Assembly (NCBI GenBank): GCA_017506865.1
Contig: JAFCMP010000066.1
Location: forward strand, 62,001-126,000
Direction of reading: 5' to 3'
Source of the DNA: Tribonema minus
Taxonomy: Eukaryota; Sar; Xanthophyceae; Tribonematales; Tribonemataceae
Length of the DNA: 64,000 bases
Below, piece after piece: positions 1-64,000 of the stretch. Position 1 is the first letter of the stretch. Each line of letters opens with the position of its first letter. Under the pieces are notes generated by a model that searched no databases, had not been told where the DNA came from, and was given only the letters and a program-made list of their open reading frames with translations. The position numbers were made by a program, and so were the translations under genes.

Positions 1-336
1 AGCAACGCAGCTCGCACCACCTGCTTTTGCGCTGCACACCTTGTCCCCTCGCGCTGAATTATGCCGAAACAACTTGAAGATGGCGTCACTGCCATGTTTC
101 TTTGTCTACAACCCCGGTCTTATACACCACGTGCTTACCCCCGGTCTTATACAGCATACCCCCGGTCTTGCGTACACACACACACCTCCCTATGGAGACG
201 GGGGGTCTTATACTACAGTATACGATGGGGGGGTCTTATACAAGAGGGGGGGTTTATACTCCGTGATCTACGGTATGTATGCAATTTACGTACATATTTA
301 TATGTGTCAATAAACTCCAAGAAGTGTACTTGATGC

Positions 337-383
337 ATGGTATCAGGAGCTTACCAGGCTTGGCACCAGGGCAGCGGCCATGG
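337..383 (-). repeat. Donor-edge copy of RRP12 exon 18
   Basis: Near-identical 47 bp copy of 427-473 (exon 18 end plus GTAAGC donor), about 90 bp further into the intron. Confidence 0.85.
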
Positions 384-443
384 TCATGTAATCCATTGAT
401 ATGTAGTATATACCTCATAGTTATAATGGTATCAGGAGCTTAC

Positions 444-567
444 CAGGCTTGGCACCAGGGCAGCGGCCATGGCCATGTAGTTCAGCGCGACGCGCGTGCC
501 TTCCTGAGCGGCGGACTGCGCATCCGCCACGTCCATGTCGTCCGACGGAGCGTCACCGCCCTTGTCC
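444..567 (-). CDS. RRP12: RRP12 exon 18 (last in window)
   Basis: 124 bp, phase 2 to 0: an acidic linker DKGGDAPSDDMDVADAQSAA followed by NYMAMAAALVPSL. Donor GTAAGC. Further 3' exons must lie left of position 1. Confidence 0.85.
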
Positions 568-3500
568 CTGCAGCAACCATTGTCAAATACAAGTTGAGTA
601 CAAGTCAAGTACAAGTCAAGTACAACGAAAGCGATAATATCTGAACAAGGCGTCCAACGGAGCATCACCACCCTTCTCCCTGCAGCAGCAACCATTGGTC
701 AAGTACAAGTCAAGTACAAGTCAAGTACAAGTCATGTAGAAGTGTTCGGCAATGCGCATTGAGACTCTTTCACGATGTTCACAAAACAGGTGTGTAGATT
801 CTGGTTGCAAGTCCATGGGCGTCCACCATCTGGGGTTTCACGCGCCCTGAGCGAGAATTGATGAAAAGTACAAGTGATTGGTGAACATCTGACAAGGCGT
901 CCGTTGAAATGTCGCCGCCATCTCCCTGCGGCAGAAATGATACGATTTGAGTACAGCACAACAAGAAAGTCAGGAACACATCCATGGAGCGTCACTACTG
1001 TACTTTTCGTGCAACAGCGATTGCACGAGTCAAATGCGCGTCAACTTCTGCTCGAGCAGAGTGCAACTTCAAGTCAGTGGCACCTTTCTCCAAATGACTC
1101 TTTACCATGCATTATACTCTTAGGTGATGTTGAGTTCATGAGCGTTGCCACCCCTTCTCACTTGGGCAGCAATCACATGAGTCAGGTGTGAGTCAACGCA
1201 TCAAGTCGAGTACAAGTGATGGTCGCTGCCAAGACCTCCAATAACCTTGATGTTGATGCTTTGCAGCATGACTGATGTGGCTTACGATTGACCATCGCCA
1301 CCATTATAGTTGAAGCGGTGCTATAAACAAATGGTCAGCGCACCCTTAGTTGCTAGATCACAGTCCTAGATCACAGTACGTGAAGCAATGAAGTGCAACC
1401 GCAAAAAAACTCTGTGTAATAAGCACACATACAATCTGTCTGGTAGCTCAACAACCTCAACATCAATCATCTGTACCTTTTTGCGCCCTGAACGGGAGTC
1501 AATGAAAAACGCAATTGAAGTATTTATTTGAAGTTGAAGTCGCACCTGGATGCCTGCGCAGCCGCCGTTGCCTCCAGCAGCTTCTGCAGTAGCCTCTTGA
1601 ACAGCTGGGACAGGAATGGCTTGGGGGACACGCGCGCAAATGCAGCAGCAGCGCCGCACACCGCCAGCACCTGCAATGCGGCCAAGAGCACTAGTTTCAG
1701 GCTTGAGGCTTTTCAATAATCTTGGCACTGTGCACGAAGGGCGTGGGCAGACTAGCCGCAGCTTGTATTTTACAAACGCTAGCTCGGCAGTCACGCGCTG
1801 CTCATCACAACCCCTACCAAACGCAGCAGCAGCGCCGCACACCGCCAGTACCTACAGCGCACCCAACAGCACAGCACTAGGGGTAAGGTCTGAGGCTTTC
1901 GACAATCTTGGCACCCAATACAGCCAGAAAAATAGGAACTAGCAGGAGGCATAGCAACGGGGAGGCAGCTCCGCACACCTACAACACGGCCAAGAGCACT
2001 GGGCGTAAGATGTGAGGCTTGCAATAATCTTAGCACGCAACAAGCCAGAAAAACAGGAACTAGCAGGGGCACAGAATGGGGAGACAGCTCTGCACACCAC
2101 CAACACCTCAAACGCGGCCAAGAGCACTGGGGTTCAGGTTTCAGGCTTTCAATCTTAGCACGCAATGGAGCCAAGAAAGAAGGAAGCAGCAGGGGGCAGC
2201 AATGGGGTGATAGTGGTCCGGTTGGCAGACTACATGCAGGGCAGTCTCACAGGGTAGGATTAGGGTTAGGGTGAAGGTTAGCCTAGTCCTAGGGGCAGTC
2301 TCACATAGACATGAAGCAGACAACCAATCAACTCCGCAAACGGTGGCACGAGGGCTGTGCTTGAGGGCTGGCACGAGGGCTGGCACGAGGGGACCCTAAT
2401 CCAATTCTAACATTGCCCCTAACCCTAACCCTCACTACAGCTACCTAATGCGTTTTCCATGACGGCATGTGCATACATGCACCCACTGCAGAAGGGGGGG
2501 GAAGTTCTACAAAGTACTGTGTCTGCAGCAGCGTGAGGCAGCGGCGGCTCCGCGCGCTGGCGGCGCCTGATGGGGAGCGACAGTAACCCTAACCCTAACC
2601 CTAACCTAACCCTGACCCCAACCTAACCCCAACCCTAAGACGCACAAGACAGGTACATAGTGCCGGTGCTCAAGGACATCAGCAACTAATGCCAGCGAGG
2701 GACGGGGGGGGGGGGCGGGGGGGGGATGCAGCGGTGTAGTGATGCAGGGCACTGCAGTACCAGACGTTGAGTGTGCGCATGCGATGCAATGCAAACCCTA
2801 GCCGTCGCCTCGCCACTGCATATGTACCTTTAGCCCAAAAGCGGCGCTGCTTTTGTGTTCAGCTGCGCGAAGAGCCCGCGGCAGCCTGGCCTTGGTTCAG
2901 AGATCGACAGGATGTACAGTGTATGCCCCTCACCCTGCCCCTTACATGTACACTTTAGCTGAGAGTAGCGCGTCCCGCTTGCCCAGCTGCATGAGGGCCT
3001 CAGAAACCCTAGCCCTAGTGAATACTGCACAGACCCTAGCCCTCTCCCTGCCCTGCATAAATGCATACCTTGTCGAATCCAAATAAGGCGCGTCCTTCTT
3101 ACCCAGTCGTGCAAAGAGCGAGCCGCAGCCTGGCCCAGGTCAACACGTCAAAGAAGATGTACTTTTTATTAATTCTCGCTCAGGGCGCGATGTACTTTGT
3201 TGATTCCAGCCCTCTCCCTACCACATAGTTCGAAGTACAAGTACATAAGCGGGGAGGCAGATGGACGAGGACTTCGAGGGGGGGGGGTGGCCATATGGCG
3301 ATGTCGTTGAGATGATCGCCAATGCGCATTGAGACTTTCAAGGTGTTTACAAAGACACATGTAGATTCTGGTTGCAAGCTGGACCTTCATCATCTGGGCT
3401 TTTTTGCGCCCTACGCGAAAATTAACAAGAAGTCAACGTACGTGCGCACCTTGTCATCTGAAAGAGGCGCGTCCTTCTTGTCGAGCTGCGCAAACAGCGC

Positions 3501-6500
3501 GGGCAGGAACTTGGTGCTGGTTGCCGAAAGCGCGCGCAGCTCCTCCTGTTGAGCGGTGCCACGCGACTCCGCGCCAGCGATCAGCGCCTGCAGCCCGTTG
3601 CACACCTGCGAGAACAAGAGCGCGAGGAGCATCCGATTCTTCAATGTTGAACTGTTTGCAGAAGTGAGCTCTGCATGCTAGCGATCAGCGCCTGCAGCCC
3701 GTTGCACACCTGCAAGCGCGACGAGCGTCGGTGAAATATACTTTGCAGCACAAACATGAAAGGGCATTGGCCAATGGCGCCACCTGATGCACTCAGTTCG
3801 CTCAATGACTCACTTGCAGACTCGCCCCTGGAAGTACGCCGGGGTAGTGCGCATCTTTGTGTGGCGCTGGCCAGCACCGACCCCGTTCGAAGAACTCATT
3901 TACTTGATGGCTCAGTCACAGACGCACCTCTGCAACTAGAAGTTACTCGCTTGTTTACTCAGCCGAAGACTCATTCACTCATTTACTCAGTTGCAGACTC
4001 ACCTCTGTGAGTATGCCGGGATACCTCACGTCCTGCATGACGTTAGCCAGCGCACGGGTGCGGGTAGAACTCATCTACTCATGTACTCAGTCGAAACGTC
4101 ACCGTTGCGAGAATGCCTGTGTATCTCGCGTCCTGGAGAACACATCAACTCAATGACTCGACTCAGTCACAGGCGCACCTCAGCAGGTAGGACTCATCTA
4201 CTCATGTACTCAGTTGCAAGACTCACCTCTGCAAGTATGCCGGGATACCTCACATCTTGCATGGCGTTGGCCAGCACCGGCGCGAGCGGGCCGAATGCGC
4301 TGGCCACGTCCGTGGGCGCTGCGCAGAAGGCAGGGAACAGGCCCCACACCTAGCAACAAGAGTGGCAGCATACAACATCAGAAGCGAATGCCTCCAGCTG
4401 CAAAGTAACAGGAATCTCAGTGTACTTCGAAGTAAACTTGAAAATGTTAACGCATTGTGGGCGCAGAAACAGGCCCCGCACCTACACAACAAAGATAGAA
4501 CGGCAGCATACAACATCAGAAGCGAATGCAAGGCCTTCCAGCTCCATGGTAACAAAGAATTTCGATGTATACTTCCATCTGTAAGCAAATGTGGGGCGCA
4601 CAAACAGGCGCCACACCTGGCAACATGATCAAAGAGCAGCAGCGTACAACATCAGAAGCGATAGCAAGGCCTTGCGGCAAGACCTTGCCGCTGCAATGCG
4701 TCAAGAAAATCAACAAAATACCTTTACTTGCAGATTGGTGGGTGCAGACTGGTTTCCGCTGCAAAGTGTCAAGCACGATCACACACCATTTTACGTACAA
4801 GCTGGTGGGTGCAGACTGTCGCAATGACGTCTCAGTTCGATATGTTCTGTCAATGACTGCCATGAGATTTAGGGCCAGGGTTAGGGTCAGGGTTAGGGTT
4901 TGTGATGGTGCACACGAGGTAAGGATCAAACGCAGGCTTCCTCGTGTTGCCTACCAGCCACGGCCCTCTTGCGAGCTACTGCCTCATGTTGTTGGCCAGT
5001 GCCTGTCATGCGGACCGTAATGCTAACCCTAACTCGAACTCTAGACCTGACCCTAGCCCCCCATCCCGACCCGCACCTGCAGCTGCTTACCCAAAGTCTC
5101 TCCGCAACAACTGCACACATTCTAGTGCATGCGCCTGTTCCCCGTTTCCGCTGCACAGCGTTGTGAATCATGAGCAGCACAGCAATTTGATGCAGAATCC
5201 GACAAATGCGTCTGCTGCTTTCGCTTCAGTCTCTTTTCTTCTTCGTTTTTTCAGATGTGCTACCAAGAGCTCTGCAGGCCTTGCGATCGGCAAACGTCGC
5301 GGCACGAGCTCCGCTCCAACAGAGTTGAGCGAATCGGTGCTGACACAGGTGATGCACGCTAATTTCTGGCGGTTAGGTTTAGGGTTAGGGTTACGCATCG
5401 CGCGACCGCAAGCGTGCCACAGTGTGCGTGTGCGCGAGAAGCAGTCACAGCGACCTGAACCAGGCCACTAGGCAGAACCTGTTCAGCGCAGACTTACGTG
5501 TCGATAAACTGTTTGAGATGGTATCTCTCTGACTGTCGTGACGTTAGTGAACAGGCAGGATGTGGCACCGCGACCAGTGCCGCGTTCAACTCACATGAAC
5601 TCCAAGAAAACACGAATCCTTACGCAATGACTTCAGAGTTGCTGACTTGACTCACTACTTGCAGATAATGGCTGCAGGGATGAGCACTGGCCTGCTCCTC
5701 AAGACCTGGTTGAACTTAGCCCTAACAATGGTTGCGACTCGAACTGAAATTATCCCCAACAACTAGGTTTGGGACTAGAGCTAGCCCTAATTCGCACCCA
5801 AACCGACGAGCACTGACCTGTTCAACCCTGAGGCTCTGCGTCTTGCCCTCGTTGGCCGTGAGTTTGCCACTCCTTGACACCTGCGCACAGACCGCCGAGA
5901 GATATTGTGGCAATTGTGAAAGCAGCATGCATAGCTTGGATTATATTACATTTGGCGCCTGGTGCTGTGGAATGATATTCGTGCTTTGTTTTGCGCAGGT
6001 GCAGGGAGCAGCACTAACCCTAACCCTAAGCCGCACCGAGAGACTGAAAAGACTGAGGGTGAGCCTCGAAAGCTGCAGTGCTGGTATTTGACCACAAGTA
6101 TGATGACGACACGAGAACGATAACTGGTGAGGCGCTTCACGAAAAGTATAAACGTGAAGTACACACCAAGTACGACAACACACAGGCACACAGTCCAACA
6201 TGTATGCTATAGCAATCTAGACATGCGCCATTGGCGTACGCTAGCATCGTACAGGAACCGGTGAGCACGCGATCACCGTGCAGTACGTAATCATGCTCAA
6301 CACGTGCGTACGATACTACTGTATGTGGCGTCGCTCGGGCACCAAATCCGTACAGTCATCGGCAACACATGCACGCGCATACAGCGCACATGCGTTTTAC
6401 CGTACCGGACCGCAGTGTTTGGCCAACACGACCGAGCGTGGTTGAAGTGCGCCTAATTTCTGATGAAATACATTAGCTTGAAGTTTGACGTGAACCCACT

Positions 6501-9500
6501 AGTGCAGACGCGCGCCTCCGAGCGTGATCGCAGCGTTTGGCCAACGCCACCAGAGTGTGGTGGCAGTGCTCAGTACTTCGGTTCTATTTGGTAATCCAAC
6601 TTGAAGTGTGACGTCAGCCCACTAGTGCAGACGCACTCCTTCATACCTGATCGTAGTGTTTGGCCAACTCCACCAGGCTGTGGTGGAAGTACGGCAGTGC
6701 TCAGTACTTCTTTATGGAGTACTTAAACTTGAAGTGTCACATTACCCCGTACCTGATCGCAGTGTTTGGCCAACTCCACCAGGCTGTGGTGGAAGTACGC
6801 GAGACGCGCAGGGGCTGCCCCCCCATGCTCGCGCAGCAGCGGAATCTGAACGATGGGGAGCAGGGGTGAGGACATTGATAGAGTCAGGGTTGGGGAACTG
6901 AGCAATGGGGAGGGGAAGGGGGGGGGAACGGGCGAAACGAGTGGCAAGACATAGCTTCATGAGCGAGGCGGTGGTGACTCCTACATTTAATCCTTACCCT
7001 AACCGTAACCCTAACCTTGTGCTCCAAGTATCATTCTAGCAGGCGGCCATTGACTTTGACAAGATGAACAAGATGAGTACCTTGGCGTTACCGAAAAATG
7101 AGGGATGCACACTTGAAGTGCTCACTTCAGGTCCGACCATCGCACTCGGAGAGCGCATGACACATCAGCTGCGCCCACTTTGCCTCGGCATACGCACAAG
7201 ACTTGATGCGGCGTACCCGCTTTTCTTCTCTGTTTGCGTACACAACTGCGACCCCCTGTGCCTCCGCCAGCCTGACCTCCGAAACCTGCAACAACATAAC
7301 GACAGCCCAATCAAGCGCGACATGCAGCCACGACCACTGCGCCTGGGGTACCCGGGGGCCGCAGCTGCTGCGTGCCTCTGCTGCCAAAACACCTGACCCT
7401 AACCCTAAGCCTAGCCCTAACCCCTAACCCTAGCCATAGCCATACCTGCCCCTGACTGTCCTAGCGTCACCACACGCTACAGGAGAGTCACCAGCCCTCT
7501 TGACTCAGCCACGCCCATGGTGTTAGGGTTAGGGTTAGGGTTAGGGACGCGGACGCCGCGAACCGCAGCATACCACACTAATTATACCTACCCCGTGCCT
7601 ACCTCCAAATGTATCAACCCTCAATTACAGACACAATGCGACGCACCACACACCAGTCAGGCCGTTTGCTCGGCGGCGCCTACTGCATTGGCGGTGCCGG
7701 CGGGACGCAATGGCAGGACGTCCATTCTCTACATACATAAACTAGCATACATACTCTATAGGGCTCACCAGCCAGGCTCTAGACTCAGCGACGCCGACAC
7801 CCATTTTGTCGGTGGCGGCGGCGGGGCATCTACTCTATACATGCCTCGTTTATACATATGGGGTTCACCAGCCAGGCTCTAGACTCGGCGACACCCATCA
7901 TGTCGGGTGTCCCTGCGGGGAGCAGCAACAGGACGCCTACTCTAACATACCCACGCTATCCTCGATACATACCCACACATACATGCCCGCACACAAACGG
8001 GGCTCACCAGCCAGGCTCTGCTCTCAGCAACGCCCATCGTGTCGGGCGTTCCGGCGGGGCGCAGCGGCAGGACGCCTAGGACGCGCTCCATGCCTACGCC
8101 CTCAATGGCCAGGCCCAGCGCCTGCACGTCAGCAGAGGCATAGGAAATGTCATCAAGGCGCCAGAATGCTGTGCAAGAGCAGTGCTTGACAGCTCAAAGA
8201 TGCATGAGGGCTGCTTTTGAGCTCATGTTGCAGTGAACAAATTGGCGGTATGTGAGGCGTTGAAGGACAATCGAGGCGCCAGAGCACAGTGCGCCGTATG
8301 CACGTCAAACTCACCCTACACTGCAATTGAGGAGTGGCAAGGCGCACGAGAGCTTCTTTTAAAGCATGTGCTTCACAGTATGTACTTCGAAATACCTCGG
8401 TGCATGTCTGGCCACAACGCGCGCCCGGCTTTGCAATACACATAAGAAAAAATATGCTCCCATGCTTCGCTCTCGCACCGACAAGGCAGGCAGCAAGAGC
8501 TTGGTGCCCAGGTCGAAGTGGCGGCTCCCGCTGTGGCGGCACGCATGAATGTCTGCTGCACCAACTTCAACCGCAATTCTGCCAAATTCTGAACCTGACG
8601 GCGACCCTGACCACGACATACGGCAACGGGCACATGTCACAAGCAAGAGCACCTTTTTACAGTAAAAGCTCCCAAATGCTGACTTGACTGCTACCTGAAA
8701 CGGCACTAACTTCAATGACTCAATGACCGAAGCTGTGCTGCACGGCAGTGTTGCTGGCAAGGGCATAGTGACGTACGTCACAGAGTGTCCCACGTGGACT
8801 GGCACTGCTGTCATGGCACTGAAGCTACCTTTAAACTGACGCAAGCCCTTCGGATGCGACACACTACCCATGTAAGTGTCGATGCATACATTCATTGAGC
8901 GCGTGCAGTAGCTGCAGGTGTTTCGTATGGTGCAACTGTCAGTGCGCACCTCATTGAGTGCTGGCAGGGCTCCCGCTGCTGCTGTAGCTGCTTAGAGTTA
9001 GGGTTGGGGTTAACCCAAGCGTAGGGATTAGGTAATTAGGGCTTACCTAATCCTAACCTGATGGCAACCCTTCACAATTTCGACTTTGGTTCGCATAACT
9101 ATCGATGCATACTGTACCTCATTGAGTGCTGGCAGCACTCCTGGCGCTGCTGCTGCTTGGGGTTACATAGGGTTAATCTAACCCTGATTTTAAGCTGATG
9201 GTAACCCTTCAATTTCACTTTGGTTTACGTAACTGTTGATGCATCCCTCATTGACCTCCTGGCGCTGCTGCTGCTTAAAATTAGGGTTCACCTGACCCTA
9301 ACCCTAACCTCATGGTAACTCGTCAATGTCATATCTGGTTTGTGTAACTGTCAATGCATACCCACCTCATTGAGTGCTGGCAGGACTCTTGGCGCCGCTG
9401 CTGCTTAGGAGTAGGGTTCACCTCACCTAACCCTAACCCTAACCCTAACCTGACGGTATCCCTTCAATTTGGACTTTGGTCTGCGCAACTGTCGATTCAT

Positions 9501-12500
9501 ACCTACCTCATTGAGTGCTGGCAGGACACCTGGTGCTGCTGCTGCGGCGGGAATGCTGGCAAGCGCGTCGTGCAGGTCCCCCAGGCCCTGCATATAATGG
9601 CAAACAACACCATGTAAGGCGGGTACGCAAAGGGATTCACGAAGCAACGGTGTGGTCCGATAGAAAATTAGTTACGCAGACCTGCAAACATGACGCATAC
9701 GGAAGGTGAGCAAAAGCTTGGCGCTGCTGCTGCGGCGGGGATGCTGGCAAGGGCATCGTGCAGGTCCCCCAGGCCCTGCAAATGATATCGACCAATGACA
9801 CGTGAGGCGGGTGCACAAAGGGATCCACAATGGTATGGTAAAGTAGCAAGATTAGGCACATAGGCAAAAAAAAAACAACAAGACCTGTAATAAATGTGAG
9901 CAAACGGATCTCTAGAGCGACGCTGTGGTCTACCCGTGTGATCAGGCTGGGTCAAGATCAGGATTGTGAGCAACGTCAACCCTCAGTACAGGACGCCATG
10001 AGTCTGACAGACACTTCAGAGTATCCGCACACCTTTCATGCATCAGAAGCCCGGCAATTAACCATAAAACCAAAGCCCGCACCTTGAGAGCAGAGTGGCG
10101 TTGTGCTATGAATCAGCAAACTACTACTTGGTCCACTTCAAGAAAAAAATGGATAAGGGGAGAGGCTCGCGAAAATCAACAGGCTGTCAGTCAGCAGCGC
10201 GGGTCGCGCACCTTGAGAGTGGATGAGAGTATGGGGTAGGACGCGCTGCGCAAGTGCAAGAAGAGGCGCCCCAGCAGTGGCAGTGCCTTGGGCCAGGCCT
10301 TCTGGTACCTGAGAAAGGCACACACGGGAGGGCGGACGGGGGGGTAAGCAAGACAGTGTGGGTGTGTTTGCAACTAAGTATGCTCTCGGGGGGGGGGGGG
10401 GGGGGGGGGGGGGGAGGGCAGGGTCATGAGAGAGTGCAAGACATCAGCAACAAATACCAGCAAGGGGGGGGGGGAATGGGATGCAAAGGTTTAGTGGTGC
10501 AGGGCACTGCAGTGCAAGTCATTAAATGTGGGCGTGCCCGCAAGTGAGACGCTGTGTGCGCGTGCTTTGCAGATGGCATCCGTATACTAAAAACTTGAGG
10601 TGTACCTCTTGAACTACATACAACGCATACTTTTTAAAGTGACGCGACAACAGCCAGTTCTAGTGGGAAGGCACAAGTGAGGATGCGTACAAGCCAGTCA
10701 CGGCTGAAGTCAGGAGGGGGGTTCCGTCGCACATGTGGCCGCAGGGCAGAGTAGCAGGTGTCAGTAAGGGCGGGTGAAACAGTACTCAGGGTGTACACAG
10801 CAACCTAGTCTGCACTGCGCCCTAACAGCTTGCACACTGTTGTTGTAACACAGCACAACAGTCGCGCATTACAAATACACTACAGTACAGTACAGTGTGC
10901 CCTTGGTGTACTGGAGAGCAGGTTGTTCGTAGTGCTCGTTCATCGCCAAATCGCTTTACTACAAGGTGCATGGAGACTCTGGTAGCTAATAACCTGGGCT
11001 TTTTTGTGCCGTATGCAGGTTCAGAAGAGGAGGTGCAATTACCCATGGTTTACTCACTTGTACTGCAGCAGACCCTCCAGTGCACACAAGTACAGTGCAC
11101 CCAGGGTGTACTCACTGCTACTGCAGCAGACCCTCCAGTTCAAACAAAGAGGTGTAGTATACCCATGGTGTACTCACTTGTACTGCAGCAGCGAGCACAC
11201 AGGTACAGTGTACCAAGGCTGTACTCACTTGTACTGCAGTAGACCCTTCAGTGAGCACAGGACCGTCTCCAGGGCGGTGGGCTTGCCCTGTGTGCGGCTT
11301 GCCACTAATCGGTTGGAATTTTTTGTGCCGTATGCAAATTCAAACGAGGAGGTGCAGTGTACTCATGGTGTACTCACTTGCACTGCAGCAGAATTTGCAG
11401 TGAGCAGACGAGTACAGTCTACCCGTTGTGTACTCACTTGTACTGCAGCAGTCCCTCCAGTGAGCACAGGACCGTCTCCAGGGCGGTGGGCTTGCCCTTG
11501 CGCGGCTTGCCCAGCGACTCTGCCATCTCAGAGACCATCTCCTGATCCACCACCGTCTGTGATTGTTGGCAAACACGCAGTACACAGCGCGCATGACCCT
11601 GTGAGTACACAAACACCGGCGCTAGTGGCTCTGCACCCTTGACACGAGTCATCAAGAAATGGGTCACTTTGATAAAGATGGGTACGCAACAACCTGCGTG
11701 AGTTGCTTTGCAGCCTTGACGCGTGTTCACATTAATGTTTACGACGATGAGGAGTATGCGGCGCACTCTGAGTGAGAATCATTCATGTAGTGAACTAGCG
11801 TGCCGGATGCACTGATCACACTGCGCGATGGAGTTTGCCAAGCGCCACTTTGCCGCTTTAAAATCGCAGTTTGTGCTACAGCACTAGATTGATGTTTTCA
11901 GTAGTAGCCAGCGGCAGACTCCTGTCCGGGGACACTCAGCACAACCAGTCTGCAGTTCAGTAGATGTGCACTGCAGTGATTGCTGACGAGGCAGAACATG
12001 GACACGAGAGGGGGGGTTGGCCAAGGTGTGCTTCCATCTCAGAGATCTGTTGGAGGCTCACCAGTGTCTCTCAAAGCAGCTGTGCAACGAAACCTTGGCA
12101 ACATTCATTCGAGCGCTTACGTCCCCGCAAAGCACACCCCTATTAACAGTCACATGAGGTGACCATCTGCCTGGCACGCGACGAAACAATCTGAAAGTGC
12201 ACCGTTCTGTGCACCACAAACACAACAATTACTTCAGGTGATGTGATGTACTTCAAGTAAATTGATGGCTGTACTTCAAGTAAATTGATGGCTGTACTCA
12301 AACTGACAATACGAACGCCTCCGCCCGTACGGTTCTGTGACAGTTGGCGTGCCCTGGATCTTGCTATGCACTCCACCATCTCGAGTGGCTATACTCCAAA
12401 AGTACTGTATTGAGCAGATCGCATATACGCAGTCAACAGCAGGTGCAGACCTCTTTGTAGCGCGAAGCCAATCTCAGCCACGATGCACCAGGTGAAGCAC

Positions 12501-15500
12501 CTTATTAAGCAGGTGTACCGGCAAAAGCAGCCGCAGACTTAATTGTACTGCAGCTCTGATCTCAACTACATCGCACCTGAAACAGAAGGTTGAGGCCGGA
12601 AGGGCAGGCGGTTGCATGGAGCGCTGACACCGTTCAATCTCAAGTTAACACTTGAAGTAGTATCAACCACAGACCCAAAATTAAAGCAACAGCTCAGAGA
12701 GTCGCCCGCAGACGCATCAGTGCAGTACTATCAGCTAAACTTCAACTGTGCGGCACCTGAAACAACAGGTTGAGGCAGGAGCACGCAGTGCGGTGCAGCG
12801 CTGCCGCCGAGCTCCAACATCAACTTCTTCTTGAAGTATTCTAAACCAAGGACAACCAAGGACCCAGTCATTAAATCACAAGATCGGAAACTCGCCCGCA
12901 GACACCCCAGTGTCCTAGCTAAAGTTCAAATGTGGCACCTGAAACAACAGGTTGAGGCAGGAGCATGCGGCGCCGTGCAGCGCTGCCGCCGGGCTCTCGC
13001 AGTAGCTCACGAGCGCCGCGGCGGCGCGCGGCAGCAGCGAGCGCGCGGCAGCGGCGCCGGCGCTGTCGCCGCCGCTGCCGCGCATGCGCACCAGCGCGCT
13101 TGCCAATGCCTGCGCCGAAGCGGGCGCGAGGCAAGAGAAAGGCGGCAACGGAAGGGAGGGGGTGAGATTCACAGGCATGTCTGATCGACAAAAGCTGTTG
13201 TGAAGCTGAGGCTGATGCGAACGCATGTTTTCATTGAGGGGCAGCAACAGCAGAGAGGGGTTTGAAGTCACGGGCATCTCTGACCTCACAATGTTGTGAT
13301 GGTTGCACCGCACCATCAAGCGCCAGAAGCTGCGGCGATGCATGACTTCAACTCAAAGTTCCGGCAAGGCAGTTGGGTACCGTGCTTCGCCTGACTCTAA
13401 CAAACCATACCCCGTCAAAGTCGGTGGTATCCCTGTACCATATCCCTGTATCATCACATGACAATAACCATACATGCCCTTACCGCAAAAACGTTCCTCA
13501 CCTGCGCGAATGCTGTTGCGCCAGCTGCGTTGGTGCCGCCCGGCTCGCAACGTTGAGCGTCATCGCAACCAGGCAGTTTTTGTGGGTATACTCTGACCAT
13601 ACATACATACCTCTAGTAGCCAGGAACATTTCTCACCTGACCGATGGCGTGGCGCCAGCTGTGACAAACCGCGGCTTGTGGCGCTGCCGCAGAGTTGAAT
13701 TTTAGGCAAAGCAGTTGGGTACCGTCGTACTCTGACGATACATACCCCCTGCCCTCGGGGATGTTCCTCATCTGACGATACATACCCCTGCCCTCGGGAA
13801 TGTTCCTCGCCTGTGCGTTAAACCGCGGCTTGGCGCTGCCGCAGAGTTGAACTCTACGTGCGCCAAGTTGGCATCCCTGTATCATCATTCTGTCCAAAAC
13901 CATACATGCATTTACCCTAAAGACGTTTCTCACCTGCGCGAATGCCGTGGCGCCGGCTGCGTCGGTGCCGCCCGGCTCGCAACGTTGAGCGTCATCGCGA
14001 CGGTATACTCTATCGGTATGCTCTGACCATACATACATACCTCTAGTAGCCAGGAACGTTTCTCACCTGCGCGAATGCCGTGGCGCCGGCTGCGTCGGTG
14101 CCGCCCGGCTGCACGTCCAGGAGGGCCAGGACCAGGGGGGGGAGCGCGGCGGGGGGGAGGCACGTCGCGTGCGGCGACTGCACTATCGAGCTCAGGCACT
14201 GCGCGACACGCAGGCGGAGAGGATGAGGGGAAGGAGTGGGACACGTCAATACTGCTCGTCATCTGAGAAGTGTATGATGATTGTTGAAGAAGGGGAGGCA
14301 CGTGGCGTGCGGCGACTGCACCATCGCGCTCAGGCACTGCAGCCGGCACGCAGCACGGAGGTGCAAAGGATGAGGGGAGAAGTGGGGCATGCAGGTATCT
14401 TTTATTTGCATAGTATATGATGACTTCTAAAGGAGGGCCGGCGTGTCACGTGCACCAACTGCGCCGTCGCTCTCAGGCACTGTGACCAGCGCGTGGCTCA
14501 CAGGCGCTAAGGATGAGGCGGAGAAGTGGGACATGGCAAAACTGCTCTCAAATTTGGCGTATGAAACACACGGCATGATTATTTCTTCAAAAAGGCATGC
14601 ACATTGAGCAGCGCATGCCCAGGTTGGGTTTCAGCACGGGACAAGGCAGCCGTCGCCTCCTCCGTTGGTGTGGCTACACACTATTACGGTGAGCCTTGCA
14701 GCTGAGCGCGTTGAGCGCATGCGCAGTCTAGGGCTCGGCAGCCCTAACACTAGGGTTTGGCAGCGCTAACTTCAAGCTGGAGCTGACCTACCGAACACGC
14801 GAGACCTTTCCATACTGACCACCCATGCCTCGAATGCTAGAAAGCTTGCGCACATAAGTCTTTTGGCTCCTGCGGATAATGGCCGCACTGTTCGAGTCGT
14901 GGCCAATTGCTGCAGCAGCGGCGACCACGGTGATTCACGGAAGGCACTGACCACACCTTGTCGCCGACTTAGAGCTCTACGATCTTTTGATTCGTTTCCA
15001 TCAAGCCACAGGCCAGCCACACCAGGCAGTTCGCGTGTCAGGGCGCTGCACACATACAGTATCTGCTGCCGTCGCGCCAGCGCCTGAGGGCCGGGCTGAG
15101 GTGAAACGCGAGGCTTCAGGTGACAGCGCTCTGTCTTGGCATGCAGTTTCACGTATGGGCAGGTATGCATCGCTGATACACTCGATATACCGATACATTG
15201 GAAGGGCATACTTGTCATATGCCAATCCATTGAAGTGGTGTAATTGTCACGAGCCCGAGCATGCGTGCAACCTATGGCACTGGCGAGGCACCGCATAGTA
15301 CTTTTCATTGATTCTCGCTCAGGGCGCGAAAGAGCCTAGATGACTGGTATCAGAGCTTGCAGCACAAATCTACAAGTCATTTGACGATCTGAAAGTGTCT
15401 CAACGACAACCGCGTACTTCCAGATATCATCTGCACCACTCTGTTGATGGCTGTACTCATGTTAGACACTTCTGTTGGGTGAAAAGCACTCCCAGAAGTA

Positions 15501-18500
15501 GTACATCTACAGTATGCAAGTGTGAGATGCGTGGAGGGGTAAGTATGTATATCGCTAAAAGGCAGCAGCGCTCACCTGCATCACCGCGGCGGTCAGCTGC
15601 GGTGATGCGCATGCGTGCAATTGATGACTGCCACTGGCGCGGCGCCTCAGAGTATATCAATGTAAACGTGGTGGGACTGCGTGGTGGGGTAGGTATGTAC
15701 TTCCAAAGTATGTACTTCAGGCAGCAGCGCTCACCTGCATCACGGCGGCGGTCAGCTGCGGGTTGCCGAGCGCGGGCAGCCGCAGCAGCGCCTGGCACAG
15801 AGCCGCGCACTCGGCGGCGGGCAGCAGCGGCGCGGCGCGACGCAGCAGCGTCAGCAGGTGCTGCGTGCGGCGCGCGTCCTGCACGGGCGTCGGCGGCAGC
15901 AACAGCATCAGCAGCATTAGCGGCGGCAGCAGTGGCGGCGGCAGCAGTGGCGGTGACAGCAGCAGCGGCAGCGGCGGCGGCAGCGGCGGCGTCAGCAGGT
16001 GCTGCGTGCGGCGCGCGTCCTGCACGGACGGCAGTAGCAGCATCAGCAGCGTCAGCGGCGGCGGCGACGGCAGCGGCAGCAGCGGCGGTGGCAGCAGCAG
16101 CGGCAGCGGCGGCGGCAGCGGTGGCGTCAGCAGGTGCTGTGTGCGGCGCGCGTCCTGCACGAGCGGCAGTAGCAGCATCAGCAGCATCAGCGGCGGCGGC
16201 AACGGCAGCGGCAGCAGCGGCGGCGGCAGTAGCGCCAGAACCGGTGGCAGCGGTGGTAGCGGCAGCTAGCGGTGCTGAGCAGAGCTGCGCATTTGCTCGA
16301 GTGCCTACTGGAAGGCCCCCGTAGGACTTCAACAAGTGTTGTGCAAGTGACGATGACACACAGAGCGTGTGTGTGGCACACCTTGCAATCACCGTGCGCG
16401 AAGAATGGTTGCCCTAGGCCCAGCAGCTGGTGAGAATGTGATGCATACCAAGGAGGCGTTGACGCGATGCGCATAGCACCCTGCTGCAATAATAGTGCCG
16501 CTGTAACACAGCAATGCACAAGGGTTTCTTGTGCACGTGATCAGCATTTGACAGTGTTGAGTCAGAGGGGACGAGTTCAGACTGAACTGGGGTTAGGGTT
16601 AGGGTTGTACAGCAGCGCTCATCCTTGCAGGCTCCAGCGGCAGTGTGTGTAGCCTCCGCAGCACGGCTGCACGACCAGAAAAATAATGAAAGTCAGTTGA
16701 TGATTTGAACAAAGAGAAGTGGTCAGCTCAGCAAGTAGCCGGGATGCACACCCGGTGGCACCAGCGGTGCGCCGCTAAACACCCAGGGGATGAAGGACAA
16801 TGCAGGACACCATGTGGGAACTGTTGTCGTGAACCCATTCCCTCAAAATCATTGGTCCTGCGCCAATGGTTTGCCGTCAGGAACAGCCCCACTGCCGCAT
16901 AGCCGCGCCACCAGGGTCACCTCCATGTAGGGTATGTATCATCCGCATGGCCATACATACCTGACTCGTGACGCCGCTGAGCACTGCTAGGCAGAAGTCG
17001 GTGACCACACGATGCGCGCCCCTGCTCTTCTTGCCCCCCGCCTTGCCCCCTTCTGTCCCCCTGCCCGCCTCCAAGACCTTGGGGGGGGGGGGGGGGGGAA
17101 TCAAGACGAGCACATAAGGGGCGAACGTGGCACTCAGGTTCAGCAGTGAACTCGTAGAGTAATGCGCATGGGCGACAGTTCAGCGCGGCCTTAGTCGGTA
17201 TCAGTTCTGATCTTTCAAAAGTGTCGACAGGTGTCTGTTGTCAGCTGAGGTTCTTGAGCCCTGCGCGCAGAAACGCACATGTACGCACAGGTATACACGC
17301 ATCAGCTGCTCCACATATCAGTCAATTGAATTACCCTGGGAACACTGCAAAGCGGTGGCAAGCAACTTGGCGCCGTCCCTACCCCGCTCACCCGCGCTCA
17401 GGTTTAGGGTGAGGGTTACGGAACGCTGTGCGGCACTGCAAATCTCCAACTGCGGCGTGCCACAACGCTCAGCCAGCTGATGCTGCCACGTCACCCGACA
17501 CGCTGTGCGGCCCTGCAAGCCCCCGACAGCGACGAGCCACACCGCTCAGCCAGCTGACGCTGCCACATCAGCCCAGTACCTCAAGCGCACTGCTGAGAAA
17601 CGGTCTCAGAAAACCAACATTGCTACGCTGAGGCAGCTGAGCAATGTGCATCCCCGACAGCGGCGCATCACAGCGCTCAGGCAGCGCGGTTAGCGCGTGT
17701 GCGCACCCAGGCTAACAGCGCCAGCGCCTTAAAGCCTGCCCAAGCGACAACCAGAAGTTAGGTTTAGGGTTAGGGTTAGGATTAGGGTTAGGGCTAACCC
17801 TAACCCTGCACCAACACACATTGAAGTGCTGTACCCACTCGGACCTGAGCGACGGCGGTCTGTGCGGCCCTGCGCGTCCCCGACTGCGGAGCGTCGCAGC
17901 GCTCGAGCAGCGCGCTTGGCGCACGTGCCGTTGGTGCTGCTGTGCAAAATGATCAGCACCTATGAAGCCACTGCCGTGAAACACAACGACCATTGAAACG
18001 CTTTCCGTCCACATGCTTTCAAGTATTTGCTGGAACCTGAGCGACTGCAGTCTTTGCGGCCCTGCACGTCCCCGACCGCAAAGCGCCACCGCGCTCGAGC
18101 AGTGCGGTCAGCGTATGTGCCGCCAGTACTGCTACTATGCAAAGTGACCCAGCACCTCAAAAACATTGCCAGAAGAAGTTGAGCATCCATGTACTTCAAA
18201 GATTATATTCGAACCTGAGCGACGGCCGCCTGCGCAGCCCTGCGCGTCCCCGATTGCGGCGCGCCGCAGCGCGCGAGCAGCGCGGTCAGCGCCTGCGCCA
18301 ATGCTGATATCCCGCCATTCAATATGAGCCAGTCACTTGGAAAAAACTCCTTGAATAACGACCACATAATACTTTTTGACGACATGCTCTCAGGTAATCA
18401 TCGCACCTGAGCGACGGCGGTCTGCGCGGCCCTGCGCGTCCCCGACTGCGCAGCGCCGCAGCGTTTCAAGCAGCGCGGTCAACGCCTGCGCCGCTAGTAC

Positions 18501-21500
18501 TAGCATTCAAGAAAGCACCGCCAACACAGGAAGGAAGAAGAAGCTTTGTGAACTTCAAGTACATGAACGGACCTGAGCGACGGCGGTCTGTGCGGCCCTG
18601 CGCGTCCCCGACTGCGCAGCGCCGCAGCGCTCGAGCAGCGCGGTGAGCGCCTGCGCAGGCGCCGGCGCAGCCCACGCGGGGGGATCCAGCGCAGCGAGCG
18701 CCATGCCCACGCACTTGAGGGCAGCGTGGAGCGCTGCCTCCTCTTCAGCGCTGCGCAAGGGGGTTTTGTGATTAGAACTGATGTGAGGGTGAAATAATGC
18801 CGTGTGTTGGAAGACGGTTCCCACTCAAAATCCAATGCTTGATGCAGTGTCGGCACTCAGCAGTTGTGTGGTATGTGATGACGTACTCGCGACTACGCGG
18901 TGAGAATGGCTGTTACATTACGGTTACGTTCCTCGTAATTCTCCCATCGAATAATACTGTTTTCGTGGTTCCGCGCCTGCATGCTGCCTGCAGCGAGTCT
19001 ACCTTCATCTCCCTCTGCACTGCGCGTGCGTATCCTCAAGCGTTGTGAACTTCCGTGGGCAAAGTATGCAGCATGCAGGCTGTGCGGCCACAATGAGCAG
19101 TTGATTGATGCTGCGCATGGACGCCATGATACCATTGTGCGTGAGAGAGACGGGCAGGGCAGGGATGAGCATTGCGGTGCGACGGGGGCGGGGGGCGGGG
19201 GGGGGGGGGGGGGAGGAGGGGGGAGGGGGGCAGAGCACTCCTGTACGTGTTGCTACAGTCACGAGGGCGCCTCTCCTGCATTGAGGTCTGTCGGGATGCG
19301 TCCCATGAGCACTGCTGACCTGGCGTCCCCGGGCCGTGCGCAACGCAGCCGCTGACGCCTGCTGGCTGATCCTAACCCTAACTCTGACCGTGTGGCAGTT
19401 CTACCTGCCTTAACTTCACCCTAACCTTAACCTTAACCCTAAACCAAAACCGGTCCCTCTGCACACTGCGTGCGTGAACGTGTCCTACGGCTGTGACAAT
19501 ACAGCCGCAATGTGGTACGAGCGCTGCTGCGCAAGCGCCGCTTACATGGATGACTGATGCGTGGACGTACTTCAAAAGCAATGCTGTTATTCGTGTGTTG
19601 CTACATTGGTGGTATGAGCACTGCTGCTCACCTGGCATCCTCGGCCTCCTCGCACGCCGCGGCGATGCGCAGCAGCGTGGCGACCACCTGCACGGCGGCG
19701 GCATTGAGCAGTAACAGCAGCGTGATGCGTGAGAGTTCATAACGAACGTCAGTCCCTCCAATATGGAAGGCGGCGCGCGGCGCGCAGGGCAGCAGCAGCG
19801 GCGGCGATGCGTGAGAGCCTGTGATGAAGGTCGGTCAGTCTTGCCAGATTCGAGCAGATTTGCGCGCAGACCGACAATGTAAAGCGTCTGCTGAGTCGTG
19901 TTTGTACAGTCTCCCATGTACACTACATGGCGGCGGCGCGCAGGGCAACAAAGAGCATTTGAGCGTTGACACGTGAGAGTCCGTGATGAAGGTCAGTCGC
20001 GCAAGCACAGATTTCTACAGATTCGCGCGCAGCTAATATTTATTTATTCATAAGCGCCTGCTGCTGTGCGGTTTCCCCTGAGCACGACGTGAACATAGTG
20101 CGGCTTCGTGAGGTCAGCGACAACGCCTTCCCGCAACGCTGCTTTGTTCAAGATCACCCATGTAGCAGGGTGTCAGTAAGTTGGCAGGCCAGAGTATGCT
20201 TATATGTATGTATGTGTGTATGTACGTACGCATGACCCGCAGCAGATGCTCCACGTTTCCGTCACCGCATGATGCACATCGCATCGACGCCGTCGCGTGC
20301 ACCACAGACGGCAGCGGCGCTCAAGCTGGCATCGGCAGCAGCGCTCAACTGCCATCATCATCAGTGCTCAGATCTTGTGCTGCGCCGGCATCTGCAGCAG
20401 CGCGCAGCTTTCGTCAACATCCGCGCCCCCATGTTCCCGCAAAACCGCCAGAGTTTATGTACACTGAGTTGCCCCCCCCCCAACAACTCCCATACCAGCT
20501 GCGGCAGCAAGAAGGGCGGCAGCAGGCGGCTGCTGCATGCATGCGCTGTCAGCCCCATGCAGAGCGATGTGCCGTGACCCGCCAACTTCAAACCAGCCTT
20601 CTCTACCACTGCTGCTGCGAGCGCGGTGACATTGAGTATTAAACTTGAAGTGCAGACTTGAAGTTAATGTTACCCTACGTGTTTCCAAAGCATACATGTT
20701 TCCAGAGCATACACCGTCTCAGGTAAACGCAGGACACCTGCAGCCAGGACATGGCTGCAAGGCGTCACAGGCTTTTACACACACCTGCTCATAGGGGTGG
20801 ATTCACCCCTCGGTGCTTGTTCGCGTTGGCCCAATCAAAGCCCCAATTCACTGCCATATGATGCTGAGACCTCTCACGTTTGCGTGTGGCAGCAGTCGAC
20901 TAAAATGCCGGGGCACCTACCAACTTCATCTTTAATATTGAGCTGCACACAACAGCTTTGTGCAACAACGTACCCTCTGGCGCACCTAAGTGAACTTGGC
21001 CCTGACAAGTCGCGCATTCACGTGCGGCAGTGCCAACAAACAGCAGCGCCAGCAGCTGTGGTGTGTGCGCCTGGCACGTGCTGTTCGCTGCTTTAACAAA
21101 CTTCAAACTTGAGACTGCCGGAAACTTAAATATTGACATGAGGTGCACGCCCCGCATACCGCAACACAGCGACATGCGGCGCACCTGAGAAAACTTGGGG
21201 CCCTGATGACTCGTGCACTAGCGTGCGGCAGCGCGATTGTCAGCAGCGCCAGCAGCTGCGGCGTGCGCGTCTGGTCCGTGCCGCCGAGCGCGTCGCCATA
21301 TAATACAACTTCAAATTGAGACTTCAACAGTTGATACTTCAACATAGACGTGAGCTGCAGACCGCAATACAGCGACCATTAGCGCACCTGAGAGAACTTG
21401 GCCCTGACAACTCGCGCGTTGGCATGCGGCAGCGCAATCGTCAGCAGCGCCAGCAGCTGCGGCGTGCGCGTCTGGTCTGTGCCGTCGAGCGCCGCCATGA

Positions 21501-23978
21501 TCGCGGCAAAGTACTCCGTCGCGGAGGGCACCGCCTGCAGCAGCGGTGGGGCCATTGGCGTGACGCACACCAGCAGTGATTGTGGGCAGGTAGGTCCTCG
21601 GCAGGATCTGATGGCGAGGACGTGCACATCATCTTGGAGCCGCAGTGACTATGGCAACGCTCCTATACGAGCAGCACCACACCTTGATTCTGACATGAAG
21701 TTACAATTCTGGTGTGGGACACGAGTTGACGTACTGCGAGTCTTGGCACAGGCGACGACGAGGACGTGCATATTAACATGTTGTGCCGTGGTTCACTCCG
21801 TGTGAAAACTGATAGCCTTGCTGTTCTGCAAGGAGAGTATCCTGCTACACACACAGCTGGTGCCGAAGTGACTATGGCAACGCTCCGTTAAGGCGACTAC
21901 CGCGGCGTTTTGGACGCGGCCGCGCAGCGCGCCGGACGCGCTGGCGGCCCTGCTCCATGTGCGCGAGGCCGTTGGCGCGCTGACAGTTACAGCAGTTGCG
22001 TATTTCAAGGTATGAGACTTTAAATCACTCACTGCTGGCCGTACACAACTGGCGGCCACCTTCTGTTGCATCGGTCACCTTGATGTCTACATCTGGCGGT
22101 GTTCAGCGACGTGCTGGTGGGCAACACATCATTACGGTGCATAAACCAAAGTGACTGCTAGGGCACAGTTGAACTCACTGCCAACGACCACGGTACCAAC
22201 AGGGCAGGGCGTCATCGCCGCTGCACGCATGTATGACACAGAGTTTGTATGTATGCATTTTGAGGCTGAACCCAGACAACAACAACAAGGTATCGGCTGC
22301 TGCGACACAGCGGTATTTCGCTGCCAGGGAGTGCGTTGCCATCAGGTCAGGGCGCCATCGCCCTGATGGGGTATGTATGTATAAAGCCTGGCCTGATTTG
22401 AGGCTCAGCCCCCCCCCCCCCCCCCCCCCCCCGCGCGCTCAAATTGCTGCTGGGCACAGCTGTCTTTCCTGCCAAGAATGAAGTTACCAAACAGGGCAGG
22501 ATGCGATCGCCGTGATGGGAATGACACCCTCCATGACTGCGACGTGAGTGTCGCGACACCTGCCGCGGTGCGCTGTAGCTGCTTCGCAGCGCACGCTCTA
22601 TGCCCTGGCACGATGCGTGTCGATTTTTTTGTCAGGCAAGAGGCAACTCGTTTGAAGAATCAGATACACCAGAGAATGTGTTTACGAGTTTTTCACTCAT
22701 CACTGTGCATGCCCGCATCCTGTGCTAGTGCTATCAAGCCCTCATTTCCGCCGGCATTTTGTGCTTGCAGTGCTGACCGTTGGAGGTCGCAGGTGGGAGA
22801 ATGGTGTGTTCAACAGGAGAACTAACCACAAAAGTTTGCTTGTGATGGATATGGACTGTGCCAGGGCCTGGCGTGTTCAGTTCATGGAGTGTCCCCGCTG
22901 CATGTCACACTGCTCCGCACCACAGCATTACTGTCACAGCGCTGTTGTCTCCGGTTTCCTGTCATCGCCCTGTTGTCTCCGCGCTTGACAGTTCCAACTG
23001 TCGCACAGCAGCCGCCAAGCTGTGGGTCAGCCACCCCAGAAAGCTCCACGTGAGGCAACACCTCGACGCCCATGGCAACGCACCACTTGAACTTGCCACT
23101 TCAACTTGTGCAATGCTCGGCCACTTGCACTGTTCGAGGAAGTTGCTCCTTCACCAACTTAGCAGGCGAATTGCTGTGCCAGATGGCTAACAGCAGACTG
23201 CCGTGAGTTTCACTCTGCAACAAGGACGGCTGCCGCTCCGTCTGATGCGTCTGATGCATTTCGAAGTACACTTTCTGCTGTTGCACGGTCCAGGTGTTGG
23301 CGTGTATGAAGTAAATACACTTTGGAAAGACCAATCGAACTGCATGCGCAGGGTGCTATAACCACTGAGTCACCAGGAACCGCACTATGCTGACCAGTGG
23401 GCAAGGCTAGATGCCTCAACTCCATGTGTGCACGCTGCACTGCCAATGGGTTGGCAAATAACTTACTTGACCGACACAGAACATGCTTGAGCCTTCAACA
23501 AGCATCTGTGGAATCAATCGCTTCATTAGGGACATTGAAAATTTTGAAGTTCCAACAGGACGTTTGTGTCCTAGTCGACATGGCAAGTTCAAGACGTAGT
23601 ACTGGTGCCTGAATAATGTTGTCTGAACCTGCCGCTGCTGCTAAGAGGATTGTTCCCGTCACCTGCGCAGCTTCATGTTCCAGTGATGTACTATTGCACC
23701 AGTATCAGCATCAGCAAGCTAAAGCTCGAGCTTTAGACGCAGCAGCAGCAGGCATTTCGTTTTTTTCGCAACGACACACTGTTCGATCTGTCAGACGATG
23801 ACCACGACCTCGTACGACTCACCTGTGTCAATTTCACGCCTGCAGCAGCAGCCTGCTGCTGCACAAACTCCGTCAATGCATCCACGATCACAGCCAGTGG
23901 CGCGTCGCCAGGTTCCGCCCTGAGCGCCGCAAATACGTCTCCACTGCCGCCGTTACCATTACCGGTATCCTCAGCCAT
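444..23978 (-). CDS. RRP12: RRP12-like ribosomal RNA processing protein (18 exons, 3' end off left edge)
   Basis: RRP12 is a HEAT/ARM-repeat protein that in yeast, plants and animals helps mature and export pre-ribosomal subunits from the nucleus. Eighteen exons chain with perfect phase to 723 codons. Recognisable family segments, in order: an N-terminal YFAAIMAALD...LPHANARVVRAKF block; ALKCVGMALAALD with a following RRAAQTAVAQ helix; LCQALLRLPALGNPQLT; an ETVLCSLEGLLQYK/YQKAWPKALPLLGRLF junction typical of RRP12; ALGLAIEGVGMERVLGVLPL...ESRAWL; VWGLFPAFCAAPTD; VCNGLQALI...TKFLPALF; and FLSQLFKRLLQKLLEAT. Full-length homologs have about 1,200-1,300 residues, so the basic C-terminus should lie left of the window. 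The start at 23978 is the first ATG that leads into exon 1; the frame stays open upstream to about 24488, so an earlier start or an upstream exon is possible. Introns are 0.5-2.3 kb and full of copies of neighbouring exon edges. Assigned from memory of the family; an alignment would settle it. Confidence 0.9.
646..935 (-). repeat. Acceptor-edge copies of RRP12 exon 18
   Basis: Two diverged copies (about 646-690 and 888-935) of the exon 18 start and its CTGCAG-type acceptor, both upstream of the real one in transcript order. Confidence 0.7.
748..869 (+). repeat. Dispersed ~120 bp element, copy 1
   Basis: Shares TGTAGATTCTGGTTGCAAG and a GGGCTTTTTTGCGCCCTGAG-like core with other copies at 3298-3430, 15299-15420 and 57312-57432; it ends in ATTGATGAAAAGTAC. 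Lies in an RRP12 intron. Confidence 0.75.
1546..1670 (-). CDS. RRP12: RRP12 exon 17
   Basis: 125 bp, phase 0 to 2: VLAVCGAAAAFARVSPKPFL, SQLFKRLLQKLLEAT and AAAQAS. Phase matches exon 18 (split AG/G arginine codon). Confidence 0.88.
1817..2120 (-). repeat. Acceptor-edge copies of RRP12 exon 17
   Basis: Several diverged copies of the exon 17 start (GCAGCAGCGCCGCACACCGC-like on the plus strand) near 1822-1860, 1970-2000 and 2085-2120. Confidence 0.75.
2585..2638. repeat. Interstitial telomere-type tract (CCCTAA)
   Basis: Runs of CCCTAA with degenerate CCCCAA units. Other short tracts of either orientation occur near 2412, 4868, 5371, 6012, 6991, 9425, 16590, 19375, 40828 and 59816. Confidence 0.85.
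2829..3121 (-). repeat. Donor-edge copies of RRP12 exon 16
   Basis: Three diverged copies of the exon end encoding LPALFAQLDKKDAPL (about 2829-2882, 2945-3000, 3066-3121), 110-130 bp apart, downstream of the real donor at 3449. Confidence 0.8.
3298..3430 (+). repeat. Dispersed ~120 bp element, copy 2
   Basis: Same family as 748-869, with GATGTCGTTGAGA at the left and the GGGCTTTTTTGCGCCCT core at the right. Only about 20 bp from the RRP12 exon 16 donor. A partial inverted copy (GTACTTTTTATTAATTCTCG) lies at 3159-3195. Confidence 0.75.
3450..3605 (-). CDS. RRP12: RRP12 exon 16
   Basis: 52 codons, phase 0 to 0: VCNGLQALIAGAESRG, EELRALSATSTKFLPALFAQ and LDKKDAPLSDDK, the RRP12 'vc.aLq.Li ... 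fLP.LFn' block. Donor GTGCGC lies about 20 bp from a dispersed element. Confidence 0.93.
3835..4140 (-). repeat. Donor-edge copies of RRP12 exon 15
   Basis: Copies of the 'LANAMQD' exon end and donor near 3838-3885, 4012-4062 and 4106-4142, embedded in a repeat rich in ACTCA/GACTCA. Confidence 0.75.
4254..4349 (-). CDS. RRP12: RRP12 exon 15
   Basis: 32 codons, phase 0 to 0: VWGLFPAFCAAPTDVASAFG then PLAPVLANAMQD; the family has 'qlWaLLPaFC..P.D'. Copied edges occur on both sides. Confidence 0.93.
4455..4632 (-). repeat. Acceptor-edge copies of RRP12 exon 15
   Basis: Two copies of the exon 15 start with acceptor (4458-4495 and 4596-4630), encoding decayed versions of VWGLFPAFC. Confidence 0.75.
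5818..5880 (-). CDS. RRP12: RRP12 exon 14
   Basis: 21 codons, phase 0 to 0: VSRSGKLTANEGKTQSLRVE plus Q, bridging to the WGLFPAFC block. Short; supported mainly by phase and position. Confidence 0.75.
6405..6705 (-). repeat. Donor-edge copies of RRP12 exon 13
   Basis: Three copies of the exon end (plus-strand core GTGTTTGGCCAA) at about 6413-6440, 6530-6565 and 6650-6705, spaced 110-130 bp. Confidence 0.85.
6753..6845 (-). CDS. RRP12: RRP12 exon 13
   Basis: 31 codons, phase 0 to 0: IPLLREHGGAAPARLAYFHH then SLVELAKHCDQ. Completes the RAWL-IPLLRE motif begun in exon 12. Confidence 0.9.
7395..7434. repeat. Interstitial telomere-type tract (CCCTAA)
   Basis: CCCTAA units with CCTAGC variants, 90 bp from an opposite-orientation tract at 7521. 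Confidence 0.85.
7521..7546. repeat. Interstitial telomere-type tract (TTAGGG)
   Basis: Four perfect TTAGGG units. Confidence 0.9.
7640..7925 (-). repeat. Donor-edge copies of RRP12 exon 12
   Basis: Three copies of the 'ESRAWL' exon end (plus-strand core CACCAGCCAGGCTCT in two of them) near 7650-7720, 7762-7830 and 7864-7935. Confidence 0.88.
8008..8121 (-). CDS. RRP12: RRP12 exon 12
   Basis: 38 codons, phase 0 to 0. ALGLAIEGVGMERVLGVLPL then ESRAWL, one of the best conserved RRP12 blocks ('lG.ai..mGpe.vL.vlPL ... RaWLlPlL'). Confidence 0.93.
8945..9400 (-). repeat. Donor-edge copies of RRP12 exon 11
   Basis: About four copies of the 'LPALNE' exon end (plus-strand core CCTCATTGAGTGCTGGCAG) near 8949, 9117, 9247 and 9365, each trailed by a CCCTAA-type tract. 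Confidence 0.88.
9507..9587 (-). CDS. RRP12: RRP12 exon 11
   Basis: 27 codons, phase 0 to 0: GLGDLHDALASIP, an Ala run and GVLPALNE. Donor GTAGGT. An acceptor copy lies upstream and several donor copies downstream. Confidence 0.88.
9719..9783 (-). repeat. Acceptor-edge copy of RRP12 exon 11
   Basis: Copy of the exon start and acceptor; still encodes GLGDLHDALASIPAAAAAP exactly, followed by decay. Confidence 0.9.
10212..10308 (-). CDS. RRP12: RRP12 exon 10
   Basis: 97 bp, phase 2 to 0, encoding YQKAWPKALPLLGRLFLHLR and SASYPILSSTLK, the conserved RRP12 segment after the Tyr-Lys/Arg junction. Donor GTGCGC. Confidence 0.92.
10388..10416. repeat. Poly-G run
   Basis: A run of more than 25 G in the RRP12 intron just upstream (in transcript order) of exon 10. 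Similar G or C runs occur near 2706, 17079, 19199, 22409, 28075, 33518, 34289, 36560, 39390, 39791, 50274, 53154 and 54642. Confidence 0.9.
11040..11300 (-). repeat. Donor-edge copies of RRP12 exon 9
   Basis: Four or more copies of the exon 9 end and GTGAGTACA-type donor (core TACTCACTTGTACTGCAG on the plus strand); another lies at about 11360-11410. Confidence 0.9.
11438..11556 (-). CDS. RRP12: RRP12 exon 9
   Basis: 119 bp, phase 0 to 2. Encodes GKPRKGKPTALETVLCSLEG and LLQY; the family has 'PT.ie.v..slesLL.Y' here. Continues directly into exon 10 KYQKAW. Confidence 0.92.
12573..12810 (-). repeat. Donor-edge copies of RRP12 exon 8
   Basis: Two copies of the exon 8 end (CACCTGAAACA...GGTTGAGGC core) at about 12576-12625 and 12753-12810. 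Confidence 0.85.
12939..13109 (-). CDS. RRP12: RRP12 exon 8
   Basis: 57 codons, phase 0 to 0: ALASALVRMRGSGGDSAG..., LLPRAAAALVSYCESPAAA and CSCLNLLFQ. Donor is a weak GTGCCA. Very GC-rich. Confidence 0.85.
13498..13985 (-). repeat. Donor-edge copies of RRP12 exon 7
   Basis: Copies of the exon 7 end near 13498-13555 and 13930-13985 with weaker ones around 13633-13690 and 13805-13855; the whole block including the CATACATACCTCTAGTAGCC intron start is repeated. Confidence 0.85.
14067..14198 (-). CDS. RRP12: RRP12 exon 7
   Basis: 44 codons, phase 0 to 0, encoding CLSSIVQSPHATCLPP, LPPLVLALLDVQPGG and ATAFAQ. Flanked by copied edges on both sides. Confidence 0.85.
14295..14490 (-). repeat. Acceptor-edge copies of RRP12 exon 7
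   Basis: Two copies of the exon 7 start (plus-strand core GGCGTGCGGCGACTGCACCATCG-like) at about 14300-14345 and 14440-14485. Confidence 0.82.
15299..15420 (-). repeat. Dispersed ~120 bp element, copy 3 (inverted)
   Basis: Reverse-orientation copy starting GTACTTTTCATTGATTCTCG with GCTCAGGGCGCG and ending CAACGACAACCGCGTACT. In an RRP12 intron. Confidence 0.78.
15560..15612 (-). repeat. Donor-edge copy of RRP12 exon 6
   Basis: Copy of the exon 6 end (AAVMQ plus GTGAGCGCTGCTGCC donor), about 170 bp further into the intron. Confidence 0.85.
15735..15878 (-). CDS. RRP12: RRP12 exon 6
   Basis: 48 codons, phase 0 to 0, from DARRTQHLLTLLRRAAPLL to LPALGNPQLTAAVMQ, a typical RRP12 HEAT unit. Two further acceptor copies upstream keep the same frame (see findings). 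Confidence 0.9.
15879..16165 (-). repeat. In-frame acceptor-edge copies of RRP12 exon 6
   Basis: Two copies of the GTGCAG/GACGCGCGCC exon start (ending at 16019 and 16154), spaced 141 and 135 bp, joined by GCGGCAGCAG-type low-complexity DNA that stays open in the exon 6 frame (Leu/Pro-rich). Confidence 0.9.
16961..17077 (-). CDS. RRP12: RRP12 exon 5
   Basis: 39 codons, phase 0 to 0, with a basic Gly/Lys stretch followed by RVVTDFCLAVLSGVTSQ. The acceptor is preceded by a run of about 20 C (G on the plus strand) acting as polypyrimidine tract, and ends AAG rather than CAG. Confidence 0.85.
17420..18485 (-). repeat. Donor-edge cascade of RRP12 exon 4
   Basis: Four clear copies of the exon 4 end with donor, beginning near 18407, 18212, 18029 and 17842, plus decayed ones at 17430-17570 and 17625-17700. 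Each keeps the ACCTGAGCGAC core (donor on the minus strand). Confidence 0.92.
17761..17808. repeat. Head-to-head telomere-type junction
   Basis: About five TTAGGG-type units followed immediately by CTAACCCTAACCC, the orientation expected of a telomere-telomere fusion, though only about 50 bp long and inside an intron. Confidence 0.88.
18573..18750 (-). CDS. RRP12: RRP12 exon 4
   Basis: 178 bp, phase 2 to 0. Encodes ALKCVGMALAALDPPAW, matching the RRP12 'ALKCL...W' repeat, then LTALLERCGAAQSGTRRAAQ, a HEAT helix pair. Its 3' half and donor are copied repeatedly downstream. Confidence 0.9.
19632..19687 (-). CDS. RRP12: RRP12 exon 3
   Basis: 56 bp encoding VVATLLRIAAACEEAEDA, phase 0 to 2, between a GTGCAG acceptor and a GTGAGC donor. 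It joins exon 2 (AKFSQ) and exon 4 (AEEEAALHAALK) in frame. Confidence 0.8.
20975..21300 (-). repeat. Long donor-edge copies of RRP12 exon 2
   Basis: Two long copies (about 20978-21085 and 21184-21300) of the last two thirds of exon 2. The nearer still encodes TDQTRTPQLLALLTIALPHA; the farther is more decayed. Confidence 0.9.
21388..21534 (-). CDS. RRP12: RRP12 exon 2
   Basis: 49 codons, phase 0 to 0, CTGCAG acceptor and GTGCGC donor. Encodes the diagnostic RRP12 N-terminal block SATEYFAAIMAALDG and IALPHANARVVRAKF. Two near-complete copies of its second half lie downstream in the intron. Confidence 0.9.
23823..23978 (-). CDS. RRP12: RRP12 exon 1
   Basis: 52 codons, from ATG (MAEDTGNGNG...) to GVKLTQ, ending phase 0 at a GTGAGT donor. 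Contains a helical segment APLAVIVDALTEFVQQQ. The open frame continues upstream without a stop, so the N-terminus is the least certain part. Confidence 0.7.
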
Positions 23979-24940
23979 GAGCACTTCCCCCACGTTGTTG
24001 ACTGCGCTGGCGCTCTGGAATCGCGGTGTCCTCTTTTCCGTTGCCTCCTGCTTTTGCCTCCACCACTCACACTTCAAGCAAAAAGGTTCAACTTGAGTTT
24101 GAAGTTGCACGGTTGTGTGTGTGCGTGTGGTGTGGTGTGGAAGTGGTAGTTGTTTTACACAGAGCGCTTTGATTTTTGCCGGGATCTTATGGTCTATTAT
24201 TTTTTCTCGATCAGCAGATAGTTCAAATAATCCATTACAGTGCACACCCTTCCTGCGCACGACGAGATTCTGCAGGAACATATATCGTGATGACATGAAA
24301 GAAATGAGACGAGTGGCGTCTCTAGCGCTCCACGTGGGTGATGCTTGAATGACGCAGCGCGCACATAACATTTGCATGTCATTTTTTCGGGTGCACTTCT
24401 GAGAGAGCATAGTGTCCAGATGCAAGCAGTGCACACGAGCGTTCGTTTTTTGGTCGACACCAATCAACAAAGTCCTCACCATTTGCATTGAACTTTCCTT
24501 GACACAATATATTGCTGGTATACGTAGGAATTGTGCAGATCCAGGTATCGAACACGCATTTCTTCAACAAATTCGCGCGCATTCATGGCATGCCAGCAGT
24601 AATGTACCCACTCCTGAAGGAGACTCAGCAGCCCATTGGCTACATGCCCCAAGCATCCCTTCACGTGACGAATCACGTCTCTATTACTGTGATGTGCTGC
24701 CTATAGCCCTACTGAAGTCAGGCAGCCAAAAACACCTTACTAAGTAGCAGGCAAACTGACTGTGAAAGTAAAATCGTGCAAGCTGTATTGCGTGACACAG
24801 CTCTTCTTTCAACCCCCAACGACATCAGCGTCAAAGCTGCTGCACCTCCCTGAGCGGCATCGCAGCAGGAGCTCGCGCTACTCGAGGATCTGCGCCAGGC
24901 ACAGCGAGCCCCTCCAACAAGGTTTTTATCACGCGCCGCT
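23979..24940. promoter_or_regulatory. Divergent intergenic region between RRP12 and the PKS gene
   Basis: About 960 bp separates the two head-to-head start codons, so it must hold both 5' leaders and may be a shared promoter. It is more AT-rich than the exons. I see no TATA box or factor site I would defend. The RRP12 frame stays open into this region to about 24488, and the PKS frame is open back to a TGA at 24851. Confidence 0.5.
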
Positions 24941-24982
24941 ATGGAGCACTACATTGCGGCAGGCACGGAGTCGCTCGTGAAG
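24941..24982 (+). CDS. PKS gene exon 1 (tentative start)
   Basis: ATG to donor GTGAGC, encoding MEHYIAAGTESLVK. The frame is open upstream to a TGA at 24851 (…ELALLEDLRQAQRAP…), so this may be an internal methionine with an upstream acceptor. Confidence 0.6.
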
Positions 24983-27900
24983 GTGAGCTGCGCGGATTGA
25001 CGATCTAGACGCACAAGCTCGATGGTCGTTTCAAAGCTGTCTCTGTTGCCAGCGCACGCTCGGCGCCCCGCACCGCCGCAACGTGTCATGAACGCCGCAA
25101 TCCTTGGTGCGCGAACCGGTAATTAGCTCCTTGCGCCCAGCCGGCTTGCCACCACTGCAGTGCGTTGCAATGGGAATCACGCTGTGATGCATCATCTGCT
25201 GATCTCTCCTTGTGTCGTTTGCTGGTGCTGTGCACAGTTCGCTGACTACGTCCAGGGTCTGGAAGTGCCAGAGGCGCTGGAGCCGATTGCCTCGGCGGGC
25301 AAGCAAGCTGTGCACGATTGTGCGCACTTCATACACCATCAGGACCCCACGACCGTGGGCCTGGTTGCGGTGGCTGGGGCTGTTGGTGAGATGAATTGCG
25401 TGCTGTACTCCCTCGACGGGATCCGCGGGGGTAGCTCGTTTGCATTCAGCAGAGCTTCAGCTTGTTCGTTTGTGAAACGCAATTGACGCATGCTACACCT
25501 TGTCCACTCGAGCATGCCTCTTGTTGTCATGCGAGAATGCGCACAATGCTGTCTTGCAGGTGCAAAGCTGCTCCGAAGTGCCCCAGGCCTCGACAAGATC
25601 ATCAGATCCTCTGTTCCCAGTCCCTCCTAGGTGCCTCCCTTCTGAAGCTTGGCATCATGTGCGCGCACTGCTTGATCTTGGCCTATCCTGGCCGCTCATC
25701 AACTGCGCTGCACACTCCTGCGTGCGCTGCTGCCGTCCCCGCAGCAATAGTAAGCGCCGTCTGCATCAGCTGCCAGGGGCGCAGAGGCGGCGGCAAGGCT
25801 TCCAAGCGCGCCAAAAAGAAGGGCACTGGGGCGCGGAAGAAGAGCACGGGGGGTGGCAGTGAGAGCGCGGCTGCTCAGGCGGCGGCGGCGGCGGCGCCGG
25901 CCAAACCAAGCAAAAAGAAGAAGGAGCCCGCTGCTGCTAAGAAGACAGGTATGCTCGTAGGTATGTATGCCCAGACAGACGTGTTGTCAGAGCATTGTCA
26001 CAGGCAGACTAGCACGCAGAGGATCTGCATCTGTCACACACATTCATACTGCTGCCGAGGTTCTGCGTCTCTCACAGACATGCGTACTGCTGCTGAAAAG
26101 GCGGATGTGTACGCTGCGTCCTGGTGTTGGAAGATGTCCACAGGCAGACAAACATGCACAAGTTGCAATGTCTCTTTGATGTGCGTTTTGAGTTGGTCAG
26201 GCCAGTTGCGACTCAGACTGGGACTCAAGCCGAGGTCACCGCGGGCAGCAATTTGTACAGACTGCCCCCCTACCATCGGCTACCGGCAGTGCCTGATGCA
26301 ATATTGACATCAATGAACACATGCATACCTGCTTGCTGTTGCACTGTCTGCAGCTTCCGCCGCGAAGGCGCCTGCTGCCGCCGCTGTCGCGGAAGCCAAG
26401 CCGCAGCCGCCCGCCGCGGCCGCGCCCAAACCGGCAGCGGCAGCGGCGCCGAAGCCCGCAGCAGCTGCCGCCAAGGCAGCGCCGGCGGCACCCGCGCCCA
26501 AAGCAGCGGCACCTGCTGCTGCCGCGGCGCCGGCGCCGGCGGCGGAGCCGGAAGCAGCTCCGCAGGAGAGCGCCGCTGCTACCGACAGCACTGCCGCAGC
26601 GGCGGCGGGCGGCGACGATGCTAGCGGTGAGGCGAAGGCGGATAAGAAGCGGACGCGGCGGCGCGCCAGGAAAAGCTCTGGAGCGGGGGACGGCGGCGGC
26701 GGCGGTGCTGCTCAGGAGGAGGGGGGCGGCGCGGTGGCGGCGGGAGGGGGGCAGGCGGAGGTCGGCCAGGGGGTCGTAAGGGAGGACGACCTGTACGCGC
26801 AGGTGTGTATGGGTGCTTATGTGATGCTGTATGTGGTAGTCTATAGTTTATGTGCTTGTTTGAGGTGTACAGAGCGCCTAAGTGGTGCCAGCTTCACGCT
26901 GCGCAAGTGGATGTGCTTCCGAGATATGCACACACAACGCGTGAATGCTGTTGAGTGTGTGTGGGGGGTGGGGGCGGCGGGCTGAGGCTCAAGCGCCTAG
27001 GCTCTGGCATTGTTCAGAGGTATAGGTTATTCAGTGAACCAGGTTGACAGTGAACCAGGTTGAGTGTTACACCTCAGCCATTTAGCATGCTGCTTGAGGG
27101 TACCTTCCATGGCTCAAAGGGTGGGGCATACAAAATCGCAGTAGGGGCAAGTACTTGCATGTCACTTGTGCCGCCGTCTAGCAGTTTGGGATGGTTGATT
27201 GCCACACCGTACCACTGCTTTAGCATGGTGAAGGCATTATGGTCAAAGAGGGCATTCTGGTAACCTGCAGTTTTTCCACAGGGAACATCTACAGGCAGGT
27301 GGCATGCAGTTCTGGGTCTGGCCTGTTTGAGCAGCCCCTAATCTAGTGCTTATGCGTTGAAGAAGGTGACACGCCATTGCACCACAACTTCAAATAATGC
27401 GGTATCCAATGATCTCTGCCATAGCTGTCAGTCTGCTGCCCCATGAACCGCGTATGCGGTGAGTGATGGAGCGCCAGTAGCACTGCAGGCTGTGTATATA
27501 CCATGAAGACTCTGATGATCGTCACCAACAGCATAAACGCCGCCAACACACTGTGTCATTGCTTGTAGAGTGCGTGCTCCGCACTTGAGATCTTCTGGTA
27601 CAGTAGGAGTGCCCGTGACTGTTGCAGTTGGGCAAGGCCGCGCAGGTTCTATGCTAGGTGCGCGTGCTGCTCAAGCTGAGCTTCACCACGTCATGGACAG
27701 TTGCCATTCTTAGCGCAAGCAGACGGCACACACATCATCTGCCCTGTTACCGGTCTACGTCCCACTCGCAGCCTGAGCGTACAAACTACGCAGACAGGTT
27801 CAACTTCTAGGTACATGGCTCATGGCGCTTTCTCTTCTGCTTGTGCAGGGGCATTCTCGCCGCTCCTTGGCTCCTCAACAACAGTGACTTCACTTTCTCA

Positions 27901-30900
27901 GACATCGCCAAATGATTCTCTCTCACCCTGTCTTCTATCATCTTGGTGCACCGCGCTGCCCTTTGTTGTTACGGGCTGGCACTTCCGCATGGCACGAAAG
28001 ACATGGCACATTGTGTATCTTTGTCATACATGTATACGGTATTGCTGGCCCATATCAGGAGCGCTCACCGCTCAGGGGGGGGGGGGCGCAACCCCTTCTG
28101 CTGCCCCCATCAGGCGCTGCAGTCGCGGCCACCTCGCCGCCATGATCACGCAATGCTACTCTGTCGGGCCCTCTGATGCCGCTGTCGCGTGACCACGGGC
28201 AAGTCGCTGCTCACACCCTCCATCAAAATCATTGTCAAAATGGCGCTCTGCGGCCGCCCTCTGCTGTCACGTGACCGCGGCAACTCGCGCTGTCTGAATC
28301 TGCCACATGCGACGCCCTTTCCGCTGTCACGTGACCACTTGCTGCTCAGTACTGCCGCGTGTGACGCTTCCCCTGCGCCGTGCGGTTCCAGGACCGCGCC
28401 CTGGCGGAGGCGCTCGCCGCGGAGGAGGCGCAGTCCCCCTCACTGTCCCCTTTGGGGTCCCCACAGCGCGCTCTGTTGCCGCCCTCTGCTGTCACGTGAC
28501 TGGTATATCCAACTCGCTGCTCAAAACTGCCGCGTGTGACGCTCTCTCTGTGGCGCGCGTTCCAGGACCGCGCCCTGGCGGAGGCGCTCGCCGCGGAGGA
28601 GGCGCAGTCCCCCTCGCTGTCCCCCTCGGGGTCCCCGAAGCGCGCCGCCGCGGCGCCCGCCGCGCAGGCCGACTGGGAGGTCGTCAAGCGCAAGCCGCGC
28701 AAGCCCAAGGCGGCGGCGGCGCCGCCGGCAGAGGAGGCCGCAGAGGGGGGGGCTGGGGGGGATGTTAAGGAGGATGGCGGCGCCGCTGCGGAGGTTAACG
28801 GGGGGGCGCAGGAAGGCGCTGCCACTGCCGCAGATGCCGCAGAGAACGGTGAGAGGGAAAACTTGAAGGTGGAGTTGAAGTCAAACATGAAGTTGAACAT
28901 GAAGTTGAAAGTTGGGTGTGGCGGAGAGCAGTGCTCTGCGAGGGGGACTCAGCGGCGGTGGTGAGGGCCGGTGGGACGCAGGAAGGCGCCGCTGCACCAG
29001 GACTGTGATCACAACTGCAAGCAACGTGAACCTTAAACTCAATTTGTCGTTTGGGCAATCATTGAGTCTGAGTGATGATGGTGGTGCTTAGGGGGGGGGG
29101 AAGGGGGGGGGGCGCTGCGGATGCCAAAAGGGGGCGCAGGAGGGCGCGCCACAGCTGCTGCATGATGCAGTGAAGAGCTGGCGCATCGCTACAGACAAGC
29201 ACTGTACATCGGAACTTGATCAGCTGCTTGCGCTGTTTTTGGTGTGCATGCCACTCACTCTGCGCTATCTGCGATGCCAAAATTGTGACAGGCTCGCATT
29301 GATGCTGCCTGAGGTCGCAGCAAGCCTTGTCATACAGCTGCAGAGCGCCACTGCCGTACAGCTAATGAACACACAATCGTGCGTGATCATTGGTCCGGAA
29401 ATGGCGTGCATTCATGAACTCTCGCGAAGGGCACGAAAAACCCCAGGCCGCTGATGCCCAACTTGCGTGAATCCACGTGTACCTTTCAAGAAAGCGTCGC
29501 AAATTGACTGTCAGTGCGCAATGGCAATGAACTTGTGCACCTTCAGGCATGTCACTCACTCTGCCCCGTGTGCGATGCCAAATCCTGCGGCAGGCTCGCC
29601 TTGATGCTGCTTGAAGTCGGAGCGCTGCTGCTGCGGAGCCTGCTGGAATGGCGACGGCGGGCATCAGCAGCACGCGGCGGCGGCCGCAGTCGTGCGCGGC
29701 GTGATCGGGGGGGGGGGGGGTAGGGGCGTTTTTTGAGGCAGGGGTCTCAGGGGCAATAGTAACACGGGAAGTATGAGCATCAGCAGGAGCGGCGGCGGGG
29801 GGGCGTATCACGGGAACAGGGCTGGCTAGAGGTTTGGGGCTGTCAGGTACGGGGGGGGGAGTTTCTGCGCACACAAGGCGCCCCCTACAGAAGCGTGTGG
29901 CAGTGCGGTCCCGGTCCCGGCCTTACTCGCGGACGGATTTGGCGGTGATAGTAATGTGTTTGGCCCCCACAGATTTTGGCTGGTAGCACAGAGACAGTGG
30001 CCCCGTGGGCTCTGAATGGTACAGCGTATATCTGGACGGAAGGGGGGTTTGAGCCCTGTGTGTCCCCTTCGCGCTTTGCTTCGCTTGCACGCGTCCGGTG
30101 CTGAGCGCCCACATTTAGCAGCGGTTTTAGTAGCAGTCGATGGAACTTGATGTTATACTGCAGATTTAGACGCTGTCTCACTGTATGTACACACAGTCTG
30201 CTGCATCATTTCTCTGTTTCAAATGGTATTTTGTCCATTTGCGTCAGAAGGCATGGGGGCTCGACCACCCCCCTCTCTCCCAAGATCGTAGCACCTTTTG
30301 GTCTGGCACGGCAGACGGGCGTGATGTGCATGCCGCCGCATGGAGACCCGTGCCATGGCATATGCATACTGACAGATATGATACTGTATGCGAAGTGCGT
30401 TGCACAGGCCTGCAGGGCTGCCGGCCGGTGCACAACACCAGTGGGCGCTCCAAGTTGTGTGCGTTGGCCTTACCCTCTGACTGTAGGGTCTTGTCGGCGA
30501 TTGTTCAAAAATCATCCAATGATGACAAGTGCTTGCGGCGCTGCGTATGCGTGTAGTATGGCACGTGTACCAGTGCAACACCTTCCAGGTTCAGCACTTG
30601 AAGTAGGCACTCCCTTGAGCCTGGGAGTGGTTTCCAAATGGACTTGTTGTCTTGCGGTGCCTTGCATTTCCTGGCATTGCCTCTGTGTACGATGCATTGT
30701 TCACATATTCAAGAATTGGCATTCTGACAATGATTCTGCATGGACTATGCAGCCTAGTTTGAATCAACGTCGCCCAAGTACCGTATGATGATGATTCAAC
30801 CACCTCCATGTATGCGCCGAGCTACTCATCGAGCAGTTGAATTGAGCCCCCGAAAGATACCCGTTTTTGCTTTGCGCAGAGGCTGTTGCTGTGCGCAAGC

Positions 30901-33900
30901 AAGCTCAGAAGGCGGCGTGGCGCGACTGCCAGAGCATCGGCTGCTGCTGCGCAGTGGCAGGCGGCCTGAACATGGGCATGGTCTCGGATGCGGCTGAGTT
31001 CAGGGAGGCGGTCATTGCACAGCTTGCAGGGGTTTGGCTGCCGATGGTGGTGGCGTCTGCACTGACCCTTGTGCTAGGTAAGCGCTCTACTTCTTTCAGG
31101 CCTTGAGACAACTGCAGGTGTTCATTGACAGCTGCCTCACGGTGCCACCAGCAGCATATCCCCAAATATTCAGCGGTTGAGCCGAGCACGCAGAAGATAC
31201 GATGTGCGCTAGTAACGACAGTTCAGCACCTTAGCAGCAAGTGTTTGGTCACTATCACACATTAATCTGCTCAATTGATATTATTGCTCGCCGTTGAGGC
31301 GCTATGCTCCATGTCAAACTTCAACTTCTGGTCCCAGATCTTTGTTTGATATAGTTGACGTGCCCGAGCTGAGGTCAACTAGCCAAAAGTCATTGATGTC
31401 TGCTGCGGCTCCACCTTGAACTACAAACATGTATTGCCTGCTGTGCTCGCATTGCAGCACTGCTGGTCGTTCGGGGCCGCAAGCGTGAGGAAACTATGTA
31501 CCCAGTGATCATCGGCCTGGCGACGGGCAATCCCCCTTACCGGTGCACTCAGGTCAGCAAGAGCTTGCATGACAGTTTAAGGCAGCCCGCGCTTCTGAAG
31601 CATCGCAGTTGCTTGTTGCTGCTGTGATGTATGCTGTCCAGCAGCGATACATACATACCTCCCTAGCTGATTTCAGGTGTTATCAACTGGGTCGTCGAAA
31701 GTCGATAGTCATGCAGATGTGTGATTATCACAAGGCTGCAACACATGCAGCTGGTGGTTGTTGTGTATGCCATCAACTCTACAACACGATTTTAATCATA
31801 ACAAACCACTGTGCAAACGCAAGTGTCAGAGCGCGACCACAGATGGCGCCTCGATGCGCGTCATGCTTTTTCAAAAGTCGGGTTGCTCACGCAGACAGGC
31901 AGATGTATCGTGCCGAGAAGTACACACTGTTGCTTTCGGCTGTTTGGTCAGCATACTATGCATGAGTGCAAGCGCCCTGCTGCAGTACAAGCTCAACGTG
32001 TCTGCTTGAGCGCATGAGTACCTCGTACTTCTGTTTAGGGGTATATACTGATGGGCTACGCATGAATTACTTCAGCGCAGCGCGCGACCGCCATGTAGGG
32101 TTAGGTCACAGTGGGGGTTAGGGCTAGCGTCAGAATTGAATTCCGGACTCATGATCAGCGCTCAGCAGCATGCCTCTGCGCTGTCCTCACACACGGCGCA
32201 CGCGCGCGGGCAACAGGAACGCGCGTCGTCGGCGGGGGGCTGAGCGCTGTTGACCTAACCCTCACCCTAAACCTCTGTCTGCGCGCACACCGCTCGTGTC
32301 TGGCAGCGGGCACAGAGGGTCAGGGTCAGGGAAAGGGGTGGGGGTAGGGTTAAGGTTGCGTGTGCCGCCATCGAAGGCGCAAAAACTATCGACATTCTTC
32401 CGAATCAGTAGAGTCCTAGACTACTTCTGTCCAGCGTGCCCGTGCATGAGTCCTTGAAGCCCGTGCTGACTTCAATATGCGACGCTCCTCTTGTGTGACC
32501 CCAACATGTGACGCTCCTCGTGTGTGTGTGTGCAGAAGCAAGCGCTGGCGATAGCGCAGAAGGTGCCGGGCTGTGAGTCCGTGAAGCCCGTGCTGGAGCG
32601 CATCTACGGCAACTCGCGCATTGCAAGCCGCTACTTTGCCGTCCCCGACTTTACACCTGACGTGGTGAGTCTACCATTTGGTGTACTTGACTCAAGAGTA
32701 CAGTATCTTTGTGCATCATAGCATCAGGCACCATAGCGGGTACGTGAAAGTGTGTGATCATCGTGCATCATAGCAGGTGCTTGACAACACAGCAATATCG
32801 TACATTGTAGCAGATACTTGAAAGTACAGTGTTATCGTACGTGATAGCAGAGCTTGCGCGTTGCCAGCCGCTACTTTGCCATCCCCGACTCTGTGCCTGA
32901 CGTGGTGAGTCTGCCTTAGTATACTTCACTCGAAATTGCAAAATTATCGTGTATCATAGCAGGTGCTTGAAAGTACAGACATAACTATACTTCACTCAAA
33001 ACTACAGCATGGTCGTGCATCATAGCAGGTACTTGAAAGTGCAGTGTTATCGTGCATCATAGCAGATAATTGAAAGTTCGGCGTTATCGTGCACCATGGC
33101 AGAGCTCACGCATTGCAACGCTCTACTTTTGGCGTGCCCGACTTCACGCCCAATGTGGTGAGTCTGCCTTAGTAAACTTCACTCGAAATTGCAAAATTAT
33201 CGTGTATCATAGCAGGCGCTTGAAAGTACAGGCATAACTACACTTCCCTCGAAAGTACAGCATGGTCGTGTATCATAGCAGGTACTTGAACGTACAGTTT
33301 TATCGTGCATCATAGCAGATAATTGAAAGTTCAGTGTTATCGTGCACCATGGCAGAGCTCGCGCATTGCAGGCCTCTACTGTTGGCGTGCCCGACTTCAT
33401 GCCCGATGTGGTGAGCCTGCCTTCGAAACTTGTGGACGATACGTCACTTGAAGTGCAGTACTATTGTGCATGGTGTACGGGAGCAATGCGGTGCAGCAAC
33501 CGCCCCCCCAACAAACACCCCCCCCCCCCCCCTCTCAGCTGTTAGGTAGAGAGTTCACACATTCTTGCAATCATTCGCACGCTGTCGCCCCCCCTTGGTA
33601 GGCGTCCCCCGAAGACACCCTCTTCTACCCCGCCAATGGCAGCTTCCTTGGTAGGCCAACATCCCCCAGCTGGCAGTGCCCTGTAGCAATACCCCCCCCC
33701 CTCCCTCCTTTTAACTGTCAAAGTAGTAGTTTACACACTCCACACCTCACGCTTATTGTTAAACATTCGCACGCTGCCCCCCCCCCCCTGGCAGGCATCC
33801 CCTGACGACCCCCTGTTCTACCCCGCGGATGGCAGCTTCCAGGTGCCCGTCAGCGCGCGCCTCGACAAGTTCAGGGAGTGCGCGGTGCCGCTCGTCTGCA

Positions 33901-36900
33901 GCGTCGCGCGCCGCGCCATCATGGAGGCGGGACTGCATCCGGAGGTGCGCACGCGTGGTGCATTACTTCAAAGTATATAGTTTGTCAATTGTCCGCAAAT
34001 GTATTCTAGAAAAATACACTGTTGTGACTGCTGCCAAAAACTGCTGAACTGTTATTAATGACTGTTGCAACTGCCATGAATGTTGTAACTAAGGTGTATG
34101 CGCGCCGCGCCATCAAGGAGGCAGGGCTGCACCCCGAGGTGCGCACGCGCCGTGCGATTGAAGAAGTAGAAGAACACTGTGGTATTTGTTATACTGTTGT
34201 AACCGTTGCAACTGCTGCATATGCAGCCTCCTGTGCGCACACCAGCCGACAGGGGCCGTTCGCGCCTAGTTGCTGCAGCAAACAAATCGTACCCCCCCCC
34301 CCCCCTCCCTCCCCCCCGGCCCCTGCTGATGACCCCTTCCTATTGCACGAGGAGGTGGGGGGCTGCACCCTGACGTGCGCGTGCCGCGCTTTGCGGTTCC
34401 GTCCAGAGTATGTGTGAAGTCAGGATGCACAAGACCACTGTTTCGCCCCATGTGGCGGTACACGAGTACAGTCGCGTGCGCGCTGGCCTCTATGGGGTCG
34501 CTTTGCGGTGCACTTGACAGAGCTGCGCAGGGGTCAGATCTTGCGTCAAAATCATTCAGACATCCCAATCTGACTATGACCCTTGCGCATGGTAAAAGTA
34601 GTCGTGCATCAGATTGCTAATGACGCTCCTCAGAACCTGAACAAGCTGGTGGTGGTGTCGAGCACGGGCTACCTAGGCCAGACTTTGCGAGTTTAACTCT
34701 CAATTGGTGATGATGATGTCGTTTTTATAACAAAATGTATTATGACGCTGACTGCGACGCTCCTCAGAACCTTACATTCGCTGGTGTCAAGCACTGGCTT
34801 CCTGGGCCAGACTTTGCGAGTTCAACTTTGAATTGATGACGATAATGTCATATTTCGAGCAGAACGTATGAAAATTGTGATGTTCCTCAGGACCTGAACA
34901 AGCTGGTGGTGGTGTCGAGCACTGGCGTCCTGTGCCCAGTCTTTGCAAGTTCAAATCTCAATCGATGTAGATGAAGATTGCTATTTAAGAACATAAAATA
35001 TAATGATGATTGTGATGTTCCCCCAGGACCTGGACAAGCTGGTGATGGTGTCAAGCACGGGCTTTCTGAGCCAGACCTTGCAAATTCAAAGTTCAATGAA
35101 TCATAATGATGTCGGTTTTCAAACGCAATGCAAAAATCATTCTTATGACGCTCCTCAGGACCTGGACAAGCTGGTGGTGGTGTCGAGCACGGGCTTCCTG
35201 GGCCCCGGCCTCGACTGCGAGATCATCAAGAGGCTGCGCATGAAGCGCAGCGTCGACAGGTCAGCAGTGCTCAGCAATAACACAACGATGTCTGAATGAT
35301 TCAAGTTGAAGTGTCACAACGTTCACATGCCCCGATGCGCATGAAGCGCAGCGTCTACTGGTCAGCAGTGCTCGGCAACAACCCCACAAGGCTTTTGTTG
35401 GCAACTAAGTTGAAGTATTACAGCGATTGCATGCCCCGATGCTTGTCCTGATGCGGCGACACATGCACTGTTGGTTGGGGGCCCATTGCAAGAGTGGTAG
35501 TATGTACATTTGTTGGCAACTCCTGTTCTGACGGAGTCCGTGCTGAGCGCTGCTGTGGAGCATGTGGGGTATGTATCTGTGCTTCTTTTTTGTGTTTTTC
35601 TGTTCTGCCTCTGTACATGCGTCTATGTCGCGCACTGCAGGAGCCTGACAGGGCTCAAGACCTGCGCTGCGGTTATCGCAAGTCTACTACCATAAACACT
35701 TATGTATCGCGGACCATCTCTCACACGTGTGAAATGCATCTGTTGCGTATCTGCATAAACACTTGTGCCGTTCGGCGCAGGAGCCTGACAGGGTTCAGTG
35801 CTGTGCTGCGGCCATGCAGGGTATGTATCTGTACATCTCTAGTGACATTTTGTTCTGTATTTGTACACATGCCTTTGTCACTAACTGCAGGAGCCTGATA
35901 GGTTTCATGGGCTGCGCTGCGGCCATGAACGGCTTCCGCATCGCCAACGACTACGTGCGCTGCCACCCCGGGAAGTTCGCACTCATGGTGGGTGCTGAGC
36001 GCTGCTGCAACCAGTGTCAGCTTAAAACGTGGGTTTCATTTCACACTTATTTTTGATCAGTGCAGCCAGCGTTCCTCGTCAAGCGCTGCGACCAGTGTCA
36101 ACTTCAACATGTGGGTTCCAAATTCACCGCTCTTGATCAGTGCAGCGCGTGAGTGCTCTGTGCGATCATCGAGCGCTGCCACCACTGTAAACTTCAACAC
36201 ACGAGTGCAAGCTCTTAAACACTTTGAATCAGTGCGGTATCATGCTCTCAGGAGCAGCAGAGACGCACCAGAATAGCACACATTCCTGCCACACCTGCTT
36301 TCGCAAGAGAACTGTTAGCAGCTGCACCTGCGAATTTTGTGTGCGTACGAAGGCAGGACGCTGCCAACTTCAACATGTGTTGAGCTGCTGCTGCTGCCGT
36401 ACTGCGAAGTCAAACCCGCGGCGAAAGCGAACATGACTCATGTAAGGTCAGAAGCGTCACAACCATCATCATGTTCAGTTTTCCATCTCGCATGGCATCG
36501 CCCAAGGTTCATGCGCTCCCTTCCCCCCCCCCCCCCCCAACCCCCCCACCCCGCCCCACCCCCCCCCCCCCCCCCCACAGCTGTGCGTGGATCTCTTGTC
36601 CCTGCACACGACACTACCCACAACCTTGTTACATTGCATTTTTTGCCGCCCCTCCCCCCCCCAGCTGTGTGGTTTGATGTGTTCACTGCTCCCCACGCAA
36701 TCCCCAGTGTAAATTGTATTGTTCACCGCTCCTCCCCCCCCCCCACAGCTGTGTGTGGAGCTCTCGTCCGTGCACACGACGTTTGAGGACAACATCAACG
36801 ACGCCATCCTGCACGCAATTTTCGCGGATGGCTGCGCGGCATGCGTGCTCTCCGGCGAGACCGCGTCCTCCGCCGCCAAGGTGAGCAATGCTCAGCAGCA

Positions 36901-39900
36901 TGCGGGTTATTGTTTACAATACAATAGGATTAGCTTGAAAGTTAAGGCGCTATCAAAGCGCACGTCTTTATGTCAGTTGGTGCCAGGGCACACTGGCCAT
37001 CGTTGACGTTCACGCGAATTTCATGCATGGCACGGAGGATGGCATTACGCTCACCCCACCTAACCGTAACCCTACTTTATCAACTTCAACCAGATCAACC
37101 AGATGCGCAGTTGTGTGATCAAACGGGCATAACACCGTAAGATGTCAAATGCGTCTTCATTTGTTGTTGTCAGGGCACATTGGCCATCGTCGACGATCAC
37201 GCAGAGCTCATGGAGGGCACGGAGGACGGCATCACGCTGGACATCAACCCCAACGGCATCTCGTGCACGCTGTCCAAACACCTCCCCTCGTACATCGCCA
37301 AGCACATGGGCGGCTACGTCGACTCGTGGCTGCGCAAGCACGGTGAGTGAGTGAGTGAGTGAGTGAGTGAGTGAGTCAATGAGTGACTACAATCAAGCAC
37401 GTCCCCTTGTACATTGTCCAGCACATGGGCGGCTAGATGGTATCGAGGTGCAAGCATGGTGAGTGAGTGAGCGATTGAGTCAGTGAGTGAGTCAGTGAGT
37501 ACCTGATTGGGCTGCATTTGCGGGGAAAATTGGATGTGCTGCTGGCGCTGTAGAGCGCCTGAGACAGCTATGTACATATGGATTGTTGGTCATTCAGGTT
37601 GAATATCACTTGAAATTGGAGTGTTGTTGTGGCGCTCGTGTTGTGCTGAGTTGGCGTTCTCAACGCCACTGTGTTCTCGCTCGTGGTTGCTTGCAGCACC
37701 GCGGTGCAACAGCGGTCACAACTTTTCAATGCTCTTCATGCGTGCCGCCGGCGCTTTCTGTACAGTGTACATGCGCTTACCCGGTATGCTTCCGAGATCT
37801 ATGACAGCTTTGCCTCTGAGCCGTATGTATGTACCATGCATGCAGCGCATGTACCATGCATGCGGCGCTGAGTCGCATGCACCGACACATGTGCGCCACT
37901 GTAACACTGCTTCCTCTTCATGTATGCAGCGCCAAGCCGTGGTGACGTTGGCTTCTGCGCTTTGCACCCCAGGGGCCTCATACCTTGAAACATGCATCGA
38001 TTATCGTACTTCTATATGCTAATCCCACCCTCTTGTCATGTATGCAGCGTTGAGCCGTGGCGGCGTTGACTCTGGGGGCCTCATTCCTCGAACATTCATC
38101 GATTAGTAATCCGATTACTACACGTACCCACTCCCCCCCCTCGCCATGTATGCAGCGTTGAGCCGTAGCAACGTTGACTATGGGCGGTGCACCCCGGGGG
38201 CCTCATACGTGGAAAAATGCATTGATATGGCAATCTGATTACTGCGTTGAAAACATGCATCAACCGCTACACTTGTGGGTACTTCTGTATGCTTACCTCA
38301 CCCCCCTTGCCATTTGTGCAGCGTTGAGCCGTGGCGATGTTGACTTTTGGGCGGCGCACCCGGGGGGCCGCCGCATCATTGAAGTACCTCGAAGAATGCA
38401 TGGATTACTATACTTCTCCTTCTATATGCTAACCTCACCCCCTCGCCTCGTACATATGCAGCGTTGAGCCGTGGCGATGTTGACTTTTGGGCGGTGCACC
38501 CCGGTGGCCGCCGCATCATTGAGGAGGCGCAGAACGGACTGGGCCTCACTGAGGACCAGACGGCTGACTCCTGGGCCGTTCTCAATGAGTATGGTAACAT
38601 GCTGAGGTGAGAGCTCGAAACAAGGCAATTCAGTACCGTACATGTACTGCATGTCGTTCTACATACCGTATTCATGCGTGTGCTGATTCCTGGGCGTGCC
38701 ACAACGCAACATGCACGTCGAGTAGCTTTGTACAAGCGGAATCCGTGGTAACGTGTTTGGTGCTTACAATACGTGTTGTGGCCCAAAACCCTAACCCTAA
38801 CCCTAACTCTTCAAAGTGCGCATGCAGAATTTGCAGCGCGTGCTTCCTTTTTTATTATCCAAAATATGACACTCGTTTCTCTTCGAAGGCAGCGTACGGT
38901 GCGCAATCGATGATGCAGTTGAACAACTTTGATTCAGTTGACAGCTCTATGAGGTCGTCATAAAAATGCGTGCGCGCCGTCGCCGCCGTCCAAAGCGCAC
39001 GCAGGTGGCGCATCCTGTCGCGCCGAACACCGCCCCTGCACCGTCCGCAGCGATCAATGATTCGATGATTCCATCACGTCTTCGGTGATCAGAGTGCTGA
39101 TCAACATGGAATCCTTTGACGTATGTTGCTCTATGCTGTCGAGCTGTTTCAATTCAATCAAAGCCTCTGGTAGCACCATTGCCGTTGTCTGACTCGCATC
39201 TCGTCTTTCGTGAAGTGTGCAGCCCGGCGTACTCCATGCCGCAAAAAGTCGTGTCTTTGCTGGGACTGACTTCCATCAAACCGTCGTGCACCAGGTTTTG
39301 ATACATTTGAAATAAAAACCTGGACTCGATCGCACAACTGTACAGCAAACCTACTTTGAATTGGCGCACGCCTTGTAGCTTTCCGACTCCCCCCCCCCCC
39401 CCCCCCCCTTCCACTGTGCATGCCCCCCCTACCCCTCTTTCCCCCTGCAGCCCTACCCCCCAGAGTTGTTCGTCACGCCCCCCCTGACTCCCTTGCCCCT
39501 CTGATTCCCCTTCTACCCCCCCGCTTTCCCTCCTGCAGCCCCAGAATAATGTACGTGCTGTCGCGCGTGTTTGCACGCCACCAGGCCGCGCTACCCCCCA
39601 CAGAGCTATTCGTCACGCCCCCCCCCCCCGACGCCCCTGACCCCCCCCAATTCCCCTTCTGCCTCCCCCCCCCCCCCCCGCAGCCCCAGCGTAATGTACT
39701 TGCTGTTGCGCGTGTTTGCACGCCATTACGCGCCGTTAAGTGGTCTTCAATGACCAGCCGCTAACCCCCCGCCCCTTCCCCTTCATATGCCCCCCCCCCC
39801 CCCCCCCCCCCCCCCCTTCCCCCTGCAGCCCCAGCGTGATGTACGTGCTGTCGCGCGTGTTTGCGCGCCACCAGGCCGCGCTTGCCGCCGGCAAGCCCGG

Positions 39901-39975
39901 CTACGCCATGGGCCTCGCCTTTTCGTTCAGCCCCGCGTTGGCGCAGAGGGCATCATGCTGCGTCGCATCAACTAG
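24941..39975 (+). CDS. Membrane-anchored type III polyketide synthase (15 exons, one apparent 1-base loss)
   Basis: Type III PKSs condense malonyl-CoA units on an acyl-CoA starter to make pyrones, resorcinols or chalcone-type products. The C-terminal ~370 residues (exons 7-15) match the family: IIGLATGNPPYRCTQ, YGNSRIASRYFAVPDFTPD, the nucleophile Cys in GFMGCAAAMNGFR, VELSSVHTTFEDNINDAIL, the catalytic His in DFWAVHPGGRRIIEEAQNGL, and the Asn in NEYGNMLSPSVMYVLSRVF. It resembles the bacterial PKS18/alkylpyrone branch more than plant CHS. Exons 1-6 add a hydrophobic segment (TVGLVAVAGAVAIVSAVCIS), about 310 residues of Ala/Lys/Pro-rich sequence, then SIGCCCAVAGG and LPMVVASALTLVLAALLVV, a strong membrane anchor about 10 residues before the PKS domain. 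All exon phases close; total 829 residues if one C is restored at 39931-39934. As given, the frame shifts after AFSFSP and ends at 40015. The start codon is tentative. Product unknown. Confidence 0.88.
25238..25385 (+). CDS. PKS gene exon 2
   Basis: 148 bp, phase 0 to 1: FADYVQGLEVPEALEPIAS, then DPTTVGLVAVAGAV, the first half of a transmembrane segment finished in exon 3. Confidence 0.78.
25745..25948 (+). CDS. PKS gene exon 3
   Basis: 204 bp, phase 1 to 1. Completes the membrane span (AIVSAVCISCQG), then a very basic stretch GGGKASKRAKKKG and an Ala-rich, KKKK-containing linker. Confidence 0.8.
26354..26802 (+). CDS. PKS gene exon 4
   Basis: 449 bp, phase 1 to 0. Low-complexity Ala/Pro/Lys sequence (AAKAPAAAAVAEAKPQPP...), a basic patch DKKRTRRRARKSSG, a Gly-rich run and VREDDLYAQ. 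Confidence 0.75.
28382..28490 (+). repeat. Acceptor-edge copy of PKS exon 5
   Basis: TTCCAG plus about 60 bp nearly identical to the exon 5 start (GACCGCGCCCTGGCGGAGGC), then intron-like DNA with GCTGTCACGTGAC, itself repeated at 28190, 28265 and 28325. Confidence 0.9.
28566..28848 (+). CDS. PKS gene exon 5
   Basis: 283 bp, phase 0 to 1: DRALAEALAAEEAQSPSLSP, ADWEVVKRKPRKPKAAAAPP and an acidic Gly/Ala tail. The start of this exon is copied upstream at 28387. Confidence 0.82.
30880..31077 (+). CDS. PKS gene exon 6 (second membrane region)
   Basis: 198 bp, phase 1 to 1: EAVAVRKQAQKAAWRDC, a Cys-rich hydrophobic patch SIGCCCAVAGGLNMGMV and a strong span LAGVWLPMVVASALTLVL that continues into exon 7. 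Confidence 0.82.
31458..31552 (+). CDS. PKS gene exon 7 (anchor to PKS joint)
   Basis: 95 bp, phase 1 to 0. Ends the membrane span (ALLVVRGRKREET) and starts the PKS fold at MYPVIIGLATGNPPYRCTQ. One exon therefore carries both anchor and enzyme sequence. Confidence 0.88.
32536..32664 (+). CDS. PKS gene exon 8
   Basis: 43 codons, phase 0: KQALAIAQKVPGCESVKPVL then RIYGNSRIASRYFAVPDFTP, the conserved N-terminal PKS block. Confidence 0.93.
32850..33420 (+). repeat. Donor-edge copies of PKS exon 8
   Basis: Three copies of the exon end and GTGAGTCTGCCTT donor at about 32851-32920, 33100-33172 and 33354-33423, about 250 bp apart, separated by a tandem CATCATAGCAG unit. Confidence 0.93.
33598..33655 (+). 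repeat. Acceptor-edge copy of PKS exon 9
   Basis: Copy of the exon 9 start, still encoding FYPANGSFL-like sequence, but the acceptor reads TAG after CCTTGG. Confidence 0.85.
33795..33944 (+). CDS. PKS gene exon 9
   Basis: 50 codons, phase 0: ASPDDPLFYPADGSFQVPVS, ARLDKFRECAVPLVCSVARR and AIMEAGLHPE. Poly-C tract before the acceptor, GTGCGC donor. Confidence 0.92.
34094..34158 (+). repeat. Donor-edge copy of PKS exon 9
   Basis: Copy of the exon end (ARRAIKEAGLHPEV) with the same GTGCGCACGCG donor. Confidence 0.9.
34630..35080 (+). repeat. Acceptor-edge cascade of PKS exon 10
   Basis: Four copies of CCTCAG plus the start of exon 10 (LxKLVVVSSTGFL-like) at about 34631, 34764, 34887 and 35024, before the real one at 35159. 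Intron between copies is repeated too. Confidence 0.93.
35159..35259 (+). CDS. PKS gene exon 10
   Basis: 101 bp, phase 0 to 2: DLDKLVVVSSTGFLGPGLDC then EIIKRLRMKRSVD. A partial donor copy lies at 35336-35378. Confidence 0.93.
35637..35830 (+). repeat. Acceptor-edge copies of PKS exon 11
   Basis: Two copies of GCAG/GAGCCTGACAGGGtTC, each running through the active-site codons in decayed form. Confidence 0.9.
35891..35987 (+). CDS. PKS gene exon 11 (active-site Cys)
   Basis: 97 bp, phase 2 to 0: SLIGFMGCAAAMNGFRIAND then YVRCHPGKFALM. Carries the nucleophilic cysteine. Confidence 0.95.
36583..36700 (+). repeat. Acceptor-edge copies of PKS exon 12
   Basis: Two copies of poly-C plus CAG/CTGTG, the first extending about 45 bp into the exon (GTCCcTGCACACGAC). 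Confidence 0.88.
36749..36880 (+). CDS. PKS gene exon 12
   Basis: 44 codons, phase 0: LCVELSSVHTTFEDNINDAI then FADGCAACVLSGETASSAAK. Confidence 0.95.
36976..37064 (+). repeat. Acceptor-edge copy of PKS exon 13
   Basis: Long copy (about 80 bp) of the exon 13 start: CAGGGCACACTGGCCATCG, ending in ITLT rather than ITLDIN. Confidence 0.9.
37174..37342 (+). CDS. PKS gene exon 13
   Basis: 169 bp, phase 0 to 1: GTLAIVDDHAELMEGTEDGI, LDINPNGISCTLSKHLPSYI and AKHMGGYVDSWLRKH. The donor is a (GTGA)n microsatellite; a partial donor copy follows at 37398-37465. Confidence 0.94.
37343..37378 (+). repeat. (GTGA)n array at the exon 13 donor
   Basis: About eight GTGA units start exactly at the splice donor, giving a series of possible GTGAGT donors four bases apart. 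A second, shorter array follows the donor copy at 37458-37500. Confidence 0.9.
37920..38400 (+). repeat. Acceptor-edge cascade of PKS exon 14
   Basis: Four copies of ATGCAG/CGTTGAGCCGTGG at about 37928, 38048, 38153 and 38322 before the real exon at 38462. Similarity to the true exon rises with proximity; the nearest copy is almost identical for about 60 bp. Confidence 0.95.
38462..38606 (+). CDS. PKS gene exon 14 (catalytic His and Asn)
   Basis: 145 bp, phase 1 to 2: ALSRGDVDFWAVHPGGRRII, EEAQNGLGLTEDQTADSWAV and LNEYGNML. Carries the catalytic His and Asn. Confidence 0.95.
38786..38808. repeat. Interstitial telomere-type tract (CCCTAA)
   Basis: Three to four CCCTAA units in the intron before the last PKS exon. 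Confidence 0.9.
39445..39740 (+). repeat. Acceptor-edge copies of PKS exon 15
   Basis: Copies of GCAG/CCCCAGcgTaATGTAC at about 39537-39597 and 39679-39740, with a weaker one near 39448. Confidence 0.92.
39829..39975 (+). CDS. PKS gene exon 15 (last, frame shifted by one base)
   Basis: Encodes PSVMYVLSRVFARHQAALAA, GKPGYAMGLAFSFSP and then, only after a frame change at the CCCC of 39931-39934, the family C-terminus with GAEGIMLRRIN and a stop at 39973-39975. Read as given, the frame runs to a stop at 40013-40015 with an unrelated tail. Confidence 0.9.
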   Translation, partial: PQRDVRAVARVCAPPGRACRRQARLRHGPRLFVQPRVGAEGIMLRRIN

Positions 39976-40015
39976 AGGAGCGTCACCCCCCGCCCCCCCC
40001 CATCCCCTCCTGTAA

Positions 40016-43000
40016 CGGAGTGCTGCGATTGCCCCCCCCTCCCTCCCCCTAATCCCTTCACAATGGTGGGGCAGCGGCGCCGGTAGTGAGATGTGTCAGC
40101 GTACGGAGCTGTACCTTTCGTCCCCCCCCATTCGCAATACGTCGTCAACGGAGCAGCACCCCAGGCGATGCGTCGACATACGGAGCACTGCTGCCCCCCC
40201 TCCCCCCACCCCCACCCCCCTACTTGGGCCCTAATTGGGGGGGGAGGGGGGGGGGCAGCAGCGAGCGTCGCGTCTACCACGCGCGCGCACTGCCGACTAT
40301 CGGATTCCTGTGTGGTGTGTGGGTGAGGGGGGGGGGGGGGTTTGGATGACGCAGCGCGGCTTACTCAGGTGGGTGCGTGTGCGTTGATGACCAGTAGTTA
40401 GGTCGGTATACACCTTTGATTGCTTGGCAGGTACCCATCAGCATCACATCATGTACGTAGGTGCGCATTTGAAAACGGGTACGTTGGGTATGCATCCATT
40501 GGGCAGGTAGATTTCTGCATCAAGACAGAGGGATGCTTGCCTATCAGGTAGTCAGGCGCGTCTATACCCATCGCGTCTATAGCCATCGTTGGCGTCGCTG
40601 CTGTTGTCAAGCGGCAATTGAGCCTTAGATGTGTGTAGGCTGCACCGGAAAGCTGCCGCACCACATGCCGCACTGCAAGCGCCAGAGTTCAAGGTCAAAA
40701 TGTGGCGTTGTGAATTCTCCATATCCTTTAATAACACGACCAGCGCTCTGTATTTCGAGCCACATCATGCACGTACCAAGGATTGTTGTGTGAGAAATGA
40801 GCCAGGGTGTCGAATAGCGGACGACAACCCTAAACCCTAACCGTAACCCTAATCCTCACTCACGCAACGCAAACCTGTTTTCTATGCATGCAGTGCACTT
40901 CCAATGCAGGTGGCACCAGGAGGTGGAAAGCACTTCAGTCGTGATTTTATTAGACTGCTGTAGAGCATAGTTTGAAGTATACTTGAAGTATATACTGGAC
41001 CTCTGCTAAGCAGGAATTGACAGATGCACTCAGAGCGGCATGCGACATTGGCAAATGTCTCATGAACGTATGGCATCGCTCGAAGCCATCCGTTGGCCCA
41101 GCGAGAACTGCATATTTGAGCAAGCACAGCTCCTTCCGCTGCGTCATCAGTGCCGCAAAGATCTGCTTGAGCGCATGCATGGTGTTGTGCCAATATCCAT
41201 CGCTGCCATGTTAATCCCAAGGTCCCCAACAGCGTCGCAGCTACGCGTCCCCTCATTCATCTTCCCCCCCTTGCCCCTGCGTTGTTTGTGACCCGTTTGT
41301 GCGCGCAGGCACACAGCACCTGGACGCACAATACACGCGTGCCGCCGCAGTCACGTCACGCACCCGCTGCCGCTCGCGAGCACAACTCGGTAGAGCCAGC
41401 CTGCGTCATCCTCCAGAAACAATCGTCTTGTGGTCATGTGCGTTATTTGGACTGCGTTTGTGGGTTTCGATCCGAGCGGCGTGCGCGTCCCCCGCGCGTA
41501 CTCGCCCCCGCGTGTGTGTGTGTTTCGCGCGATGACGTACGTGAAGTAGTAGAGGTGGTACAACTTGAAGTGGAGCGTCACACACGCACTGCAGGCGCGC
41601 CCTTCAGTCGGCCACTGCATGGCGGCGTGTGCTGCATCGGCGCTTGCCTATGTGTGTGTACGCATTGCCTAACGCTGAAGTGGGCAACGCGCGGCAATGC
41701 GGCAAGTGCGTGCCTTCCAGCAGCAGTTGAACCTCTCAGCGCATAGTCCTTGGCTTGGGGTCAGAGGTGGCTGGAAGTGCATGCAGCCAGTTGCCATTTC
41801 AATTGAGCACTGCAAGAGGCACTTTCGCCCTTCCTTTCCGGCGAGGCGGGCTGTTAAGCTGAGTTAGGGATAGCGGGATAATTGCGAGTGTGTCGTGGAC
41901 AAAACGAGAGGGAGGATTGTGACAGTATCCTCATTGTCGATGCCTGCCTTGCTTGCTTGTTGCTCTGGCGCTATGTGAGAAATTGGTCTGTGGGCCACTG
42001 TCATTGGGAGTCTTTGCTTGCAAGCTGCGCATGTTTGCGCATGCTCTCCTCGAATGGCTCCCTGTGGCATGATGATGCATACAACATCGCACCCCTCTTT
42101 GGTTTATTGCTTTTTCTTTTTTTGCCTTGGGCCCAATGCACTCATGCAGGAAGAGAATGAAACCAGCGGTTGAAGCCGCCAACGATACCTGCACCACACA
42201 CGTGTGCACATGCGCAAAACACATTGTCGGATAGGGGGAGGAAAGGCACCTCCTGAACTTTGAGTTGAACTCATCATCTCGAAGGTGTATGTCCAAGTAC
42301 AAATTTACCTGGGAAAATACTTACCAAGAGCTGCAGGGTGCACTGCTACCATCGCACACACTTGCCAATGTGGTCACACATCAAGTTGTGCTCCACGCAG
42401 CTAGTGCCACAGCCATACCAGGGAGCCAGCGATTACCCAATGGCGATGCAACTGGCCCATGACATGCACACGACACGAAATGATGGTGCAGTGGTTCTGC
42501 TGTAGAACATCATCTGCGATCGTGAGCAGCAGACTGTTGTCCTCGATGCAATGCACGTGCCATTTGGTGCAGCGTGGCGGAGCGGCTTGTTGAAGTAATT
42601 TTCAAGTAGTTTTTTGGTGTCAGTCGAATCTGAAACACACAACAGGTTGGAGCTGCGCATTGGCAGTCGCCGCAAGTGACCTTGGATTGGCGCCAGGCAA
42701 TATTGAAGCAGTCTGGCGCAATCAAAGGCGCTCTAAAGTACTCCATCTGACCTGCGTTTTTGAACAGCTGTGCAGCCCCTGACACCAGACATGCGCACTA
42801 TTTGTACAATGCTGAGGGCAGTTGCAGGCACCGTGACAAAATCATTTGCTTTTTCAGGCACACGTCAAGCTACGTGTACGTGCTGTATATTTTGAAATAT
42901 TTTTTGAGTTGTGAGCCAAATGAAAAAAAAAGACACGTTGTTTCATTATGCGCCAGGGATTGGACCACACGACCTCTACGACGCTAGTCGGAAGTAACGA

Positions 43001-46000
43001 TGTGGCTATCCGTGCCCCGGTGAATTGTTAGGCTTTAAATGAGAATCTGAAGCTTTGTCCTTCTGCTACATTGAACGATCGATTGCAAGGCCGCATGATG
43101 CGACAACTCATGTCATCAGGCACGTGTGGACAGCAAGTAGTTGGTCGTAAACTCTGTCGGCAGCTCAACAATGCCTTCGGGCACCCACCCAAGAGGGTTT
43201 GTCTGCGCATATAAAAGCACTGCAAGTCATATTCAGTAGCTGAGGGCACGCTTGACCTTGCAGCAGTCAAGGAACGGGCGACCTGTAGCTGTAGCTGCAG
43301 CGCAGTCGTCTGCTATAGCAATAGGCCAACAAGAGAGTGCACCTCAAGATGACACTCAGAGTTGCACAATCATGCCCCAGCGTGTGTCGCAACAGCAGCA
43401 CAAGGCAGACTGAAGAAAAAATTAGGGCTCAAAAGAAGCAGCCACTGCTGCTTGCCTGCACGTTGCGCCACCGTTATTGAGTAACGTGAAGTTACATAAA
43501 AGTAATTTGAAGTTGGCCGGATTTTTGAAGTGCATGCCAAAACAAAACTGGCGCGCCCCCATGGCGCTGTTGGTGTGTGTGGATGTGGTTGATCGGTCGG
43601 TTTGGTTGCGGTTTTGCTTCATGCAGTGGGCGTAGGCGTGCTACCTCTGAGGCGCTGCGACTGCTTCAGCTGGTGGCAGTGATCGGAACTCAGGACGTCA
43701 TACGAGATATGGCGTGTGTGAGCGGTGCGCGGCAGGTGAGTCGGTAGCTGATGGAGATGTTGCAGTGGCAAGTGCATCATGCCTATATGGTTTCACATCT
43801 GTCCATTGAGTGGTCTCGACTGACAACCACCATGAAAGCCCAATATTGATGGATCATGCGTACGCCGAACCACAAATAGCAGTTCGCACTGTGCTGGCAC
43901 CAGCCACTCTGCTACAGCAGCGTGTCATTGAGTCTGTCATGTTTGCTCTGTGCTGATCTGTCATCGGATGTCAATGATGACATCAATTCACTACTCAAAC
44001 ACACTTATGCTAAACGCAACGAAAGCGATTGGCAGTTGCCACTGGCAGACAGAAGACGACAAGTTGCGCACACAGGAACATGTATGACTTGCGATATGAT
44101 CGATTCAATGATGATCGATAGGTTCCGGTTGATCACTGCCTCTGTCAAGGTCAGATTTATGAATGCGCGTGCACATACATGCTTTGTGAAGTTCAAATGT
44201 ACCACATGGCACACGGCCCAGCTTGGCGTACGTTTCAGGCTCAGCAGCTGGCTCAAATCAATGTTTTCGCCCACTTTGCATTGTATGACCTACATTTCGT
44301 CAGCCTCAAGCAGGGCTCCTCAGAATTGAGATGAGATGGTGCACAGAGCAGATGCTGCCTGGCAGCTCCTAATAGCATCACGTTATTAATGTCGGCCTCC
44401 GAAATGACTTTAAGAACATCTTTTATCGTTCTGCTCTGGGATTGAATTAATAAGCAGTTGAAGAAGGATTTGAGAGTGCCACAGTGAGGAAAAGTTACTG
44501 ATCATCACACTGCAAGTGGCCACACACCTTGACAGAGCAGGGGTCTCAAATTACAGATGAACGCCACCAAATGCCTATGCTGTGTAATGTGATATTTCGG
44601 CCTCCTGCATGTGCAGTGATTTGCGCGCACCTTTGGTCATATCTGCACTGCAAACCTGCTCATGACTAAGTTCCAGGCCCACTACATGACAAATACCTCT
44701 GGTGTTTTTCAACACCGCCAATGCCAGAGAAATTTGCTACTTCGAAAAGTAAGTACATTGGAGGCGATTTGTGCAGTAACTAATGTGACACCACCACATC
44801 TGAACGCAGTCGATTGATTGATCAGATGCACTTGGGGAAGCTTGTAATGCTAATTTGACACCGCCAATGCCACAACGGTCCCCTATGCCAGGGAAGTGAT
44901 ATATTGGACTGGTGAATATGAAGACTGTGCGGGGTCCGTGGAAGTAACAGTGGTGAATGCTTGTCATTGCGCTTCCAGTCGGCGTGCACATATTGCATTC
45001 AGTGATGGTGACTGAGTTGTATGAGCACGGTCGCGCTGCACGTACAGCAGCCATGCACGCAGCCTGAAGCTCCTGCACTCTCAAACTTTCTGTCATGTCC
45101 CACCGCAGCTGACCAGAACGCATTCTGCGATCACCAGCTTCATGGTTGACGTGCAGTTGGGTGCTTGTCAGGACCAACGCAGTAGGGGAGGGGGGCGGGG
45201 GTGGAAAAGGGAAGGGAGGGGGCAATGCCATTCAGCGAGGTCACATTGTGTGACTTTGTCAATGAACATAGACACGCTTTGTAACCAGGTACAGGCTGGC
45301 AGTCTCTGGTGCAAAACCAAAAACTTGAAGTTGACGCAAGTTTAACATGTGGGCTTCCTGCCTCCTGTACATAAGTGAGTGTGACCTCGCTGCATACAGT
45401 GCCTCAATGGGTTCTGCATATGCGTGCTGCTGCTCTGCGGAAACACATTGTCAAGTGTGCATTTACACACCAACAAGTGCACATTGTTGTGGAGGTCACA
45501 TGACCGCTGGGTGTGGACCTGTGAGGGCAGTGCCCTGTGCACCATGGGTGTGTGTGGGGGGTAGGGAGGTGGGGTGCGAGTTGGGGGGGTGGGGGGGTGC
45601 GGGTGGGGGTGGGGTGTTGGCCCTCCCTGATCCTGGGGCGCAACTGCGATTGCCCCCGCCCACCCCTGCGTCCGCTTCGCCTCCCGTGTCCACAGTCACT
45701 GTTGACCGAAGAGAGGGCATGGATGAGTGGGTATATTCCTTGCTCTTTGGCTTCCTTTTACAATATCCTCTGTTGGCTTGCTGCCGGCAGGGGCAACGAT
45801 TCTGCATGTACACCCCATGATGCGTAGCTATAGCTAGGATTCATCATTTCCCACAACATGTAGGCAACGTCCAGCAGTGATTGTCGCCGTCATCAGTCAG
45901 CAAATTGATGCCAGTGCGCGAAGGCAATGTGTTTCTTCAAAGGTTAGCATTGCAATGACCCATTTATCGCAATGGTACCAGATGATTTGATGGCGCTGCT

Positions 46001-47047
46001 GCAGTAGGATCGGCCGACGGTGACATGACCATCAGCACACCGCAGTCGTTCAAGTAGCTGGCTTTTGTGCGCAATGTTGACATGAGAATCTCCCTGCAAT
46101 GCTTGCACTAGTGTGCACTTCTGGCTGCGGTGCTATAATGAAAGTATGGTGCAAGCATCAGCTCATGGGAAGCACAGTAAGGAACAGGACGCAATGCATT
46201 TCCAACACATGTGCTTGAAATCGTTCGCTGCCTCAGTCTGTCAAACCCCTCAATTGCTGCAACACTGCCAGTGCCATCATGCTGGTGATCACATTCGAGC
46301 AAACACGCAGCACACAATGTGAGGCTCCGAGCTTCACGTCACATCATGGCGTTGCTATTTGTACCAATGGTACTTGCCCATGCAAACATTTGGTATTCCT
46401 CCCAGTGGGGTGTAGAATCGGGGGGCCTGGGTCCCCGCTTGAGCTATACCTAGGTATGTTCGAGCTACACGCTGCCAGTAGCATGCTGTAGCCTGGACAT
46501 GCAGCGCCTACGCACTCAAGGTATGGCATTTGCCTGATCATTGCGGCATTGTCAACACAATATTGTACAAACCATACTGTTTACGACTTCTATAGTACAG
46601 GGCTCTGATGCAGGCCGTTCTCAAAACTGCAAGCGATGGCTGTGTGAGCTATGCTCCCTAGCTTGTGTACCTCACAGTATACTTCGAACTATGATCAATT
46701 GAATTTGTTTTCCTAGCGATACTGCCATCGTGGAGCGGCTTGAGCCCATTCTTACGCTTCAGTAGCTGTCATGCTGCAATGAGAGGGAAACGAGAATTTA
46801 AAAGCTGCAAACTGTGCTTGTCCCGTGGCAAGCGCAGCCCACTTCCCATCCCTATGCGCTGCCAAAACCCTCACAGTCGTGGCGTCTTGAAGGCACTCCC
46901 AATCAGCCCTTATTCCAAAACCCTAAGGGCAACTGCCGCAATTCGGAATTGACAGCGCTGCCCTGCCCTTGTGTCTCCGGCCGACCATCCTCATGTATAA
47001 GTCGTAACGCGCTGCCACGACAGTAGTGCGTACGCAGCGACGTCAAG
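40016..47047. other. 7 kb with no supportable gene
   Basis: Lies between the convergent 3' ends of the PKS and PSP1 genes. Contains C- and G-rich runs (40190-40340, 45185-45230, 45550-45615), a CCCTAA tract at 40828-40855, an A/B-box-like stretch at 42940-43015 and short open frames (41040-41291 and 43922-44329 plus strand, among others) that match nothing I recognise and show no linked splice pattern. Confidence 0.5.
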
Positions 47048-47069
47048 TTACAGCTGCTCCATCCAGATC
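47048..47069 (-). CDS. PSP1 gene last exon (22 bp)
   Basis: A micro-exon: one base completing Arg, then IWMEQL and TAA. CTGCAG acceptor. Matches the end of the PSP1 domain. Confidence 0.85.
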
Positions 47070-50000
47070 CTGCAGAAGAAGCGTGCAGTCATGGTGTGCT
47101 CAGGTGAGATGGCCCGTCATATATGTGATAGAGAAGTCACACGCTGCAAGTTTGCTGTGTAATCATGATGGCAACACTGCCTGTCTTCTTTCATAACATG
47201 AGCAACATCAGGTTTGCGGCACACCGGTAAGGTGACACCACCTGCCTTACAGCATAATGAAAGTGCATATTGCAGATGATGTGTATGCCAGGGGCGCAGA
47301 ATTGCTGGGTACTACCGCAGAGCACCCAGTATCAGTGGTCTGGGGCCCGGCATGCACTGAGCAGCATAGCTCATACATATATGTATATATCTCTGAGTAT
47401 CACTTGCCACAGTGTGCGCACCAAAACCAGCGGCCATTGACGTTGTCAGAATGACACTGTTAGTATGACAGGACTAGCACTGATGTATGCGAGGGGAGTC
47501 TAGGCAATGCTGTGCCACACAAAGGCAATGCCTCGGAGGCATTGCAGCTTGACTGCATATTGCGACAGTAAGGCCTGAAAGCAGAACAGAGTGCTAGATG
47601 CATATTGCCATGCTTCTATATATTCAATCTATATAATGAATGCCGGCCTCTAAGACAAGCTTTTATTGCACACTTGGTGCAAGTACATTGTATGGCACCT
47701 GGGCTACACATGATCAAGGACGAGGTGTGAGTCATAAGTCCGAGTTGTTGCTTTGCCTCATGACTGTCAGACATGACGGGTACTCCACATCACAGTGCAA
47801 ATATGCACAGGCGTGTGCATTCCTAGACCAAATACTTTCAGTATGATTGACATTGAGCTATGGTTTTCAGAGCACCATTTCTCGCACCCTACCCCTCAAA
47901 TGGGGGCGGACGGCAGCTCTGAACGGACTCGCTGGTTCCACAGCAGCGCAGCTCAACCCTCAATGGCTATTGAGAGTGCACCAGCAGCTTGGTGAGGGAG
48001 TGCCAGGCCTTTGACTCAACTTGACGCTGAGGAAGCAACTTAGCACATGCACGGGGAGGCTTGTGCACTCAATTCGTCTCTGACCTGGCCTTGTGGCGGC
48101 GAAACAGCCACCGCACAAACTCGCGAAAATCCACCCGCCTGTGGGGGACGCAGCGACCAGCACGAGTAGCAACATCATGATGTCAAGTGGATATACTAGT
48201 ACTTCTGAAGTATACTATAGTTGACACATGCACAAGGCCAGCAGCCTTCAAGACAGACCATGAGCTGGCAAAGGTGCTGGGCTTCAACAACAGCACCAAG
48301 GTGTGCCTGCGACCACAACATTTTACAGAGTCCATGCAAAACCCAAAACACCTCGTGTATGAATTCATTCAAACCTACAGTGGAAACAAGCTATTCTACA
48401 AAGTCCATCAACAAACCGAAATACCTCGTGTACGCGTATGAGTATAATCCCACCATGAACATGTGCCATTGTCCATAGATGCGCACGAACATGAACGCGC
48501 TGCCCCTAAATACCTGAAATATCCTGCACACGCGCTATTTGCAATGGTCAGCACCTGTGTGTACTCATGGACTTGTATGCCAAAACTGGTGTTCACCGGT
48601 TCTTGCACTTAGAGTTGTAATTCTATGCCTGAAGCATGGGCTGCATTGACCAATTGGCATCAAATGCACCCGCATGGGCAGGTTGCATTGTGTGCAGTTC
48701 AAAGTTTAAAGGGTGCATTCCAAAGTTTAAAGGGTGCTGCTTGGCCCTGAAACCAATTGATTGAAGTGCGCATTCTCATTCACCGCTGTTGCTGCTGCGC
48801 ATATACAATGTACTTGGACGTTTCACTAGTACAGTTGCGATGTTTCACAATGTATTCACAAAAGCTGCCCTCCACGAGTAACCAGCGACGGTGATGGCCA
48901 TTCTCAGCAGTGTGCTCAGTGCTCATTGTGACATGTACCGACGCTCATCAACCGTTGAGCGTGCAGGCAGCAGGCATCAATCGACAAGGCTCCAAACGGA
49001 AGCATCTTTTTCACATCAAGGCGGCACTATGCCCACGCATAAATGCATAGCGCTCAATTCGTGCATAAGCAATGTGTGCATGCAACCTTAAAGACAGACC
49101 CCTTGCATGGCTAAGTACATATGTTGCATTAGTACATGCTGCTCCTACTAATGGAATGTTTTGCAGGCTCTCAATCCACCCAATCAGGATTGAGCGCTAT
49201 GCATTGCTTATGCACGCACAAGCCAGCCTCTGCTGGGGCTCTTGCCATACACTTAGGACCGCAACTCCGGATGCACCTTGTGCAATTTCGCCATGGAAGC
49301 TATGCTCGCTATGTCAGATCGAGTTGCTTGAAATGTGCAGTCTAGTATTGTATACGACATAACATGTATCTGCAACACACATCCACGTGTGACATTACTG
49401 GCTGAAGCTGGGGCCCAGCCCATCTTTGCCATTTCTGCACACACCAAACCTGTTTTTGACATGAGGATCATTGACATACTGCCATCTGCGCATACCAGTC
49501 GTGTGCTGCCATTTCAGAAATGCGTCAATACTGAGGGAGCTGCACAATCAGCCCCGGCATGCGATGGCACACCTCACCTGTCTGCCTCAAAGTAGATGGT
49601 CAGCTTGTGCCTGTCAAACTGGAACTCGGCTTCCTGGCACACCATGTTCAGGCTGGAACTGGCAATCCAGCATCTGGACGCGCTGAGCACTACTGCCTCG
49701 TCTCTGGCCTGCGCAGCAGAAATCGTACCAACAGTCGTAATGAGCACTCATATATGGACCTACAGAAGTAGCATAAATCAAGATCAGCAGTCTAACGGCA
49801 CAGCCAAAAGCCAGTTGATTCGCGACAAACAGTATGCAATTGGGCTGTGGTCTTGAGGGAATGCCACGCCTGGGCAATACTGAAACATATTAGCGCGCAC
49901 GTGGCAGATGCACCAGCGTACACGGTCTCTTTCACTATCACATCAGGCGCTGCTCTAGCGCTGCGATAGAAGAAGATGCCAGCAACAGGGTGGTGTCGTG

Positions 50001-53000
50001 AATTGCCATGATGTGTGCCGATTACTCTGAGCTCATGTGATCAACTGCGGGTGACATACAATAACTTGGTCGAAAGGCAGCGGTCACCCTACAATTATTG
50101 CATCATATCATTGGGGCAATGGCCTCAAGCTTTGCACATTGCTGCTGTCCGCTGTCCATGCCATATAACAATGCAACAGCGGGGAAGGGTTTGAGTAAGG
50201 ATTGGGGATGGGTTTTTATTCAAGTTTGGCATTTGGTCAGGGTCTGGGTAAAGGGGGGATAAAGGGTAAAGGTGGGGGGGGGGGGGGGGGTTAAGTGTTG
50301 AAGCGAGGGTTGGGAGTGGGGCTAGGCTTAGAATCAGGCTGAAGGGAGAGGAGTGAGCTGAGGTTTAAGGACGGACGAGTTGTTTGCTTGGCATTTCTGG
50401 ACGTGGCAGGAGTGATACATGTGTGCGTGACTGCATATTGCGGACACAGGATACAAAGCAACGCTCTGGCGCAGGCTGTACTGGTACAGACGTGAGCGCA
50501 CGCACTGGATGTGCCTGTTGCCCTGCGAGTCCGTTGGGTGCCGCAGTGAGCGTGAGGGTCATGCATGCTCAGCGTGTACGCAAGGTGGCTCAACAGCACA
50601 TATTGCAAGCCTCTCTCATGATGTGCCTGAAAGCATCAGCGTCCAGCCGTGGCGGTGAGAGTCGCAGGGCAGTGCATGTTGCGTTGCCACGTTGCTCACG
50701 TGGCGAGTACTGGCCATCAATTCACTCAGTGCTGTGGGCAGCACATAGCGAGAGCACCTTGCTGCTAGAGTGACACAAGCACATGTGCACATGATAAAAG
50801 CCCAACACTGGCCCATGTCTGGCCACACGTAGTAGTATGCGTCGGGGCTACGCTTGTCACAGCCTGCCTGTGCAGTGCTAGAGGCAAGTGCTTGCGGCAC
50901 CAGCAATTGGCAAGTACGTATGCTGTCAACGAGCATGAGGAGGTGTTGCTGTGGCGGCAGCCTCACCTTTGCGCTTAGCTGTCCCATCTCTGACGGCGAA
51001 GCCCGGCGCAGAATGCACAGCATGGGCGTTACCGGAAGTACGTCAGGGTCTGCATCTGCTGGCGTGTCGGTGTCTTTGGCTGCCTCATGCACCTTGCCAG
51101 CAGCTGCAGCAGCGGTCTCTTCTGCTGCTTTACCACAGACGCGTCCCACACAGAGCAAGGAAGAGAAGCATGGCGGCGGACGGCAATTTACACTTTGCAT
51201 TAACGATTCACAATATGATCGTGAACACGAGCAACTGTGGTGAGTGCTGGCGCAATGGCAAGCAACCAGCGCAATGAGCACCCATGTGTCCATGGCATGT
51301 GGGCAGGCGGGCGGGACAGGTCGTTCACGTCGTTGAAGTGTCTCACCCGCATGCTTCTTGCTCTTGCGGCGGCCGCGGCGAGTGCCGCAGGGCTTGCCTT
51401 CTGCGTCTGGTGCGCCGCCTGTCACGACGCCTTTGCCGTTCGTGCCGCCTTCTGAGCAGCACAGGGCGGTGCACTCTCCCGCAGGCACCACCGCCTCGAT
51501 GACGCCAATGTTCTCGCCGCGGTCTGCTTCAACCTGTGACCAGTCATTGGCGTGTCGATGCACAATCATCGGCTGGCTGTGTCAAGGCGCAGACAGGCGT
51601 AACTCTGAGCACGCTGAGCTAGCAGCGCATGTGGTGTAATGAGGGGGATGGGGGCTGGGTGCACCATGGTGCAGCGCACTAAGAAGGTAACATTATCGCT
51701 GGGGCGCAGCGTACTCTTATGAGAATAGCATTTGCATATATTGCTAGAGCACCCTACACTGGCGCTCTACATGTTGCGATTCCAGTACTGCAGTAGCTGG
51801 CGCATGATAAAACTGAAACAGTCATTGGCACCTGCACTGGCATATATGTGCACAAAAGCTACAGCAGCCTGAGCATCGCTCCGAAATGCTGGTAGCAATG
51901 TTTGATGTTTCCAAATGAATTCACATAGCGCAGCTTGCAGCTTGCTCTGCCATATGTCTCTTTCAGCATACAGCAGAGCAACAATCTGTCATAACATGGT
52001 CAGCAGCAAGCAGAGGCCAGGTCGCAGCCAGTGTACACACAAACTTGTTGGTTGTTCAGCAAAACATAGCCTACAGTTTCAATAGTTGGTGCATATGAAA
52101 CAGTCTCTTGGCATCCTTGCAACAATGAGACGAAGAAAAAACGGGTGAACACGGAATTCGTAGGGGAGGGGATGGGGGACGCTGGATTGTGTGACTCCCA
52201 GTTCGTGGCAGTTGATGCTGCCAGCGGGCAATGGCGTGCAAAGCTGAACATATGTTGCTTGTGCATTGAAGTAGTGGCCTCTGTTGGGCAGTAGAACCAC
52301 TCAATCGCCTCATGCGCTTAGAGTCCGCTCCACATTGGTCATTATTGTGTGCTTGGGATAGCAACTTCAACAATGATATGCGGCCTACACTACTTCGCTA
52401 TGACCATGCATGCGTGCTCACAGTGAGATCACCATTCCACCTACAGGGCCATATATGTTGTGCCCCCAGCAATTACATATGTATATTTTGTCGGTGCAAC
52501 ACGAAGTCGTGTGCGCGCTCACCACGACATACTCCCCAACCACGAATGCCTCGCTTGTGGTCCTTGAGGGTGCATAGTCCTGGGTGCTTCTCTTGAACTT
52601 CACTCTGTACACAACGGCAGCTGCTGCTGGGCTACTCTGCGGTGCATCGTGTTCAGCTGTGGGGAAGCCTGCAGTGCTCTGGCCGCCAGAATATGGGGAA
52701 GTGCTGCCACAGTGCGCAAAACAAAGTGCAAGGAGCAATGGCGTTAGTGTAGCATGCCACCGTAGAGGTATGCCAATGCTGAGAGGTGATAGCAGATGTC
52801 ACGGTCTGCGCACGCTTTACCATGTTGGAAAAATGCGAAAAGTCATGTACGCCAAAAATAAGCTTCGCCACCGCTAGAAGCCCGGGCTATGCTTATTAAA
52901 ATGTACGAGTCGTACCACTATCCAATAAACCTGAGTAAAACAGATCAAATGCAGCGCATCAACCATCCTGGTGCTAGTTATCAAGTTGGTTATTAGGGTT

Positions 53001-56000
53001 AGCTTCAGGGGCTCAACTATTAGGAGTAGGGCAAGGATCAATACCGGAACACTTAGTAGCTAGTCTAGTGATCAAAACTGTAGTAATGCAACAACCATAT
53101 GCGCACATGCTGACGACAGCGCAGGGGAATATGTCAGCTACAGGCTCGGAGCCCCCCCCCCCCCCCTTGTCCACCTGTGCAGCCCCGGATCCAGCCACTT
53201 AGAGCTACATGTGGCTTCATCTAGATGTTTACTGATGAAGACTCGGAGGCGCATAGTGATCGTGATTAGACAAACATATTATCATGTGAGAATATCGACA
53301 ACACATGTTATATACATTACGCACACAACCAGACAATATACATAATAAGCAAGCACAGGTCACAGTGCGCATGGCAAGCCTTGAAGGTGGGGTGTGGAAA
53401 GAACTTCACCTGCTCCGGAAGTCATGCCTGCAGGGGACGAGTCGGCCAGTTCGCATTTGGGGTCACGATGCCATGCCATGGTTTCAAAGTTTGTCTGAGA
53501 CTCTTAGACTCATGGTACAGCATCGTATCATGCATCGAGTAGACCTTCAAACTTTGATGAATACCAATAGCATGTGATGTCAGCAATTGCTCTATGTGTA
53601 CACGTTTTTCTGTCTAAGAGTAATAGAAGTATATCGTATTGTGCATTGAAATGACCTTCAAATCCGATGAATACCAATAACATGTAGTATGAGCACCTGC
53701 TGCATGTATACACAACTGCGCGTGATTGCGATGCGGTCACCGTTGCACCGTCATTGAAGGTGGCAAGCACTCCAGCTACTAAGTAGACTCTATAGAGGGC
53801 AATGCACCGCACCGCAGCTGTTGAACCCACGAGATGCACGACTTTAAGACTTCAAGTGTAGGCACTGCAGCAAGGCCTGACACCACAATCATAGGCAGCA
53901 AATACATTCACTCCGGGAGTCCGCTCACCTGTGCTGCCCCATAATGGGAGCTGTCCACGCACACGTTGGCGTTGGTAGCCCCTGCTGCTGCGTGCCGATG
54001 CCAGTGTGGCCCAGGCTTGCGAGGTTTAGCGCGCTTGGCGGCCAGAAGGCGGCCCCGCCACGGCCGTCACGCTGACCGCCGCCTGTGCTGCCAGCATTGG
54101 TGCCATCGCTGCTCAGGCTGCCACGCCTGCCCCCCAGAGGTCTACCAGGTTGAACTTGAAGCTGAGCGCTGCTGACAAATTTGTCGGTGCTGAAATCGCC
54201 ATCGTCGAAGGTGTCATAAGGGTAAAAGCTATTGTCGCCTTCGGTGTTGAGCGCGTCGGACGTCGATGACAGGCAATAACCGAGGTTGCAGCTGTGCAGA
54301 CTGAGCGAGCGGCTCAGTGCCATGGGAAGCTTTGAGTCGTGCTGTGCTTCCAGGCCACGGCACTGTGCTGGCTCATTGAGCAGCGGCTCCGGACGGTAGT
54401 ACCTGCCAATGGCATGTAAGGCAGTGTCACTAAGTGTAAGCTGATATTAAGAAGCCGAATGCGGTACGAGCATTCTATTGTAATAGCACTTGCGGATTGA
54501 CTATGATCATCACAGTAGCGGAAAGAAAGTGTTGTACATCAGCGCGTGCCATGATGCCATTGTAAACACTCAATCAAATTGAATGATGGTACCTGTCATA
54601 TTTTTCAAAGCGAGGATTACTGCGTAGACTCTCAGAGTGAAGGGGGGGGGGGGGGGGAGGGCGACTGTCCTTGACATTCCACTCGCCGCCGCTCAGTCAT
54701 GCTTCTAAATGAAGAGCATTCATTTACAGTATAACAATTGCGGAGTATACTGCAGCATATTCAAATTGCTGTAGCTCCTCAAGCTGTGACACAGTGTGAA
54801 ATGAAGACACACCAATTACCTGTGTACTACAGTTGTACTGTTCAAGTGCACAATAGTCATACCAATATTGAATATGCAGCGTATTGCTGCAGTTAAGCTA
54901 CTGAATAAACTGACAGTGTGCGACACAATGACATAACATCAGCAGATTTTGTGCTACTGTAACAGTACCCAGTCTAGTAGTACACATGACACAATATTCA
55001 AACCAATGGAAGTTGTGTCCTTCTGTACATTGTTACAGTACCAATGGAAATTGTGTACTTCTGTAACAGTACCCAGTCTAGTAGTACACTAAGTATTGAC
55101 ACAATATTCATACTCATGGACTGCGATCGTGCGGCCCTCAGGCTGCTGCTTGACTACTACGGGTGTCACAAGTATGGTGGCTACGCTACAAGATGTCAGG
55201 GCAAACAATATTCGCATGTACTGCAGTGCGACTTGTACTAACCGCCGGGCTACTACAGTAACTACTAGTATTTGCAGCATCAGTTACTGTGACTCCGACT
55301 CAGAGTCCGACAGCATGCCAGAGTGCCACTGGCTCAGAGGTGAGAACACCGTAATCAATCACTTCTAAGTTCAACTTGTCAGTCTACATTGAAAATTGTT
55401 GGATCCTCACCTGCAACGGACACGCTCACACTGCTGGCCTGAGCAGTCTGACTCGGAGAGATGGATCAGATGATCCTGATGATCCTCATGCAGTTCTCCC
55501 GGGCCAAGCTGGCCTTGAAGGGGGGGTAGAGAGGTGCGCGGAACCCCCCGGAGATGGCGCATGCCACTGGTTGCCGTGGATACCGATTTGAGGGGACTCT
55601 GAGCAGCCGACTGAGTTTCCGTGACAGGCACTGTCGCAGCCTGCCAGTGAGTGACTGAGCCAGGCATAGTATTCAACTTGAAGTCATTGTGATGCGCCGG
55701 CGGCGGCGGCTGGCTGATCGGCATCTGGTGATCGGGACGGTCCTGACTCGGCGGTGAGCATGAATGTCGCAGCCCAAGGCCTGGCGGCGGGTCTGAAAGA
55801 AGCACGCTGTGCCTTTCAGCCACGGTGGTCCTGCGGCAGCCGTCCCACTCAAAGCGCTGAACGTTGTCATCTCCATTCCCTGTCACGGCGCTCAGCCTGG
55901 CGGTTAGGTCATTTGCAAGGCTGTTGCTCTGGTGCCGCAGCAGCCTGTTGTCGCTGCCAGCAGCTTTGTGCGTTAAGCCTCCCTGCGCCTGGCCCGGCCC

Positions 56001-56477
56001 GGGTCCTGTCAGCAAGTCCGTGGGCCCGACGGTTGAACTGGCCCAGCATGGCAGGTTCTGAATCTGATTCAGCGGCCCGGGATGAAGTGCGGCAGAGTTG
56101 CAATGCGAATAAGCTTCCTGCCCCTGCAAGAACCAAAGCATTGCGTTGGTGGCCAGCGGAGTCCGAGCTCCCCGCGCCGTGCTCCCTGGAAATACCGGTT
56201 GCTGCAGCGCTGTTGTCAATGACTCGCTTCGACACACGCCGAGCCTCCCGCTGCTACGGCGAATCATCTGACTTGCCGCGTCGGCGGTGCCGAAATCGTC
56301 AAGTGCAACGCCTAATCGATCGAGGGGCCAGTCATGGTCACTATCCTCGGCGCTGCAGATGTCGTCAAGGCCGGATAGGGGTCCGACTCGAGGGTCTCTA
56401 TGGCCCATCTGCTGGACCAGGTGCTGCTGCAGCGCAGCAAGGAGGCGGAGAATCAAACATACAGAGTTGCCAGGCAT
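47048..56477 (-). CDS. PSP1 C-terminal-domain protein (one internal exon not located)
   Basis: The PSP1 domain occurs in yeast Psp1, in kinetoplastid cycling-sequence binding proteins and in bacterial YaaT/RicT; its role in algae is not established. The domain is spread over the last exons: YRVKFKRSTQDYAPS, FVVGEYVVVEADRGENIGVI, ILRRASPSEMGQLSAK, CQEAEFQFDRHKLTIYFEAD, RRVDFREFVRWLFRRHKAR and IWMEQL, then a TAA stop at 47048-47050. Ser/Gln/Pro-rich low-complexity sequence of about 500 residues precedes it. Phases close at every identified junction except between 50967 and 49658, where a small exon (phase 0 in, two bases out, by family length about 15-25 residues) is missing. Start is either ATG 56477 (MPGNSVCLILRLLAAL...) or an acceptor at 56426. 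Unlike the RRP12 and PKS genes, its introns carry almost no exon-edge copies. Confidence 0.85.
48085..48138 (-). CDS. PSP1 gene exon
   Basis: 54 bp, phase 2 to 2: RVDFREFVRWLFRRHKA. The family motif is 'vDFReLv..lf..ykaRIwm'. Confidence 0.92.
49578..49658 (-). CDS. PSP1 gene exon
   Basis: 81 bp: SSLNMVCQEAEFQFDRHKLT then IYFEAD, ending phase 2. An alternative acceptor 6 bp inside (49652) is equally in phase. Confidence 0.88.
50967..51124 (-). CDS. PSP1 gene exon
   Basis: 158 bp, phase 1 to 0: an acidic Ala-rich linker, then LPVTPMLCILRRASPSEMGQ and LSAK, the 'iLRrAt..E' motif. Confidence 0.88.
51347..51533 (-). CDS. PSP1 gene exon
   Basis: 187 bp, phase 0 to 1: VEADRGENIGVIEAVVP, the hallmark PSP1 motif, then a variable insert ending RRGRRKSKKHA. 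Confidence 0.9.
52523..52703 (-). CDS. PSP1 gene exon (domain start)
   Basis: 181 bp, phase 2 to 0: TSPYSGGQSTAGFPTAEHDA, then VVYRVKFKRSTQDYAPS and SEAFVVGEYVV, the first strands of the PSP1 domain. Confidence 0.88.
53560..53700. repeat. Tandem duplication in a PSP1 intron
   Basis: About 118 bp unit containing ATGAATACCAATA repeated once with divergence. Confidence 0.8.
53929..54402 (-). CDS. PSP1 gene exon
   Basis: 474 bp, phase 2 to 2: RYYRPEPLLNEPAQCRG, STSDALNTEGDNSFYPYDTF, DDGDFSTDKFVSSAQLQVQP and a Gly/Arg-rich stretch. Joins both neighbours in frame. Confidence 0.8.
54965..55110. repeat. Tandem duplication in a PSP1 intron
   Basis: CAGTACCCAGTCTAGTAGTA and GACACAATATTCA each occur twice about 100 bp apart. 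No exon sequence is included. Confidence 0.85.
55411..56477 (-). CDS. PSP1 gene, long N-terminal exon
   Basis: About 355 codons ending phase 2 at donor GTGAGG (CERVRC). Low complexity with patches such as GPLSGLDDICSAEDSDHDWP and MPISQPPPPAHHNDFKLN. A copy of the QHLVQQ-encoding region at 56565-56610 hints that 56426 (CTGCAG/CAGCAC) may be a real acceptor instead of ATG 56477. Confidence 0.75.
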
Positions 56478-57311
56478 TGTGAATGTCACGCCGATGTGCT
56501 TGTCAACTCAACTAGCAGTTATCGAATACAGGTACAACAAAGGCTTGAACTCACCACGCTATCTAGAAGCCAGCGGCGGCTGCTGGACCATCAGGTGCTG
56601 CACAGAATTGCCTGCTGATCTTGTCGGCGCGGGGATTCCTATCAGCCAGATCACTGGCACTTTGATCGCTGCACGCGGTTCACTGGAGTTGACTGCGTTT
56701 GCCGAGAGATGGCTGCGTACAGCGCTGGCTGGCGCGCTCTAATGCCTACAACTCATCACACGTACTGCACTCATCATCCGATGCTCATTGAATACCTTTG
56801 CACCTTGTCCTTTCGTTGTGTGACCATTCGAAGGTCTGGGGTTGAGGAAGACGTACAGGTACGCCCCTTCGAAGCGAAGTACGACCAGCAACGCTTCTTT
56901 TCCAGGCCACGAAGTACGGCGTTCATGACCCATGAGATGTCTTGAGAACAGGCATCATACAAGGTTGATAGTGTTTGAGTTTTCACATAAATGCGGCAGT
57001 GCTCCTCATGCTGGTAGCAGTGACTTGAGCTGATACTGTTCCATGCCGGCTGCGCCTGGAAGCTTCGCTTTACAGAAGATTCTTAGCTGCAGTTCATGCA
57101 GAGGCAGCAGCAGCAGCAGCAACAGCAGCGCTCGGCGAAGAGAACTGCGTGTGCATACCGCACACCGCGTGCTTGTGTGGCCATATCCTCCTGTTGTGTC
57201 CCGCCGCTGCTGCAGCTGGTCATGGTGGATAGGTGGATAGTTGGATCCATTCCAAGTTTCATCTGCCGAAGAGGCATTCCGAGTTCAGAGAACTCTGCCC
57301 AGCAGGAAACG

Positions 57312-57432
57312 TATGCATGTACTTTTTATTAATTCTCGCTCAGGGCGCGAAAAAGCCCAGATGATTAGCATCTAGCTGTAAGGAATCTACATGTCGTGTG
57401 ACAAATCTGAAAGTGTCGCAACGACAACCACT
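57312..57432 (-). repeat. Dispersed ~120 bp element, copy 4 (inverted)
   Basis: Starts TGTACTTTTTATTAATTCTC, contains GCTCAGGGCGCGAAAAAGCC and ends in CGCAACGACAACCACT. It abuts the 3' end of the unrecognised gene at 57473. Confidence 0.8.
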
Positions 57433-57472
57433 CAAACGCCACCGCCGCCAAATGGCATCTCGGGGTCCTCCC

Positions 57473-57692
57473 CTACGTCCTCCTCCATGTGCCCCCCCCC
57501 CCCCTGGATTCTGCCATGTGTGTCATGACACGGCCAGAGTACGCCATGTGGAGCGCTGCCGACAGTGCCGAGCGTAAGCGCGCCAGGGCGATGCCCTTGA
57601 GAGCTTTAGGGCGCGCTCCTCCGGGCACTGACATCCTGCTGGCATACTCCGTCGCCACAGCCTCCAGCAGCTTCCGCCCCTGCTCCCCGATG
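57473..57692 (-). CDS. Last exon of the unrecognised gene
   Basis: Phase 2 in: SIGEQGRKLLEAVATEYASR, MSVPGGARPKALKGIALARL, RSALSAALHMAYSG, then AES, a 13-G run and TWRRT stop. With a different run length the end would be an acidic tail MEEDVGEDPEMPFGGGGV instead. Confidence 0.6.
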
Positions 57693-60600
57693 CTGCCAAA
57701 TGACCCTATTGCAAAAGTGGCAAGTTTGTAGCAATTCTGATCATAATGACCAGAATAGTGGGTAGTATCAGGCAGCAGAAGAACTTTTGCAGCGTGAGCA
57801 TGATGTTTGCGCCCAAGGTCGGCTCCCCTGCAGGGGCGGGTGTGTGTTCATCCGCCATTGCAGTGCTCAGCAGAGCGCACCGTCACGGTGCAGCATGCAA
57901 GCAACATTCTAGAGGCGAGTGCTGCTGCCACTGTCACATGCGTGACAGACACTTGCGTGCCGCTTTGAACGTCACGGTGGCCTCCAGTGCAGCGCAGCTA
58001 CTTCAACGTTTAATCCTGCACTCCTGTCGTGAATAGCAAGTGCACTAGTATACCACTCCTGGAACCGAGCTGCTGCCCAGAAAAAGACATGCACCTTCAA
58101 GTTCAACAAGTTGTCATGACGGTGGTGCTGAACATCAACAATGTGTGATGAACTCCAACAAGTGCCAAAAACCTCAACAAGAGACGCAACTGCGTATGAC
58201 AGTGGAGGATGGCATCACAAGAACTTCAACAATCTCCAACAGGTGGCGCACCTAGTCATGGCGGTATAGGAGGGCGTGTCTCTGGACACGGGCAGCGCTC
58301 CGGAGTGAACGACTCGTTGCAGGACTCGTGCGCGCGCCACAGCGCTAATCTCCGTGAACGCCTCCGACATCTCCTGCAGCTGCAGCAAGGGCGCGTCCGC
58401 AAGGGGGTGGAAGCGGGAGGGGGCTTCAGTCAGTCAGACTGTCACCGAAGCAAGCATGTGCAACCTGACTCAGGATTTAGGTTTAGAGTGACTGCGCTGA
58501 ACGCCTGCAACTGCATTCATGGGCCGGTGCTCTCAAGAACAGTCAGGGTTGCAATTACGTGCGCAGCTAACACAGAGCTGCCGACAGAGGCCCCGCACTC
58601 TCACACGCAGTGATACCATCTACTTTCATACCATACGTACCCGTACGCGCTCTCACCAGCATGTGCGCGTGGTATGCGCGGACTAGCCCCCCCCTTTCGC
58701 CCCCCTTCTTGCCCCCCCCCCTCCCCGTCCCCCCAGTGCCCCTGCCCCCCCAGGGCCTCCCCGTCCCCCTCCCCCGCCCCTCCGCGCCGTCCAGCGCCCC
58801 CATGTCAACACTCAGCAGGCACAGCAGCGCGAAGATGTAGTCTTGGCGCACGACGAGAGAGCGCGCACGATGAGGGAGCGCGTGTGCACCAGCGCCGCCG
58901 TCGGGTTGAGGCGCCGCAGCAGGCCCAGCACGTAGCGCGTCGCGGGCGCGCGAAAGGTGGCGATGACTGGGCGCGCGCAACGACGCCGCGACGCCCTGCG
59001 CGATGGTGCTGCCGCTGCTGCTGCTGCTGCTGCGCGGGCATTGGGGCACACACGGCGCGTACGACAGACACAAAGGGTTCGGGTTAAGGGTCAGGATAAG
59101 GGTCACCGCAGAACAATTCACGGCCTCCGGCTGTCCGCGTTCAAGCATGGCGTATCGCTGCACGGTGCACGTACGTGCCGACGTAGGACGTGTGCTCCGG
59201 CGCCGACAGTGCGTCCGCTGCCGCACACGACGACGAAGACGCTGCGCTGGGGCCTCTGGTGTGACGCGACTGCCGTCTTGCAAAGGAAAGGCCACCGTTG
59301 TCGTGCAGAAGCGCCGCTGCCGCGCGCAGGGACACGGGTGGTGGTAGCTACGGCTGCGTTTGGGATTGGGATAACTTGAAGTTGAACTGGGTCCCTGGGT
59401 TGATTCGAGGCGCAGCACAACGCCACGAGCGCGTATGCAAACTTGTCGACAACGGGCCGACCGGACGATACCCACGCGCAGCCGCATGCGGTCCTGTTCA
59501 CATGTTCATTCAGGTGTTCATTTCACATGCAACAGCGCTCACCCGCCAGCAGCACCATGACCAGCAGGACGCCCCAGGTGAAGCAGCCCGCCTTGGAATG
59601 AGACCGCAGCAGCTGCGCAAACTCCATCTGTGTGCCAGCGAGAGCATCATGGCAGCGGCACCGCTCGTGATCAGCAACCATGATGGTCGATCCAAGGCGC
59701 ATCGAGGCCGCAAACGCGGGTGCGCCAGTGCACCAGCAGCGCTCAACACGCACTTCCGCCACACAAGTGACGTGCGGCACGCCACCAGCGTGGGGGTCTG
59801 GTGGTGACTAGCTGAACCTAACCCTCAATTCAGTTAACCCTAACCATAACCCTAAGCTGTGCCATCGCAAGCTGGCATGCCCGCACGCTATCATCCAGAG
59901 CACGGGTGGACGTAAACTGTGTGTAGGAAAGCGCGCCGCTGATTGACGACCCCTCACGTCACCGAGTCAAGATAGATCCGTCATCAAGTTTAGCACTAGC
60001 TCTCCACGACATCACTGTTGATGCTCACGCACATGACACGCATAGCGTACGCGCCTGCTCGGTGCGAAGAGTGGCGGTCAGAGCACCCGACAGTTCAATC
60101 CGACGGCGCGCACGCAATTGAGCCATCACAGACTTGACGCGCGCAGGCTGTACAAACACAAATCAAAAACAGTGAGTCGGAACAGAGCACAAGCAAGCTT
60201 TGCATGCCCACTGACAACAATCGCATCAGGCAGAAAGCGCCTGCTGGAACAGGCAGTCATCCGTGTCAACAAACATGGCATCGCGACCTTGCTCGCGCTG
60301 CCAGCAAAGTTCTGCTGTGCTGCCAGAGAGTGCGGTGCTCTTCTGGCGCCAACACACTGTGGCACCAACGGCAGGTGGACAACTGCCACACCACGTTGGT
60401 GATTGATGCTCGGCCGCCCATTGTGTACTTTACGTTGAACTTGCCTTCATGCATGGCGTCCTCCTTCGGCGACAACGTGCCCGCCTCGTTGGCCGTCAGA
60501 TCGCTCAGCAGGTGCAGCGACTGCAGGGGAGAAGCCTGACGGGGCGGGGGGGGGGAGGGGGGCAATGAAAGCACTGTAAGCGAAGCACTTGACCGCACGA

Positions 60601-63600
60601 CGGCACCGACAATATCACAACGCGTCGTCACACCGCGCCTGATGACAATGACAGCACGCCTTCAAGTATACCCACTGTACGCGCACGACTGTACACTCAC
60701 TTGCACAACAATGGCCTCCTTGTCCTTCGCAGTTTTGCAGTCATGCGGCCGCCGTCACACTGCGACCACCGTGACCTTGCGGCCAGCAGCGCACCGCCAC
60801 TGTCCCTGCAGCTGCAGCAGCTGCCGTCACTGCAGGTACTGCTGATCTCCTCAAACCTGCATGAGCGCACACAAGGTCACGCAATGTTTATGTGCATATA
60901 GATGCGGCCAGTAGTGCGTGCATGCGCTGTGAAATTCGGGAAACGTGCAAGCGAGTTTTGAACAACACTCGACCTCAGGGCTATAATGAAAGCCTCTGGT
61001 ACAGGCTGTGGCTGACCTGCTCCACGTTGTCGTCAATGCTCATGCCCTCGATGGCCGTGGCGGCAGCGGCCGGCTGCAGCGGACCCGCACCACTGTGGCG
61101 GTATTGGCCTGCACCACTGTGGCGGTATTGGCGTGCCGCCGCCGCCGCCATCGCCGCCGCCGCCTTTGCCGCCGTCGCCTCTGCCGCGGCGGCCAGCTGG
61201 AGAAGCGCTGCATGCCGCATGGACGGCCCCGCGTGCGGCGCGCCCGACGGCGTGGCGAGGGGGCGCGATGCCGGCGGCAGCGGCAGCGGCATGTGCGGCT
61301 GGTGGCGCTCCATGGGCATGCCCGTGCCCAGCTGCCCCGTCGCGTGCGGCACTGCCAACAGCGGCGCGGCGGCGGCGAAGGCGGCGGAAGTTGTAGGCGG
61401 AAATCCCCAAGTACCAAGGTGCGGGTGCCACGCCGCCGCCGCCGCTGCCGCGGCTGCCGCCGCCGCTGCCGCGGCTGCCGCCGCCGCTGCCTCTGTCGCG
61501 GCCGTCAAGGAGCCAGCTCCAAACTGCCCTGCGTACGGCGCACCCGTGGCGAGGTGGCGCGAGCAGGCGGCGGCGGCAGCGGCATGACATTGTGGGGCAG
61601 GTGACGCGCCATAGGCATGCCCATGCCCATCTGTGCCTGCTGCTGGTGTCCCAGCTGCTGCTGCCGCCGGTGCTGCTCCTGCGGCAAAGAGGATGGCGAT
61701 GCGGTGCTCCTGCGCAAGGCAGCGGCGGCCGCAGCCGCTGCGGCGGCCGCAGCCGCTGCGGCAGCCAAGCGACGATGCTCTGCACAGTACCTGCGCTCCC
61801 CTCAAAACTCAGAGGTCTGTCTGTTGCAGTCCGGGTGCTCGCATTGGCGGTGGGCAACATCTACCATGTCCAGTTGTTGACCGTGCTTGGCGCAGTGGGT
61901 TGCCCTTTCGCCCTCGCGGCCGTATGTGGGACGGAGGTTGCATCGTTCTGGCGGTGCGCAGCGTGTAGGTGGCTGTGAGCAGAGACTGTCTGTGAATTCT
62001 TACACAGACGCCCGCGTGAAACCCCTGCCAGTCTATGTGCACGTTCGCAACTTGAAGAACTAGCAGAACATGCAGTGCCAACACAGAACTTCACTGCGCA
62101 CAAAAAACTTCAGTGCAGCTCATGAATAAGTCGTGTGTGCATTGAAGTTCGCAAACCTGAGAACCGTGCTGTGTGCAACCTTGAGAACCTAGAGAACCGC
62201 CTCTGCAAACCTAAGAGAACCGCCTGCATCAGATGGTGCGTCAAGCTCAGGCTGCTAATCAATTTTAAAATTATATATTTAGGCCATGTTTTGTCCAAAT
62301 ACGACTGAAAGCCCAAATGCACTCAACAGCACTCTCCCAGCTGTAGTGGTGAAGCCTTCAGGGGGACAAAAGTAAAAGTAGCATTGATGCAGAAGTTAGA
62401 CTATTGCTATAATACTAAGTTGGTGACTTCACTCAGTGTTGAACCAAGGGGGTAGACCCCTTCAAGTTGGTTGAAGCTAACATGTCACGTACGGTACTGA
62501 TGTGACATCTGCTTCATTCAAAGTTGAACTTTAATAGAAAACTTCAACCAAACTTTGAATCACTGTTGAACGTGCATGCATGTATATACTCACAATGGCA
62601 TGATCAACCAATTACAAACAAACATCGAACACGTCTTGAAGGTTGTAACTGAGTGAAAATTCAATTTGGCATCACCGTGCGACACTCACTGACAGGCTGC
62701 TTGAGCACTGCAGTTGAAGAAGTCGTCTATACATATTTTGGTGCCAACCACTTGTACCGTCACAAGTCTAAGGCACCATTCGATGAACAAATGTGCTACC
62801 ATGGTGCACCATGACTGTGGCACTCAGGCTGGCACTGGCATGATTGATACGACGTCATGCAGTGCACTGACAGCTAGCTCAGCCCGAGCAGCACTTCAAA
62901 TTCAACTGTTAACTTATTCAACTTGCTATTGCAGCAATCATTGCAATTATGGTGGCATTGGAAATCTGATTGATTCATTCAATTGGTAACTTCACAACTG
63001 TCAGTGACTGAAAGGCTCAAGTACTGGCAGAGTTGGGCACACATCTTATCAAGTACGGTTTTGCAATGCTATAGCATGCTATTGGTAGTACTTCTATTGG
63101 TCTAAGTTAGTAATCGAAAATTCGAATTTACAAGTGCTCATAGACAACTCCAACGATTTGCACACCTCAGGCTTGACCGACCTCTGTACTGTGTAACAGT
63201 GAAAAAGCGCCTCCGAGTCGATCATAATATTATTGTATACGGACTATGCATCGTGTGCACATGTACTATAGTATGCATATAAATTAAAGTTAACATGATG
63301 ATATTATATTTTAGAATATACTCCGTGAGTCACTGGCAGACGCACTGTGGCACCCGCCAACTTGCCAACTTGAAGTTGAAATCCTATATTCCAGAATTGC
63401 AATGTATACCGCCAACTTAAATGGATCCGCAGGCTGCAGCCTGAGCCCTGACTAATGCATACACTACTAGCAGCCTGAGTTTACAGGGAAACGAGTTGCT
63501 CAGTTTGGCAGCCACTTCTTTCACATGAAATGATTATATCGGAGGTCCCTACAAGATTTATGAATTTCATCATGACATTCTCAATTATTTATCTTATAAA

Positions 63601-64000
63601 ATTATAAAGCATGTGACAATACTGTCCTGTAGACATCAGATTCTACACATATGTAGTGTGTCACTCAGGCTGTCAGTCGCTCACTCAGTTCGACAGTCTG
63701 ACAGCGATGGCCACGGTGCGCTGGTAATCCTGAGGTCTCAACATTGGGCAGCCGGTTGCAACCAACTATACAATGCAGCAACTTAAGGCGTTGAGTACAC
63801 GTGTCGCTGTACAGATGGCCATTTAAAAATCATGGCTGAAGTGCGCTGACAGTGTAAAGTTCAAAGAAGTTTCATGTGATGCATGCACGGAGCTGGCATC
63901 CGCAATTTTTCATAAACTACATGTGTACACCAGCATGTAACACAAACTATAATACTGCGGCGGCGACCGTACCTGGCCCTCAAGCCGCTGCCGCGGCTGC
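57473..64000 (-). CDS. Unrecognised helical/low-complexity protein gene, 5' end off right edge, frame broken
   Basis: Exons on the minus strand chain in phase: a Gln/Ala-rich N-terminal part ending GMSIDDNVEQ; SLHLLSDLTANEAGTLSPKE...; MEFAQLLRSHSKAGCFTWGV with a hydrophobic LLVMVLLAVIATF; RYVLGLLRRLNPTAALVHTR and DYIFALLCLLSVDMGALDG; EMSEAFTEISAVARARVLQR; and SIGEQGRKLLEAVATEYASR...ALARLRSALSAALHMAYSG. I do not recognise the family. Within the RYVLGLL exon a 17 bp tandem duplication breaks the frame; with a single copy, the exon length fits its neighbours exactly. The C-terminus after AES depends on the length of a G run. It may be a recent pseudogene, an allele, or an assembly artefact. The upstream exon at 63973 is linked only by its donor and composition. 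Confidence 0.6.
58252..58373 (-). CDS. Exon of the unrecognised gene
   Basis: 122 bp, phase 0 to 2: EMSEAFTEISAVARARVLQR, VVHSGALPVSRDTPSYTAMT. CTGCAG acceptor, GTGCGC donor. Confidence 0.65.
58657..58966 (-). CDS. Exon of the unrecognised gene, frame broken by a 17 bp duplication
   Basis: 310 bp. First part: VIATFRAPATRYVLGLLRRL, NPTAALVHTRSLIVR; second part, another frame: RQDYIFALLCLLSVDMGALD, a Gly/Arg/Lys-rich stretch and RAYHAHML before a GTGAGA donor. Length minus 17 fits the phases of both neighbours. Confidence 0.6.
58847..58880. repeat. 17 bp tandem duplication inside an exon
   Basis: CGCACGACGAGAGAGCG (58847-58863) and CGCACGATGAGGGAGCG (58864-58880) differ at two sites. Confidence 0.92.
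59543..59627 (-). CDS. Exon of the unrecognised gene
   Basis: 85 bp, phase 0 to 1: MEFAQLLRSHSKAGCFTWGV then LLVMVLLA, hydrophobic. Confidence 0.65.
60434..60520 (-). CDS. Exon of the unrecognised gene
   Basis: 29 codons, phase 0 to 0: SLHLLSDLTANEAGTLSPKE then DAMHEGKFN, CTGCAG acceptor, GTAAAG donor. Confidence 0.65.
61017..61805 (-). CDS. Low-complexity exon of the unrecognised gene (5' boundary unresolved)
   Basis: Open from 61805 to the donor GTCAGC at 61016. Contains two Met/Pro-rich modules (GMPMERHQPHMPLPLPPA and, in another frame, GMGMPMARHLPHNVMPLPPP), an Ala run encoded by a GCCGCGGCT-type tandem repeat at 61435-61500, a duplicated RQYRHSGAG, and the end GMSIDDNVEQ. The upstream module may be an acceptor-edge copy, so the true exon may start near 61350. 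Confidence 0.5.
62000..63960. other. AT-richer DNA, probably intron
   Basis: About 2 kb without recognisable coding sequence; many short inverted motifs of the CAACTTGAAGTTG type. Most likely an intron of the minus-strand gene, on the strength of the donor at 63972. Confidence 0.4.
63973..64000 (-). CDS. Partial exon at right edge
   Basis: QPRQRLEGQ followed by a GTACGG donor; the exon continues beyond the window. Gln-rich like the next exon, so probably the same gene. Confidence 0.4.

Follow-up and report, generated by a model that had tools for sequence, protein, structure and literature searches.

Can introns lengthen by repeated copying of their own splice junctions? Intron growth is usually ascribed to transposable elements and diffuse insertions, and the question is raised here by two genes in a 64,000-nt stretch of contig JAFCMP010000066.1 from the genome of the yellow-green alga Tribonema minus (the window; unless a locus is named, coordinates refer to it). 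RRP12 is encoded on the minus strand, with exons at 1 to 24014, and extends left of the window into locus L042; a type III polyketide synthase (PKS) gene is encoded on the plus strand, with 10 exons at 30880 to 39975. A simple codon and splice model found exons but called many copies as exons too; for this reason we used spliced protein alignment for RRP12, PKS, and CCT-gamma. RRP12 was aligned to P0121, a homologue with 58% identity. Its less certain parts are the N-terminal exon (23823 to 23919, or to 24014) and the acceptor of exon 16961 to 17049, and the unsupported segments 24437 to 24500, 24248 to 24269, 17392 to 17443, and the last one in L042 were discarded. For PKS, alignment of P0001, an NCBI Tribonema protein model, gave the same nine introns as our hand model, with a 100% match over 93% of the query. 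Exons of the other CCT/Cpn60 genes and of adaptins came from Pfam hits combined with the simple model. An Rfam scan of the window returned no matches.

Counting only trusted edges and alignments of at least 33 bits, we detected one or more copies of a neighboring exon edge in 22 of 24 RRP12 introns (58 copies, including the part of the gene in L042) and in 7 of 9 PKS introns (21 copies), which agrees with a preliminary description of copies in nearly all introns of both genes. The introns without an edge copy at this threshold were 18751 to 19631 and 21535 to 23822 in RRP12 and 31078 to 31457 and 31553 to 32535 in PKS. The window itself contains 62 edge copies from the two genes. Each of the 25 acceptor copies ends in AG, and the 37 donor copies start with GT (35) or GC (2).

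On the minus strand, donor-edge copies from RRP12 exons occupy 337 to 443 (exon 444 to 567; junction at 354, 98% identity, with three more left of the window), 3060 to 3449 (one copy, exon 3450 to 3605), 3791 to 4226 (three, exon 4227 to 4349), 6400 to 6752 (three, exon 6753 to 6845), 7487 to 8007 (three, exon 8008 to 8121), 8930 to 9506 (three, exon 9507 to 9587), 11031 to 11437 (five, exon 11438 to 11556), 12573 to 12938 (two, exon 12939 to 13109), 13490 to 14066 (three, exon 14067 to 14198, the nearest 100% identical over 55 bp), 15560 to 15734 (one, exon 15735 to 15878), 17839 to 18572 (four, exon 18573 to 18750), and 20979 to 21387 (two, exon 21388 to 21534). Acceptor-edge copies of the same gene lie at 568 to 741 (one, exon 444 to 567), 1671 to 2153 (two, exon 1546 to 1670), 3606 to 3716 (one, exon 3450 to 3605), 4350 to 4673 (two, exon 4227 to 4349), 9588 to 9828 (one, exon 9507 to 9587), 14199 to 14391 (one, exon 14067 to 14198), and 15879 to 16234 (two, exon 15735 to 15878). 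On the plus strand, PKS has donor-edge copies at 32665 to 33431 (three, exon 32536 to 32664), 33945 to 34155 (one, exon 33795 to 33944), 35260 to 35442 (one, exon 35159 to 35259), and 37343 to 37500 (one, exon 37174 to 37342). Its acceptor-edge copies are at 33569 to 33794 (one, exon 33795 to 33944), 34617 to 35158 (four, exon 35159 to 35259), 35551 to 35890 (two, exon 35891 to 35987), 36563 to 36748 (one, exon 36749 to 36880), 36963 to 37173 (one, exon 37174 to 37342), 37913 to 38461 (four, exon 38462 to 38606), and 39447 to 39828 (two, exon 39829 to 39975).

Exon-edge copies are real and occur beyond the window. Across 12 genes, whose 86 exons supplied 67 trusted acceptors and 62 trusted donors for cataloguing copies, we found 134 edge copies: 55 of exon starts, all upstream, and 79 of exon ends, all downstream. 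Eight adaptin loci (14 trusted acceptors and 18 trusted donors of 26 exons; the side counts take all exons) contributed 19 more, every one on the expected side and all from three loci, for a combined 153 of 153; a re-analysis of CCT-gamma, one of the 12 genes, with annotated exons gave 18 of 18. Another 21 exon-to-flank alignments in the 12 genes do not reach an edge, 11 of them at exons with an untrusted edge and 10 where both exon edges are trusted (nine downstream, one upstream); the adaptins have five such interior alignments. The strict order reported earlier is borne out by these counts and indicates duplication in situ rather than dispersal. In itself it is no sign of selection: whichever copy has kept its connection to the remaining exon is the true edge by construction, so the geometry of a tandem duplication largely accounts for the order.

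The copies reach a median of 53 bp into exon starts (10 to 90% range, 32 to 79) and 52 bp into exon ends (25 to 86). Their median spacing is 150 bp (5 to 95% range, 82 to 285); for 229 adjacent pairs, the median unit length is 149 bp, with 84.7% at 205 bp or less. Spacing modulo 3 (48, 41, and 37) shows no clear reading-frame bias of the unit. The maximum is seven copies per junction, and CCT-gamma with its annotated edge gives eight alignments. Copies could in principle be what is left of entire exons that were duplicated as alternative or mutually exclusive exons, and some copies in L039 and L040 have stayed open and, with AG before and GT after, were predicted to be exons. However, none of 126 copies spans more than 90% of its exon (maximum 76%), and no alignment in the 12 genes or the adaptins covers both edges, which makes this origin very improbable.

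The preliminary description interpreted the copies as local tandem duplications across junctions, and the orientation of pairs agrees: in 20 loci, 349 were direct and 2 inverted, alongside edge copies that all lie on the expected side. Near-identical pairs numbered 200 direct and 14 inverted; of the inverted pairs, 11 were simple palindromes with an offset of 0. Recent whole-unit arrays are present in L040 (3431 to 3962, 151-bp unit, 97% identity) and L030 (82 to 523, 224-bp unit, 98.6%). Only these two of the 200 near-identical pairs extend to 0.9 of the offset (others, 0.03 to 0.85), indicating that the majority of units have lost full-length conservation or never had it, a point against the tandem-duplication explanation. 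In 34 arrays, the copy nearest the true edge is more similar to it than the farthest copy in 21, with the reverse in 8 and ties in 5; we counted this pattern in favor of stepwise growth of the arrays.

A mobile element or an assembly artefact would be a different source of such copies. Introners, dispersed families that create new introns, are known in other algae, and they resemble the present case in that intron-rich algal genomes are molded by repeats bearing splice sites. The Tribonema copies, in contrast, are local copies of exon edges and form no cross-locus family. A genome search with ten exon pieces, in which 40 of 56 candidates were scored, returned 50 matches, of which 10 were the pieces themselves, nine were edge copies from the same locality, one came from a paralogue, and 30 were weaker (at most 67 bits); the exon edges searched did not recur across unrelated introns. 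As for artefacts, the assembly retains both haplotypes in places, such as haplotigs C90 and C179, which are 95.6% identical over 10 kb; no edge ladder was recognized in either over that distance, and the ten exons of the genome search above, taken from dense genes, showed no second copy. Yet median pair divergence is 14 to 23% in genes that have pairs, more than assembly errors would be expected to make, and two NCBI protein models were recovered. We therefore consider an element or artefact scarcely credible.

We compared the abundance of copies with chance and background. Exons aligned to their own flanks gave 155 alignments versus 3.5 per replicate for the same exons and other genes' sequence, and Markov shuffles of the 12 genes, one per gene, gave no self-pairs. 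Of 95 clusters of tandem pairs 50 to 400 bp apart, 63 touch a true exon edge, compared with 36.7 expected from random rotation and no more than 52 in any of 2000 rotations. Gene by gene, p < 0.05 was obtained for RRP12, PKS, and L034 alone among the 12; L036, L037, L039, L040, and L041, where exon annotation is incomplete, did not reach it, and four of the 12 genes have zero to two clusters each.

The edge enrichment is partly owed to ascertainment. Tandem duplications might be spread evenly over noncoding DNA, with the constrained exon half merely recognizable for longer. Nine of the 44 RRP12 and PKS clusters lie off any known edge, and background tandem pairs occur at 0.32 per kb in kinase loci and 0.1 per kb at 41 to 61 kb of the window. 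Moreover, the partner of an edge copy stays fixed, whereas that of an intron copy itself changes, which biases detection. Against an even spread, the other 35 of the 44 clusters touch an edge when 18.4 are expected on rotation, and a similar search found self-pairs at 69 to 75% identity, so pure-intron pairs of similar age should be visible. The detection bias may nonetheless be a main cause of the excess; an even spread is possible but is not the reading we favor. In a separate observation, two of the nine off-edge clusters (13666 to 13851 and -530 to -290) fall within known edge arrays.

The copies appear neutral, and their splice dinucleotides appear neither specially kept nor purged. Mismatch to the true edge is 11.6, 9.1, and 19.7% at codon positions 1, 2, and 3 and rises to 25.9% in intron-derived sequence. 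The exon parts contain 11 stops in 1846 codons, with about 13 expected from 493 single changes, and 113 of 132 indels shift the frame, although the aligner may have misplaced some. Two of the decay results counted against a tandem-duplication explanation. Of single-change codons, 51% (252 of 493) are synonymous, whereas neutral copying of a constrained exon should give approximately 43%, a value calculated by hand from 27.7%. In addition, identities of exon and intron parts are uncorrelated (rho -0.08 for copies; -0.05 for copy-copy pairs; 0.16 within arrays, p 0.08), and the intron part diverges beyond the twofold expectation (36% vs 9%); the two parts therefore lack one common clock. When the search was reversed and used just the intron flanks as queries, this mismatch proved to be in part ascertainment, but 36 of 81 such hits had no exon part at the extrapolated place.

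Another possibility is that inner sites are used, in stepwise nested splicing or as decoys that tune splicing, and hence are kept by selection. A viable dinucleotide is present in 102 of 112 copies; in 54 of 126, the score equals or exceeds that of the true site, and mean donor scores are 7.34 for copies, 9.52 for true sites, and -1.26 for any GT. A first, junction-centered sample hinted at selection, with dinucleotide mismatch in 15 of 252 (6.0%), below codon positions 1 and 2. This hint was not upheld with junction-independent detection, in which the query begins 12 nt inside the exon: mismatch was 7.1% versus 9.2% at codon positions 1 and 2 (Fisher p 0.42). The copies do keep plausible splice dinucleotides, as described earlier, but special retention is unsupported. 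Given that small difference, stops at the neutral level, common frameshifts, and some genes of the same complex (CCT) with hardly any tandem pairs, we regard selected use of inner sites as unlikely.

We favor, with a probability of about 0.82, the reading that repeated short tandem duplications over splice junctions lengthen the introns of Tribonema minus. The direct and local geometry, the position of the copies, their decay at all codon positions, and the unchanged protein models can be read from the sequence itself. Short (mostly 60- to 210-bp) head-to-tail duplications of a tract spanning an exon-intron boundary would, when repeated locally, extend an existing intron: the copy attached to the remainder of the exon would still be the true edge, and the other, with its AG or GT, would become intronic. 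If the outermost donor and acceptor are joined in the end, the mRNA is unchanged, so that a duplication would be close to neutral and its copies would decay unconstrained. The initial duplications may stem from ordinary DNA repair that makes small tandem duplications or from slippage, and arrays may extend by further slippage or unequal exchange. The constrained exon edge would act as a master copy without decay, and edges would thereby retain both the longest-lived and the youngest arrays. A stronger version, in which such permanent master copies seed junction ladders and refresh them by gene conversion, would make purifying selection on exons a driver of intron growth; near-equal inner sites would be tolerated because inner-first splicing would simply shorten the intron and keep its outer sites, making mis-splicing self-correcting. 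Gene conversion is suggested by the uncorrelated identities, a suggestion weakened by the reversed search, and by array 13400 to 14115, where spacer and edge relationships conflict by eye. This stronger version seems to us doubtful.

The lengthening of introns without harm to the protein, as first proposed, fits several results. P0001 introns were recovered, and P0126, the NCBI model of CCT-gamma, was reproduced exactly, both from first donor and last acceptor; the predicted protein is unchanged because the outermost sites remain attached to intact exons. In Cpn60 paralogues, five shared introns total 2434 bp in a nearly clean copy versus 6098 bp in a riddled one. L038 and L039, the one paralogue pair compared, share the protein positions of all five L038 introns, although L038 has very few tandem pairs and L039 has many; L039 has one intron more. 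Intron bases between the true edge and the outermost copy make up 35.3% in RRP12 and 42.7% in PKS. The ladders are not a feature of every gene: tandem pairs are bimodally distributed, with 12 of 20 sampled genes riddled and 8 nearly clean, a pattern that counted against the tandem-duplication explanation. No simple regional block accounts for it, since tandem pairs reach 1.43 per kb in L051, next to clean L032, and are absent from L052, next to clean L035. Among the 20 genes, GC content and telomere-like motifs showed no significant correlation; G/C runs gave p 0.045, uncorrected for four tests.

Intron gain by tandem genomic duplication is described, in the sections cited here, for vertebrate ATP2A1, potato RdRp (PMC4974935), and Drosophila (PMC2891723). 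Those accounts likewise involve an in-gene duplication silenced by splicing, with signals from the duplicated segment, but the new intron arises in exonic sequence. In Tribonema, the duplications are tandem and direct and the predicted protein is unaltered for the P0001 and P0126 models with outermost sites; they affect pre-existing introns, judging from positions shared by L038 and L039, and many such events per gene have crossed an edge, adding length and extra inner sites. Small tandem duplications also arise during break repair, by 53BP1-Shieldin-CST-Pol alpha fill-in and end joining (PMC8355091). As cited, these were induced in mouse and human cells, with overhangs down to 43 bp; they are similarly short, direct, and head-to-tail, and the cited sections state no link to splice junctions. 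Such repair is a candidate source of the Tribonema copies. Stwintrons, in the part of PMC8469720 cited, also have multiple donors and acceptors in one intervening sequence; there, an inner intron interrupts a splice signal, whereas nested removal in Tribonema is conceivable.

Our search of the open-access literature found no report of comparable junction ladders. Because copies can be mistaken for exons by a simple model, they call for caution with gene finders and spliced aligners. Over a third of intron length in RRP12 and PKS lies within ladders from one type of junction-copying event. In Tribonema introns, as many as seven copies accompany the true site that the spliceosome must choose, and yet two annotated proteins use the outermost sites, making splice-site choice, decoy tolerance, and neutral intron growth addressable in one organism.

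The window's minus-strand gene is RRP12: exons placed by spliced alignment to a 58%-identical homologue of 1334 residues, which carries the RRP12 Pfam domain PF08161, define its exon series. The type III polyketide synthase (PKS) is encoded on the plus strand at 30880-39975, and an NCBI Tribonema minus protein is 100% identical to it over 93% of the query. We searched the introns of both genes for edge copies, that is, diverged copies of the exon start with its AG or the exon end with its GT, at a threshold of 33 bits or more. The preliminary description had placed such copies in almost every intron, and 22 of 24 RRP12 introns and 7 of 9 PKS introns did contain one or more copies of an adjacent edge. 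Together the two genes hold 79 edge copies, 62 of them inside the window. A typical copy includes about 50 bp of exon and lies about 150 bp from its neighbor; a whole exon is never included (0 of 126 copies cover >90% of the exon). Four acceptor copies ahead of each of the PKS exons at 35159 and 38462 can be read by eye.

Ten CCT/Cpn60 genes, located by a whole-genome Pfam search, extended the set to 12 genes. The hit list itself already contained partial hits before and after full exons (for example, query 52-88, 53-81, and 51-147 on contig C51). Searching the 86 exons of the 12 genes against their own flanking sequence produced 155 alignments, compared to 3.5 per replicate when the same exons were aligned to the sequence of other genes. 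All 55 exon-start copies lie upstream and all 79 exon-end copies lie downstream, with none on the wrong side; the other 21 alignments touch neither edge, and 11 of these belong to exons with an untrusted edge. Among the trusted sites, 25 of 67 acceptors and 29 of 62 donors have copies. A further set of eight adaptin loci with 26 exons in total, examined afterwards with unchanged thresholds, yielded 14 exon-end copies downstream, five exon-start copies upstream, and five interior alignments. Again no copy was on the wrong side, and the control gave 1.0; three of the eight loci contributed all of these alignments. For CCT-gamma, one of the 12 genes and one whose NCBI protein was reproduced exactly, 18 of 18 copies are on the expected side.

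The strict order reported earlier therefore holds throughout the 12 genes and the adaptins, but tandem duplication yields this order whatever selection does. In a head-to-tail duplication across an exon start, the downstream copy would stay joined to the rest of the exon and the other would fall upstream, in the intron. No exon-start copies were seen in the following intron. The order excludes dispersed copying. Direct pairs outnumber inverted pairs 349 to 2 across 20 loci. A search of ten exon pieces against the genome (40 of 56 candidates scored) produced 50 matches: besides the pieces themselves, there were nine edge copies nearby, one paralogue, and 30 hits elsewhere at 67 bits or less.

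In RRP12 and PKS, 35 of 44 clusters of tandem pairs touch an edge, compared to 18.4 expected by rotation, and pooling the 12 genes gave 63 of 95 compared to 36.7; gene by gene, the rotation test was significant only for RRP12, PKS, and L034, another of the 12. Some of the excess must come from ascertainment, since every edge pair includes a partner that is under constraint. Background loci hold few tandem pairs, with a density of 0.32 per kb across 30 kinase loci and 0.1 per kb at 41-61 kb of the window. The stretch at 41000-61000 is probably intergenic, and 10 long open reading frames at 41-62 kb had no Pfam match.

The sequence between the true edges and the outermost copies makes up 35.3% of intron bases in RRP12 and 42.7% in PKS. 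Two Cpn60 paralogues, putatively of plastid type (L038 and L039), have five intron positions in common, at which the introns measure 357, 479, 772, 302, and 524 bp in the nearly clean paralogue and 2382, 897, 1131, 865, and 823 bp in the riddled one. Copy number correlated weakly with length across 33 introns (rho 0.32, p 0.07). The nearest copy was the most like the true edge in 21 of 34 arrays, with the reverse in 8 and ties in 5, which is what stepwise growth at the edge predicts.

Copies differ from the true edge by 11.6, 9.1, and 19.7% at codon positions 1, 2, and 3 and by 25.9% at aligned intron positions. For an exon under constraint, a neutral copy would be expected to diverge by about t where sites are constrained and by as much as 2t where they are free; the codon positions agree roughly with this expectation, but the intron part is too divergent. 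Exon-derived and intron-derived parts of copies do not age together, a mismatch for which a reversed search with intron flanks accounts in some measure; gene conversion from the true exon may be involved. Stops in copies are near the neutral expectation, and frameshifting indels are common. As described before, most copies retain plausible splice dinucleotides (AG in 47 of 51; GT in 68 of 75, plus 5 GC). A first comparison suggested extra conservation of these dinucleotides, which would point to selection keeping the copies' splice sites; this was not upheld with a query starting 12 nt inside the exon, for which dinucleotide mismatch was 7.1% (16/224) compared to 9.2% (72/784) at codon positions 1 and 2 (p 0.42). 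The dinucleotides are thus retained through the youth of the copies rather than by any demonstrated selection, and they are not purged either. When a position weight matrix built from the true sites was used for scoring, 54 of 126 copies equaled or exceeded the true site. Trusted acceptors of the 12 genes have a C-rich pyrimidine tract with the consensus CCCCCCCCCTCGCAG.

Genes differ markedly in tandem-pair density. The distribution is bimodal, with 12 of 20 genes or loci at 1.6 to 3.7 pairs per kb and 8 at 0.37 or fewer, and junction frequencies are heterogeneous among the first 12 genes (chi-square 32.1, 11 d.f., p 0.0007). CCT subunits, which form one complex, occur among both riddled and clean genes, so expression level by itself is unlikely to be the cause. 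In a stretch directly beside one of the clean genes, the density is 1.43 pairs per kb. Interstitial TTAGGG/CCCTAA motifs are abundant in RRP12 introns (window 2-20 kb); across 20 genes, they showed no significant correlation with array density. Unit lengths drop off above about 205 bp, a figure resembling the nucleosome repeat.

Several further features of the window and the assembly (554 contigs, 158.18 Mb; the window's contig, C66, has 351,478 bases) were recorded. The PKS frame shifts at 39920-39975, just ahead of the conserved C-terminal motif, where homologues P0004 and P0006 terminate in GVGAEGI(M/L)LR(R)(Q)I(S) and the NCBI Tribonema protein has a run-on tail; the change is either a sequence error or real. 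Upstream of PKS, a further plus-strand gene at 24939-28850 has, by eye, low-complexity Ala/Lys-rich exons, and it seems to have a copy of an exon start at 28337-28471, preceding 28512-28645. Both haplotypes are retained in places: loci L053 (contig C90) and L054 (C179) look like such a pair, being 95.6% identical over 10 kb, and they share a tandem array (L053 3052-3978) that is dense and advances in steps of about 66-70 bp. Kinase hits suggest that contigs C144 and C223 are likewise two haplotypes.

Genes are already known to undergo internal tandem duplication and to gain introns by this route (PMC4974935, PMC2891723). In the open-access literature searched, we found no description of existing introns that hold dense ladders of junction copies.
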